64,000 nucleotides of DNA from Selaginella tamariscina. Lineage: Eukaryota > Streptophyta > Lycopodiopsida > Selaginellales > Selaginellaceae. Each line of letters starts with the position of its first letter. The stretch's first letter is position 1. The translations under genes were made by a program, and so were the position numbers. Shown here one piece after another: positions 1 through 64,000 of the stretch. Location: positions 34,604 through 98,603 of the forward strand of contig PUQB01000627.1 in NCBI GenBank assembly GCA_003024785.1, read 5' to 3'. Under the pieces are notes generated by a model that saw only the letters and a list, made by a program, of their open reading frames with translations, was not told the origin of the DNA and searched no databases.

Positions 1-221
1 TTACTAATTAATACTTAAGTTTTAATTATTAATTAATCATTTAATTAATATGTAATTAAGCCTTAAATATTAATTAATTAATTAATCCTTCAATAACCTT
101 ACTTAGTAAGGAATATTCCTAAAATATCTTAGAATATTCATATTATTCTAAAAATAGTTTACAATAATGAAGAAATACTATCAAACATAATTACAAATGA
201 AATCATTTTCTTATCAACATG
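1..221. other. AT-rich stretch with GAATATTC cluster, possible end of element A
   Basis: This stretch is made of TTAATTAA-like runs, with no gene. Around 108-150 it holds several GAATATTC/AATATTC words. Similar clusters lie near 14.60-14.65 kb and at both ends of the Mutator-like element (15.88-15.93 and 24.05-24.10 kb). I infer that this may be the subterminal part of the large element that reaches about 14.7 kb. Its outer end is either here or off the window; no terminal inverted repeat was found. Confidence 0.3.
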
Positions 222-1406
222 TTAATTTTTTATAAATACTTTCTTCCTATTACAAAGAAATCTTTTCATTTTGTCTAAATCATCACTCTCCGGATTAATC
301 AAATCATTTTGGTCAATATCTTGATGTTGTTGCCACCACTTAACACTCTCACGAATGCAATTGGGAGTTGCCATCCTTGTTAATACATAAGATGTGATAA
401 GAGAAGGTCTGCATAAAGGCTCATCTAAAAACTGACGTTCCTTAAGAATAATATTATAAAGCGCCCGGTTGCTATCCTTCATTTTATAAAATTCAATATC
501 ACGAGAAAGAAAAGCTTCAGGAAATGTATGATACGGTGGATACTGCTCACAAAAATTTTCGAGATTCTTCTTTCTGAGGCACGTATCCAAGTAGTTCACT
601 AGCTCATCCATGATATCGATCAGAATATGGATCGAAAGTGATTGGATGAATACAAGCAATGTTTTGGTTGAGCATAGCCTTCTGAGGAGAGTCGTCTACT
701 ACTAAGATCTGTGCATTCTTCATTATCCTTAAGCGACTGATCTCCCCATGAGTCCCAATTATTCTTTCATTCTTGAAGAAGTATGGCTTGCTTTCCTTTC
801 TTATATTGTGAAATTCGAGAGGTTTATAACATATTCGCTGGTCAAAAATCCAATCTTTACGAATCACCTCTTCTGCAACACTACAATGTTTCTTAAGTAA
901 ATTCAACAGCGGTGTTAAGTTATGAATCTGCATGCATGACCAAATCCCCACAAGCGCACCCATCTCCTTAAGCTTTTGAAAGAGACGATCCAACCCTGGA
1001 CGAAAAATAATATCATATCGAAATTTACCATGACAAGGAATGAAATCTCCTTGTTTGATTTCTTTTTTCTATCCTCGGGCCTTTGTCGATGAAGCAGAAC
1101 ACCATTGACATCCAACAACACAATATGGCCATGAGTAACATGAGATAGCGTTGCCTCTTGAATACTTTGCAAATCACTTGTTTGCTCCCTTTCACATTTA
1201 TCCGTTGCCACTATCTCGTTGCCTATCCCTTCATCATTTAATTGTACATCATCCTTACAAGATTCAGATATTGCATGCGCTGAAGAAATTGATTTCGGAA
1301 CTGAAGCCAATAAAAATGATGATGAAGTGGCCCCCATGGTAACGATGTTTTGAGCTGCATTATTATCCATTTCCTGCATGAACTCTGTCATTCTGACATG
1401 TGGCAC
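222..1406 (-). CDS. FCP1/NLI-interacting-factor-like HAD phosphatase domain protein (frame-broken)
   Basis: The domain is assembled from three overlapping minus-strand frames. The N-terminal ~90 residues (1,406 to ~1,130) are acidic and low complexity. The HAD motif I follows as LLDVNGVLL near 1,090-1,110. Next come a conserved 'GLDRLFQKLKEMGALVGIWS' stretch (~960-1,010) and the late HAD motif ILVVDDSPQKA (~680-705), followed by a C-terminal helical tail ending at 222. This order fits the FCP1/NIF family, which dephosphorylates proteins such as the RNA polymerase II CTD. In motif I the second Asp of DxDxT/V is Asn (DVNGV), so catalysis is uncertain. Single-base shifts near 640 and 1,030 break the frame; one may be a small intron. 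The gene lies 3' of the ParB-methyltransferase gene on the same strand and may be cargo of the same element or an independent gene. Confidence 0.6.
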
Positions 1407-1659
1407 AAGAAATTGTCGCCAAACCCCTCTCTTACCTCATGCAATGCTGAAAATCCATGTTCTCAATTATTTCATTACATCTGCAAAATGATAATTAGCT
1501 GACCTTAAAATTATCAAGGTATATTATTTACCTTGTTAATGTGTGACCCATGTTTGAACTAAAAGCTTCATTAATCCTTGAGAATTTATTTTCTGTACAA
1601 ATATAAAAGAAATATACAAAAATGCCTTATGTTACACTCATTTACAACTATTCATCACT

Positions 1660-4525
1660 CTAACAATTCATTATCAATTCTTCTTCGCTATTACCTTCTG
1701 AGTGAGGCGAAGAAGGTCTAAGCCGCTTGTGAGATGGTTCAAGATCTTCTGCATCTTCTATTGATGTTTCCATGGGTCCTGGAGTGTGCGAATGTTCTGT
1801 ACTCCTCGAGATAACTTCCGGTCTAATATCTGATTGAAGTTCGTTCTCAGACTCCGAGATTGAACCAGATTCACCTTCAGAGCTATCGCACTTATCTGGA
1901 GGGAACTTTCTCAAATACGCCTTTATGGATTCGTTGGGGTACTCAGTTGAGACCCAATCTATCCACTTGTTCAGGTCCTCAACCATGGTCTTATCCTTTC
2001 AACGGCAAACACACATGTATGCCGAAGGTAACACTCCTTCAAGACGGACCCCCTAGTGCAGTAGTCAAAAACCCACGCATCACTGTGAGGACCCCTGATC
2101 AAGTTGACGATGCTCCGTGCCGCTTGACTTGTAATGTTTGGATAACGTACATTGCCGAATACGTCACTCATACCTATCGGTGTATCGGATGGAGGTTCAG
2201 GGCCGTTGGAGTGCAAACAGATGCCTGGCCAGTCATTTGGAAGCTTGAAATTGTTTGGCGCATTCCTAACAACCAAGTGAACAACGTATCAATGCACTTG
2301 GGATTAGCATCGTTCATATAAAATCCTGTCCAACGATGTCTATTCTTCTTGGCGAAGGCGAAGGCAAAAGTATCGGTGACATGAGCAAGAATCAAGAAAT
2401 AAATACCTGAAAAAGTAGGTATCAGTGAAGAGCGCAAGCATGAATTCAATAATAAATACCTTCTATGTATATGCTTGCACGGCTAAGTTTCTCCACCAGA
2501 TCCTCTAGTGCCCTATCTGTCGAAAGATTTTTTGACACCCGCCGATCCATCACGAACAATTGAAACGGTTTCCTACAAGCAGTGATGTTACCCCATAAAG
2601 TCTCCGAATCTAACAACAAACATCTGTAGGGCTTGTCGTGATTCGTAGCATCCTCCTTTATAAGGTTCAATTCGGTTCTCCGCTGCTGAAGGACTGCCAT
2701 AAGAGAAGGCGTCATCCCAATGTTCTCCTTTTTGGCGTTGGCGTGCAATAGATTCTTGCCTAGATCTTCCGATTGGTTCACCCATTCGACAAGCATATCA
2801 TCGTTCGTCACATGCAAATATTTGCTGACCTCTTCATATGTTGAAGTCGAGGTCCAACCCAGTTTGTGGCAGTGTATTCCCAACCACTCCTTGAAATGCC
2901 TGACCGTCTTCAACTCCATTGCCTTGAGATGAAAAGGAGAGGTTGGGCTGCTGTTATTAATTTGTAGTTTGCCATCGATCACCAAATCAGCCAAGACTTC
3001 CATCTCCTCCATCGTTGTTCCATTTAAAGGCTTCAACCATGTGAGCTTGAAATCGTTGTCTACATCCTTTAGATTGAACAGACTTAGCCTTCGGCGTCTT
3101 ACTGGGTTTCTTTGCAGACTTTCTGAGGGCTCCCCTTCACTTGTCTGCTTCTTCTTCAGTGTTCCTTTTGAAAAGGATTCCATAATCCCCAACCATTTGG
3201 CAAAGATCCTATCTTCGGGGCAAGAAATCAACATCATCAGAAAGGATGTTTCCTTCCCGCCCACCTGGGCAAAATCAACTGCTGCAATTTCTTCAACTCT
3301 CTGAGGAAAAAACAGATTAATATACCGGCGAGATAAATCCCGCCCAAACAATTTGCTTACCCGGTATTCCGCAGATTGTGTATTCCCTGCGGTAGCTCTT
3401 TGTGGTCGCTGAAGAGATTCCCACACGGCTCGCGTGTGTTTAAACTTCTCCCATATTTTGCTGTTGTAGTGGTTGGTGTCGGCAGCGTCCCATTCCGCCG
3501 ATAACTTATGGTACTGCTCGATTGTGAGATTCGGCTTAGCTAAAAACGCCGATCTTTTTGTCAGCTTCTCACGGGTATGCTCGGAAAGTTTTGTTGCCAT
3601 CGTTCCTTTGTTGTGTTCATCGAGAAGTCGTTGGGCTGCCGTTATTGTGTGCTGGCCACTAATGATGTAGTACTTGATAGATTTTATTCTCCGTCTGAAT
3701 CTTCATGAGTTGTTCTGGTGTTGTGATCCAGACTTTGTCAGCGCCCTTCCTTCTTTCATAGTATGGACACAAAACAGCATTATGTGGAACGGTATAAGAA
3801 TTGTCGTCCTTCATCTTCTCCATGAGCTCAGCTACACGTTCCTGGTTGAGTGGCCTGTAATTGAAGTTTGGGTTGACGCTGCAATATTTAACCCTACAAG
3901 GATAAATCTTATCATCCAACATCATTTCCTTGTGACTTATTGCAGCATGAGATGCCACAGGTGCAGCTGACAAAACGATTGATGATTTTCTTTTGCGATC
4001 CGAATCAACATGTGTGATCCCCGACTGCAGCTGTTCTAGTGTTCTCGGCACACTCTTCCAGCTCCCAAGCTTCCTAAGCAAATTGAACGTGATCTGTAGA
4101 GAACCTGAGACCGAGCCACCCTTCAATCTCCTTATGATGTCGCTGTGTTCTTCTTCAATGTGAAGAGGGAAGATTGCTCCACTTGCTGATTTTCTGTATT
4201 GTGAAGCAATATCTCCTGACAATACACCTACTCGATGAGTCTGAAGATCTTCGAAGTAGACATCCAGATGGATCCCCTCCATAGATGGGCTTTCGTTGAG
4301 TTGAAGAAGAACTCCAAGGTCAACATCATTAGTGAACACGTGAACGTCATTATCCACAAGTCGACAAAACCACCCGAAATTAATGTTGTAACTGACGACC
4401 TCTGGATCCGAGAACGTGACATTGGATGGAACAAGGCATATGTGTCGAGCATCGTCCAATCTGGGTTCGCAGCCTGCTTTCGGGTGCTTGACTAGCGAAC
4501 ACTTTCCATTGTTTTGCTTGTCCAT
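1660..4525 (-). CDS. ParB-like domain plus degenerate DNA methyltransferase-like protein (element A)
   Basis: Three main blocks are read on the minus strand. Block 1 (4,525-3,659) has a ~200-residue N-terminal region without a recognised domain, then a segment with RPLNQERVAELMEKM. This is followed across a frame change near 3,650 by ISGQHTITAAQ, which matches the shape of the ParB/sulfiredoxin-fold 'I-x(n)-dGxHRxxAa' core. Block 2 (3,600-2,446, 384 codons open) continues the post-ParB helices. Block 3 (2,440-1,660) contains VFDYCTRGSVLKE and, 12 residues on, CVFAVER, which resemble methyltransferase motif I and the following acidic strand. The tail is Ser/Glu-rich. An in-phase change near 2,260 and an intron near 2,450 are needed. 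A catalytic D/N-PP-Y motif is not evident. The gene is divergent from the palindrome array starting at 5,096. Parallel architecture with the gene at 16.2-19.3 kb supports the domain call; each part alone is weak. Confidence 0.5.
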
Positions 4526-5095
4526 GAGATGTGACAGAGGTTAATTTGACAGCAACCATGGTTGCTCCAATGCGCTTCCCATTTATTTAAAATATGGCCA
4601 AGTTGATTCCAGAATCCCCCTGCCCATCTCTTCTCCTGCTCTTGTCTTTAATGTCACCTCAATTCCACATCTGAATACAAAAATGATTAGTTCAAGTATC
4701 CGAGTATAACAGATTTTATTTTAATTCTTACCCAGAATTTGACGACGACTCCATACTAATGACTCGATCTCCTTGTTTGATCAAATCGTCCTTCTGCAAA
4801 ATAATACACTATGAATACAAATCATATAAAAACGCACACACACTTGTATAAACCCGAATATACAAAAATAATACACAGAGAGAAGTAGACGTAATTAACT
4901 GTCCGAAGCTCACATTTGTGTAGTGCAAAAGAAAGATAACATTTCGTTTTAGAACCACCACAAATGTGAGCTCTGGACAGTTTTACATAGATTCCTAGCT
5001 TTTACTCGAAATATTATGATAAGATGATAAAAGTAAATAAAATGAGATATGCAACTTATATATACTAATACACATATATATTCACATGGAAGGTG
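4526..5095 (-). promoter_or_regulatory. 5' leader/promoter of the ParB-methyltransferase-like gene with a possible short exon
   Basis: On the minus strand there is a plausible small exon at 4,732-4,793 (acceptor TTTTGCAG, donor GTAAGAAT). It carries an ATG reading MESSSNS. A second acceptor (ATTCAG) lies at 4,671-4,672, upstream of open sequence that closes before 4,525. The true start could therefore lie in this short exon rather than at 4,525. The rest is AT-rich and separates the gene from the palindrome array by about 570 bp. Confidence 0.35.
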
Positions 5096-6663
5096 CGGCG
5101 GGATTAATCTCGCCACCCCTTCAATGCCTCCTGAAAGAGTGGGCGGGATTAATCTCGCCACCTTTCTGGAGGCCTTGAACGGGAGTGCGGAATTAATCTT
5201 GCCACCCTTCTCGGTCTCAGAGAGAACTGGGCAGGATTTATTTCTCACACCCCTTCAGTGACTCCAGAAAGGCGGGATTAATCTCGCCCACCATGTAAGG
5301 GATGGTTAAATGAATTTCCCACCCTTCCCAATTCTCTCCATTGGTATGTTGTAAACCTTCTACGTCTCAGACAGAAACGTTTGGGATTGGTCCGACTCAC
5401 CAATGGAGAAAAAAGGAAGGGTGGCGGGATTCATTCCTCCAACAGGCATTGAAGACTCGGCGGGATTAATCCCGCCGCCCAGGGCCTTCACTCGGTCCCT
5501 ATGCGGCGGGATTAATCCCGCCGGACGCCAATTCCCTGCGCGGAATCGGGCGGGATTAATCCCGCCGCCTAGGCACTTCAGGCAGGCCAATGGCGGCGGG
5601 ATAAATCCCGCCCGATTCCGCGCAGGGCATGCGTACGCGCGGGATTAATCCCGCCTCCCAGGCCCTTCACTCGGGCCTTAGTCGGCGGGATTAATCCCGC
5701 CGAACGCCAATGCCCTGTGCGAAATCTTGCGGGATTAATCCCGCCGCCTAGGCCCTTCAGGCAGGCCAATGGCGGCGGGATAAATCCCGCCCGATTCCGC
5801 GCAGGGCATGTACGCGGCGGGATTAATCTAGGCCCTTCACTTCGGCCGTAGGCGGCGGGATTAATCCCGCTGGACGCCACCTTTCTCGTTCTCAGAGAGA
5901 ATTGGGCAGGATTTATTTCTCACACCCCTTCAGGGGCTCCGAAAAGGCGGCAGGATTAATCCCGCCCACCATGTAAGGGATGGTGAAATTAATCCCACCA
6001 CCCTTCTCAGTTCCCTCCATTGGTATTTTGTAAACCTTCTCCGTCTCAGACAGAGTTAGTCGGGATTGATTCAACATACCAATGGAGGAAAAAAAGAAAG
6101 GTGGCAGGATTAATCCCGCCACCGGGCAATGAAGGTTCAGAGATTAATCCCGCCGCCCTCTCGTAAATCATGCGCTCACACATATATATTGGCTGCGGGA
6201 TTAATCCCGCGGCATTTTGAACAGGGATGGGTGGGGGCGGGATTAATCCCGCGGCATTTTGAACAGGGATGGGTGGGGCGGGATTAATCCCGCCGCTTAT
6301 ATCCTGCGGAAATGCCTGAGCGGCGGGATTAATCCCGCCGCCTCTGCTAAGGGCATGAGCGTGGGGCGGGATTAATCCCGCCGTTCATGTCCTGCGTGAA
6401 TTCCTTGGGCGGCGGGATTAATCCCGCCACCTTACGTGCAGGACATGTCATGCAAGCTCTTCGGTTAGCCTTCCGTGCAGGATCTTTCATGCAAGCTCTT
6501 CGGTTAGCCTCATGAGCGGCGGGATTAATCCCGCCGCCCATAGCCTGCGTGAAGGGCCTCGGCGGCAGGATTAATCCCACTGCCATGGCCCTAACCATAT
6601 AGCGGCGGGATTAATCCCGCCGCCGAGGCCATAAACCTATAGCGGCGGGATTAATCCTGCCGC
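5096..6663. repeat. Palindrome array 1: about 28 copies of GGCGGGATTAATCCCGCC
   Basis: The 18-bp perfect palindrome GGCGGGATTAATCCCGCC and its variants recur about 28 times by eye. In 5,450-5,870 the spacing is regular, at about 44 bp. Later copies are spaced about 40-110 bp apart. The central GGATTAATCC is best conserved; flanks vary (GCGG...CCGC, GGCAGG...CTCGCC). Spacers include repeated words such as CAGGCCAATGGCG and GATTCCGCGCAGGGCATG. Because the unit is palindromic it gives GGINPA/AGLIPPP reading frames on both strands, which are not genes. It is a GC-rich island in AT-rich DNA, directly upstream of the ParB-methyltransferase-like gene, and would be a natural binding or modification site for that protein (inference). 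Confidence 0.95.
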
Positions 6664-6689
6664 TCGAGGGGCTTAGCGTGTGTGCGAGA

Positions 6690-6765
6690 GATAAAATTAA
6701 TAAATAAAAAAATTATACAGATAAAAACACACACATATATATGTGTGTGTGTGTGTAATATAATA

Positions 6766-6826
<61 letters not shown>

Positions 6827-7915
6827 TGTATGTATATGTATAGGAGTGTACGTGTGTGTGCAAGAGATAAATAAATAAATAAAATTATACAGTACTGGTA
6901 CACATAATATATGTGTGTACATAGGTATATATATGTGTGTATATGTATATCGTGTGTATGCGTGTGAGCGAAACAAATAAAATCATACAGATAAACAAAC
7001 ACACACACACATATATATACACAGGAGTGTGCGTGTGTGTGCGAAAGATAAAACTAATAAATAAATAAAATTATACAGATAAACACACACATATATATGT
7101 GTGTATAGATATATAACCCATAGAGAAAGAGAGAGAGTCTGTGAATATATAAGCATATATATAAACTAGTGTTGTATACTATTTATTAATATGCATTGAT
7201 ATATATATATATGTAAAGCAGTGTGCGTGTGTGTGGGAGAGATAGATAAATAAAAAAATTATATAGATACTGGTACACATAATATATGTATGTATATATG
7301 TATAGGTATATATTATATTGTATATGTATATGTTGTGTATGCGTGTGTGAGCGAAACAAATAAAATCATACAGATAAACAAACACACACACACACACAAT
7401 ATATACACAGGAGTGTGCATGTGTGTGCGAGAGATAAAACTAATAAATAAATAAAATTATACAAATAAAACACACATATATATATGTGTGTATATAGATA
7501 TATAACCCATATGATATATAAGCATATATATAAACTAGTGTTGTATACTATTTGTAATATGCATTGATATAATATATATATATATATATGTAAAGCAGTG
7601 TGCGTGTGTGTGGGAGAGATAGATCAATAAAAAAAAATTTATAATACTGGTACACATAATATATGTATGTATATATGTATATAGGTATATATATATATGT
7701 GTATATGTATATCGTGTGTATGCGTGTGTGAGCGAAACAAATAAAATCATACAGATAAACAAACACACACCACACACACACATATATATACACAGGGGTG
7801 TGCGTGTGTGTGCGAGAGATAGATCAATAAATAAATATACGCACACTCCTATACATATATACATACATACATATACACACACACACACACACACACAGAT
7901 CTCACCTGTGTGCAC
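6690..7915. repeat. Composite microsatellite block with ~380-bp higher-order period
   Basis: Long (AT)n, (TG)n, (AC)n and GTGTGCGTGTGTG runs dominate. They are organised in a longer unit that includes CAGTGTGCGTGTGTGTGGGAGAGATAG-like sequence, ACTGGTACACATAATATATG and GTGTATGCGTGTGAGCGAAACAAATAAAATCATACAG. The long unit is seen at about 6.86, 7.22 and 7.60 kb, giving a period near 380 bp. Open frames here are repeat artefacts. A GCCGCCGCCG patch follows at about 7,917-7,948. Confidence 0.85.
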
Positions 7916-9085
7916 AGCCGCCGCCGCCGATTTCACAGCCGCCGCCTCTTGAAACCCTAAGAATATACCTAAACCCTAAAGGAATTAAATATATATATTA
8001 ACCCTAATAGAATATTCCTTCTGAGAATATACTTAAGCCCTAAAAAGAATAAAATATAGATTCGCCCTAAACGAATATTCTTTCATTATATTATTAGCGT
8101 GCATGTGCATGGGTGTATCACACCCCAAAAATATAAATCATGCAGGGATTTAATATGTGTGTGTCCATGAGAGTGTTAAAGTTTCATGTGTATCAATACA
8201 TACATACACATTGCATATATTAATACACATAATATATACATACACATGTATACACACAGACATACATACATATTACATGGGTTTAGGGTTTAGGGTTTAG
8301 GGTTTTGGATTTAGGATGGATCATGCATGGTGTGTATGTATGAGAGAAGAGAGAGTGTTGAAAAATTATTTTTGTACACATTGCATATATTAGTACACAT
8401 TATACTTACACATATTATACACAGATATACATACATAGTATATGAGAGAAGAGAGACAGTACATATTATGGATCATGCATGGTGTGTATTATACACACAG
8501 ACATACATACATATTAGTACATAATATTAGAGAGACCGAGTACATATTATAGATCATGCATGGTGTGTATGTTTGAGAGAAGAGAGACAGTACATATTAA
8601 CATGGATCATGCATGGTGTGTATGTATAGAGAAGAGAGAAAGTACACATATATACATACAGAGTACACATATATACATACACACGTGTATACACACAGAC
8701 ATACATACATATTACATGAGTAAATTCATTGTGTTACATATTAGGGTTTAGGGTTTAGGGTTTAGGATGGATCATGCATGGTGTGAAGAGATAGTTTGAA
8801 AAATTATTTTTGTACACACATGTATACACAGGGTTTAGGGTTTAGGGTTTAGGGTTTGCTCCCAACAAGCTTAATATAAATATTACACATGTAAATTCAA
8901 TGTGTTACATACACACAGATTGAGTACATATATCATACATGCGTTGAACATGATGTTTTCAATAAAGAAGCAACATATTTCTTCAGTTTGGTTTAGGGTT
9001 GTGCATGTGTGTGCATATGTGTTTTTGTAAGTTCTTGTAATGCGTGTGTAAATTTATGATTGTGTTTATATATGTGTGCAAAACA
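7916..9085. repeat. Telomere-like TTTAGGG clusters among microsatellite-like DNA
   Basis: Three tight clusters of plant-type telomere repeat (TTTAGGG)3-4 lie at about 8,279-8,305, 8,742-8,766 and 8,828-8,858, all in the same orientation. Scattered single AAACCCTAA or TTTAGGG words occur at 7,954-8,040 and 8,990. Between them a short unit 'GGATCATGCATGGTGTGTATG' plus GAGAGAAGAGAGA recurs at about 8,316, 8,468, 8,553, 8,603 and 8,768. No gene is recognisable. Short interstitial telomere motifs are common in plants and need not mean a chromosome end. Confidence 0.8.
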
Positions 9086-9835
9086 AACATCGAATAATTA
9101 AGAAAATAATATTAATAAACACACTATGAACATATTTTAAATTATACATATATATATGATTTTATCTAATATATAGCCATATATAGTTTTAATAATATAT
9201 TAATTTAATATTGATAAAAAGGTTTAACATTGAAATATTCTTGAAATAATAAGAAATTAATTGAGAAAATCCCATTAATATATACAAATGTAAATTAAGT
9301 ACTCAAATAATTAACTAAATTATTATTATATAATCATGTTTAATATTGGAATATTCTTGAAAAATAAGAAAATAATAAAGAATATCCCATTAATATAAAG
9401 AAGATTAATTACTCAAGTAATTAAGGAAATGATATTAATATACACACTATGAACATATTTTAAATTATACATAATAATACATCATTTATCTAATATATAG
9501 TCATATATAGTTTTAATAATAATATATTAATTTAATATTGATAATAAGGTTTAACACAGGAATATTCTTGAAATAATAACAAATTAATTGAGAAAATCCC
9601 ATTAATATATACAAATGTAGAATAATTACTGCAATAATTAAGAACAAGACTAATTTAATTATGATAATCAGGTTAATATTAGAATATTCTTCAAATATTA
9701 ATAAAATAATAAAGAATATCCCATTGATACTAGGAAATGAAAACTAAATACTCGAGTAATTAAGAAAATAATATAATAAACAGACTATGAATATATTTTA
9801 AATGATACATAATAATATATCAATTTATTTATTGT
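9086..9835. repeat. AT-rich ~330-bp tandem repeat
   Basis: The string 'ACACACTATGAACATATTTTAAATTATACAT', followed by TAATATATAG(C/T)CATATATAG and later GGAATATTCTTGAAATAATAA and AAATCCCATTAATATA, occurs at about 9,120 and 9,440, with a diverged third copy from about 9,780. The period is close to 325-330 bp. No coding potential is visible. It lies between the telomere-like block and the second palindrome array. Confidence 0.75.
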
Positions 9836-10262
9836 ATAAGTATATATATTATATATATAAATATACTTGAATACTAAGAATGTAGAATATAGTCTAAAAT
9901 TTTGTAATATTAAACAGCTTGAATCACTTGAATATTAAATGCAATTTTAAAATACTCATTGGAACTAGAGTATATATGTCAGAGTGTCGGATATTTGTGT
10001 CAACTCATCTTATTTTCTGTTCTTTTTAAAAAATTTGAATTTTGACATATGTATTGTCGGTCTGACATGTAAATTTGAAAATGCATTTAATTTCCCACTC
10101 AAATTCAGATCTGGTTCTTTCTCCGGCAAGGGTTTCTTCATTTCTGTATTTTTCACTCTTTAGATCTTCTTTTTTCTTCATAGTGATCATCTCAGGAGCG
10201 AGATTAAATTGGGTGCTATTCTTTATAGGAAAGCACGGCGCCTTCAGTGCTGTTTACAAGTA
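9836..10262 (+). other. AT-rich DNA then possible 5' leader exon of the DUF7869-type transposase
   Basis: An open stretch at 10,075-10,262 ends at a good splice donor (CAA/GTAAGTATT at 10,261). The next strong acceptor is TTTATGTGCAG at 11,113-11,123, just before the transposase coding frame. This may therefore be a leader exon, with the second palindrome array lying in its intron. The encoded end GKHGAFSAVYK resembles a kinase glycine loop but nothing else supports a kinase. Confidence 0.3.
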
Positions 10263-10423
10263 AGTATTATAAACAAATTTAAAAATACTTATAAAGATTC
10301 ACTCTCTTACATTCTCTCTTAAAATTACAATTTAGGGGTTTAGGAATGCATTAGGATTATAATATATTCCGTTAGGGATTTATCCCGTTTAAATATCCTT
10401 TTAACTTAATATTCTAAGTTAAC

Positions 10424-10979
10424 CGGGGCGGCGGATTAATCCGGCCATTTCTTTTTCGCCTTTCGAAGAGGTGGCGGGATTAATCCCGCCACCATCTCTC
10501 GGGCAATGCTTCTCCGCCACTGAAAAAGATGGCGGGATTAATCCCGCGATAACCTTCTCAACTGATGAAGAGTTACCAGAATTTATTAAAAGAGTTGTCG
10601 GCGGATTAATCCCGCCAACCATTTTAGGAGGCAGGGAAGGGGTGGCGGGATTAATCTCGCCACCACTCCCTGTTTTAAGGATTTGGGACAGGATTTATCC
10701 CGAGATCTCTTTGAAATCATAGTTTTGGAGAGAGTTATGTGCGGGTTTAATCCCGCCACCCATTCCCCGTCGTAAGAATTGTGGGCGGGATTAATCCCGC
10801 CTTGGACTCCCTCCGACAAGGAAGAGCGGCGGGATTAATCCCGCCGCCTCTTCCTCCTCGGGGGAGTCCGACGGGATTAATCCCGCCGACTCTCTCCGAA
10901 GGGGTTGAGTCGGCGGCGGGATTAATCCCGCCGACCGTTCCTCGTCGGAGGGATTCGTGGGCGGGATTAATCCCGCCCA
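10424..10979. repeat. Palindrome array 2: about 12 copies of the same GGCGGGATTAATCCCGCC unit
   Basis: About twelve copies lie at approximately 10,425, 10,471, 10,529, 10,599, 10,643, 10,686 (degenerate), 10,741, 10,784, 10,826, 10,870, 10,914 and 10,959. The last six are spaced at about 42-45 bp. The unit is the same as in array 1, 3.8 kb away, although the intervening DNA is unrelated. The array ends about 140 bp before the acceptor of the transposase coding exon, so it sits either in the promoter or in the 5' intron of that gene. Spacers here contain CTCCCTCCGACAAGG-like words not seen in array 1. Confidence 0.95.
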
Positions 10980-11130
10980 TCAGTTGTATTAATCAAACAT
11001 GAGATATTATCTCTAAACATAATTATGTATTATTGCATATGCATATTATTAAGTAACCGTAATTCAGATTTCTTAAAATATTGCATAAACAGATATCATA
11101 AATAATACAATTATTTATGTGCAGGACAAT

Positions 11131-14100
11131 ATGTTTAATACTGGAGATAAAGTATGTCTTCTTCGGAACAACGAGATAGTTGGCACTGGAACTGTGGAAG
11201 TTCGAGATAATAATGCATCATGTCACAATATTGCCCAAGGATCTTGTGTGTACGTATGGGTGAACACCATTTACAAGCATGTTGAGGTTCTGGGAATGGA
11301 ATTTGAGGAGGGTTCTCCTGTATTGTGGAATTTGGATGAAGTCAAGGCTGACACAGAATATGCAGAGTCACAAACAAATAGTAGCACGAGTTTACCAGAT
11401 GATGGCTTGCCTGCTGTGATGGATGAGGTGATTCTCTTTCTTCGTGAGATTGAAGTCGGAAGAGGCATCATCACAGCTATAAATCCAATGGAAGCAGTGT
11501 CAGAAGAGAAACTAGGGTCCGACTTCGTGGGTGTAGTTGTGACAGAGGTTTCACCTAATGGCACATTGTATCCTGGATCCCTCGTGAGGTGGCGAACATC
11601 TGAATTAAGACAAGATGGTTCAACATATTCTGGGTTGGATTTCAATAATAACAACCCGGAAGAACAACTCATATTTGAAGAGGTTCCTTGCATTGGTCCT
11701 ATTGTAAGAAAAAGGCGATTCATGGGTTGTAGATCTTCCCCTGCAAGTTTCAGCAAGAGGGTAAAGATGGATCCTACATCTTCCAAAGTGTTACGAGCAT
11801 TTCCACGATTGACTGTTGCAAGAAGAAGTGTTGTCAGATGGCAGACCGGAATGAAATTACCCAATGTAGACATGTCTTTCGTATGCTCACCCAAAAGCAA
11901 AGGCATGAGTTTGTATATGCTGCACTAACTGGGTGTATTGATGGAATGGCCTCGGACACAGGTTATCAGAGTACATCCATGGTATTTAATAAGGTGGCCA
12001 TCTGCTTCAAAGCTTGGTACAGTATATACGGGATCCCAAAGACCACGTTCTACCGTCGGAGGGATGAGTGGCTAGATGGAGCGCGAACCTCAGTTCATGG
12101 GAACACTCGCTTGGTCAAAACCCGCTCTCACATCATGGCAGCCATAGAGATACTCAAGGCTTTTGTGGAAGCAAATGCAGACAGGATGCCTCACAAATGC
12201 CGAACCACAAATGCAGGGGTCAGGGAAAATCTCAAGGTTTTGCCTTCAATCTACACTCAATTGAAGCTGTGTGAACATGTGAACAAGTGCCTCAGTTTGA
12301 TGGGGCTCCAAGCAATCTGCACTGGTACCTTCAACAACATATGGAATACTCATTTTAAGGATGTGGAGATTGCAAAACACTCTAGCTTTTCCAAGTGTGA
12401 CACTTGTACATCATTGAAGGCTGCAGAGGCTTGTGCAAAAACCTTGGTGGAGATCACTGCCATTCAAAAGAAGATGGAGGCCCACATGATTGCACAACAA
12501 ACTTGCCGGTCTCAGTACTATGCACACCGCATGCTTTCTGTGTCACGCCCATCAGAGTACCTGTGCTTGATCCATGACAAGATGGATCATTCAAAGACCA
12601 GCATTCCAAAGCTCTTTGCAACACCAAAGTGCCTTGGAAATGTCATGAAACTTCCGATTTCATTGACAGGTGTGCTAACACATGGACACGGTTGTGAGTC
12701 ATATGGACACTTTCACTTCCACATTGGTCTAGCGACTCCAATTTCACTATTGGGTCGTTAGCCATGTGTTTCAGAAACCTTGAAGCCCACTCACAGACAA
12801 GTCCTATCAGTGATCTCAAAGTGAAGAAACAACACCTTCAACCTTTACATAATGCTCTCATGAACACGTCTGCACTTGAGGCTACTTGGGAATATGAGAG
12901 GCATTGTCAACAGCCTGCACAGAAAACAGATGGCCCTGTTGAGAGTTCTGGTTCAGTGGAGGGATCTAGCTCAAATAGTGTACATGTGTCCTCAACATCA
13001 AATAAGCTTCCTCGTCATTTGCTTTTACAGATGGATAATTGTGCAGGCGAGAACAAAAATAGGTAAATCATTTTACTTAAGGGTTTCTCAAGCTCATACT
13101 TACTTTTATTTTCTAGATATGTGCTAGCATACTTGTCAATGCTTGTTGCCAAAGGTGTGTTTGAAACAATCACGCTCAGTTTCCTTATGGTTGGTCACAC
13201 TCATGAAATATTGATGCGTTCTTCAGCAAGGTCTCCAACTCTACAAAAAGGACAAGTGCACTTACTTTACCGCATATGATGAATCTTTTTGAAAATTGCA
13301 TCTCCAAAAAAAGTTGTGCTTTGCTTGTGACTGAGGTGCCAGACTTCAAAAAATTTCTCAAGGAGTATATAAAAGAAGGGAGTGATTCTTTAGTTGGTCA
13401 CCTTGTGCCGCTACAATTCTTTTTCTCCATACGAGATGGTATACCTATTATGCAGTACAAGTTACGGCCATCAGAGCAGGAGTGGTTACCGAAAGAGGGC
13501 TTAATGCTCTTCAAAAGTGGAGAGGATGGAAGCCACTTCTCCCAGAAGGACAACCAGACCCTATTCCATTGAGTGCCCAGCTCAAGGAACAAGAGGTTAT
13601 TATTGATGGCATCAAAAAATATGTGGCATGGTTCAAAAATCGATGCCAAAGAATTCTGATAAGGCAACTGGTTACTCAGAACTATATAAGCATGTGGTCG
13701 ACTATTGGGAGACTGTTGTTCGAGAGTTGGAAGGGCCTACTGTCACAAGTACAGAATTGCAACACCCTTTCTGGCCTAAAACAAGGTGGCGAGAGGAGAT
13801 TGAAATGACATCACTGAGCATAGACGACATAGAAGCCAGTAGATGTGGAAGTGCAAACCCCACACTTTGTTACAAAGGAACCAAAAACCTAAAGCATACT
13901 TTGATTGTTGCCAGGATCTTCAAAAATAATGATGGTTCTCATTACTCCAGATGCGTCATATAATCAGCCTATTTGGATGGGTCAAATTATCGACACACCT
14001 GAAGTAATCACAAAAAATAGTATTGTTAAGGTTGCATGGTTCAAACCACAAAAAAGGCGACACGAGAAGGAGAGCGAAAGATATAATGGATGCCTAGAGA

Positions 14101-14236
14101 AACATGGTCTCCCAATCAAAAAGACCCAGCATGTTTTATAAATGTTAAATCCATTCGATATGGGTGGATGTCAAGAAGCGTTGATAAAGTCACGATTAAC
14201 AAAACTGCAAGGGAATGTATGTTTTCTGAAGCTTAA
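11131..14236 (+). CDS. DUF7869-type putative DDE transposase with N-terminal DUF8039-like repeats
   Basis: The start is chosen at the Met after the acceptor TGTGCAG (11,123). Residues 1-~230 hold two similar modules (starts GDKVCLLR... and DEVILFLREIEVGRG...). They resemble the DUF8039 module found in plant transposon proteins. A frame change near 11,840 leads to the main domain: IHDKMDHSK (~12,570), then QMDNCAGENKN (~13,030), a 54-bp intron (13,063-13,116), YVLAYLSMLVAKGVFE and FLMVGHTHE followed by DAFFSKVS (~13,190-13,230). These are the hallmark Asp-, DNxxGxNKN- and GHTHxxID-like motifs of the DUF7869 family, taken to be a DDE/RNase-H-fold transposase. Further frame changes at ~13,215, 13,570, 13,640, 13,960 and 14,135 are needed. 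The last open segment closes with TAA at 14,234-14,236. The gene is divergent from the ParB-methyltransferase-like gene, with both palindrome arrays between them. Confidence 0.7.
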
Positions 14237-14742
14237 AGCAATTACAAAATTATAAAATATCATATATTTAATATTCATAATTATTATAAACTCTTTAATA
14301 ATAGTACCAAATTGTATACTTAACTATATAAATTTAAAAAATGATATGGAAGATTGACTATATTATTATAGGATTTATATATATATTATTACTACTACAA
14401 ATTTTTAATTAATAATGTTATATTTAAATATTAATATTTTAATAACAACATCAATATTATATAATGTACCTCTTATGCTCTTCCTTAATTGTTATATTAG
14501 GCAATATATTATATAATTTAATACCTTCTACTTTTATAATGTTATTAATTTTTGTTCAATGAATGCTATAATTATTAAAGGGTAGAATACAAAATAGAAT
14601 ATTCTAAAGAATATTCTATTTTCAAACATATATCTAAAGAATATTCCTTTAATATTAGAAAATGCTAATTAAATAGCTAAAATTACTAATTATAAGAAAT
14701 GGACTATATCCATGCCCATTTTAGTTACAACTTGCATTAATA
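14237..14742. other. AT-rich spacer with GAATATTC cluster, likely right end of element A
   Basis: No gene is seen. At about 14,590-14,650 AATATTC/GAATATTC words recur, as near base 110-150 and at both ends of the Mutator-like element. Similarity to the LRR-kinase units begins abruptly at about 14,743-14,747. The boundary of the large element, or of the segmental duplication, must lie at or just before that point. Confidence 0.4.
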
Positions 14743-15172
14743 AAAGAAGTTATCACTGAGATCCAAAGTGATTAAAGAGCGACATGATGTTGGTAACTAA
14801 CCCCTCTATTGTTGCAAGTGAGCCTGTCCAATTACACATTTGATGAATGGTGTCTGAACTCCAGTCTGGAAGAACATTATCGAACTGTCTCTTGAAAAGA
14901 AAGCAAGATGTTGGCCTCACTTACTTACTGGATTGAGATTCTTCAACTAATACTATCAACTTACCATCACTACCGTTCTGTAGATGGCATTCATAGCTAG
15001 GAGGCTCTGAAGAAGAAGAGGAAAGAAATGTATTTAATAAACTTTCTACTTGGAACTTCCATATATAAAGTTCAAAACTACATATGTCGTACGAATGTAT
15101 ACGTACACATGTCCACAGAAGTGAGGACCAATAAGAGTTACCAACGTTCACATCATTCTAGAAGATTGAAGT
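14743..15172 (-). pseudogene. LRR receptor kinase fragment, copy 0 (first exon only)
   Basis: This matches the N-terminal exon of the LRR kinase copies downstream. It includes the complement of 'ACTCCAGTCTGGAAGAACATT' (PDWSSD region), the CNWTG cap region and the VEESQSS segment. The leucine-rich part between 'GACATGATGT' and 'TTGGTAACTAACC' is deleted, and everything 3' of the first exon is absent. The left edge at about 14,745 coincides with the end of the element A-like DNA. It is clearly a remnant; it marks the first, truncated unit of the LRR-AKR tandem array. Confidence 0.8.
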
Positions 15173-15539
15173 AAAAATCCACATGTATTGGGACCCCCAC
15201 AGAATCTTTCTACACATTAACAACATTGACGGACTGGCGTTTATAGAAAGACCAGGGTTTGCATGTTATTGCTTGAGGAAGTTTTCTTAATATCACTGAC
15301 GTGTACACGGGATTTGGAACACGGGATTTGGACTTTGAAGTTGCCGTTGTTCTTGGCAAGATAAATTAAGTTAATATCCCTTTGCATAAACAAATATATA
15401 AATAATTATATTGACAGTGATAATAAAGGTATTGAAGATTTAATTAAATATTTTAATTTAGTAAAAAACTTTTCTATAATTAAAGAGAAACATAATTGTA
15501 AATAAATTTTATTTATACTTAAAACCACGATATTTATTA

Positions 15540-15836
15540 TATCTGTCTAAGTCTTTTTTCACGGATTGTAATTGTAATGGGGCATTTTCGGAGAGATTAA
15601 GAAAATGTACTGTTTATAAGACGTACCTGTGACATCGTTAATCATATAGATAGATAACACCCATCATAATATGCATTAACGCTTGCGTGTGTGTGAACAT
15701 TATGTATATACTAGTAGCTTTAGTTTATAGAGTACACATGCACTCACACGCACGCACGACACACACCTGGGCTCCATGCTGTTAATGGCCTCAAAATCTT
15801 CTTGTGATAAAGACCAGTTGAGATATACATAATCTC
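15540..15836 (-). pseudogene. Aldo-keto reductase copy 1, C-terminal exons (left of the Mutator-like insertion)
   Basis: The last AKR exon (about 15,540-15,630, complement of GTGCGTCTTATAAACAGTACATT-like sequence) and the distal half of the penultimate exon (about 15,767-15,827, encoding [14 protein letters not shown]) are present. The exon is interrupted at the 9-bp duplication CATAATCTC. The other half of the same exon is found at about 24,232-24,305, 8.4 kb away. The gene cannot be expressed intact. Confidence 0.85.
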
Positions 15837-16157
15837 GAGTGTCGCCATTTTGGAGGCTTGGGGCCCAGGAGGCCTGGGCTCGAATATTCAAGAATATTCT
15901 AGAATATTTTGGAATATTCTTTCTGGTCGGGCAGTATTGGCCTCAGTCGGCAAAAAGAATTCTATTAAAACGGTTGTATTTCTTTTTAATTTTTTTTTAT
16001 ATTAGCTTAATTTATTAACTCAATATACATTAGCTAAAGTTTTCTCATCATCTTAAGTAAAGCGCAGTTCTCGAACCACCAGTTACGCTTGACGTGGAGG
16101 TTTTGAGTAGGAACTCTTCTGGTCTAATGTTCTCTGCAAGCTGTTTGTTGCCAACCT

Positions 16158-19100
16158 AGAGAGTTCGAAACTCTTCTCGGTTCCTATAAATTCCTTCCGA
16201 TCGACGGCAGGCTAACAATGATGACCCGGTTCCGGAACCAATATCCCAGACTAGGTCGCCAGGTCTACTGAGACGCTCGATCAAAAGCTGCATGAGTCGA
16301 ACACTCTTCGGTTGAATCATAATCCTGCACAATCTTCCATTAGGATAAACATAGCAAAGCACTTCCTTACCAAGCCTCCTGATAACGGTCGGCAGTGTCG
16401 ACGAGGATCGTGTTCGTCAACGCCAGAGGGTTTGGCCTCTTCGACTTCTTCTCAGAGCTTTGCAGCACCAAGAGAACTAACAAGTTATCCTGCCACATAG
16501 ACCAAGTTAAACTTGAACTTGAATAGCTAGCTTACCTTAATTTTGTCACGGTATCCCCAGCCTCGTGCACGGTAGACGCTGTAAGTCCCTGCAACCTCCA
16601 AGTTGATTACTGCAGCCGCCTGAATCACCGCCGAAACAGAAGGAGAACTCGCGAAGACGACCATGAAACCACTCGCTGCCAAGTGCATTCCACTGAACTG
16701 CAAGGCCTCCTCAAACTTCACCGGATCTAGCTGCACAATGTCCTTGTTGATGCTAGCACCTCCATATACAAGCTCATTGGGCAAGTCGAGGATGATGAGG
16801 TTGAAGCCGTATTCACCTACCACTTCCTGGAACAACGTTTGTGACTCAACCGTATGTAGTCTGTCAACCTGTTCTCGGAGCTTGGTGTACACCTCTGTCT
16901 GGGAAGCACCTGGCTCGAAGAAAGACCTGCTCATCTCCTCCATGTCGCACACAGCTAGGTCGTAGGATCCACGGGATGCAGCCAGGGTCGGGATGAAGGT
17001 CATCAGGTCGTCCTTGATGTCCAAACTAGCTACAAGTGGCTGTACCTCATTGATTGTAAAGTCGAATGCCGGCGGAGGTGCTGTAGAAGAGCTTGGTCCC
17101 GCTCCCGATCCCTTTGCAGGTGTAGTTGTCTTCCGCACCGTCTTCTTCATCTTGCTCTTCTTGATAGCCTCTACTTCTTCTGGCTCCCAAACAATCGCTG
17201 GTAGATCATTGGCGTGCATGTCGAATAGTGTGCTCTCCCAAGCTGGTGGCTGTTGCGACGGACAGTCGAGCCAGAATGGAACATGCTCCCGTTCGAACGG
17301 TGTTAGAGCTCCTCTGCTCTTCGACCACATGTGAGGCTCGCTTGTATGATCTGTCCACAGCTTCATCGTATGGGACGGTGTCATTTGCTTCGCCAGTATG
17401 AACCTGCAACACAAAGTCAGACAGTAGCAATGCTGGATTGAAAGCTTACCTCCATATCATCCGACGCGCAGATTCCTCACGCTCCAGAAACTCATTCGGC
17501 TCCATCGAATAAGTGAACCGTATGCAGTCATGGAAGGGCTGAAAGACCAGGCACTTGCTCCGAATTCTCATCTCGTCAAACCAGCTCATGAAGTCGACAT
17601 CCGTTCCAACTTCTTCACCATCCTCTCGCAACCCCTTAAGGATCTGAATGGCTTCCTCGCGCACAGCCTTCCAATATAAGTCCAAGGTGAACCACTTGAT
17701 CCACTCTTTGTCCTGCATGCCCGGTAGCCCAAGTGTCTGTTGTTCTGCCTTGGATTCGAGACGGGTGAGCTTGTTGAGGTATCGGAGTCGCAGCATGTTT
17801 GGAATCTTCGCCCTTGACATCGCATACAGCTTCTCAATGCCCATCCAGCGACACTGCTTATGAGAGATGTTTGTCACCTTCTGGAACCACTCCTCCCCAA
17901 GTCTGGGTCTATGATGGAGAGGAACTTGTGCATACGCTTGTCATGCTTCTTGTATACTAGCTGCTTAGGTTCACCTCAACCTGTGGATTGCCCTTAGCAC
18001 TGGTGACTGCTCTGTCGAGATCATCGTCGATCTCGTTCTGCACATAGAACAAGTTAAAAATTTCTTTCCTATAAATTAAATCGGAGGTTACCTTGAAAAG
18101 TATCTTTGCGCAGATCAGGTTCGGAAGAGGATGCCAAGCCGTCTTTCCTGATGAACTCTCCTTCCACTTCCGCACCTCAAGACGATCAACCTCCGTGAGT
18201 GACTCGAGGATTTTCTGAGTTCCTTCTGTACTAGTGCAGACCGCCTTTACAGCGAGGAGAATATGTGGTAGCGTTGTTTCCACAGATGTTGCTGAAGATC
18301 TGTTCAACGAAACTGTAAGTCTAAACTCTTAACAAAAAGAAAAGAAAATACTCACATGTTAATCGATTGGAACATCGAAACCAGTTGAAGAATGTCGAGG
18401 TTCTCCGTGGAGATGAAACTCGATCGAACGCGAATAGCCCATCGCTGGTTGTCCTCTGCATCCTCTCGGTACAGCTTCTGCAAAGCCTGTAGCCTATGGT
18501 TCCCGTCCCAGCAGCTAAACTTCCTGTTTGAGAGCCTTGAAGCCCACTGTTTGTACTCCGGCTGAGTAAGAGCTTGCTCGAAAGACCGGTGCTGCTCGTA
18601 CTGAATCGTGTCCTTCGACAGCTCCGATAGCTCCTCAGCAGTGAGTCGATCTCCGATGGACAGAATGAACAAGGCCGTGTTGCGTAGATAACCAGCCTTC
18701 TTCAACGATGACACCAGCCTGTCCAAGTCCCCTGGGTTCACTCGTCGAACCACCTCGTTGGAATGTATTCTGCAGATGGGCACATCAGGAGGATCACCAA
18801 GTCCCTTGATAGTAATTTTGTCGAGCAGGTTTGCTGAGCTCTCCAAATGCAGGCTCGCCGGTATGCTGTATAACTCCTTCGGCTCCTTATCGCTCTTCGC
18901 CTTCTTGCCTTTTGAATCAGCTTTCCCGCGGCCTCTCTTTTGCTGACTGCCTCCTCCAAGTCGTCCTCGCTAGCTTCAGCTGCCTCTGTCATCTGCACTT
19001 GCTCGTTCAGGACTGCAACCTCAGCGGATGAAGGAGGCAACTGCGACGAGCTCTCCGGGAAATCTGTGATTGTTGGTGGAGGCTGTTCTTGCTCAACTGC

Positions 19101-19250
19101 TACTACTCCAGACTGAGTCACTGGAGGATCCTCCTTTGGTACATTAGATGGTTCTCCTCTCTTGCCTCGCTTCTGCTTCGATATCCTCTTCTCTTCCCGT
19201 GGCTCTTCATCAGGCGCAGTCTCTAGTAGACGTTTTGAAGCTCTCACCAT
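16158..19250 (-). CDS. ParB-like domain plus DNA methyltransferase (N4/N6-type) protein inside the MULE
   Basis: Multi-exon minus-strand gene. The start is taken at the Met of MVRASKRLLE (19,250), followed by a basic, nuclear-localisation-like tract (KRISKQKRGKRG). The next ~130 residues are low complexity. From ~18,790 the ParB-like domain runs: VPICRIHSNEVVRR, DLDRLVSSLKKAGYLRNTALF, then FSCWDGNHRLQALQ (~18,480-18,520), matching the ParB core with its DGxHR signature. A helical middle (18,307-17,446, intron about 18,031-18,090) follows. The methyltransferase-like part has FNLIILDLPNEL (~16,770-16,800) in the place of catalytic motif IV and LAASGFMVVFAS after it. Then, across introns, IQPKSVRLMQLLIERL and LVWDIGSGTGSSLL (~16,220-16,290) give AdoMet motifs X and I in the beta-class order. 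DLPN in place of (D/N/S)PP(Y/F/W) makes activity uncertain. ParB-methyltransferase fusions are familiar in phages and bacteria. Frame changes near 18,850 and 18,310 are required. Confidence 0.7.
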
Positions 19251-19336
19251 TTTGGGAACTCTGGAAAGTAAACACACAAGTCAATTGATGAGGAGTCAAA
19301 ATAAAAAAACAAACAAAGATGACTAACCTTGTGGCT

Positions 19337-20295
19337 GCCGACTCAAGCTAGATGCTGCCGACCCTCTCAGTCGGCAGAGAGATGTAGAAGAAAAAACCTG
19401 CCGACTGAGATAGTTTGTGCCGACTCTGTCAGACGGCACAGAAGAGATAATGGTGCCGACTGAGATAGGATGGTGCCGTCCCTCTCAGACGGCACAAATG
19501 GGAAGACCCATTAACTGTTTTAAAAGAAATACTTGAGACGCAAAGAAAAAAAAAACTAATTCAAAATACCTTGTGGCTGCCGACTGAAGAAGGATGGTGC
19601 CGTCACTCTCAGTCGGCACAAATGGGAAGACACTATAACTCTGAAAAAAAACATTGTTATACGGATACTTGAGCCGCAGAGCAAAATATAAACAAATTCA
19701 AAATACCTTGTGGCTGCCGACTGAAGAAGGATGGTGCCGTCACTCTCAGTCGGCACAAATGAGAAGACACATTAACTCTGAAAAAAAACAATGTGATACG
19801 AATACATGATCCAGAAAGCAAAAAATAAATATATCGAACATACCTTGTGGCTGCCGACTGAACTAGGATGGTGCCGTCACTCTCAGTCGGCACAAATGGG
19901 AAGACCCATTAACTCTGAAAAAAAAACCTTGTGATACGAATACTTGAGCCAGAAAGCAAAAAAAAACAAATCGAAAATACCTTGTTTTTGCCGACTGAAC
20001 CAGGATGGTGCCGTCACTCTCAGTCGGCACAAATGGAAAGACCCATTAACTCTGAAAAAAAAACATTGTGACACGTATACTTGAGCCGCAAGGAAAAAAA
20101 TAAATAAATCGACGATACCTTGTGTTTGCCGACTGAACCAGGATGGTGCCGTTGCTCTCAGTCGGCACAAATAAGAAGACCCTATATCTCTGGAAAAAGA
20201 AATACTTTGAGCAGCAAATCATAAAATACAGAAATTACACATACCTTGTGGCCGCCGGCTGAGCAGGATGGTGCCGAGAATCTAAATCGGCACAG
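19337..20295. repeat. Hairpin repeat array: nine TGCCGACTGA...TCAGTCGGCA units
   Basis: Units lie at about 19,339, 19,398, 19,453, 19,578, 19,715, 19,852, 19,989, 20,127 and 20,250. The middle units are tandem with a period near 137 bp (ACCTTGTGG, hairpin, AAATGGGAAGAC, then an A-rich spacer). Each hairpin has 10-bp arms TGCCGACTGA / TCAGTCGGCA around a ~20-nt loop usually containing GGATGGTGCCGTCACTC. The first and last units are degenerate. The array fills the space between the divergent ParB-methyltransferase gene (start 19,250) and the MULE transposase (start 20,792). It therefore corresponds in position to the GGCGGGATTAATCCCGCC arrays of element A, but with a different sequence. Open frames in it are repeat artefacts. 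Confidence 0.95.
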
Positions 20296-20791
20296 AAATC
20301 TCCATTGTTATACTTGGGCGCTGCACGAATCGAGTCGAAATGGATGGCGCCGCAGTGGAAACCGTAACTCTGAGATCTGAGATTAAAGAAACCCTCTGGA
20401 TCTACCGCAGTGGAAACAGATCTGAGATTGAAAGAACCCTAGCCGCAATGGAAACAGTAAACCCTATCTACCAAAAAACCCTAGCCGCAATGAAAACAGT
20501 GAACCCTACGGAATAAATGTGACATTAATATTTAGGGTTTATTTTAAAATATGTGAATAATTGGTAAATGTGAAGATATTTCAAATCATAAAAGGTAGAA
20601 ATTAAATTAAATCGGTGATACTAGAGAGGACATCATTAAGAACACTGTGAACTGGGCAGCATAGAATTAATTATATACAAACGTGTATTCACGTTTATTG
20701 TTAACGATTGTAATTTTTTTTTGGTAAGAGAAAGTGTGTTTAATCTTTTGCTTTGCTTTCCTAAACCACCGAGCTTTCTCCTTGCGTTGTC
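20296..20791. promoter_or_regulatory. Promoter/leader between hairpin array and MULE transposase
   Basis: The stretch at 20,340-20,510 repeats 'CCCTAGCCGCAATGGAAACAGT'-like phrases three or four times. It could be the minus-strand gene's leader or a transposase-binding region. The part from 20,520 to 20,790 is AT-rich, ending in a C/T-rich leader before the ATG at 20,792. No further gene is visible. Confidence 0.4.
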
Positions 20792-23700
20792 ATGGCCAGA
20801 GTTACCTATGAAGGCATTGACAAAGATTTCCCAGTCGATGAAGATGGAAATGCTTTTGTGTTTGAACATGATCTTCACATTGCTTTCAACATTCCTTGTT
20901 GGTTCAGTATACATGTGGTTCAATTGATGTCAGTTTCTGCGAGTTCTGGAGAAGATGTGGAGTTGTTACCAGAAGGCAATGCATCAAACCAGTTTGTCTT
21001 TTACACATTGTGCCCGGCAAAGGGCCCGTTGTTCAGGTTGCGGACAGAGGAGCGTGAGGAATCCATGCTGGTGTGTCTTCTAAGAGCAGACAAATGTAGG
21101 ATAGGGAAGGATCTCATTGGTTCGTCTGAAGTTAAACGAGTCTCTGAACTACCGCAGATATACAATGGAAATGTCATTTTCGAACTTCCCCCTAAGACAG
21201 AAAGCACAGAGAAGTACTCGGGGATGAATCGCAAGGATGGCTGCTACCATTGGACACACCCGAGCACAACACACTGGCATGTTCCGGCGCGAGTCAGTCG
21301 AAGTTCATGTGTCGGACATCTCCAATGCATCAATCCTACTGCCCCTACTTGGCTTTTGAGAAGAAAGCAAATGAATGTCACTTCAAGGGTGCTGTGGAGA
21401 AGGCAAAGACAACTGAGACAGGCAAAGTAATAGGCATAAAATGTAAGCATTGTGGAGAGGAGCCATTGCTGGTGCACACTTGTCCGGCTTATGTGTACTA
21501 CATTCTGCCAGACGACATTTCTTTTACAAGGTTGTTCATTCACAGAGGTGTTCATCAGCATCCAGTCAGCCCCTCAGTGTCAGCTTCAAACGTTCAGCGA
21601 GCCAGATCTAGTGTCAGCAACGTGGTAAAGAGCAGTCCGCGAACCAATCAACGAGTGATTGAGTTTCAAGCCGCGCGTGAGCTCATCTTTGAAGAACTTT
21701 TCAAGGAAGAAGGAGAAGTCTCGTACACTGGTTTACTCTCAAAACTTGAACCTCTAACAAACCATCGAAGGTATTTTTTTTAGATCTCTACACACTGACG
21801 TGACCTTTTCTTTAGGACTCGGGACTGGATTACACAATCAAGACAGAAGGAGACACACTTTAGAGAGGGTTACGAGGGTCTTCTGGAGCTGAAGACAAAG
21901 CTGCCAATACCTTTCATTCACGTCATACATGTTCCAGGGATGGAACTGCATGGTGCTGAGGAGCAGCCTCTGATCTTCAAAATGACAGTTGAGGGACCGG
22001 GTTCAGGAGTTGAGTACATCAGAAGGTGTCAAAGTGGAGGAGACCTTCATGATCAATGGGTTGTTCTGGACCACACGCACCGCATACCAGACTGGGCGAC
22101 AATTGGAATACACCTTTATGACCCATTGTAAGTTGTAAAACTCTTCATAACACTTTCTAATCTTCGTTATCTAACGCTCTCTGTGTCAGTGTCAGATCCA
22201 TGGTGGACTATAGCTTACGCAGATATGTGCCGCGAAGATAATGTTGCAGTGCTGAAGTTCTTGAACACAATGCTAGGGTTTGTAAGAAGCAGGGTTTGAT
22301 GGAGAATGTCAACTTTGCTGGTTTCATGTCGGATGAGGCTGGAGCGATATGGATAGCCTTGCGCCAAGTATTCAACAACGGAGCAAAGATGAAAGGGAGG
22401 GAAAGAAGCTGTCTGTTTCACTTTATGCAATCCGTGCGTCAGGTGACAAAGAAATGGATCGCAGAGAAACATCGCGAAGAACACATGAAGCTTGCTCGTG
22501 CCTGGCCTGCAGCACTGAATGAACAATCTAAGAAAGAACAACTGGCAATTCTCGAGTCTTTTTGGGAAGGACGAGCGTCAAACATTCGAGCTTTGAAGAC
22601 ATGGCTGTCTTGGTGGATCAGGCATGAGGACCACATCTCCATGGCGGAACTGGGAGACATGACAGAAGAAGGACTCGCGAGCGTTCCAACTACAAACAAT
22701 GCTGAAGTGATTCACGCGAGAGCAAGAAGAGCAAGATTGGCCAAAAGAGTACCACTGCTGGAGGCCGACAATGTTAGACCTCACCGATGCAGTTATGCAG
22801 AGTGCGAAGGTGAAAGCGGCAATAGAAGGGAGGTATACAGGGTCAGGGCCTTCGAAGGAAACTCTGTTGAAACGAGTGCAACGCAAACTCTCTGAGGGGA
22901 AAAGTGTATCTCCATCAACAATTTATTTCTGGTGGAAGGCGAGGAACACTTGACCAGCCCGGAGTTCACGGTGACCACTAACGTTCGAGTGCAAACTGTT
23001 AGGAGAACAGTCACAGAACAGAGTCTGATGCTCGACGCACACAGACATGATGTAGAGTACACAGAGCGGTGGTCCAAAACAACAGGAGAAAGAGGTTAAG
23101 GTTCGAAGAGGTTTCGGAGAGAGAGATTGCTCAAACAGAGTGGGCCATCAGACGAATCGGAGCATCCAGTAAGGTTAAGTGTTTGGGGATGAATCAGGAA
23201 GGAACTGCTCTGTGTGGAAAACCAATCGGTTATCCAAGCAGAGTGCCAGCACCAGGATTCTATGGAAAACGAATGTACATTGATGCCTTGGGGAATGAGG
23301 AGTATGTACAACAGATGATGTGGTTCTGCCCAAAAGATTCAGGGTGTTTCACGCGGCCAAACGGCAAATTCTTCGGTCACGTATTCCAACACCACCAACG
23401 GTTTGGCCTGTGCTCAAGGAAACGAAGCTGACAAGTGAGGAGGTCAGAGAACTACAGGATGCAGGCTTTGTTCTGGAAGGTTTACAGGGATGGCAGGAAG
23501 AGTAGATGAGGGTCAGAAGGACAAAACACCATCGCCACCACGTGGAGCTGGATCTACAACAATTCACCTTTCGAAGGACGTATGGTTCGGACTCCAACAA
23601 AAATGTCTAAGGAACAAGAGAAGAATTTCCGCAAGGCCAAGACGTTTTTAGGTTGTGTGCGAAATGTTTGAAGTGACAGCTAGAGGACGGAAGGAAGCTT

Positions 23701-23882
23701 TCGTTGTGTCGGCAGGAAATGACTCTGCAAAGGTGACTATTAATACTTATCCTTCATGCAGTTGTTCTACATTTCAGAAGAGCAAAAGTTGGAGCCCATG
23801 TGTACACATGTACTTCGTCTATAGCCGTGCTTGGCTTGAACCCGGAAGTCACATATTTTCTACAAAGGCGATCGCTCAGTGA
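20792..23882 (+). CDS. Mutator-like (MULE) transposase with zinc-binding N-terminus and SWIM finger
   Basis: The start is the ATG reading MARVTYEGIDKD. The N-terminal half has a Cys/His module ending KCKHCGEEPLLVHTCPAY and IHRGVHQHPV, a GCM/WRKY-like HxH finger often seen in MULE proteins. The DDE part follows: IAYADMCREDN near 22,213-22,243 (first Asp), NFAGFMSDEAGAIW near 22,311-22,350 (second Asp), RERSCLFHFMQS near 22,400, and PTTNNAEVIHAR near 22,688-22,720. A Cys-rich insert (KCLGMNQEGTALCGK ... WFCPKDSGCF) is followed by the SWIM zinc finger SCSCST...SPCVHMYF near 23,758-23,815. The stop is TGA at 23,880-23,882. Introns fit at 21,771-21,815 and about 22,128-22,195. Single-base shifts near 21,250, 22,280, 22,770, 23,095 and 23,420-23,650 interrupt the frame, so as read it is non-autonomous or mis-sequenced. 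Confidence 0.8.
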
Positions 23883-24157
23883 ATGGAGGTCCACCGTTTG
23901 CTGGTGAATTGCAACAGAGTTCATGACCCACCGGTGCTACAAGGATAAATGGTTTAGGGTTTAGGATAATGTCTTATTAAGCCAGTGGACATATATTAAG
24001 CCAGTCGGCGTATATTAAACCAGTCGGCACATTAAAAAAACTTATATATCTAGAATATTCTTGAGAATATGCTAGAATATGCTAGAATACCTAGATAATC
24101 CGCGAATATACTAGAATAATATGAAGCCTCCTGAGCGGAGCCTCCTTTCCCGAGACC

Positions 24158-26180
24158 CATAATCTCCCACATGTGTTTATTAGCAAACTTGATAACTTGA
24201 CTTTGAGTTGCTTACAAGTTCTTCTTGCACTTTCTCTGATCCTCTCTGGTGTTAAACTCCATGGTAAAACACTAGTCCCTCTTTGTACACCCCATCTAAG
24301 TATCACCCTGAGAAAATAATGGAATTGGTTCCTCCTCTCTCTATCTATCTATACACACACACACTAAGATGTAAGTTTAAGGCACTTGGTGTTTATACAA
24401 AAGACGCCAAGATATTGTGTATATGAAAGAGAAAGATGGCTAGTTTGGTAGAATACGGTCCTTTATTCTTAATATTATTTAGGAGGGATTTAAGACACTG
24501 AGTGGTATGACATGAGAAAATTTAATAAGATAATTTAAAAAGAAAACAAATCCTTATTGAAAATTAAAAATAAAACATAATACTTTTTAGAATTAATGCA
24601 TTTCTAAATTAACATTATTTTTTTATTTAAATGCATTTATGAATGGGTTTTTTAGTGTATGTTATATGCAAGAAACCCTTGAGAATTAAGGTAAATGTGA
24701 ATTTTTCTTTTTTTTTTATACACGTTTTAAGGGGGGGAACCGTTGTTCTGCAAGTGTCCCCAGAGAAGAAGATTACATACACACACCTACCTTGTGCAGA
24801 GTCTTATGCAGACGGGACGCAATAGCTGAGACAACATAAGCCTTGAGCATTGGCCATGAACAGATCTACCTTGAGATTCTTGGAGATTTTCCTCCACAAT
24901 TTCTTCACTCCCCAAAAATGTACTTCCCTGCTCGTTATATATATATATATATTATATATAATAAACACATGCATAATGTATACAGTACAAACGTGTGTGT
25001 TGGAGAGATAGGGAGGGAGAGAGAGAGATTATGATAAGTCAATCGCCTAATGTATGTGAGACATACATATACTATATGTGTATGTATACGTATTATTCAT
25101 ACCATATTTGAACCCGGAATCCCAAGGAGTATGAGCAGAAACATGTATTCCTTTACTCTTGCAATACTCCACAAGTTCGTCTTGTCTCAAAATGGATGCA
25201 ACTCACTAAAAGATATTAAGTATGACACACACGCACACAAACACAAACACACACGCAGGCACCCACTACATATACGGATACATATTTAATATTATAAATA
25301 AAATTTATGCATAGAACTAAAATAAAACCGTAATATACATGCTTAATGCATGTATATATTTATCTTTTCCATACGCATATGTATCACACATACGCACACG
25401 CACACACACCTGGTTAACCGCAGGAGTACAGTACAGAAACTAAGAAGCTCTTTCAACTGTGAAATCCCAAAACTGCTCACCGATTGCACGTATTTATCAG
25501 TAGAGAGTAATGCCTCCATTGCTAGCCAATCTGCCTTGGTTTTCACGTTGCTATAATAGAAAGTCAATATACATGTAGAAAGATCAAAAACAATGTACAA
25601 ATGTAAATCTATATGATATGCTAAAGTTTGACGTTGCTCTGTTAGATACAACACACACACACTCGCGCGCACAACATCTTCGTACAAGATATTACATTGC
25701 CATCTCCTCTATATTTAATATAGGCATGCTGAGCATCTTGTCATGACATGCTAAATAAACACAAATACACGTGTATATAAGGGAAACATAAATAAACGTA
25801 CCAATGTATAATGCTCTCTCTCACTCTCAGGCTCACATGACGTATTTACGGTAGGATTCCATCAAGTGTATAGTTACGTTAGATATAACATTATACACAC
25901 TCATTGTGTGTGTGTGTGTCTATATTATATATATAGAAGAGAGAGAGAGAGGGGGGGAGGGAGAGGGAGAGGGAGAGAGGTGTGAGTACATTATACACAA
26001 TTTAATGTAATAAGACACATTTCTGTTCATATTGTATATAACCTCATTTTTTGTACGTTAAACATACAACATACACGATATATACCAAAAACACACACAA
26101 AGACATAATCCATCTCCCTATCTATATACACATGACTATAATCTATACATAATAATATATATATATACAGTACCAGCGAA
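24158..26180 (-). pseudogene. Aldo-keto reductase copy 1, central exons (right of the insertion)
   Basis: The rest of the interrupted exon (about 24,232-24,305, encoding [22 protein letters not shown]) is followed by the exon with CTRRLHKT-region similarity (about 24,785-24,925). Next are the exon ending ...[11 protein letters not shown] (about 25,108-25,215) and the exon with WLAMEALLSTDK and SQLKELLSF (about 25,410-25,545). Large microsatellites separate them. AKR-type similarity is clear by comparison with copy 4. The transposon insertion, small indels and inverted N-terminal exons make it dead. Confidence 0.75.
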
Positions 26181-26610
26181 ATGATGGGATGGGAAGAAGG
26201 GAGAAATGTACACGGGAGAATTTACCAACGGTTTATGTAATGGGGCTTAATACTAGGCGTTAATCCTGCAGTGGGGGGAAGCCAATGAACAGGCGTGTAC
26301 AGATGCCGTCAGGTGTGCGTTAGCTGCCGGTACAGTCATATTGATTGCTCTCATCTATATGCTAATGAATACAAGGGGCGCTGCTCTCTCTGAGGCCCTT
26401 CATAAAAAACACAGGTATATACAGTGTGCATGCGTGCATGCGTGTGTATTGTGTGTGAGAGAGAATATGTGTATATATACACGTTTTAAAGACCTGTTTA
26501 TGTTCTTTAAAGCATGTATACATACATGTATATATGTGGTCTCTTTACTTTAGCTTATTTTCTGCATTCCACAGTATATAACAAGGGAGGAACTATCTGT
26601 GACGTTAAAA
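26181..26610 (+). pseudogene. Aldo-keto reductase copy 1, exons 1-2 in inverted orientation
   Basis: From 'GTACCAGCGAAATGATGGGATGGG' onward the plus strand carries the first exon. It runs through the LNT..LIPAVG region (about 26,245-26,280), [24 protein letters not shown] and LSEALHKK, ending at the donor AG/GTATATACAG (~26,412). Only the first bases of exon 2 remain (AACAAGGGAGGAACTATCTGTGA, ~26,580-26,602); the rest is deleted. In the intact arrangement (copy 4) these exons are on the minus strand, like the other AKR exons. Confidence 0.75.
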
Positions 26611-27308
26611 TGGGAAGTTGTTTTTTAGTTTTAAATTCGTTTAGAATTTGCTATAAATATTTAATGACACTCGAACGATTATTGTTAACTACCAATTACA
26701 TTAAGTAATGTGTTTTTTATAGTTTATTACCATAGTAAATAAGTAATAATAATCGATATTCAAAGTAAAAATAAAGTTATAATAAAATTATAACATGTAT
26801 TTAAATTCGTGTACCTACAAAGTCTTAATCTAGATATATTATATTTTATAACTTTATACTATAAATAAATTATGATCAACTCTTAATTTTTATTGAATTT
26901 GTAAAATGAATGAACCATCCTTTGTCCTCCTTGTTTCATCTCCACCTCTAGCGATGCTTCATTAAATGCTTACCCATTCTCATACTTTAAGAGTTAATCA
27001 TATTTAAACACATATTTGTGAATCAAATAGATTTAAGAATCTTAAATCGAAGGATTTTATATAATGTTCATGCTAAATCATTTTCACAGACGCTATATAA
27101 TCTTCGTGCCAAGTCATCTCTACGCGATCCTCCGCATAATGTTACATGTCAAATTTTAAGTATCTTGTCAATCCCCACTTAAACGTATTGTACTTTCTGA
27201 AATTAAAGGGAGCGCATTATTCTTCGTAACAAGTTAACGTGTTTGATAGTAATAAACAACACGCAATGGTAAACAATCCTATATAGACGTCATACATGAC
27301 AATATACT
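26611..27308. other. AT-rich spacer shared by all LRR-AKR units
   Basis: No gene is present. The sequence is repeated in the other units (33.30-34.0 and 45.49-46.2 kb), including GGGAAGTTGTTTTTTAGTTTT and a later TCCTCC(T/G)C..TCATCTCCACCTCTA block. In the 45.5-kb copy, the first ~190 bp lies in the opposite orientation. Confidence 0.7.
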
Positions 27309-30300
27309 TCAGTATATATTTATATAAAGCTGCAAACATGTACATAGCGAGGTTATTCGAGCCACAAGCTCTTTGAGTATTTCACCCCTGAACACTTTTT
27401 AACATTTTCACAACATCATTCATGTTTGGTCGATCCATATAATTGTGGGTGGAGCATATTAATCCAAGGTGTATATTTGCTTCATCTGTTGTAAGTCCCC
27501 ATCTTCATATAACTTCATTAATTCCTGAACTTCTATAGAAGCTGCCCAATTACGAAGTGTGGTACCCAATGGTAAACTTTCATCTGTTGGGCCTTTTCCA
27601 CTTACCATTTCTAAAAGATAATACCAAAACTATATACATCTCCTTTAGGCAATGGCTTGTAATAAAACTATATTCTGCATAAGAAAACTTTTATAAATAA
27701 AATTATCAAAACTAATCACATTACTTTAATATGAATATGTTGTTATTATAGTAAGAATAAAAATACCTGGTGGAATGTATCCCAATGTTCCACGCAAATT
27801 TAAGGAGAGAATTTCCTCTTCTGTCATATTAACTGGTTGAATCATCTCTGAGATGCCAAAGTCAGCTATGTGCGGTTCATAATCATCATCAAGAAGGATG
27901 TTACTCGGTTTTAAATCACAATGAACAACGGGAGAAGACAACCATTGTGAAGATAATCGAGTGCATGTGCAACACCCAATGCGATGTTGAGCCTCTTGGG
28001 CCAATCCAGCATATTGGGCTCCTCACGAAGCTTACGATCAAGACCACCATTCTGCATGAATTCTAACACCAAAGATCTTTCTCTTGAATATCCAAGGACT
28101 TTAATAAGGTTGCGATGCTTGATTCTACCAGCTCTCTAATAAAAGTATCAAGTGTTGATCAACCGATGTTTTGTGTATCGTTTAACAGCAATTACCCTTC
28201 CAGTCTGTAACGTAGCTTTGTATACAACTGAATTTGCACTAGCCCCAATTATATTCTCCTCTGCATATCCATTTGTTGCCATGAGAAGTCTTCAGCAGAA
28301 AATTCGGTTACGAACGTGCGAAGTTGTAAGAGACCCTTCTTTATAGGTACCTTTCTCCTCAAAAAAAACCAGCATATCATACATGATACTGTTAAAATAC
28401 ATAGTATTGGTCCTCCAATAATCACTGCAAGCATCGATGATGAAGACTTTTTGCATGACTTATCAACCAATACTCCACAAAGTTTAGGGTTTCCTATGAA
28501 AGATGATGCTGTAGAGTTAAGAAATACCTGCAGTTGGGACTTTACCAGAAAATTTGTTATATGATAAATTGAGAGACTGCAATTGCGACATAGAAGCTAA
28601 AAAGAGTGAATCTCACCAGATAAAAGGTTCCTGGACAAGTCCATCTTCTCAAGGTTGATAAAGATTTTGAAAGCCTCTGAAAATGGAACCATTCAGCTTA
28701 TTTCCTGATAAGTTAAGTTGTTCAAGCTCAACACATGCAGAAATGGTGTTTGGAATCTGACCAAAAGCAAATTCTGTGAAAGATCAATCTTTTGTACGAA
28801 GATCATCTTCATCAAGCCATCAGGCACAAGGTCATGCAACTGATTATTCGATAAAATAAATCCAGAGCCATACTGAGAGATTTGAGATAAATTGAGGAAT
28901 TAAACCAGATAACATATTATAAGAGAAGTCCAGCATGTTCAATCTAAAGCAGCTTCCAATGCATGTTGGTATCTCATTAGTAAGAAAATTATGTGATAAA
29001 TTAATATGTTGTAACCTTGTTAAGTAGCAGGAGCCCAGGAATATCTTCTGTGAGTGCGTTTCTGCTTACATCTAGCTCCACAAGAGAACCACAAGACCCA
29101 AGTTCTGCTGGTATTCTTCCGTTAAATGCATTTGATGAAAGCAAGCTTCCCAATTATTTTAAATTACCAATATCGGAAGGGATGCCACCTCTCAGATTAT
29201 ATACCATACAATTGAATTCTTGTCAAGTTCTCTAGGTTGCCTAGACGTTGTGGAATCTCTCCAGTAAAACGATTTCCTGAAAATCGATATTAATCAATTG
29301 GTACAATTGCTATATTCCTTGGTAGATCACTCAAAAATGGTTATCCTTTAAAGAAACATATGCAAGCGCGAAAGTGTACCAAAATCAAAAGTAATCTACC
29401 ATCTAAGTTGTTTCCAGACAACATCAAGGTGAAAAGAGTCTGAATAAGCCCTAACTCTCTAGGCAAACATCCCACTTAAGATATTATGGTAAAATAAACA
29501 TTCTTAACAACGAAGAACAATTCGAGAGTGAACTAGGAATTGAACCTGTAAAGTGGTTGTTGTCAAAATGTAGACTCTTCACCTTTGTAAGTTTTCCGAG
29601 TTCACTTGTATGCTGCCAGTCAACTGGTTTTCCTTTAGGCGAAGATACATAAGCTGTGAACAATTTCCAAGTGATGCCGGAAGTTCACCTGTAAAATTGT
29701 TTCGGTGCAAGTTGAGAACCTGCAACTTAGCAAGACGACCAAGCTCAGAAGGTATTCTCCGCTTAATTGTTCCCTCTAATATTAAGCTCTCCAAGAGGGT
29801 ACAGTTACCGAGTGTCACCGGTAAATCTCCGTTTAAGACATTGTTGCTGAGGTCGATCGCTGTTAAAGTAGATATTTCGCCGAGCTCACTAGGAATTGAG
29901 CCTTCTAATTTATTTTGCTGCAAGTGAAGCTGCTGAAGTCGAGAAAGTGAATTGAATGTAACTGGTAAAACTCCATGTAAAACATTTTCACTGAGATCGA
30001 GTTGAAATAAACGAGACCAATTTGTAAAACCAGATGTAAACCCTGTAAAACCCAGTTAAAATTCACTATATATTAGCCAAATAAACTAAATACCTGTGAG
30101 ATTGTTTCTCGCTATGGAAACTTGTTGAAGCTTAGTACATCTTGATAAAGAAGCTGGAAAGGTCCTAAAGAAGTTATCACTGAGATCCAAAGTGATTAAG
30201 AGTGACATGATGTGAGATTTTGAGGCAGTCCCCATGAAATAGATTAGACGAGAGATTAAGATGCTCGAGAGCTCTCAAATCTTGAACAAGCGAAGATGTT

Positions 30301-30390
30301 GGCCTCACTACTACTGGATTGATATTCTTCAACTAATACTATCAACATTACCATTACTACCGTTCTGTAGACGGCATCCATAGCTAGGAA
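27309..30390 (-). pseudogene. LRR receptor-like kinase, copy 1 (internally deleted)
   Basis: Same gene as the copy at 34.0-37.2 kb. The kinase C-terminus ends at about 27,309 (exon to ~27,665). The catalytic part (VVHCDLKPSNILLDDDYEPH, ADFGIS) is at about 27,830-27,935, the juxtamembrane and transmembrane region at about 28,270-28,440, and the LRRs at 28,560-30,060. The N-terminal exon (30,085-30,360) has lost about 165 bp, joining AACAAGCG to AAGATGTTGG. This removes the N-terminal cap with CNWTGITC and the first LRR. Many single-base gaps break the frame. The N-terminal deletion argues against a working receptor even if the indels were errors. Confidence 0.8.
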
Positions 30391-30984
30391 GCTCTGAAGA
30401 AGAAGAAGAAAGAAATGTATTTAATAAACTTTTTACTTGGAACTTCCATATATAAAGTTCAAAACTACATATGTCGTACGCCAATGTATACGTACACATG
30501 TCACATAAGTGAGACCAATAAGACTTACCAACGTTCACATCATTCTATAAAATCCACATGTATTGGGACCGCCACAGAGTCTTTCGCACTTCTGGCGTTT
30601 ATAGAAGACCTATATAAGTTTATTATAATATATTTTATGTGTAAGGTAAATATTCAGCATATACCGTATACACGGTATATATATTTATATATTTTTAGTT
30701 GAAATATGTTTCTAATATTACTGCAGTTTTTTAGGTTTGCATGTTATTGCTTGAGGAAGTTTCTAATATTACTGACGTGTACACGGGATTTGGACCTTTG
30801 AAGTTGCCGTGTGATTCTCGCAAGATAAATTAAGTTAATATCCCTTTGCATAAACAAATATATAAATAATTATATTGACAGGTATTTAATAATTTAATTA
30901 AATTTTTTAATTGTAATAAAAACTTCCTATAATTATAAGAGAAGCATAATTGTAAATACATTTTATTTAATATTTGAAACCACG

Positions 30985-31700
30985 ATATTTGTTATATATG
31001 TTCTAAGTCTTCTTTCACGGATTGTAATTGTAATGGGGCATTTTCGGAGAGGTAAGAGATGTACTGTTTATAAGACGTAACCTGTGACATCGTTATAAAA
31101 TAATTGCGTTAATCATATAGATAGACATTATCATATGCATATAACGCTTGTGTGTGTGTGTGAACATTATGTATATACTAGTACTCTGTAGATTTAGTTA
31201 TAGAGTACACATGCACTCACACGCACAATCTTCTTCCTCCCCAACAATGTAATCCCCTGCTCGTTATATATATATATATATATATATAAACACATTCATA
31301 AATGTATACAGTACAAACGTGTGTGTGTGTGAGAGAGAGAGGGGGAGAGAGATTATGATATAGTCAATCGCCTGATGTATGTGAGACATAATATACGTAT
31401 ATGCGTATGTATACATATTATTCATACCATATTTGAACCCGGAATCCCAAATTATGAATAAAATTTATGCATCGAAAACTAAAATAAAACCGTAATATAC
31501 ATGTCTTAATGCATGTATATATTTATCTTTTCCATACGCACACGCACACACACCTGGTTAACCGCAGGGACTACAGTACAGAAACTAAGAAGCTCTTTCA
31601 ACTGTGAAATGCCAAAATTGCTCGCACCGATTGCACGTACTTTATCAGTAGAGACTAATGCCTCCATTGCTAGCCATGTCTCCTTAATCTACCTTGGTTT
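30985..31700 (-). pseudogene. Aldo-keto reductase copy 2, remnant C-terminal exons
   Basis: The last exon survives at about 30,985-31,080. Then a deletion joins the following intron directly to the 5' part of the fifth exon (about 31,228-31,262, TCTTCCTCCCCAACAATGTA), so the exon with ILRWGVQRG is missing. The fourth exon is cut after 'CATATTTGAACCCGGAATCCCAA' (~31,432-31,450). The third exon (WLAMEALVSTDKVRAIGASNFG, about 31,555-31,690) is nearly intact. The gene is clearly non-functional. Confidence 0.8.
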
Positions 31701-31992
31701 TTCACGTTGCTATAATAAAAAGTCAATATACAAAGATATAATGTATGAAAGATCAAACAATGTACAAATGTAAATCTATATGATATGCTAAAGTTCTGAC
31801 GTTGCTCTGTTAAATACAACACACACACACACACACTCGCACGCACGCACAAACATCTTCGTACAGGATATTACATTGCCATCACCCTCTACTATATTAA
31901 TATAGGCATGCTGAGCATCTTGTCATGACATGCTAGATAAACACAGATAACACGTGTATATAAGGGAAAACATAAAATAGAACGTACCAATG

Positions 31993-32050
<58 letters not shown>

Positions 32051-32132
32051 GCATACACATGACGTATTTACGTTAGGTGTGTCTGTATTCCATCAAGTGT
32101 ATAGTTACGTTGGATATAACATGTATACACAC

Positions 32133-32211
<79 letters not shown>

Positions 32212-32224
32212 TGTGTGTACATTA

Positions 32225-33250
32225 TACTACGATTTAATGCACTAAGACACAATTTCTGTTCAGATATATCTCATTTTTTTGTACGTGTAATACAAACATA
32301 CAGACATCTGAACTGATATATATCAAAACACACACACAAAGACATATCCATCTCCCTATCTATATACAACATGTACATATTTAACTATAATCTATACATA
32401 ATAATATTAATATATATACAGTACAGCGAAATGATGGGATGGGGAAGAAGGAGAGAAATGTACACGGGAGAAAATTTACCAACGGTTTATGTAATGGGGC
32501 TTAATACGAGTGCGTTAATCCCTGCAGTGGGACGTGGGAAGCCAATGAACAGGCGTGTACAGATGCCGTCAGTGTGCGTTAGCTGCCGGGTACAGTCATA
32601 TTGATTGCTCTCATCTATATGCTAATGACATACAAGTGGGCTGCTCTCTCTGAGGCCCTTCATAAAAACACAGGTATATACAGTGTGCATGCGTGTGTAT
32701 GTGTGTGTGAGAGAGATATGTGTATATATACACGTTTAAAGACCTGTTTATGTTCTTTAAAGCATGTATACATACATGTATATATGTGGTCTCTTTACTT
32801 TAGTTTAGTTTTCTGCATTGCACAGTATATATATGTGGTGTGAATGTTGCAGTAACAAGGGAGGAACTATCTGTGAGTGGTTTACTACCAATATACCAAA
32901 GCATGCAGAGACATCTTTAAATGCGTCGCTTAAGAATTTGGGGTTAGATTACCTGGATTTATACCTTGTTCACTGGCCTATTCCTGACGTCATTGGTGAT
33001 GCTACGGATCCACCTCCTATTGGTCCGCTGGTACTGTATATAATATTATTATGTAATAGATATAGTTAAATATGTACATGTGTATATAGATAGGGAGATG
33101 GATATGTCTTTGTGTGTGGTGTGTGTGTGTTTTGGTATATATCATGTGTAGATGTCTATCTGTTTGTATTACACGTAAAAAATGAGGTATATCTCTACAA
33201 TATGAACAGAAATTGTGTCTTAATTGCATTAAATCGCACTATAGTGTACA
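32225..33250. repeat. Inverted-repeat arms (about 210 bp each) around flipped AKR exons, copy 2
   Basis: The left arm (about 32,225-32,430) and right arm (about 33,030-33,246) are inverse complements. The left reads CTATATACA..ACATGTACATATTTAACTA through ATATATACAGTAC; the right reads GTACTGTATATA...TTAAATATGTACATGTG...GATAGGGAGATGGATATG. They border the inverted AKR exons 1-2 exactly at GTACAGCG / CGCTGGTAC. This is a hairpin-capable structure with a ~600-bp loop. Confidence 0.85.
32431..33029 (+). pseudogene. Aldo-keto reductase copy 2, exons 1-2 in inverted orientation
   Basis: Exon 1 starts near 32,491 (ATGGGGCTTAATACG, LNTSALIPAVG) and runs to the donor at about 32,672. Exon 2 runs from about 32,855 (TAACAAGGGAGGAACT) to 33,029 and encodes [20 protein letters not shown] and [20 protein letters not shown]. 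Relative to copy 4, a GTTAGG-type deletion after PAVG shifts the frame and the upstream leader is lost. The catalytic His context (LVHWP) is visible. Confidence 0.8.
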
Positions 33251-34008
33251 CACACGTCTCTCTCTCACACTATTTTCTTCTGAACTTAATAAAAAACCTA
33301 ACTAAGACGTCAAATGGGAAGTTGTTTTTTTAGTTTTAAATTCGTTTAAAATTTGTTATAAATATTTAATGACACTCTAAACGGATTATTGTTAAGTACC
33401 AATTACATTAAGCATTATGTTTTTATAGGTTTATTAAATAGTAAAATAAGTAATAATAATCGATATTTAAAGTAAAAAAAAGTTATAATAAAAATTATAA
33501 ATGTATTTAAATTCGTGTACCTACAAAGTCTTATTAGAATACATTATATGCTTATAACTTTATATCTGTAAATAAAATTATGATCAATTCTTAATTCTAT
33601 TGAATTTGTAAAATGAACGAACATCCTTTATCCTCGCTTTATCTCCACCTCTAGCGATGCTTCATTAAATGCTTACCCATTCTCATACTTTAAGATTAAT
33701 CATATTTAAACGCATACTTGTGAATCAAATAGATTTAAGAATCTTAAAACCAAAAGGATTTTTATATAATTTCATGCCAAATCATTTTCATGGACGCTAT
33801 AATCTTCGTGCCAAGTCATCTCTACGCGATCCTCCACATAATGTTACATGTCAAATTTTAAATATCTTCAAAGTCCCCACTTAAACGTATTTGTACTTTC
33901 TGAAATTAAAGGGAGCGCATTATTCTTCATAACAAGTTAAAGTGTTTTGATAGTAATAACAACACGCAATGGTAAACAATCCTATATAGACGTCATACAT
34001 TATATACT
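33251..34008. other. AT-rich spacer of the LRR-AKR unit
   Basis: No gene is seen. It contains the ~190-bp block from 'AAGACGTCAAATGGGAAG' to 'AAGTAATAATAATCGATA' (about 33,302-33,465), which is inverted in the third unit. Confidence 0.7.
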
Positions 34009-37000
34009 TCAGTATATATTTATATAAAGCTGCAAACATGTACATAGCGAGGTTATTCGAGCCACAAGCTCTTTGAGTATTTCACCCCTGAACACTTTTT
34101 AACATTTTCACAACATCATTCATGTTTGGTCGATCCATATAATTGTGGGTGGAGCATACTCCAAGGTGTATTATTTGCTTCATCTGTTGTAAGTCCCCAT
34201 CTTCATTAATTCCTGCACTTCTATAGAAGCTGCCCAATTACGAAGTGTGGTACCCAATGGTAAACTTTCATCTGTTGGGCCTTTTTCCACTTACCATTTC
34301 TAACAAGATAATACCAAAACTATATACATCTCCTTTAGGCAATGGCTTTGTAATAAAACTATATTCTGCATAAGAAAAGCTTTTATAAATAAAATTGTCA
34401 AAACTAATCACATTGCTTTAATATGTTGTTATTATATAGATAATGCAAAATATAAAATACCTGGTGGAATGTATCCCAGTGTTCCACGCAAACTTAAGGA
34501 GAGAATTTCCTCTTCTGTCATATTAACTGGTTGAATCATCTCTGAGATGCCAAAGTCAGCTATGTGTGGTTCATAATCATCATCAAGAAGGATGTTACTC
34601 GGTTTTAAATCACAATGAACAACGGGAGGAAGACAACCATTGTGAAGAATAATCGATGCATGTGCAACACCCAATGCGATGTTGAGCCTCTTGGGCCAAT
34701 CCAACATATTCGGCTCCTCACGAAGCTTACGATCAAGACCACCATTGCATGAATTCTAACACCAAAGATCTTTCTCTTGAATATCCAAGGACTTTAATGA
34801 GGTTGCGATGCTTGATTCTACCAATAATTTGCAGCTCTCTAATAAAGTATCAAAGTGTTGATCAACCGATGTTTTTGTATCGTTTAACAGCAATTACCCT
34901 TCCAGTCTGTAACGTAGCTTTGTATACAACTGAATTGCACTAGCCCCAATTATATTCTCCTCTGCATATCCATTTGTTGCCATGAGAAGGTCTTCGCAGA
35001 AAATTCGGTTACGAACGTGCAATTGTAAGAGACCCTTCTTTATAGGTACCTTTCTCCTCAAAAAAAACCAGCATATCATACATGATACTGTTAAAATACT
35101 TAGTATTGGTCCTCCAATAATCACTGCAAGCATCGCATGATGAGACTTTTTGCATGACTTATCAACCAATACTCCACAAAGTTTAGGGTTTCCTATGAAA
35201 GATGATGCTGTAGAGTTAAGAAAAATACCTGCAGTTGGGACTTTATCCAGCAAATTGTTATATGATAAATTGAGAGACTGCAGTTGTGACATAGAAGCTA
35301 AAAAGAGTGGAATCTCACCAGACAAAAGGTTTCTGGACAAGTCCATCTTCTCAAGGTTGATGAGAGATTTGAAAGCCTCTGAAATGGAACCATTCAGCTT
35401 ATTTCCTGATAAGTTAAGCTGTTCAAGCTCAACACATGCAGAAATGGTGTATGGAATCTGACCAAAGAGCAAATTCTGTGAAAGATCAATCTTTTGTACG
35501 AAGATCATCTTCATCAAGCCATCAGGCACAAGGTCATGCAACTGATTATTCGATAAAATAAATCCCAGAGCCATACCTGAGAGATTTGAGATAGATTGAG
35601 GAATTAAACCAGATAACATATTATAAGAGAAGTCCAGCATGTTCAATCTAAAGCAGCTTCCAATGCATGTTGGTATCTCATTAGTAAGAAAATTATGTGA
35701 TAAATTAATATGTTGTAACCTTGTTAAGTAGCAGAGAGCCCTAGGAATATCTTCTGTGAGTGCGTTGCTGCTTACATCTAGCATCACAAGAGAACCACAA
35801 GACCCAAGTTCTGCTGGTATTCTTCCGTTAAGTGCATTTTGATGAAGAAGCAAGCTTCCCAATTGTGTTAAATTACCAATATCGAAGGGATGCCACCTGT
35901 CAGATTATTACCATACAATTGAATTCTTGTCAAGTTCTCTAGGTTGCCTAGACGTTGTGGAATCTCTCCAGTAAAATAATTTCCTGAAAAATCCATCTCT
36001 ATCAATTGGGTGCAATTTGCTATATTCCTTGGTAAATCTCCTTCAAACTGGTTATCCGCTAAAAAACATATGCAAGCCTGAAAGTGTACCAAAATCGAAA
36101 GTAATCTTACCATCTAAGTTGTTTCCAGACAACTCCAAGGTGAAAAGAGTCTGAATAAGCCCTAACTCTCTAGGCAACGTCCCATTTAGGTCATTAAGGT
36201 AAAATAACATTCTTGACAACGAAGAACAATTCGAGAGTGAGTTAGGAATTGAACCTGTAAAGTGGTTGTTGTCAAAGAATAGAGTCTGCACCTTTGTGAG
36301 TTTTCCGAGTTCACTTGGTATGCTGCCAGTCAACTGGTTTTCTTTAGGCGAAGATACATAAGCTCTGAACAATTTCCAAGTGATGCGGAAGTTCACCTGT
36401 AAAATTGTTTCTGTGCAAGTTGAGAACCTGCAACTTAGCAAGACGACCAAGCTCAGAAGGTATTCTCCCGCTTAATTGGTTCCCCTCTAATATTAAGCTC
36501 TCCAAGAGGGTACAGTTACCGAGTGTCACCGGTAAATCTCCATTTAGGACATTGTTGCTGAGGTCGATCGCTGTTAAAGTAGATATTCGCCAAGCTCACT
36601 AGGAATTGAGCCTCTTAATTTATTTTTCTGCAAGTGAAGCTGCTGAAGTTGAGAAAGTGAATTGAATGTAACTGGTAAAACTCCATGTAAAACATTTTCA
36701 CTGAGATCGAGTTGAAATAAACTAGACCAATTTGTAAAACCAGATGTAAACCCTGTAAAACCCAGTTAAAATTCACTATGCATTAGCCAAATAAACTAAA
36801 TACCTGTGAGATTGTTTCTCGCTATGGAAACTTGTTGAAGCTTAGTACATCTTGTTAAAGAAGCTGGAAAGGTCCCAAAAAAGAAGTTATCACTGAGATC
36901 CAAAGTGATTAAAGAGTGACATGATGTGAGATTTTGAGGCAGTCTCCCATGAAATAGATTAGACGAGAGATTAAGATGCTTGAGAGCTCTCAAATCTTGA

Positions 37001-37230
37001 ACAAGCGTTGCTATATTGACATGGGATTGATACAACTTAGACGACGCAAGATCCAGTTTGGTAACTAACCCTCTACTGTTGCAAGTGATGCCTGTCCAAT
37101 TACACATTCGATGAATGGTGTCTGAACTCCAGTCTGGAAGAACATTATCGAACTGTGTCTTGAAAGAAAGCAAGATGTCTGCCTCACTACTGGATTGAGA
37201 TTCTTCAACTAATACTATTAACATTACCAT
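34009..37230 (-). CDS. LRR receptor-like serine/threonine kinase, non-RD type, copy 2 (best preserved)
   Basis: A membrane receptor kinase. The N-terminal exon (37,230-36,806) has a hydrophobic start MVMLIVLV, the LRR N-cap with CNWTGITC, and the first LRRs. The start may lie further upstream, because exon sequence is similar beyond it. About 20 LRRs follow over 36,765-35,250 (for example LSRNLLSGEIP, LSYNMLSGLIP). The single membrane helix MLAVIIGGPILSILTVSCMI lies near 35,080-35,140. The kinase domain spans about 34,990-34,020, with HCDLKPSNILLDDD in the catalytic loop, ADFGIS for DFG, GTLGYIPPG, and a C-lobe that is complete in copies 1-3. Cys replaces Arg before the catalytic Asp (HCD), which marks non-RD kinases of the FLS2/EFR-like LRR-XII type, typical of pattern-recognition immune receptors. 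Frame changes near 35,865, 36,100, 36,400 and 34,700 remain. The ligand is unknown. Confidence 0.8.
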
Positions 37231-37781
37231 ACTACCGTTCTGTAGACGGCATCCATAGCTAGGAAAGCTCTGAAGAAGAAGAAGAAAGAAATGTATTTAA
37301 TAAACTTTTTACTTGGAACTTCCATATATAAAGTTCAAAGCTACATATGTCGTACGCCAATGTATACGTACACATGTCACATAAGTGAGACCATAAGACT
37401 TACCAACGTTCACATCATTCTATAAAATCCACATGTATTGGGACCGCCACAGAGTCTTTCTCCACATTAACAACATTGACGCACTTCTGGCGTTTATAGA
37501 AGACCTATATAAGTTTATTATAATATATTTTATGTGTAAGGTAAATATTCAGCATATCCGTATATACACGGTATTACCTTACATATGATATTTATATATT
37601 ATTTTAGTTGAAATATGTTTCTAATATTACTGCAGTTTTTAGGTTTGCATGTTATTTCTTGAGGAAGTTTCTAATATTACTGACGTGTACACGGGATTTG
37701 GACCTTTGAAGTTGCCGTGTGATTCTCGGCAAGATAAATTAAGTTAATATCCCTTTGCATAAACAAATATAAAAATATATA
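37231..37781. other. Upstream region of LRR kinase copy 2
   Basis: This is the conserved 5' flank seen at all LRR copies: AAGAAGAAAGAAATGTATTTAATAAAC, a TTCCATATATAAAGTTCAA stretch, CACATGTCACATAAG, and GACGTGTACACGGGATTTGGAC. It may include the promoter and 5' leader exon. No other gene is present. The retrotransposon begins at 37,782. Confidence 0.6.
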
Positions 37782-37985
37782 TGAAAGAGCCGATATATAT
37801 TAAAATGTCAGATCCATTAAGCTACAAAAACCCTGCTTATATACAGGAGACCTCCTGCCACGTGGCACACATGCGACACGTGGCGCTGACACATGGCGGC
37901 CAGATCACCACCCATGTGTCACTATGCATGTGTGTATATACACATGCGTATATACATTACGTTACATAATATACAGTATCTTACA
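37782..37985 (-). repeat. 3' LTR of the Ty3/gypsy element
   Basis: The repeat begins TGAAAGAGCC on the plus strand and ends ATCTTACA. Adjacent on the inside is TTATCCCCCCCTGCGG, i.e. on the element's strand a purine-rich polypurine tract (GCAGGGGGGGATAA) just before the LTR. It differs from the other LTR only by small gaps as far as I can see. Confidence 0.92.
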
Positions 37986-40900
37986 TTATCCCCCCCTGCG
38001 GTTGTGTAGATGGTGATGGATCTGATGGTCCTGGATCCGTGTGAGTTGGGCCATCTAAGGTATGACCGAATGTAGTCAACGAGTCTCGAACAACAAACCG
38101 TTTCATTCGAACTACGTGAACTATCTCAACCTCATGAGATCCCACCAACTGTACCTGATACACCTGAGGACCAACCTTTCGGAGAACTCGGTAGGGACCA
38201 AGCCACTTATGTAATAAACCAGTTGCAAGCCCAGGTGCAGTTAGCTTGGGAAAACGTACCAGTACTAAGTCACCGTCAGCATAGTCTGGTGGAGTTTGAT
38301 GTCGTGCATTGTAAGAAGATTGTTGCTGTATTTGAGCTCGACCAAGATGTTCAGCAGACTCTGCACGCAGAAGAGGTAAGACAGCATCCAAATGTCGAGC
38401 CCACATTTTCGCATCCTCGGCACGTGGCAGATTCGATGATAATCCCAATTCACTAGGCAACTTAGGATCATATCCATACAATGCCTTGAATGGAGAGATA
38501 CCAATCGAACTCTGAATGCCTGTTACATAAGCAAATCTCAAGCATCGCAAATACCAATCCCAGTCAGTGTGATTGAAGTTCACATACTTCGAGATCATAC
38601 CCTTGAAGGTCCGATTCAATCGCTCCACCAAACCATCAGTTTGTGGATGATATGGAGAGGCAAATGAGTGTTTTACCCCTAACCTCTCACACAACACTCG
38701 GAATACCTCTGCAATGAAAGCGGGGCCATTATCTGATAACATCCGCTCTGGACAAGAATGCTGCAAAACCACATTATCGAACAAAAAAAAGCTGTTGACA
38801 GGGCAGTTGCATCCGGAAGAGCACCAACCTCCACCCAACGAGTTAAATAATCAGATACGACAATGATGTACTGGTTACCTTGAGAAGAACGTGGAAAAGG
38901 TCCCATTAAATCCACTGCAATTAACTCAAAAGGGCGAGAGACGTTGATGGATTCTAACACCCCCATGGCCCGAGTCGTAGAGGAATTCCGAGTTTGACAA
39001 ATGGGACACTCTGAATATACCTGATCACATCACCACGCATGCTAGGCCAATAAAAGGATCTGCGGAGCTTCTCCAACACTCGTTGGTGACCAAGATGACC
39101 TCCAACAATAGGCGAATCATGATATGCTCGAAGAAGGTGTGGAACATATGTAGAGGGGCACAGCCAACGCCATCTGTCTCTGGATTTGTCCCAATAAAAT
39201 ACAATAAACCATCCTGAAGTCGAAACTGAGCATGATATTGTCGAAACTGCGGTTCGGAAGAGGACTTGCAAACGCATCCCGTAATTGCCTCGTCCACGGT
39301 TCACGTTTTTGGGCATCCTGCCACTGTTCCAAGGATGGTAAGTCGGCATCGAATACCTGAGGGGCTTGTATCAAACCGAATGCTGCAGCGACTGCATGAG
39401 CAGGCAAAGTGGAATCAGAAAGGGGTGCTCGAGAAAGTGCATCCGCATCCACCATTGTTCGCCCAGGCCTGTGCACCACCTTAAAGTTATATACTTGGAG
39501 ACGTAATGCCCATCTGGCTACACGACCCACTAGATTCTTCCGTTTTAGCAAGGAAGTGACAGCAGCATGATCACACTCCAAAAGTGTTTCACTCCCATGT
39601 AAGTAGGCATGAAGTCGTTCAAAACCCCAAACAGCAGCAAGGCATTCTTTTTCAGTAGTGGAATAATTCCGCTCAGCCGGCGTGAGTACTCGACTAATGT
39701 AAGCCACCGGGTGTCGAATTGAAGAATCCACAGCATCAGTTTGCATCAATACACCACCAATACCAACATCTGAGGCATCTACTCGTAAAATGAACGGACG
39801 AGTAAAATTGAAGCAATGGTGGAGTTGTCAGGAACTCTTTTAACTGGTCAAATGCCTGCTGACACCTGCGAGTCCACCTGAAAGATACCTGTGGACGAAC
39901 TAACTCCCGAAGAGGGGCAGTTCGATCAGTGAGATGATCGATGAATCGACCCAAGTACTGCACCGTGCCCAAGAAACGCTGGACTTCCTGTACTGTACGG
40001 GACGGGAACTCTCGAACAGCTCGCAACTTCATTGGATCCACCTGTAAACCCTCTCGAGATATACGGTAACCCAAGTAAGTGGTGTCGGTCGAACCAAACA
40101 CACACTTTTCAAGTTTCAACTTCAGGCCAACTTCTCGAAATCGATCAAGAACGCGCCGTACATCACGAATGTGATCCTCCCAAGAACCAGACCCATGAAT
40201 GAGCACATCGTCGATAAAATCGGCAGTGATATCAGGCATATCGGAAAGAAGCTCATCCATCATGCGTTGAAAGGTGGCAGGAGCTGAAGTCAATCCAAAA
40301 GGCATGACCAAAAACTCGTAAAGACCAAATGGTGTCCGGAAGGCCGTTTTTGGAATATCCTCCTCAGCCATAGGAACCTGCCAATATCCTGATGCCAAAT
40401 CCAACTTAGTAAACCATCGACTCTGACCCAAACGATCTAATAGATCGGCAGAGTTCGGAAGTGGATAGACATCTTTGATGGTAACATCGTTAAGAGGTCG
40501 GTAATCCACACAAAATCGGAGAGATCCATCAGGCTTGGGAACCAAATGAGGTTCACATGCCCATGGACTCCGTGACGGACGACACACTCGTTTACCAATC
40601 ATATCAGTAACAGCTGTTCGCATGGCTGATAACTCCTTTGGTGACCTGCGTCGAACCGGGACTTTGAAAGGCTTTGCATTGCCGGTGGGTATACAGTGTC
40701 GAGTCTTCACACGTGCACCTTGGGACAGATCAAATTTGAACAAACTTGCATACTGTTTCTTAAGTTGTTCGATGCAGTGTGCTCGACACTCAGGTGACGG
40801 ATCCGGCATTTGAACCTGTTGAGATGAACACCACCCCAAGACCGGAATCAAAGGAGCTGTATGCGTGATACAAACAGCAACAAGCTTCTCTGGACGTAAA

Positions 40901-42437
40901 GGAACAGACTGCAAAGACACAGACTCCAAGCGTAATACAGGAGGAGAGAGTGAAAAATCACATGTACCTTTCGACTGCTTTAACCAATCACATCCCAGAA
41001 TGATGTCAAAGACCTGGGAAGGGACAACCCTAAGAGACCCAGAGGGAAACTTACAGTTGGCACCCATAACCAGCGTAGTCAAAGTGGTGTACTGTGATAC
41101 TGCACGAGACTGCCCATTACCATATAAAATGTGCAAGACCTTATCTGCACGTCTTAAGGGTAATGAGCACCGATGCGCTAGAGAAGTAGTTATGGAAGAC
41201 ATACTGGATCCTGTATCCACAAGCACTGTGACTGAAAGATCATTCACCGTGCAGAAAATGTGAAAACTGGATGATCTGGTGGAACTTGCAAACCTTGATA
41301 TGCATAGCGGAAAAAACATGGAGGTGAAGTCTCCATCGCACGGGATCCCTCCGTCGCCCGTACGATTACTGGTTTTCCGCAACAGATCCACCTGCAAGAG
41401 AGGCTTCGTCATCTGGAAGCTCATCATAGACATAATGGCCGCCACAGGCACACCATCCGGAACATATGGTCGCCAGCCTGGATGTGGTGGACGCCAATCA
41501 GGATACACATCGCATGCCCGCCAAGTATGTCCAGGTGCCCAACAGGCCCAACAATGAACTTGATTGGGTCGACCTGCATTGTTCCGATTCCTCCTGTCAC
41601 GAATCCGTGGATTTTGACCACCACGGGCAGGAACTGGAGCAGGTGCAGGACGATTTCGTGGAGGTGGTCCACGGGGTGGGCCCCGAGGTCGACCACGAAA
41701 GGCTTGTCGTGCGGGCACATATGCAGCAGCATCAACCTCCATTGGATCAGCACGCTGAACAAGAGGAGCAGGTAACCCAAGGGGAACACGGCCCTCACCA
41801 GGCACCAACTCAAAACGTTGAGCTAGTGCAAAAGCTTCCTCCAATGTGGTAGGACGAAGAGCCCGAACGAATCGAACAAGTTCGGGTCGCATAGTTGGCC
41901 ATAACATACCGAGCTTAATGGGCTCAGGCATGTTAGGATATGCACGCCGAACTAAATCCCCGAACCTAATACTGAACCGCATAACAGACTCACCAGGATG
42001 TTGTCGTATCGCATGCAGTTGTTGGAAAGCATCATCTGAATCCTCAACTTTGCCAAACGTACGTTTGAGGCATTCCGTTAACCGATTACTATTGGCTTGA
42101 ATCTCCGCAGCCAATCCATTATACCACTTGAGCGCAGGCCTTCCAAACATGTAGGGAATTCTCTGAGAGCACGGGCCTCATCCCAACCATGGTAACGAAC
42201 AATGACTTGGAAATGATCAAACCAGTGGTATACATCATCTCCCGGATCACCACAAAAAGATCGGGGTCGAACCCTCGGATTTGTGGCCTGTGAAGAAGAT
42301 GAAGGAGTACTAGAAGCAGATCCCCCGGCAGGCTCAGACGGGGAAGAGGAGGACGAACCCTCAACAAAGCGCTCCAACAACTTTGTTTGTGCATCAATAG
42401 CAGTAGCAATAATGCTAAACGCCGTCTCCATATTCAT
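37986..42437 (-). CDS. Ty3/gypsy gag-pol polyprotein (frame-broken in places)
   Basis: The start is the Met of MNMETAFSII at 42,437. Gag continues through a frame change near 42,120 to a CCHC zinc knuckle (CWACWAPGHTWRAC, ~41,510-41,550). The protease has LVDTGSS (~41,205-41,225). Reverse transcriptase has KLDLASGYWQ and FIDDVLI (~40,205-40,225), so FxDD rather than the common YxDD. RNase H spans about 39,750-39,430 (TEKECLAAVWG). Integrase has an HHCC zinc end (~39,110-38,990), VDLMGPFP (~38,910), SDNGPAF (~38,730) and HPQTDGLVERLNR (~38,610-38,645). It ends near 37,990 with no chromodomain. The 804-codon open stretch (42,150-39,736) is intact, while the pol part after 39,740 has about three or four single-base shifts. 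The integrase C-terminal 'LVLVRFPK...GLLHKWLGPYRVLRKV' pattern looks more like animal-type gypsy elements than plant chromoviruses (impression from memory). Confidence 0.9.
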
Positions 42438-42471
42438 GTCATGAAACAGAAAAGAAAAGGCGGAAGAAAGG

Positions 42472-42492
42472 AATACCCAACTTCTCCACCAA
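42472..42492 (-). promoter_or_regulatory. Primer-binding-site candidate of the Ty3/gypsy element
   Basis: Reading the minus strand directly after the 5' LTR, the sequence is T then TGGTGGAGAAGTTGGGTATT. It begins TGG as expected for pairing with a tRNA CCA end. Its complement resembles a T-arm/acceptor stem. It is not the usual initiator-Met site; the tRNA was not identified. Confidence 0.5.
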
Positions 42493-42690
42493 TGAAAGAG
42501 CGATATATATTAAATGTCAGATCATTAAGCTACAAAAACCCTGCTTATATACAGGAGACCTGCCACGTGGCACACATGCGACACGTGGCGCTGACACATG
42601 GCGGCCAGATCACCACCCATGTGTCACTATGCATGTGTGTATATACACATGCGTATATACATTACGTTACATAATATACAGTATCTTACA
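42493..42690 (-). repeat. 5' LTR of the Ty3/gypsy element
   Basis: The repeat runs TGAAAGAGCG to ATCTTACA on the plus strand, 198 bp against 204 bp in the other LTR. It includes ACATGCGACACGTGGCGCTG and the palindromic GTGTGTATATACACATGCGTATATAC. The near identity implies a recent insertion. Confidence 0.92.
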
Positions 42691-42789
42691 ATATTAATTA
42701 AACTTTTTGAATTGTAATAAGAATTTCCTATAATTATAAGAGAACCATAATTGTAAATAAATTTCATTTAATATTTGAAACCACTATAT

Positions 42790-43925
42790 TTATTATATCT
42801 GTTCTAAGTCTTCTTTCACGGATTGTAATTGTAATGGGGCATTTTCGGAGAGGTAAGAGAATGTACTGTTTATAAGACGCACCTGTGACATCGTTATAAC
42901 AATAATTACGTTAATCACATAGATAGATATATACACCCATCATCATATGCATATAACGCTTGTGTGTATGTGCGCCTGTGTATAGCACGAACAATATGTA
43001 TATACTAGTACTCTGTAGCTTTAGTTATAGAGTACTCACACGCACGCACGCACGCACACACACCTGGGGCTCCATGCTGTTAATGGCCTCAAAATCTTCT
43101 TGTGATAAAGACCAGTTGAGGATATCAATGTTTCTCTTGATCCTCTCTGGTGTTAAACTCCGTGGTAAAACACTAATCCCTCTTTGTACACCCCATCTAA
43201 GTATCACCTGAAAAATAATGGAATTGGTTCCTCTCTCTCTATCTATCTATACACAGACACATAAGATGTAAGTTAAGGCGCTTGGTGTTTATACAGAAAG
43301 ACGCAAGATATTGTGTGTGTGAGAGAGAGAGAGAGATTAACATACACACACCTACCTGTGCAGGAGTCTTATGCAGACGGGACGCAATAGCTGAGACAAC
43401 AGAAGCCTTGAGCATTGGGCCATGAACAGATCTCGACCTTGAGATTCTTGGATATTTTCCTCCACAATCTTCTTCACTCCCCAACAATGTAATCCCCTGC
43501 TCGTTATATATATATATATAAACACATTCATAAATGTATACAGTACAAACGTGTGTGTGTGTGAGAGAGAGAGGGGAGAGAGATTATGATATAGTCAATC
43601 GCCTGATGTATGTGAGACATACATATACGTATATGCGTATGTATACATATTATTCATACCATATTTGAACCCGGAATCCCAAATTATGAATAAATTATGC
43701 ATCGAAAACTAAAATAAAACCGTAATATACATGTCTTAATGCATGTATATATTTATCTTTTTCCATACGCACACGCACACACACCTGGTTAACCGCAGGG
43801 ACTACAGTACAGAAACTAAGAAGCTCTTTCAACTGTGAAATGCCAAAATTGCTCGCACCGATTGCACGTACTTTATCAGTAGAGACTAATGCCTCCATTG
43901 CTACCATGTCTCCTTAATCTACCTT
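42790..43925 (-). pseudogene. Aldo-keto reductase copy 3, exons 3-7
   Basis: Exons seen: last exon about 42,795-42,883; the exon with [20 protein letters not shown] and [20 protein letters not shown] at 43,064-43,208; the exon with [20 protein letters not shown] at 43,359-43,498; a truncated fourth exon (about 43,661-43,682); and the exon with VAMEALVSTDKVRAIGASNF and PAVNQ at about 43,785-43,920. Truncation of the fourth exon, which carries the QDELVEYC segment in copy 4, is the same as in copy 2. The N-terminal exons follow in inverted orientation. Not functional. Confidence 0.85.
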
Positions 43926-44229
43926 GGTTTTTCACGTTGCTATAATAAAAAGTCAATATACAAAGATATAATGTATGAAAGATCAAAACAATGTACAAAT
44001 GTAAATCTATATGATATGCTAAAGTTCTGACGTTGCTCTGTTAAATACAACAACACACACACACACACTCGCACGCACGCACAACATCTTCGTACAGGAT
44101 ATTACATTGCCATCACCCTCTATCTATATTAATATAGGCATGCTGAGCATCTTGTCATGACATGCTAGATAAACACAAATACACGTGTATATAAGGGAAA
44201 ACATAAAATAGAACGTACCAATGTATAAT

Positions 44230-44271
<42 letters not shown>

Positions 44272-44358
44272 AGGCATACACATGACGTATTTACGGTAGG
44301 TGTGTCTGTATTCCATCAAGTGTATAGTTACGTTGGAATAACATGTATACACACTCAC

Positions 44359-44435
<77 letters not shown>

Positions 44436-44440
44436 ACATT

Positions 44441-45470
44441 ATACTACGATTTAATGCACTAAGACATAATTTCTGTTCAGATATATCTCATTTTTTGTAC
44501 GTGTAATACAAACATACAGACATCTGAACATGATATATATCAAAACACCACACACACAAAGACATATCCATCTCCCTATCTATATACACATGTACATATT
44601 TAACTAATAATCTATACATAATAATATTAATATATATACAGTACCAGCGAAATGATGGGATGGGGAAGAAGGAGAGAAATGTACACGGGAGAATTTACCA
44701 ACGGTTTATGTAATGGGGCTTAATACGAGTGCGTTAATCCCTGCAGTGGGACGTGGGAAGCCAATGAACAGGGATGCCGTCGGGTGTGCGTTAGCTTGGC
44801 CGGTACAGTCATATTGATTGCTCTCATCTATATGCTAATGACTACAAGTGGGCGCTGCTCTCTCTGAGGCCCTTCATAAAAACACAGGTATATACAGTGT
44901 GCATGCGTGCATGCGTGTGTATGTGTGTGTGTGTGAGAGAATATGTGTATATATACACGTTTAAAGACCTGTTTATGTTCTTTAAAGCATGTATACATAC
45001 ATGTATATGTGGTCTCTTTACTTAGTTTCGCTGCATTGCACAGAATTATATTGTGGTGTGAATGTTGCAGTAACAAGGGAGGAATTATTTATGACTTCCA
45101 AGATATGGTTTACTACCAATATACCAAAGCATGCAGAGACATCTTTAAATGCGTCGCTTAAGAATTTGGGGTTAGATTACCTGGATTTATACCTTGTTCA
45201 CTGGCCTATTCCTGACGTCATTGGGTGCTACGGATCCACCTCCTATTGGTCCGCTGGTACTGTATATATATTAATATTATTATGTAATAGATTATATAGA
45301 TAGGGAGATGGATATGTCTTTTGTGTGTGTGTGTATGTTTTGGTATATATCATGTGTATATGTCTATTTGTTTGTATTTAACGTACAAAAAATGAGGTAT
45401 ATCTCTACATATGAATAAAATTGTGTCTTATTGCATTAAATCGCACTATAGTGTACACACACGTCTCTCT
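44441..45470. repeat. Inverted-repeat arms (about 205 bp each) around flipped AKR exons, copy 3
   Basis: The left arm is about 44,441-44,648 and the right arm about 45,255-45,462. They are inverse complements, including AAGACATAATTTCTGTTCA against the right arm's ATGAATAAAATTGTGTCTTA, and CATCTCCCTATCTATATA against TATATAGATAGGGAGATG. The loop carries AKR exons 1-2 in the wrong orientation. The left arm is preceded by (CT)n and (GA)n tracts (about 44,231-44,270 and 44,378-44,427). Confidence 0.85.
44649..45254 (+). pseudogene. Aldo-keto reductase copy 3, exons 1-2 in inverted orientation
   Basis: Exon 1 spans about 44,711-44,887 (LNTSALIPAVG region with the same downstream deletion as copies 1-2, then ANDYKWALLSEALHKN-type sequence). 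Exon 2 spans 45,072-45,254 and encodes [20 protein letters not shown] and [16 protein letters not shown]. The catalytic Lys context (TSK) and His context (LVHWP) are visible. The orientation is opposite to the gene's other exons. Confidence 0.82.
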
Positions 45471-46207
45471 TTCACACGTATTTTCTTTTGAACTTAATAA
45501 AAAAACCTGATTATTATTACTTATTTTACTATGTTAATAAACCTATAGAAAACACAATTGCTTAATGTAATTGGGTACTTAACAATAATCCGTTCTAGTG
45601 TCATTAAATATTTATAACAAATTCTAAACGAATTTTAAAACTAAAAAACAACTTCCCATTTTGACGTCTTAGTCAACATTTAAAGTAAAAATAAAGTTAT
45701 AATAAAAATTATAACATATATTTAAAATTTGTGTACCTACAAAAGTCTTATTCTAGAATACATTTATGCTTACTTACTTTATATCTATAAATAAATTATG
45801 ATCAACTCTTAATTTCTATTGAATTTGTAAAATGAACGAACCATCCTTTGTCCTCCTTGCTTTCATCTCCACCTCTAACAATGCTTCATTAAATACTTAC
45901 CTTCTCATACTTTAAGAATTAATCATATTTAAACGCATACTTGTGAATCAAATAGATTTAAGAATCTTAAATCAAAAGGGTTTTTATATAATCTTCATGC
46001 CAAATCATTTTCATGGACACTATATAATCTTTGTGCCAAGTCATCTCTACGCCGTCTCCACATAATGTTACATGTCAAATTTTAAATATCTTCTCAAATC
46101 CCACTTAAACGTATTGTACTTTCTGAAATTAAAGGGAATTCTTCATAACAAGTTAACGTGTTTTGATAGTAATAACAACACGCAATGGTAAACATCCTAT
46201 ATAGACG
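45471..46207. other. AT-rich spacer of the LRR-AKR unit with an inverted 190-bp block
   Basis: No gene is present. From about 45,500 to 45,680 the sequence is the inverse complement of 33,302-33,465: it reads TTATTATTACTTATTTTACT first and CTTCCCATTTTGACGTCTTA last. The flanks (AATAAAAAACCT on the left, ATTTAAAGTAAAAA on the right) stay collinear. Confidence 0.7.
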
Positions 46208-49200
46208 TCATACATTACAATATACTTCAGTATATATTATATAAAGCTGCAAACATGTACATAGTGAGGTTATTCGAGCCACAAGCTCTTTGAGTATTTC
46301 ACCCCTGAACACTTTTAACATTTTCACAACATCATTCATGTTTGGTCGATCCATATAATTGTGGGTGGAGCATATTAATCCAAGGTGTATTATTTGCTTC
46401 ATCTGTTGTAAGTCCCCATCTTCATATAACTTCATTAATTCCTGCACTTCTATAGAAGCTGCCCAATTCCGAAGTGTGGTACCCAATGGTAAACTTTCAT
46501 CTGTTGGGCCTTTTCCACTTACCATTTCTAACAAGATAATACCAAAACTATATACATCTCCTTTAGGCAATGGCTTTGTAATAAAACTATATTCTGCATA
46601 AGAAAAGCTTTTATAAATAAAATTGTCAAAACTAATCACATTGCTTTAATATGAATGTTGTTATTAATAGATAATGCAAAATATAAATACCTGGTGGAAT
46701 GTATCCAGTGTTCCACGCAAACTTAAGGAGAGAATTTCCTCTTCTGTCATATTAACTGGTTGAATCATCTCTGAGATGCCAAAGTCAGCTATGTGTGGTT
46801 CATAATCATCATCAAGAAGGATGTTATCTCGGTTTTAAATCACAATGAACAACTGGAGGAAGACAACCATTGTGAAGATAATCGAGTGCATGTGCAACAC
46901 CCAATGCGATGTTGAGCTCTTGGGCCAATCCAACATATTGGGCTCCTCACGAAGCTTACGATCAAGACCACATTCTGCATGAATTCTAACACCAAAGATC
47001 TTTCTCTTGAATATCCAAGGACTTTAACGAGGTTGCGATGCTTGATTCTACCAATAATTTGCAGCTCTCTAATGAAAGTATCAAAGTGTTGATCAACCGA
47101 TGTTTTGTTGTATCGTTTAACAGCAATTACCCTTCCAGTCTGTAACGTGGCTTTGTATACACTGAATTCGCACTGGCCCAATTATATTCTCCTCTGCATA
47201 TCCATTTGTTGCCATAAGAAGGTCTTCAGCAGAAAATTCGGTTACGAACGAGAAACTTGACAATGTAAGAGACCTTTCTTTATAGGTACCTTTCTCTTCA
47301 CAAAAAAACAGCATATCATACATGATACTATTAAAATACTTAGTATTGGTCCTCCAATAATCACTGCAAGCATCGCATGATGAGACTTTTGCATGACTTA
47401 TCAACCAATACTCCACAAAGTTTAGGGTTTCCTATGAAAGATGATGCTGTAGAGTTAAGAAAAATACCTGCAGTTGGGACTTTACCAGAAATTTGTTATA
47501 TGATAAATTGAGAGACTGCAATTGCGACATAGAAGCTAAAAAGAGTGGAATCTCACCAGATAAAAGGTTCCTGGACAAGTCCATCTTCTAAGGTTGATAA
47601 GAGATTTGAAAGCCTCTGAAATGGAACCATTCAGCTTATTTCCTGATAAGTTAAGTTGTTCAAACTCGAAATGGTGTTTGGAATCTGACCAAAGAGCAAA
47701 TTCTGTGAAAGATCAATCTTTTGTACGAAGATCATCTTCATCAAGCCATCAGGCACAAGGTCATGCAACTGATTATTCGATAAATAAAAATCCCAGAGCC
47801 ATACCTGAGAGATTTGAGATAGATTGAGGAATAAACCAGATAACATATTATAAGAGAAGTCCAGCATGATCAATCTAAAGCAGCTTTCCAATGCATGTTG
47901 GTATCTCATTAGTAAGAAAATTATGTGATAAATTAATATGTTGTAACCTTGTTAAGTAGCAGAGAGCCCTAGGATATCTTCTGTGAATGCGTTGCTGCTT
48001 ACATCTAGCTCCACAAGAGAACCACAAGACCCAAGTTCTGCTGGTATTCTTCCGTTAAGTGCATTTTGATGAAGAAGCAAGCTTCCCAATTGTGTTAAAT
48101 TACCAATATCGGAAGGGATGCCACCTGTCAGATTATTACCATACAATTGAATTCTTGTCAGTTCTTTAGGTTGCCTAGACGTTGGGAATCTCTCCAGTAA
48201 AATAATTTCCTGAAAAATCCATCTCTCTGTCAATTGGGTGCAATTTGCTATATTCCTTGGTAAATCTCCTTCAAACTGGTTATCCGTTAAAAAACATATG
48301 CAAGCGCTGAAAGTGTACCAAAATCGAAAGTAATCTTACCAGTTAAGTTGTTTCCAGACAACTCCAAGGTGAAAAAGAGTCTGAATAAGCCTAACTTCTA
48401 GGCAAACATCCATTTAGGTCATTAAGGTAAAATAACATTCTTGACAACGAAGAACAATTCGAGAGTGTGTTAGGAATTGAACCTGTAAAGTGGTTGTTGT
48501 CAAAGAATAGAGTCTGCACCTTTGTAAGTTTTCCGAGTTCACTTGGTATGCTGCCAATCAACTGGTTTTCCTTTAGGAGAAGAATACTTAAGCTCTGAAC
48601 AATTTCCAAGTGATGCCGGAAGTTCACCTGTAAAATTGTTTCTGTGCAAGTTGAGAAACTGCAACTTAGCAAGACGACCAAGCTCAGAAGGTATTCTCCC
48701 GCTTAATTGGTACCCTCTAATATTAAGCTCTCCAAGAGGGTACAGTTACCGAGTGTCACCGGTAAATCTCCGTTTAAGACATTGTTGCTGAGGTCGATCG
48801 CTGTTAAAGTAGATATTTCGCCGAGCTCACTAGGAATTGAGCCTTCTAATTTATTTTGCTGCAAGTGAAGCTGCTGAAGTCGAGAAAAGTGAATTGAATG
48901 TAATTGGTAAACTCCATGTAAAACATTTTCACTGAGATCGAGTTGAAAATAAACGAGACCAATTTGTAAAACCAGATGTAAACCCTGTAAAACCCAGTTA
49001 AAATTCACTATACATTAGCCAAATAAAACTAAATACTGTGAGATTGTTTCTCGCTATGGAAACTTGTTGAAGCTTAGTACATCTTGTTAAAAGAAGCTGG
49101 AAAGGTCCAAATAAAGAAGTTATCACTGAGATCCAAAGTGATTAAAGAGCGACATGATGTGAGATTTTGAGGCAGTCTCCCATGAAATAGATTAGAGGAG

Positions 49201-49450
49201 AGATTAAGATGCTTGAGAGCTCTCAAATCTTGAAACAAGCGTTGCTATATTGACATGGGATTGATACAACTTAGATGACGCAAGATCCAGTTTGGTAACT
49301 AACCCTCTACTGTTGCAAGTGATGCCTGTCCAATTACACATTCGATGAATGGTGTCTGAACTCCAGTCTGGAAGAACATTATCGAACTGTGTCTTGAAAG
49401 AAGCAAGATGTCGGCCTCACTACTGGATTGAGATTCTTCAACTAATCTAT
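46208..49450 (-). pseudogene. LRR receptor-like kinase, copy 3
   Basis: The layout is the same as copy 2. The C-lobe exon (46,208-46,610) is complete: YSFITKPLPKGDVYSFGIIL, ...SGKGPTDES, and C-terminal MNDVVKMLKVFRGEILKEL. The kinase core is at about 46,690-47,210, the juxtamembrane exon at 47,190-47,420, the LRRs at 47,470-48,980, and the N-terminal exon with CNWTGIT at about 49,040-49,450. There are many one-base gaps; a T insertion within HCDLKPSN at about 46,828 and a gap in the IVHC stretch stop the catalytic loop from reading through. No large deletion is visible, so a functional gene hidden by sequencing error remains possible. Confidence 0.75.
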
Positions 49451-50132
49451 CAACATTACATTACTACCGTTCTGTAGACGGCATCCATAGCTAGGAAGCT
49501 CTTGAAGAAGAAGAAGAAAGAAATGTATTAATAAACTTTTTACTTGGAACTTCCATATATAAAGTTCAAGCTACATATGTCGTACGCCAATGTATACGTA
49601 CACATGTCACATAAGTGAGACCAATAAGACTTACCAACGTTCACATCATTCTATAAAATCCACATGTATTGAGACCGCCACAGAATCTTCTCCACATTAA
49701 CAACATTGACGCACTTCTGGCGTTTATCGAAGACCTATATAAGTTATTATAATATATTTTATGTGTAAAATAAATATTCAGCATATACCGTATATACACG
49801 GTATTACCTTACATATGATATTTATATATTATTTTAGTTGAAATATGTTTCTAATATTACTGCAGTTTTTAGGTTTGCATGTTATTGCTTGAGGAAGTTT
49901 CTAATATTACTGACGTGTACACGGGATTTAGACCTTTGAAAGTTGCCGTGTGATTCTCGCAAGATAAATTAAGTTAATATCCCTTTGCATAAACAAATAT
50001 AATAAATGATTATATTGACAGGTATTTAATAATTTAATTAAATTTTTTAAATTGTAATAAAAACTTCCTATAATTATAAGAGAAGCATAATTGTAAATAC
50101 ATTTTATTTAATATTTGAAACCACGATATTTG
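49451..50132. other. Conserved 5' flank of LRR kinase copy 3
   Basis: This repeats the flank seen at 30.4-30.98 and 37.23-37.78 kb (leader AAGAAGAAGAAAG, GACGTGTACACGGGATTTAGAC, TTTGCATAAACAAATATA). It runs into the last exon of AKR copy 4. No separate gene is seen. Confidence 0.6.
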
Positions 50133-50839
50133 TTATATATGTTCTAAGTCTTCTTTCACGGATCGTAATTGTAATGGGGCATTTTCGGAGAGGTAAGAGA
50201 ATGTACTGTTTATAAGACGCACCTGTGACATCTATAACATTAATTACGTTAATCATATAGATAGATATATACACCATCATCATATGCATGTAACGCTTGT
50301 GTGTGTGTGCGCGCCTGTGTATAGCACGAACAATATGTATATACTAGTACTCTGTAGCTTTAGTTATAGAGTACTCACACGCACGCACGCACGCACACAC
50401 ACCTGGGGCTCCATGCTGTTAATGGCCTCAAAATCTTCTTGTGATAAAGACCAGTTGAGGATATCAATGTTTCTCTTGATCCTCTCTGGTGTTAAACTCC
50501 GTGGTAAAACACTAGTCCCTCTTTGTACACCCCATCTAAGTATCACCTGAAAATAATGGAATTGGTTCTTCTCTCTCTATCTATCTATACACAGACACAT
50601 AAGATGTAAGTTAAGGCGCTTGGTGTTTATACAAAAGACGCAAGATATTGTGTGTGTGTGTGAGAGAGAGAGATTAACATACACACACCTACCTGTGCAG
50701 GAGTCTTATGCAGACGGGACGCAATAGCTGAGACAACAGAAGCCTTGAGCATTGGGCCATGAACAGATCTCGACCTTGAGATTCTTGGAGATTTTTCTCC
50801 ACAATCTTCTTCACTCCCCAACAATGTACTCCCTGCTCG

Positions 50840-50880
<41 letters not shown>

Positions 50881-52503
50881 GCATAAATGTATACAGTACA
50901 AACGTGTGTGTGAGAGAGAGATAGGGAGAGGGAGAGAGAGAGAGAGGATTATGATAGTCAATCGCCTGATGTAGTGAGACGTACATATCGTATGTATACA
51001 TATTATTCATACCATATTTGAACCCGGAATCCCAAGTGGAGTATGAGCAGAAAACATGTATTCCTTTACTCTTGCAATACTCCACAAGCTCGTCTTGTCT
51101 CCAAAATGGATGCAACTCCACCTAAAAGATATTAAGTATGACACACACGCATCCACTACATATACGGATACATATTTAATATTACTTTATGCATCGAACT
51201 AAAATAAAACCGTAATATACATGTCTTAATGCATGTTGTATTTATCTTTTTCCATACGCATATGTATCACACATACACACACGCGCACACACCTGGTTAA
51301 CCGCAGGAACTACAGTACAGAAACTAAGAAGCTCTTTCAACTGTGAATGCCAAAATTGCTGACACCGATTGACGTACTTTATCAGTAGAGAGTAACGCCC
51401 TCCATTGCTAGCCATGTCTCCTTAATCTGCCTTGGTTCCTCACGTTGCTATAATAAAGTCAATATCATCTTGTGTGTGTGTGTGTGATCTAATATACAAG
51501 ATATAATGTATGAAAGATCAAAAACAATGTACAAATGTAAATCTATATGATATGCTAAGTTCTAGCGTTGCTTTGTTAGATACAACACCTCACGCTCGCA
51601 CACACAACATTCGTACAAGATATTACATTGCCATCACGCTCTATTATATTAATATAGGCATGTTGAGATCTTGTCCTGCCATGCTAGATAAACATAAACA
51701 CAAATACACGTGTCTATAGGGAAAAATAATACAGTATAATGCTCTCTCTCTTGCTCTGTCACACACACTCACACACATACACACAGAGGCATACACATGA
51801 CGTATATACGGTAGGTGTGTCTGTATTCCATCAAACTGTTCGTTAGATATAGCATGTATACACACGCACAATAAATATATATATACATATCCATCTACCT
51901 ATCTATATACACATGTACATATTTAAACATATATACATAATAATATTAATATATATACAGTACCAGCGGACCAATAGGAGGTGGATCCGTGGCATCACCA
52001 ATGACGTCAGGAATAGGCCAGTGAACAAGGTATAAATCCAGGTAATTCAACCCCAAATTCTTAAGCGACGCATTTAAAGATGTCTCTGCATGCTTTGGTG
52101 TATTGGTAGTAAACCATAGCTTTGAAGTCACAAATAGCTCCTCCCTTGTTACTGAACATTCACACCACATATATATTCTGTGAGTGTGTGTGTGTGTGTG
52201 TGCAATGCAGAAAATTAAGCTAAAGTAAAGATACACATATACAAATGTATGTATACATGCTTACAGAACATGAATACACACGCACGCATGCACACTGTAT
52301 ACCTGTGTTATTATGAAGGGCCTCAGAGAGAGCAGCGCCCACTTGTATCTCATTAGCATATAGGTGAGAGCAATCAATATGACTGTACCCGGCAGCTAAC
52401 GCACACCTGACGGCATCTGTACACGCCTGTCCATCGGCTTCCACGTCCCTAACCCCACTGCAGGGATTAACACACTCGTATTAAGCCTAAACCCATCCTC
52501 CAT
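50133..52503 (-). CDS. Aldo-keto reductase, copy 4 (only copy with all seven exons in order)
   Basis: An NADPH-dependent oxidoreductase of the AKR superfamily, about 335 residues. Exons on the minus strand: 52,503-52,303; 52,151-51,964; 51,426-51,293; 51,121-51,013; 50,832-50,693; 50,546-50,403; 50,222-50,133. All have AG/GT borders. The start is [20 protein letters not shown]. The catalytic tetrad is visible: Asp in SHIDCS, Tyr in HLYANE, Lys in FVTSKLW, His in LVHWP. The NADPH-binding C-terminal segment [11 protein letters not shown] is present. One base is missing after GTW (52,445) and three single-base changes lie in the third exon, all in short homopolymers, so the copy is either freshly dead or mis-sequenced. 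It lies ~200 bp from the divergent PEP-mutase-like gene. The substrate is unknown; aldose or other carbonyl reduction is the family role. Confidence 0.82.
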
Positions 52504-52709
52504 TACTTAAACCGTTGGTAAAATTCTCCTATGTGTACATTCCTCTCCTTCTTCCCCATCCCATCACCGATTCTTCCTCCTAATCCCACACATCCCCGCC
52601 ATGAATCCCATCTCCAAGAACCCTAAACCTAATGTGCCAAGTGTTAGAGTACACGTGGCAAGTTCTGATTCAGAAATTAGAATCAACCCTAAACCGTGAT
52701 TAATGTAAT
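52504..52709. promoter_or_regulatory. Short bidirectional promoter region between AKR copy 4 and the PEP-mutase-like gene
   Basis: Only about 206 bp separate the two divergent start codons. The sequence contains CACACATCCCCGCC, two AACCCTAAA words and an ACACGTGGCA element that includes the G-box core CACGTG (~52,651-52,656). This promoter side is lost in the three flipped AKR copies. A shared regulatory region is inferred. Confidence 0.5.
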
Positions 52710-53413
52710 ATGGAGGCGAGCAGCTATGGCTACATGGTGAGCTCAAATATAAATACAAGAGGCTTTTTCACATAAGACGATTGCCCAGGTTTGACATTCT
52801 ATATTGTGCATATCTTCGTATTATAAATAGCATTTTGTGCATATCTATTTTTCTAGTTATGCACACATTAAGAGCAGATATGCAAGAATTAAAGCTGCCC
52901 AAATTGAGGATTCACCACAATGTTTAAGAAACTTACTAGCTAAACCTGGTTTACATTTGGTCCAGCGTGTCACGATCATTAAGTGCAAACTTGTGCAAAT
53001 GCAGGGTTTTCTTTCACATTTATGAGCGGTAATCTTATCTTATATAATTAATTCTTAATTATATATAATCTAGTATTATTAAAAATTTTACCCTTTTCAA
53101 AGTATTTATCCATTTGATCATAGGCACATGTGTATGTATATCTACACTCACACACACATGCACACATGCAATGTTGCATTCTTATGTGTTTGTCAGTACT
53201 GCGACATATCAAGAAAACATATATACAAGTCTATTGTTATGATGTTATACACAGATTTATCTAAATATATACATATACTCTCTCTCTCTCTCTCTCTTCA
53301 CACACACACACACACATGTATATGTTGCATTCTTATAGTGCGACATTATACAAGTCTATTGTTATGATGTATATACACAGATTTTATCTAAATATATACA
53401 CATGGACATGTAC

Positions 53414-53451
<38 letters not shown>

Positions 53452-53849
53452 CACACACAAACCTAAGCCTCTATCTATTATATCATACATATACATACGG
53501 AAGTTGTGTACTACATGAAATCCTATATAAATGTATACTTGTTTTGTTAATATTAATTAATTATATATTTATAGGTTTTGCGGTGTCTGCGGTGAGATTA
53601 GCTTCTCCAGAATACAGGACTTATATCATATGGAGAGATGGTGGACCAAGGAAGAAATATAACTAGCGCGGTTTCGATTCTGTTATTGGAGATGGTGATA
53701 CTGGATATGGGAATGCTATGAATGTTAAGAGAACTGTTAAAGGGTATATTCAAGCTGGCTTCGCAGGCATACTCCTTGAAGACCAGGTGTGTGTGTGGTG
53801 TGTGTGATACACCATTTGTATGGTACAAATGGATAGAAATGCAGAAACT

Positions 53850-53907
<58 letters not shown>

Positions 53908-55149
53908 AGAGAGAGAGAGAGGAGAGAGAAGAGAGAGAAGGAGAGAGAGAGAGAGGGATGAAGCTTCTGCATATTATATATATATATATATATATAGTAT
54001 ACATATTGCAGGTTTTACCGAAGGCATGTGGCCATACTAAGGGTAGAAAAGTAATACCTCGTGAAGAAGCCGTATTAAAAATTAAGGCAGCAGTAGATGC
54101 AAGAAAGGAATGTGGAGAGGACATAGTTATAATAGCAAGAACAGATGCACGTCAGGCAGTATCACTTGAAGAATCTCTTTTGCGTGCCGAGGAATATGCC
54201 AACTCCGGTGCTGACGTGTTATTTATCGATGCATTAACTTCTAAAGATGAGATGCGTACGTTCTGTAGAATCTCACCGAATATCCCCAAAATGGTAAGTA
54301 AAATTTTATTTTAATACTAAAACACAATGTTGTTTTACAAATTATAATTAATGATCTTTAATTTGTATAATTTATAATTAAAAATATTATAATGTTAAGT
54401 TACTTAATATGTTTTACAGGCTAATATGCTGAAGGAGGTGGAAAAACACCTGTTCTTTCACCTGTAGAGCTTGAAGAAATTGGATATAAGATAGTAGCAT
54501 ATCCACTTTCATTGGTTGGAGTCTCAATCCGTGCCATGCAGGTTAAATATATATATTTTTTAAACTTAAAACTAAATAAATAATTATGTAAATATAAATT
54601 AATAAATACATATTGTAATTTACATACTGTTAACTTAATTTAATTTTTAACAGGATGCTTTGATAGCATTAAAAAGTGGAAGGTTGCCTAGTAAAATGCC
54701 GAGTTTTGACGAAATAAAGGATATTGTAGGGTTTAACAAACTACTATGAGGATGAGAAACGATATTATGGTAAACATTTCTTAATTAGTTTAACTAATAT
54801 TTTAGTATATTTTAACTAATTGATATGTTATTATATTTAATTAATTACAGTGGGTAGTAGAAGCATAGAAGCTGAGAAAGATGCATCTGAAAAGCTATAA
54901 TGCAGAACAAGGTTAGCAAACTATAATTACTTAATATTATTATAAAACTTTAGTTTAAGTTCTATTTATTTATCTTAATTTATTTTTATAGAAAATGAGA
55001 AAAATATACAATTAATAACTCCAGAAGTGCTGGAAGAGAATTCAGATTGGACAAAGAGCAGTAATTTATTGGGTATATGGTCTCGAGTTTTAAGAGTTAA
55101 AATAACGGGTGCTAATGGGATTGTTAAGCTTGACATCAGAATCCCAGTG

Positions 55150-55195
<46 letters not shown>

Positions 55196-55548
55196 CCACA
55201 CACACACACACACGCACACACACGCACATTTATTTTGCTTGTTCTTTTCAGGCTGGTTTTATTGACGGTTTAGCGAAAACCATACCTGGTAAGTAACTAA
55301 TATCTATACAAGCTATATTATATATTTTATAAGTTTAGTAAAAAATTTAAGTATATATATATCTATTCAATTATAATAACGTATTTTTTTAATTGTTTAT
55401 AATTAAATTAATATATTTAATTTAAACAGGTGTTGCTGGAATTAATTTAAAGGAAATTATAGATAATGCATCGTCCCCTGAGAGTGGACAACAGCTGCTC
55501 GATATTGTGGATAAACAAGGTGACCGAATTCAGATATTTTTCGAATGA
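52710..55548 (+). CDS. PEP-mutase/isocitrate-lyase family protein (phosphonopyruvate mutase-like)
   Basis: Ten exons by splice borders: a possible 52,710-52,788; then 52,857-53,028; 53,575-53,786; 54,012-54,293; 54,420-54,541; 54,654-54,769; 54,851-54,911; 54,992-55,146; 55,252-55,288; 55,430-55,548 (TGA). Family motifs: FAVSAVRLASPEY; PVIGDGDTGYGNAMNVKRTV with the metal-binding Asp cluster; GILLEDQ; LPKACGHTKGR, the PK-CGH lid; IIARTDAR; and AYPLSLVGVSIRAMQDAL. The C-terminal ~100 residues (LWSRVLRV-type: GIWSRVLRVKITGANGIVKL, AGFIDGLAKTIPG) resemble an extension I recall from one Arabidopsis member of this family. Reactions in the family split or form C-C or C-P bonds of oxaloacetate-like acids; the plant substrate is unclear. 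Small frame changes lie at 52,945-53,000, 53,615, 54,430, 54,738 and 54,895. Confidence 0.85.
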
Positions 55549-56151
55549 AATAAATAATTTAAGACATTTTATGTGCATTTTTTCTAAAAAAAATTAAATA
55601 TTTTATTTTAATTTACTTATGATTGAATATTCTAGCATAATATTTATTTAAATATGATAAAATTATTTAGCAATCTCTGTTATAAATTTTTTAATTAAGA
55701 ATATATAATCGCAAAGTTTTCGAGAAAATGGATAATGTGTTTTAAATTCATGTATACTTAATATAACGTATCGACCCTCTTCATGCCACGTGAAGTCATG
55801 CCTACGTGGCTAATCTAGGGTTTGCTTAGGGTTTGGAGCTGAGGAGCGCTCCTGTTCTTTGCAGTGCGTCAATCTGTGAGTATTTCATGTATTTTGACAT
55901 TGCAAGCAATCGATCAATGTATACATAGGTTTTTATCCGCTGATCGATTCATTTCTAGGTTAGTAGCTGCTGATCGGTCGTCTAGCACGAATTTAGCTCA
56001 AATTTGAGATTTCTCTAAGATTTTAGCACATACAAATTCGGGATTTAAAAAAGAACTTTGATAATCTAATACAACTTTGGAATTTGTGAATGTTTGTATT
56101 ATGGTTTTAGGATCACTGCTTACGTATTTTTGCTGAATTTGCAGAATACCC
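55549..56151 (+). promoter_or_regulatory. Intergenic region and 5' untranslated exon of the RNF170-like gene
   Basis: AT-rich to about 55,760. From 55,800 there is a likely leader exon (AGGGTTTGCTTAGGGTTTGG to GTCAATCT) ending at the donor GTGAGTATT (55,878). It is joined to the acceptor TTTGCAG at 56,138-56,144, seven bases before the ATG at 56,152. No other gene is seen. Confidence 0.5.
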
Positions 56152-58090
56152 ATGCCCTACATTGACGGAATTGGAGACGAGGTTGTTCTAGCAGCAATTT
56201 TTGCTGCTCCTGTAGTCTTTGTCTGTTGTTCTTCTTTTGGGTATGTGTGTGTGTGTGTGTGTGCCCGTGCGTGTGTGTGTGTTATCTTTGGTTTTTTGAG
56301 CCATGCTTCCCTACAAGTTAATTTTTAGGGTAATTGTTTACAAACTGGACACATTTATTGTGTATTCTATTATACATTAATACACACACATTATTTTATT
56401 TTTTATCTAGTTTATATGTATATTCGTAACTTCTTAATTTATGCTTTTTTTATTTATTTTTGTCCTGTTTTACTTTTCTTCAGTTGGAAAAGCCTTTTAA
56501 TTGCAACCTTAATTTTCATTTATTATTGGGGGTAAGCCCAAATTTTTATTATCATTTTGGCTGCTCTGGGTGATATATAGTGTCGGTCCGTATATATTGT
56601 TTATATTATTGGAAGCCCGGCATATTACTATAATATAATCGGGGAGGCTGGTTTGTGATGATATTATATTTTATATGTATGTCTGTATGTGAAAAATAAC
56701 ATGTGGGTCATATGCATTTGTTTTATTTTATGACCTAAGCATATATTATTAATGCTTTCGCTGTTTTTGCAGTTTATTTAGTAACATAAGGAAGGGCTTT
56801 CTCTTCATACGGAGGTGGATATTTGGGGAAAGTCCATCGCAGCCTGCTCCGCTAACGAATATTGCCATGGACTCGCCAGACGAGAATGATTGCTGCTCGG
56901 TTTGTCATGATACTTTTACACTGCCTTGCCAAGCTAATTGTGCACACTGGTTCTGTGGTAAGTAAATTCTTATTAAATCATTAGTGTACTATTTATGTTC
57001 AAATATATGTCACATTATGTTATAAATTGTTTTGACCTGTTAATCATCATATAAATCTTCCACATTGGACTCATCAGTGTAAACTTCCGTACTCCTTGGT
57101 GAACCGCAGTTACCTTCAGCTTCATATTGTCTGTGTATATGCGTGATATATAAGCAAACTATGTCTGTTATGTTTATGATTTTTATGTGTAATGTACACT
57201 GACTGTGTGTGTTTGTTTTTACAGGTGAATGTATACTGAGGGTATGGCAACACAGTGCAGCTTTACGACCTTGTAAATGTCCCATATGCAGGAGATCCAT
57301 AACCCTGTTAATACCAGGACGTTCATTTGATGGAAATCATGACGTTGAAGCACAGAATGTACTTAGAGAGATTTCCAAGTATAATCGACTCTTTGGTGGC
57401 CAACCCACAAGCCTTATGCAGGTATCTTAAACTTAGGTAAACTTACGTGTGTGTATAGAGCGAGAGAGAATTCTAATAATTTGCTATAATAAGTAAACTA
57501 ATTCTGTTTTCTTTTATTGTAGCGTCTTAGAGACATGCCGTTGCTACTAAGGCGTTTTGCACGAGAACTTTTGGATCCTCAGAGGGCAATACACATTCTT
57601 CATCGAACACGCTTCATCTAGTGGTAAGCTTTTATATACAATTTTGCATTGCTAATCTAAATCCTTGTTTTGTTTCTTCTTCAGATTTTTCTATCGATGT
57701 GTTATGTGCTCTCTCCAATTGATCTTCTTCCAGAAGGTTAGCTTTATCATTATATATAATATATGTACACATGCACACGGAGTGTGTGTTTTAATCATGT
57801 TCTGTTTATTGTCTATATATCATCATCACTTACAATACGAGAGACCATATCAGATAATCTCTCTTCTCTCTCACATACACGCGCGCAAGCTTACTATGCC
57901 TATATAATATAATACAACATGATTACTATATACAATGTTACATGTTATTGATGGTTTGTTTTTTGTTTTTCCAGCTATATTGGGAATAATAGGACTGGTG
58001 GACGATGTATTGGTGGTTCTATTCGCACTGTTTCAGCTTTCGATGATGTACAGGAGGTTTCTGGTACGTGAACATGGAAGCTATAGGTAA
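56152..58090 (+). CDS. RING-finger E3 ubiquitin ligase of the RNF170 type with DUF1232 membrane domain
   Basis: Seven coding exons: 56,152-56,240; 56,484-56,531; 56,773-56,957; 57,225-57,421; 57,523-57,623; 57,685-57,736; 57,975-58,090 (TAA). The N-terminus has a hydrophobic segment (LAAIFAAPVVFVCC) and a second one (LLIATLIFIYYWG). The RING domain follows: CCSVCHDTFTLPCQANCAHW, FCGECI, PCKCPICR, with the C3HC4 ligands present. Next is a linker with NVLREISKYNRLFGGQP, then LLRRFARELLDPQRA, and a C-terminal DUF1232 hairpin YVLSPIDLLPEAILGIIGLV + DDVLVVLF. Human RNF170 is an ER-membrane ligase; an ER role is inferred here. A TAG falls in frame at about 57,619, four bases before the donor, so a base gap or alternative donor must be assumed. 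Confidence 0.87.
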
Positions 58091-58633
58091 ATATTTGTAC
58101 TTCTGTTAATTTCGTATTTCCATATAGTTTGCATAGTTGTATAAACAATAAATAAACGAATTATTTGAAAGTATTAGGTTATTTCCCTTTATAATAATAA
58201 TGTTAGGTTTAAATAAAATACGATACGTAAAACCCTTAACAAAACAACAATCCTAGTCTTCTAATTACCAATATGATTAAGTTTTATTGTTTAAACCTGC
58301 TGTATTTTATAAGAATTATGAAAAAGTAGATTTATTATAATTATAATAACCTTTAATAAATTGTCAAGTAATCATAATAATTAATGTATGCATATACATA
58401 ATGCGGTACAGAATCTAGATGCATAAATATATAAGCATACAGACCACGTAGGCGAGATGTGTGTGGTGTGTGCGCTTCATCTTTGGTTTGATTGGAGAGC
58501 AATGCAGAAATGAGCATTGCAACGTTTATTATTTAATGTAACTTATGTTATTAATTAAGTTGAATTAGTTTTTTAGTTCAGTTTTAATTTAAGTTATTTT
58601 TTAAGTCACCACAGCCATGGACGTGCGTGCGGC

Positions 58634-58665
<32 letters not shown>

Positions 58666-58904
58666 CATATTAAACATAAGTGTACATGGATGAGGTAACA
58701 TCTAAAGTCTGAACTCTCTCACACACATTCACACACACACCCACAATGCGCACGCGTGTGTTTGATAGTGGATGGATTCTTGGACGGATTCATCAATATG
58801 AAAGACCATATGTATATATGTTTGTACTAGCTATATATATCTATACAGATTATCAAATATTATATATTTATATTATTATATATATATATATATTCTAAAC
58901 ATGA
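58091..58904. other. Intergenic AT-rich DNA with (TG)n tracts
   Basis: No gene is seen. There is a (GT)n tract at about 58,638-58,660, (CA)-rich sequence at 58,722-58,745, and an (AT) run at 58,878-58,895. The 3' end of the RING gene lies to the left. Confidence 0.7.
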
Positions 58905-59420
58905 GATTTCGTACGTATTTTTGGTCGCTATCAGTTATTATAAAAGAAGCTGATATACGATCCACCACATGCAAGCACCTTGGTAACTGTTAGACAGTTA
59001 GTTTTCACAATCTTTTAAATATATATATATATATATAATTAATGTTAAAAGATATAATTATAATTTTAAAATTATTAGTGGTATATTTATAATGTCCACT
59101 GAACACGACAAGCAGCAAAACAATAAACGAACATGTCGACTGGTCGTGGGTTTCCGTACAGTCAATATTCTGTCGTCCTGTCGTGAGGATTTAGGTTTAG
59201 CTTGTAATATTTAATTAAATATTTATTTAATGGATGCACGTCTTGGACACATATATATGAAGTAATATGCATTAAATACACGCAATACATGCATATATTT
59301 ATTATATATAGTTAAATATATATGTAAAAGTATTTCTTTAATAATTTTGTGCATATTTAATCATATTTCAATGGGTGCACTAACCTTAGGAACGTCTTGG
59401 ACTACGACACTTGATATGTA
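58905..59420 (+). repeat. Left copy of an inverted repeat flanking the pectate lyase gene
   Basis: Landmarks in order: TTTTTGGTCGCTATCAGTTAT, ATACGATCCACCACATGCAA with GTAACTGTTAGACAGTT, AACACGACAAGCAGCAAAAC, GAACATGTCGACTGGTCGTG, TTTCCGTACAG, and TTTCAATGGGTGCACTAACC with TTAGGAACGTCTTGGACTAC. The same landmarks occur in inverse-complement orientation and reversed order at 63,280-63,950. The two copies have diverged by substitutions and gaps. No open frame of note lies in either copy. It could be a non-autonomous transposon present twice, or the ends of one larger unit. Confidence 0.8.
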
Positions 59421-60265
59421 TTAGTTCTATATGCATTACACTTATATCCTTAAATATTAAATCTATACAATAATTATATATAAAATTATAATAGTGGCAT
59501 ACACTTATATTATATATACATTATTAATACTAAATGTATACATTTTATAATTTATATCATAATATTTATTTACACGTAAAAAGTAAAATGTTTTATTTAA
59601 AATTCATATAAGTATATGCACGAGCTTGTTAAAAGCTCGATGTTTCAAATATTATAATCATAAGGAATTGGTTAAACCAATAATAAATGTTGTATTATTA
59701 ATCATATTACTATATGTTATTTTGTACAAATTTAAATATATGTTTATATTAAAAAAGAATATGATGTAATGTTCAAAATTACTAGTTTCATAGATATTGA
59801 TCATTACTTTAAAATGTAATCCAATTATTATTTTAGTCAATTTATCTTATTAATAATTCAATAATTTTTTCTAATTTCTTTTAAATGTCGCTTTATTAGC
59901 ATCTCAAAACTTCAATTCTATATTTAACTTTCTTTAGAAAGCATTCTTTTTTTTTCCCTTTTTGTTAAATAGTGAGCACAACACATCCGCACCTGCTTAG
60001 TAGTAGACACACACACTTGTAACAGGCCGAGGTTGTTCCAAACCATTAAGGAGCTATACGCTCTATAGCTATATGGCCCTGCATACACACACAAACAATA
60101 ATTAATCAACACGCACACACAATGTATATATGCTCTCTTAAGTTAAGTACACATTAGACTTGTTTCTAACTTTGAATAGTAGAATTCAGGTTTAGAAACT
60201 ACTGGTTTGACTATACAGTTAAGTTAACTAACCTTGTATATATAGTTTAGTTAGCTAACCTTGTA
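59421..60265. other. AT-rich intergenic DNA downstream of the pectate lyase gene
   Basis: No gene is recognised. The short open frames are low-complexity (I/N/Y-rich). A tandem pair of 'AGTTAGCTAACCTTGTAT' phrases lies at about 60,224-60,268, just after the pectate lyase stop. Confidence 0.65.
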
Positions 60266-62201
60266 TTAGCAGGGGGAACCCACACCACAAGCCAGTGCTC
60301 CTGCTGATGAAGTTAATTCTGGAACCATTGCTGCGGGTCTAGGGTTTAATCCTGAAGATGCTTTCGAGTATACGGCCCCTGAGCCAGCTCCTGACGGAAT
60401 GAAGTATGCCCCGTTTAATAAGAGGTTCCCTTCGAATCTTCCAGTTCCAGCTCTTCCACACCGATTCGTCAGTATATTCCCTCTTCGTTATCTGTATCAA
60501 ATTAGCTTCATTAATACTGCATGAACCTATGACCTCTCTCTCTCTCTCACCCACAACGCACCTGTTTGGCGTTTTCAGTGTAAGGAGCCAAGAATCTGTT
60601 GCCTTGTACATTGATCGTCGGATTTGCACTGCCTCCAATAGCGTACATTTCCCACTCCGTGTATTTTGTTAACAACGTGGAAGTATCCATGTCGGCATCT
60701 GCAATGTTATAGTAAACACTTATTCAGTAACGTGAAGCCATATATATATACTAAATTATTTACCTTGGCATTCTTTGAACTAACCCATGCCCGAAATGGT
60801 TGTAAGCGACTGTTACTTGCATTATCCGATCCGCTGTGTAATCATCGCTTGCTCCAAGGAGCATCACCTGTGAACATTTCAAACAAACATTTTACTCTCT
60901 CTCTCTCTCTCTCTCTCATACACATTGTCATGTTCACTAAAATGGTTGTTCGAGATGGTAATATCCGTAGAAGCCTCGATAGCATCGATTAAACCATCGG
61001 TGCAACGAGCGAGTGTACAGTGATCAACCCAGATATTATTCGATCCAAATATCGATCCCATCTCCATCCGACACTGTCCTCCATCCGACATGCATTGGAT
61101 TACTCCTGACCTAGACAATTATATCCCCACTTAATCCCATAAATTACTTATATATGTGTGTATAATGAACTTACCATAGCAGGGCCGCTTGGTTTACAGT
61201 CATGGACCGAGATACCGTGAATAATGACATGGGAAACATACTGAACAGTGATACAGGGGCCGTTACCGATTTCAACATTGGCGCCGCGACCATCGATTGT
61301 CTTGAAAACTGTTCATAATGAGCTCCTGCTCCAAGACAATGCTCATATCCCGCTCGAAGACGATCCATAGTGGCTCGGACTGAATGACACCGTATCGGAG
61401 CGTACCTGGCCTCGGACTCACCGCATCGTCTCCAGAATCCGTCACAACGTAGATTTCCCCATTCTTGCCTCCGACTGTATTGCGCCCGAAGCCGATGGCG
61501 CAATCCGCCAGGCGCATCCTGTTGTTGTACCACTCCGAATCGCTCCTCCAGCATGCGTCGATCGGATTGTCGCTGCTCCAGCTTGAGATTGCCTCTCTCC
61601 TGCAAGAAATCACTAAGGTCAGCATCTTCATCTATGAAAATCACTAAATCATCATCTTGAAGGTAGAGAAACACTAAAAACAGCATTTTGATCGCAGCAG
61701 AAATCAAAAACACTCACCAAAAGAATGCGGCAATCACTAGAATTCAAGAAAACTGTTTCGAAAACCTAAAATGCAGCTTAAAACCCTAGAAACAGAGACC
61801 TAAACTGAGGTTTAGCTCATAATTAGTACCGGCGGTCTTCGGTTCGATTCCTGGGAAATTTCTAAAATCTGGCAACGACATTCAAAAACACCGTCTCACC
61901 TAATTTATTTAACGGGAAATCGACTCGAAAACTAACTGAGCACCAGAAGCAGAGATTTAATTACGTCTTAAAAAACGATATATTTTACATATCCCACAAA
62001 AAAAACAGATAATTCAACAAATGTGCATAACTAGAGGCAAACTCGGAATCTCTGAAGTGTAAAAATCAAGTAATGTGCATAACTAGTATTCATTTACCTG
62101 TGGGAGCTAGTGATATTGTACGCGAGTTGATCTTTGAGTAATCTGGAGTCTGCGAGGCCGCAAGAAGCAGCAAGAAGAAGAATGCCCAAGATTATATCCA
62201 T
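60266..62201 (-). CDS. Secreted pectate lyase (polysaccharide lyase family 1)
   Basis: Six exons on the minus strand: 62,201-62,098; 61,599-61,175; 61,110-60,924; 60,867-60,764; 60,698-60,562; 60,491-60,266. The total is about 394 residues, normal for plant pectate lyases. The start [20 protein letters not shown] is a signal peptide, so the protein goes to the wall. Family landmarks: [88 protein letters not shown] (Ca-binding Asp region), [34 protein letters not shown] with the catalytic-Arg RMPR end, [17 protein letters not shown], and a C-terminus with [17 protein letters not shown]. It cleaves de-esterified pectin by beta-elimination using Ca2+. One-base insertions at about 61,306 (before TIDGRG) and 60,432 break the frame. 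A (CT)n tract fills one intron. Confidence 0.88.
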
Positions 62202-63279
62202 TAAAATCGATAAAAGAATTGATCTTCTGAGCGAAAATTCGAATTTTGAGAAGAAATTTGAATTTTCAAACGGAAAATTTGAAATTTGAATTGAAATGTT
62301 GAGCAAGCTTCAAGCGGGAGCAAAGAATCCAAGAAAGAAAAATGTGGGTATTTTTCTTTCTTGTTCTTCAGAGAAGAATAATGTGTGTGTGATCTCATAG
62401 CGTGGAAGAAGGGGTATATTTATACGCGAGAGATCGCTTGGGAGCGGAGCGATCACCCGATTGCACGGCAAGCGCCGCCGTTTGCGTGCGGGTGTTTTGG
62501 ATTCGGGAGCGTTTCCAAAGTGTTTTAGATGGGTTTAACAGAGTTTAACGGAATCAACAGACCTTGACTGTGGTAAAACTGACCGGTATATTCCTTGCAG
62601 TCAAAAGTTAAAAGCTTGCCTTACTGCGGTTGTTTCTCATCATCATGGCAACGTGACGTAAAAATCTAAATAATTACTTTTATCATTATATATACGGAAT
62701 ATTCCGTAGTTTATTCTTCTGACAAAAATACGGTGCCATGTTCAAATCCAATTAGGTTCTTGTGTGGTGCAAATTTGACATTATTATTAATATAATATAT
62801 ATACATTTTACAATAACATTTATGTGTCCCTTCTTTTCGAATCTTTATATATAAAAAGCTTAAGAATCTATATATATTTAAATATGAAGTTAAATAAAAA
62901 CTAACGTATTTATCCTCAACTTTGCCATCTTTTAAAGTCAATGATGTACAAACCAGAAAGGTAAACTTGCCTTATCTTATAAATAAACGAAGATTCACAT
63001 TTGTTTTCTTAGGTCGGCCGTTTATATATAAACTAGTCGACCATAACACACACACACACACGTACGTATATATATTGACAAAGAGTCTTGAAATAACTGA
63101 GACTTAGTGGAACTTAAGATTGACACTTTGACAAACTTGTATTCGATCGTGCACACCACTCTCTTTCCCACCTTGTCAGTGCATAAGGTAGAAATACTAA
63201 TATATATAATATTTAATTATATATATGATAAATATATATTTAATAATATATAAAAAAAAATACATACACATATATGTTG
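62202..63279. other. 5' region of the pectate lyase gene and AT-rich intergenic DNA
   Basis: Immediately upstream, 62,202-62,400 looks like a transcribed leader rich in GAAAATTTGAATTT words. At 62,400-62,530 there is a GC-richer patch (GGAAGAAGGGGTATATTTATACGCG, a TATA-like element on the minus strand at about 62,415-62,422). Beyond 62,640 nothing recognisable is seen apart from short AC and AT runs. Confidence 0.5.
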
Positions 63280-63950
63280 TAGTCCAAGACGTTTCTAAGG
63301 TTAGTACAATCCATTGAAATATGATTAAATTTTACGAATACTTTTAAATATTTAACATTGACAAGTAATACATACACACAAATACATGTCAACTAGACGT
63401 TTCTAAGGTTAGTACATCCATTTTAATAATGTTTAATTAAATACTTATTAAACTATAAACCCAACTACTAACTTAACGATCTATAACGGCGGCCACACTG
63501 TGCGAATCATGTGCGACCACGTCATTCGAGGCATGCACATGGCATTCGCACATGGATATGATGGTGAGTTCGTCGTACTGGGCCACGTGCTGTACCAGAA
63601 ATTGGCCCACTATTTGGGCCAAACCGTACGGAAACCTACAAACCCAGTTTGTGTTTGCCTGTCTCTCGACATGTTGGTTTGTTGCTTGTCGTGTTCAGTC
63701 TCTAATTTCTATGCACATTATAAATATATCAATTTAAAATGAATTAAATATTTTAAAATTCATAATTCAACAATATTAACATTATTTTTTTTTATTAAAA
63801 TGTTTTATTTTATATAAATAATTAAAAGATCATGAAAAACTGTCTAACAGTTATCAAGCTGCTTGCATGTGGTGGATCGTGTATCAACTTCTTTACATGT
63901 ATATATAACTGATATCTATCCAACAAGCGACCAAAAAATAATGTCTCTTT
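63280..63950 (-). repeat. Right copy of the inverted repeat flanking the pectate lyase gene
   Basis: The inverse complement of 58,905-59,420: TAGTCCAAGACGTTTCTAAG with GTTAGTAC, CCGTACGGAAACCTACAAAC, TCGACATGTTGGTTTGTTGC with TTGTCGTGTTCAG, ACTGTCTAACAGTTATCAAG with GCATGTGGTGGATCG, then GCGACCAAAAA. The inner end holds a second, shorter ACGTTTCTAAGGTTAGTACA copy at about 63,398. An extra GC-richer piece with ATTGGCCCACTATTTGGGCC is present only here. Confidence 0.8.
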
Positions 63951-64000
63951 TAATTTAAAACAGTTGGTCAGTTTTCCTACTTGTGTGGATACGAAAATCT

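Follow-up and report, generated by a model that had tools for sequence, protein, structure and literature searches.

The window, by which we mean the whole 64,000-nucleotide stretch analysed here, contains two transposons, designated elements A and B, each carrying a minus-strand gene, a plus-strand transposase gene and palindromes between them. Element B, a transposon that has been active recently, comprises the following features:

15837..24157, no strand assigned: element B, a complete DNA transposon, from the repeat unit and flanking CATAATCTC duplications
15945..15952, plus: subterminal half-site AGTCGGCA at the left end, from a sequence match
16035..19250, minus: accessory gene of ~996 aa (lower end approximate, ATG at 19250), from ORFs and Pfam N6_N4_Mtase (E 1e-8)
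16156..17456, minus: methyltransferase exons with a degenerate motif IV (LDLPN) but intact motifs X and I (GSGTGSS), from hhalign
18355..18969, minus: ParB-like exon with the motif CWDGNHRL, from weak profile similarity, with no Pfam match
19336..20290, no strand assigned: palindrome array TGCCGACTGA..TCAGTCGGCA, five units of 137-138 bp and some shorter, from repeat analysis and splice-like signals
20792..23950, plus: MULE-like transposase in several exons, limits approximate, from ORFs and the family C relative
24003..24029, plus: two subterminal half-sites AGTCGGC(A) at the right end, from a sequence match

The segment 15840-24158 was 99.2% identical over 8.3 kb to another copy, L061, delimiting an exact repeat unit, and CATAATCTC was found on both sides of it (15828-15836 and 24158-24166); at least 150 copies of element B were scored. 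As the first-pass annotation had described, the accessory gene and the transposase gene point away from the array between them. The accessory gene was modelled by eye with six coding exons separated by introns of ~45-55 nt, and its frame in the window copy is disrupted by small indels. A diverged relative in the same genome, family C, encodes a protein 55% identical over 985 aa, and likewise bears its accessory gene on the strand opposite to the transposase inside a DNA transposon. The assignment of the element B transposase to the MULEs was borne out by the target duplication but not by the domain search: direct repeats of 8-9 bp, within the 8-11 bp of MULE target duplications, flank the window copy, L066 and the family C copy L065 (the flanks of L061 agree at just 6 bases), while Pfam returned no MULE domain and only a sub-threshold SWIM finger. 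Synonymous sites were saturated between B and C (pS 0.79-0.84), and pN was 0.23-0.37 across three exons of the accessory gene, two parts of the transposase gene giving 0.22 and 0.33. Since pN is far under the saturated pS, the accessory gene and the transposase are both maintained, that is, both genes are under purifying selection.

The C-terminal N6/N4 DNA-methyltransferase domain of the element B protein is real, as had been claimed. In addition to the Pfam match, which was the only one at E ≤ 1 for the full protein, hhalign of B and C against seven bacterial and phage enzymes gave a probability of 99.0 and an E value of 4.7e-18 over 189 columns, and the matches among solved structures included MboIIA (E 9e-4), DpnA and CcrM. 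Such a domain was found in B and C only. The catalytic motif DPPY, however, reads DLPN in B, C, L064, L066, L067 and both genes of L068, and does not conform to the D/N/S-P-P-Y/F/W of active amino methyltransferases. Modification of the array by the element's own protein, as the first-pass annotation had envisaged, is therefore doubtful in B and C. A search of a 5.8-billion-protein collection, which needs common 5-residue words and scores at most ~8,000 candidates per query, returned no homologue outside the genome for the B protein or a three-row B/C alignment (to E 10), nor any outside homologue for an exon of the element A gene. In tblastn against phages and plasmids the methyltransferase part alone matched. 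N6_N4_Mtase spans residues 37-388 of the 400 of Corynebacterium phage EmiRose gp39, and the plasmid methyltransferases used for comparison measure 214-261 aa, so that none of these provides a ParB fusion for comparison.

A ParB domain had been proposed for both minus-strand genes, and this proposal was not confirmed. No Pfam ParB match was obtained in the A or B proteins, and a ParB_N profile search of the whole genome (300.7 Mb) gave 0 matches, the same profile being positive in 10 of 14 control genomes. In tblastn searches of phages and plasmids the ParB parts gave one match at E 4, or none, and comparison of the A protein and the C ParB part with solved structures gave nothing below E 9. 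A B/C profile aligned to three plasmid ParB ORFs (a set leaving out L079, apparently read in the wrong frame) scored 26.0 over 38 columns, equalled in 1 of 200 column shuffles; a ParB fold in the B/C accessory protein is suggested only. A profile comparison of the element A partner gene with the B/C ParB exon was equalled by 1 of 300 shuffles, which points to a faint resemblance. Element A itself is made up as follows:

1..14737, no strand assigned: element A, ending at 14737 on the right and just beyond the window on the left
604..1436, minus: NIF/FCP1-like phosphatase frame(s), from PF03031 (E 1.9e-7, ORF 604-1068)
1660..4524, minus: partner gene with a ParB-like N-terminal region (SGQHTITAAQ), from ORFs and a profile match
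3327..3344, no strand assigned: palindrome within the element A gene, present in 30/30 loci at ≤4 mismatches
5097..6661, no strand assigned: palindrome array 1, GGCGGGATTAATCCCGCC, 26 copies, often ~45 bp apart
10473..10977, no strand assigned: palindrome array 2, on the side of the transposase, 10 copies, also in C1 copies
11119..11928, plus: short ORF 5' of the transposase, with no Pfam domain over cut-off
11838..14150, plus: DUF7869 transposase (PF25273), frame broken in the window

All 39 of the other long matches to 13700-15100 end within 14724-14755 of the window, 23 of them at 14737, and L063 has a terminal sequence that by eye matches the right end of element A inverted; a 24-mer count put the copy number at ~1,800-2,100. 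The DUF7869-type transposase on the plus strand was confirmed, with PF25273 matching each of three unjoined ORF pieces past the cut-off (E 2e-8, 2e-10 and 6e-9; joined, E 4e-38), and so were the arrays before each of the two divergent genes. The phosphatase frame was absent from the first-pass annotation. The partner gene, whose frame is broken at ~3659-3702 in the window and intact there in L003, had also been read as encoding a methyltransferase, for which no support was obtained: Pfam gave no such match, and its scores against methyltransferases in two readings of the broken frame were equalled by 96/300 and 13/300 shuffles, and that against B/C alone by 75/300. Over the whole length A and B/C were not significantly similar (probability 0.3%). 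Since neither protein has a Pfam ParB match and the methyltransferase of A is unsupported, an identical domain order in the A and B genes is unproven.

At ≤3 mismatches, element A contains 37 palindromes of the GGCGGGATTAATCCCGCC type, namely those of the two arrays (26 and 10) and the one at 3327, and their 16-bp core GCGGGATTAATCCCGC occurs 31,192 times exactly in the 300.7 Mb, its reversed sequence 0 times. The claim that genes and arrays travel together was upheld. Of 30 A-gene loci, among them that of the window, 28 have palindromes on the 5' side of the gene (exceptions, L011 and L027), and at 73 exact A-gene sites the transposase was placed as expected in 52 and otherwise arranged in 4. 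All five element B copies and both family C copies examined have the array, and an N6/N4-methyltransferase match lay 3.2-3.6 kb from 6 of 8 array clusters among the matches listed.

Nine exact TGCCGACT starts in the element B array agree with the nine hairpins originally reported, but perfect 10-bp arm pairing is seen in some only. The arms in B lie ~21 bp apart with a period of 137 bp, whereas family C has contiguous 22-bp palindromes with a period of 39-40 bp, and the two arrays differ in orientation, spacing and surroundings. They have in common the half-site CAGTCGGCA. For element B, counting it together with its complement at ≤1 mismatch gave 22 occurrences over 8.8 kb, where 20 single-base shuffles averaged 1.95. 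Preservation of CAGTCGGCA while the array was rebuilt between B and C is as expected for a protein-binding site. Array copy number and unit identity differ among copies, which would suit arrays that are passive products of slippage or tandem duplication with no bound protein; this is very unlikely, as the half-site is common to two families with otherwise unlike arrays and positions 8, 11 and 12 are invariant in 130 copies of the A palindrome bearing up to 5 substitutions.

A second gene and a palindrome array beside the transposase suggest that the element may encode a protein recognising its own DNA. We consider that the arrays are possibly promoter-proximal recognition sites for an element-encoded protein, most likely the minus-strand accessory protein, and assign this reading a probability of roughly 0.45. 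The transposase of B and C is conserved equally strongly, and could itself be the binder. In that case the half-sites would be transposase-binding sites, and a MULE-like transposase would bind the subterminal half-sites and also the internal array, where it would be titrated or repress its own promoter. That the transposase is as conserved between B and C as the accessory gene and that B and C each have half-sites (≤1 mismatch) close to either end are points in favour of this alternative; it is nevertheless unlikely, given that the sites are mostly internal, between the genes, that the element A palindromes in the window copy are all internal, with none near the ends, and that L068 keeps an array and two accessory genes with no transposase match in the 9.9 kb examined.

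The arrays might instead be sites for host transcription factors conferring a stress or cell-cycle response. GCCGAC forms the core of the DRE/CRT element of plants, GGCGGGA is similar to E2F sites, and the AGAATATTCT found at the element ends is similar to heat-shock elements. The window contains 18 matches to AGAATATTC or GAATATTCT, where a first-order Markov model predicts 1.2 (11 near the ends of A or B, 6 in the A spacer and 1 elsewhere), such matches also occur close to either end of the family C copy L065, and the arrays sit at divergent promoters. We regard this explanation as quite unlikely, because the CAGTCGGCA stretch common to B and C exceeds the DRE core and forms long perfect palindromes. 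On the minus strand most B units are flanked by acceptors resembling TTTTTTCAG and by CACAAG|GTAT donors, with similar signals seen by eye in the L067 and L083 arrays, the folding energy of one unit is -24.9 kcal/mol (z -2.8), and the accessory gene introns, placed by eye, are comparably short; an Rfam scan gave nothing at the gathering threshold. These signals would fit an origin of the B units by tandem duplication of a 5' leader exon of the accessory gene, with one hairpin per unit and mini-introns in between, and thus a role at the RNA level; this is highly improbable, since the C array, with its 40-bp period and the same half-site, has no such signals by eye and the end half-sites lie outside any leader.

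Under the preferred reading, in which the accessory protein recognises the array, a dimer of this protein in B and C would bind the CAGTCGGCA half-site, present in many copies between the divergent promoters, and would probably also bind the single half-sites near both ends. The bound protein might then keep the element expressed or mark its own copies, in a mode resembling that of VANC or Spm TnpA rather than by DNA methylation, and element A would presumably work as B and C do. In old B copies the array CpGs showed no sign of protection, their loss being about equal to that elsewhere or faster, so that lasting array protection was not seen; the decay values, for which the array repeat units were possibly aligned out of register, were 0.41 against 0.41/0.45 in L064, 0.26 against 0.12/0.02 in L066, and 0.42 against 0.23 in L067. 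The original proposal of self-recognition is partly supported: its anatomy and co-travel were borne out, the ParB domain is suggested only, the A methyltransferase is unsupported, and self-modification is doubtful in B and C. A more ambitious version is unlikely: that transposons of two unrelated transposase classes in one plant-like genome have each paired a ParB-like/pseudo-methyltransferase with a palindrome alphabet of its own, and that this non-methylating protein clamps onto or spreads from the arrays, recognises its own copies and holds them expressible in a parS-like manner.

Among known systems, bacterial ParABS is comparable in its palindromic sites and a GxxR-like motif, and differs in that B and C have no significant ParB_N match and no ParA gene was recognised by eye. 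The bacterial beta-class amino-methyltransferases are homologous across motifs IV-X-I, with D/N-P-P-Y/F/W where B and C have DLPN. TnpA of maize Spm/En is likewise encoded by its element beside the transposase; it attaches to repeated motifs close to the promoter and the ends and counteracts silencing, as is proposed for B and C, but belongs to a different superfamily and has no methyltransferase fold.

VANDAL elements are Mutator-like elements. In Arabidopsis VANDAL, the element-coded VANC binds dense arrays of the 9-mer YAGTATTAY, all in one orientation (PMC5735166). Elements B and C likewise combine an accessory gene with motif arrays that are specific to the element, densely packed in its non-coding DNA and shaped by tandem repetition; unlike VANC, with which the full B protein has no match in Pfam, they have palindromic arrays. 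The Ectocarpus transposon Sola1-1_Ec32 carries a ParB-like and DNA-methyltransferase gene (PMC12477816), for which green and red algal counterparts are cited there (refs 50 and 51). This large, prokaryote-like protein, with an N6/N4 methyltransferase domain and encoded opposite the transposase, is similar to that of B and C, which differ in the plant-like host, the MULE-like transposase, the degenerate motif IV, the tentative ParB region and the palindrome array between the genes, no array being mentioned in the accessible part of that article. The statement that no such system had been described must hence be narrowed, as algal ParB-methyltransferase transposon genes and VANC arrays are published; palindrome arrays with such genes were not found described in the accessible text of PMC12477816, PMC5735166 and PMC5512222, the subscription literature lying largely outside the search. 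What is new here is the plant-like setting, the palindrome arrays and the conserved half-site. B and C, in which a single half-site goes with two proteins and two array grammars and near-identical copies are numerous, make a ready test system. Should the methyltransferase-fold protein of the element prove to bind the array, sequence-specific self-recognition would have been built on a prokaryote-type DNA methyltransferase fold, and plants would have a second, unrelated answer to the self-recognition problem that VANC solves.

The MULE-like transposon designated element B was flanked on both sides of 15837-24157 by CATAATCTC, and the sequence at 15840-24158 matched that of a further genomic copy, L061, at 99.2%, with 46 gap openings in 8.3 kb, such small indels being frequent in the assembly or in the copies. 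Duplications of 8-9 bp were also found at another B copy (L066) and at L065, a copy of a diverged family in the same genome, family C; at L061, just 6 bases matched. As the first-pass annotation had described, B comprised a minus-strand accessory gene, an array and a plus-strand transposase, a layout shared by L065. The accessory gene, modeled by eye from L061, had six coding exons separated by introns of approximately 45-55 nt. A search of the genome (300.7 Mb, 1,391 contigs) with its ParB-like exon scored at least 150 copies out of 1,593 first-look candidates, and most of the 150 scored were at least 97% identical and lacked an internal stop, indicating that family B has been active recently.

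The methyltransferase domain previously claimed for B was well supported, since its last exons matched Pfam N6_N4_Mtase over the cut-off (E 1e-8) and PHROG DNA methyltransferases with E values down to 3e-11, together with weak matches to the solved structures of MboIIA, DpnA and CcrM (E 9e-4 to 3e-3). A genome search for N6_N4_Mtase scored at least 150 exons out of 739 first-look candidates, and, judging from frame length and match limits, most of the 150 scored seem to belong to family C, of which two copies, L065 and L068, were fetched. A joint B and C profile aligned with seven bacterial and phage enzymes over 189 columns (E 4.7e-18 in a single comparison). Motif I of the B domain was complete (GSGTGSS), but DLPN stood in place of the motif IV consensus D/N/S-P-P-aromatic in B, C, three further B copies (L064, L066 and L067) and both L068 genes; the fold is thus retained, with the usual base-stacking residue lost. 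The accessory proteins of B and C were 55% identical over 985 aa. Synonymous sites were saturated between the families (pS 0.79-0.84), and pN values were 0.37, 0.33 and 0.23 for three exons of the accessory gene and 0.33 and 0.22 for two portions of the transposase; by this measure the accessory gene is conserved about as carefully as the transposase.

The ParB part of the earlier claim fared less evenly. Pfam ParB matched neither the A nor the B protein (A being the DUF7869-transposase transposon at 1-14737), and a ParB search across the whole genome gave no match. A B/C profile scored 26.3 against four plasmid ParB ORFs (best of 40 column shuffles, 18.5) and 26.0 against the three that look correctly read (equalled in 1 of 200 shuffles), in short alignments of 38-40 columns, whereas element A gave no signal against these ORFs. 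Across 123 columns, the N-terminal region of the A gene aligned collinearly with the corresponding exon of B/C, the matched stretches including YYIISGQHTITAAQRLL opposite FSCWDGNHRLQALQKLY, and scored 20.8, a value reached in 1 of 300 shuffles; the reversed sequence gave half the score, and four other exons gave 10.2-17.4. These weak signals suggest a ParB-like domain common to A and B/C.

The array of L065 consisted of contiguous palindromes, CCCAGTCGGCATGCCGACTGGG, with a period of 39-40 bp, whereas that of B had the arms TGCCGACTGA and TCAGTCGGCA, approximately 21 bp apart and facing oppositely to those of C, with a period of 137 bp. Both contained the half-site CAGTCGGCA, which also occurred (at most 1 mismatch) close to either end of each element, B and C alike. 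Arrays were present in 5/5 fetched B copies (L061, L064, L066, L067 and L083) and 2/2 C copies. The core CAGTCGGCATGCCGACTG occurred 1,135 times in the genome and never when read backwards. Among eight array clusters listed, six (C10, C58, C69, C72, C90 and C112) had an N6_N4_Mtase match 3.2-3.6 kb off, and those on contigs C1 and C13 had none nearby among the 150 scored exons. Since one half-site is common to two families of unlike array grammar, the simplest reading of the arrays would be DNA recognition by a conserved protein. On the minus strand of the B array (19336-20290), most units carried a splice-like acceptor and donor flanking the hairpin and so look like tandem exon-intron duplications of a 5' leader, but no such signals were noticed in the C array. 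Host factors possibly recognise arrays and ends, as the half-site contains GCCGAC, a DRE core, and the ends carry GAAnnTTCnnGAA and AGAATATTCT repeats, which we take to be heat-shock-like elements. Subterminal AGAATATTCT repeats lay at 131, 14596-14638, 15882-15912 and 24052, and also in L061, L064, L065, L066 and L067, so that A, B and C all bear them near their ends despite having different transposases; in B they included perfect GAAnnTTCnnGAA. The window held 18 matches to AGAATATTC/GAATATTCT, where 1.2 would be expected; 11 lay near A or B ends and 6 in the spacer of A. In old B copies, CpG decay revealed no protection of the arrays.

As for the conserved protein itself, the accessory protein and the transposase are both common to B and C, so that this sharing does not tell them apart as array binder. 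We favour the accessory protein, because L068 has it together with an array but no matched transposase and because VANC, in the available text of PMC5735166, is an element protein acting on motif arrays in Arabidopsis. In L068 (884-7884), two C-type accessory genes stood head to head with one array between them, and no transposase match was found in the sequence fetched; it is a rearranged, perhaps non-autonomous, derivative.

The right end of element A was placed at 14737, the exact stopping point of 23 of the 39 other long matches; all 39 stopped within 14724-14755. Its left terminal sequence, seen by eye in copy L063, lay just beyond the window edge. Genome-wide 24-mer matches (at most 2 mismatches) numbered 1,812 for the A gene, 2,083 for the A transposase and 0 for controls, and the DUF7869 domain was found in three unjoined ORF pieces. 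The A palindromes did travel with the genes, lying 5' of the A gene in 28 of 30 loci picked by gene match, the window itself included (L011 and L027 lacked them); gene and transposase were in the expected arrangement at no fewer than 52 of 73 exact gene sites listed on contigs C1-C108 (otherwise arranged at 4), and on contig C1, 5/5 array-bearing segments in four places ran on into A gene or transposase sequence. Within the coding part, an array palindrome (3327-3344) was retained in 30/30 loci. A CA/TA microsatellite-rich spacer (6670-8730) separated the two A arrays and was also present in the C1 copy. Sequence matching added one feature:

604-1436, minus strand: NIF/FCP1-type phosphatase frame, a further accessory gene of element A

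The methyltransferase also claimed for A could not be upheld. The likeness of its C-terminal part was by eye only; in a first reading 96 of 300 shuffles scored equally against methyltransferases, in a second 13 of 300 (75 of 300 against B/C), and Pfam found no methyltransferase match there. Position, orientation and the faint ParB-like match link A to B/C no more than tentatively.

Elsewhere in the window, the ORFs found between 28 and 48 kb and near 61 kb presumably encode LRR receptor kinases and a pectate-lyase-like protein, which suggests a land-plant host, and Ty3/gypsy-like frames (gag, protease, reverse transcriptase and integrase) were identified by eye on the minus strand at 37981-42509.

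The system formed by B and C is real and abundant, and it has been active recently. The literature searched described no palindrome arrays with such genes, no conserved half-site with rebuilt arrays, no degenerate catalytic motif and no plant-like MULE setting. The gene type and the self-modification idea are already published, as far as the available text of two papers goes: one Sola1 family of Ectocarpus has an opposite-strand gene for a 1104-aa ParB-like and N4C/N6A methyltransferase protein, similar proteins are cited from green and red algae, and such proteins are proposed to bind the transposon that encodes them and to modify it epigenetically (PMC12477816); nonspecific nicking activity is noted for the ParB domain of a ParB-methylase from Bacillus cereus (PMC5512222).
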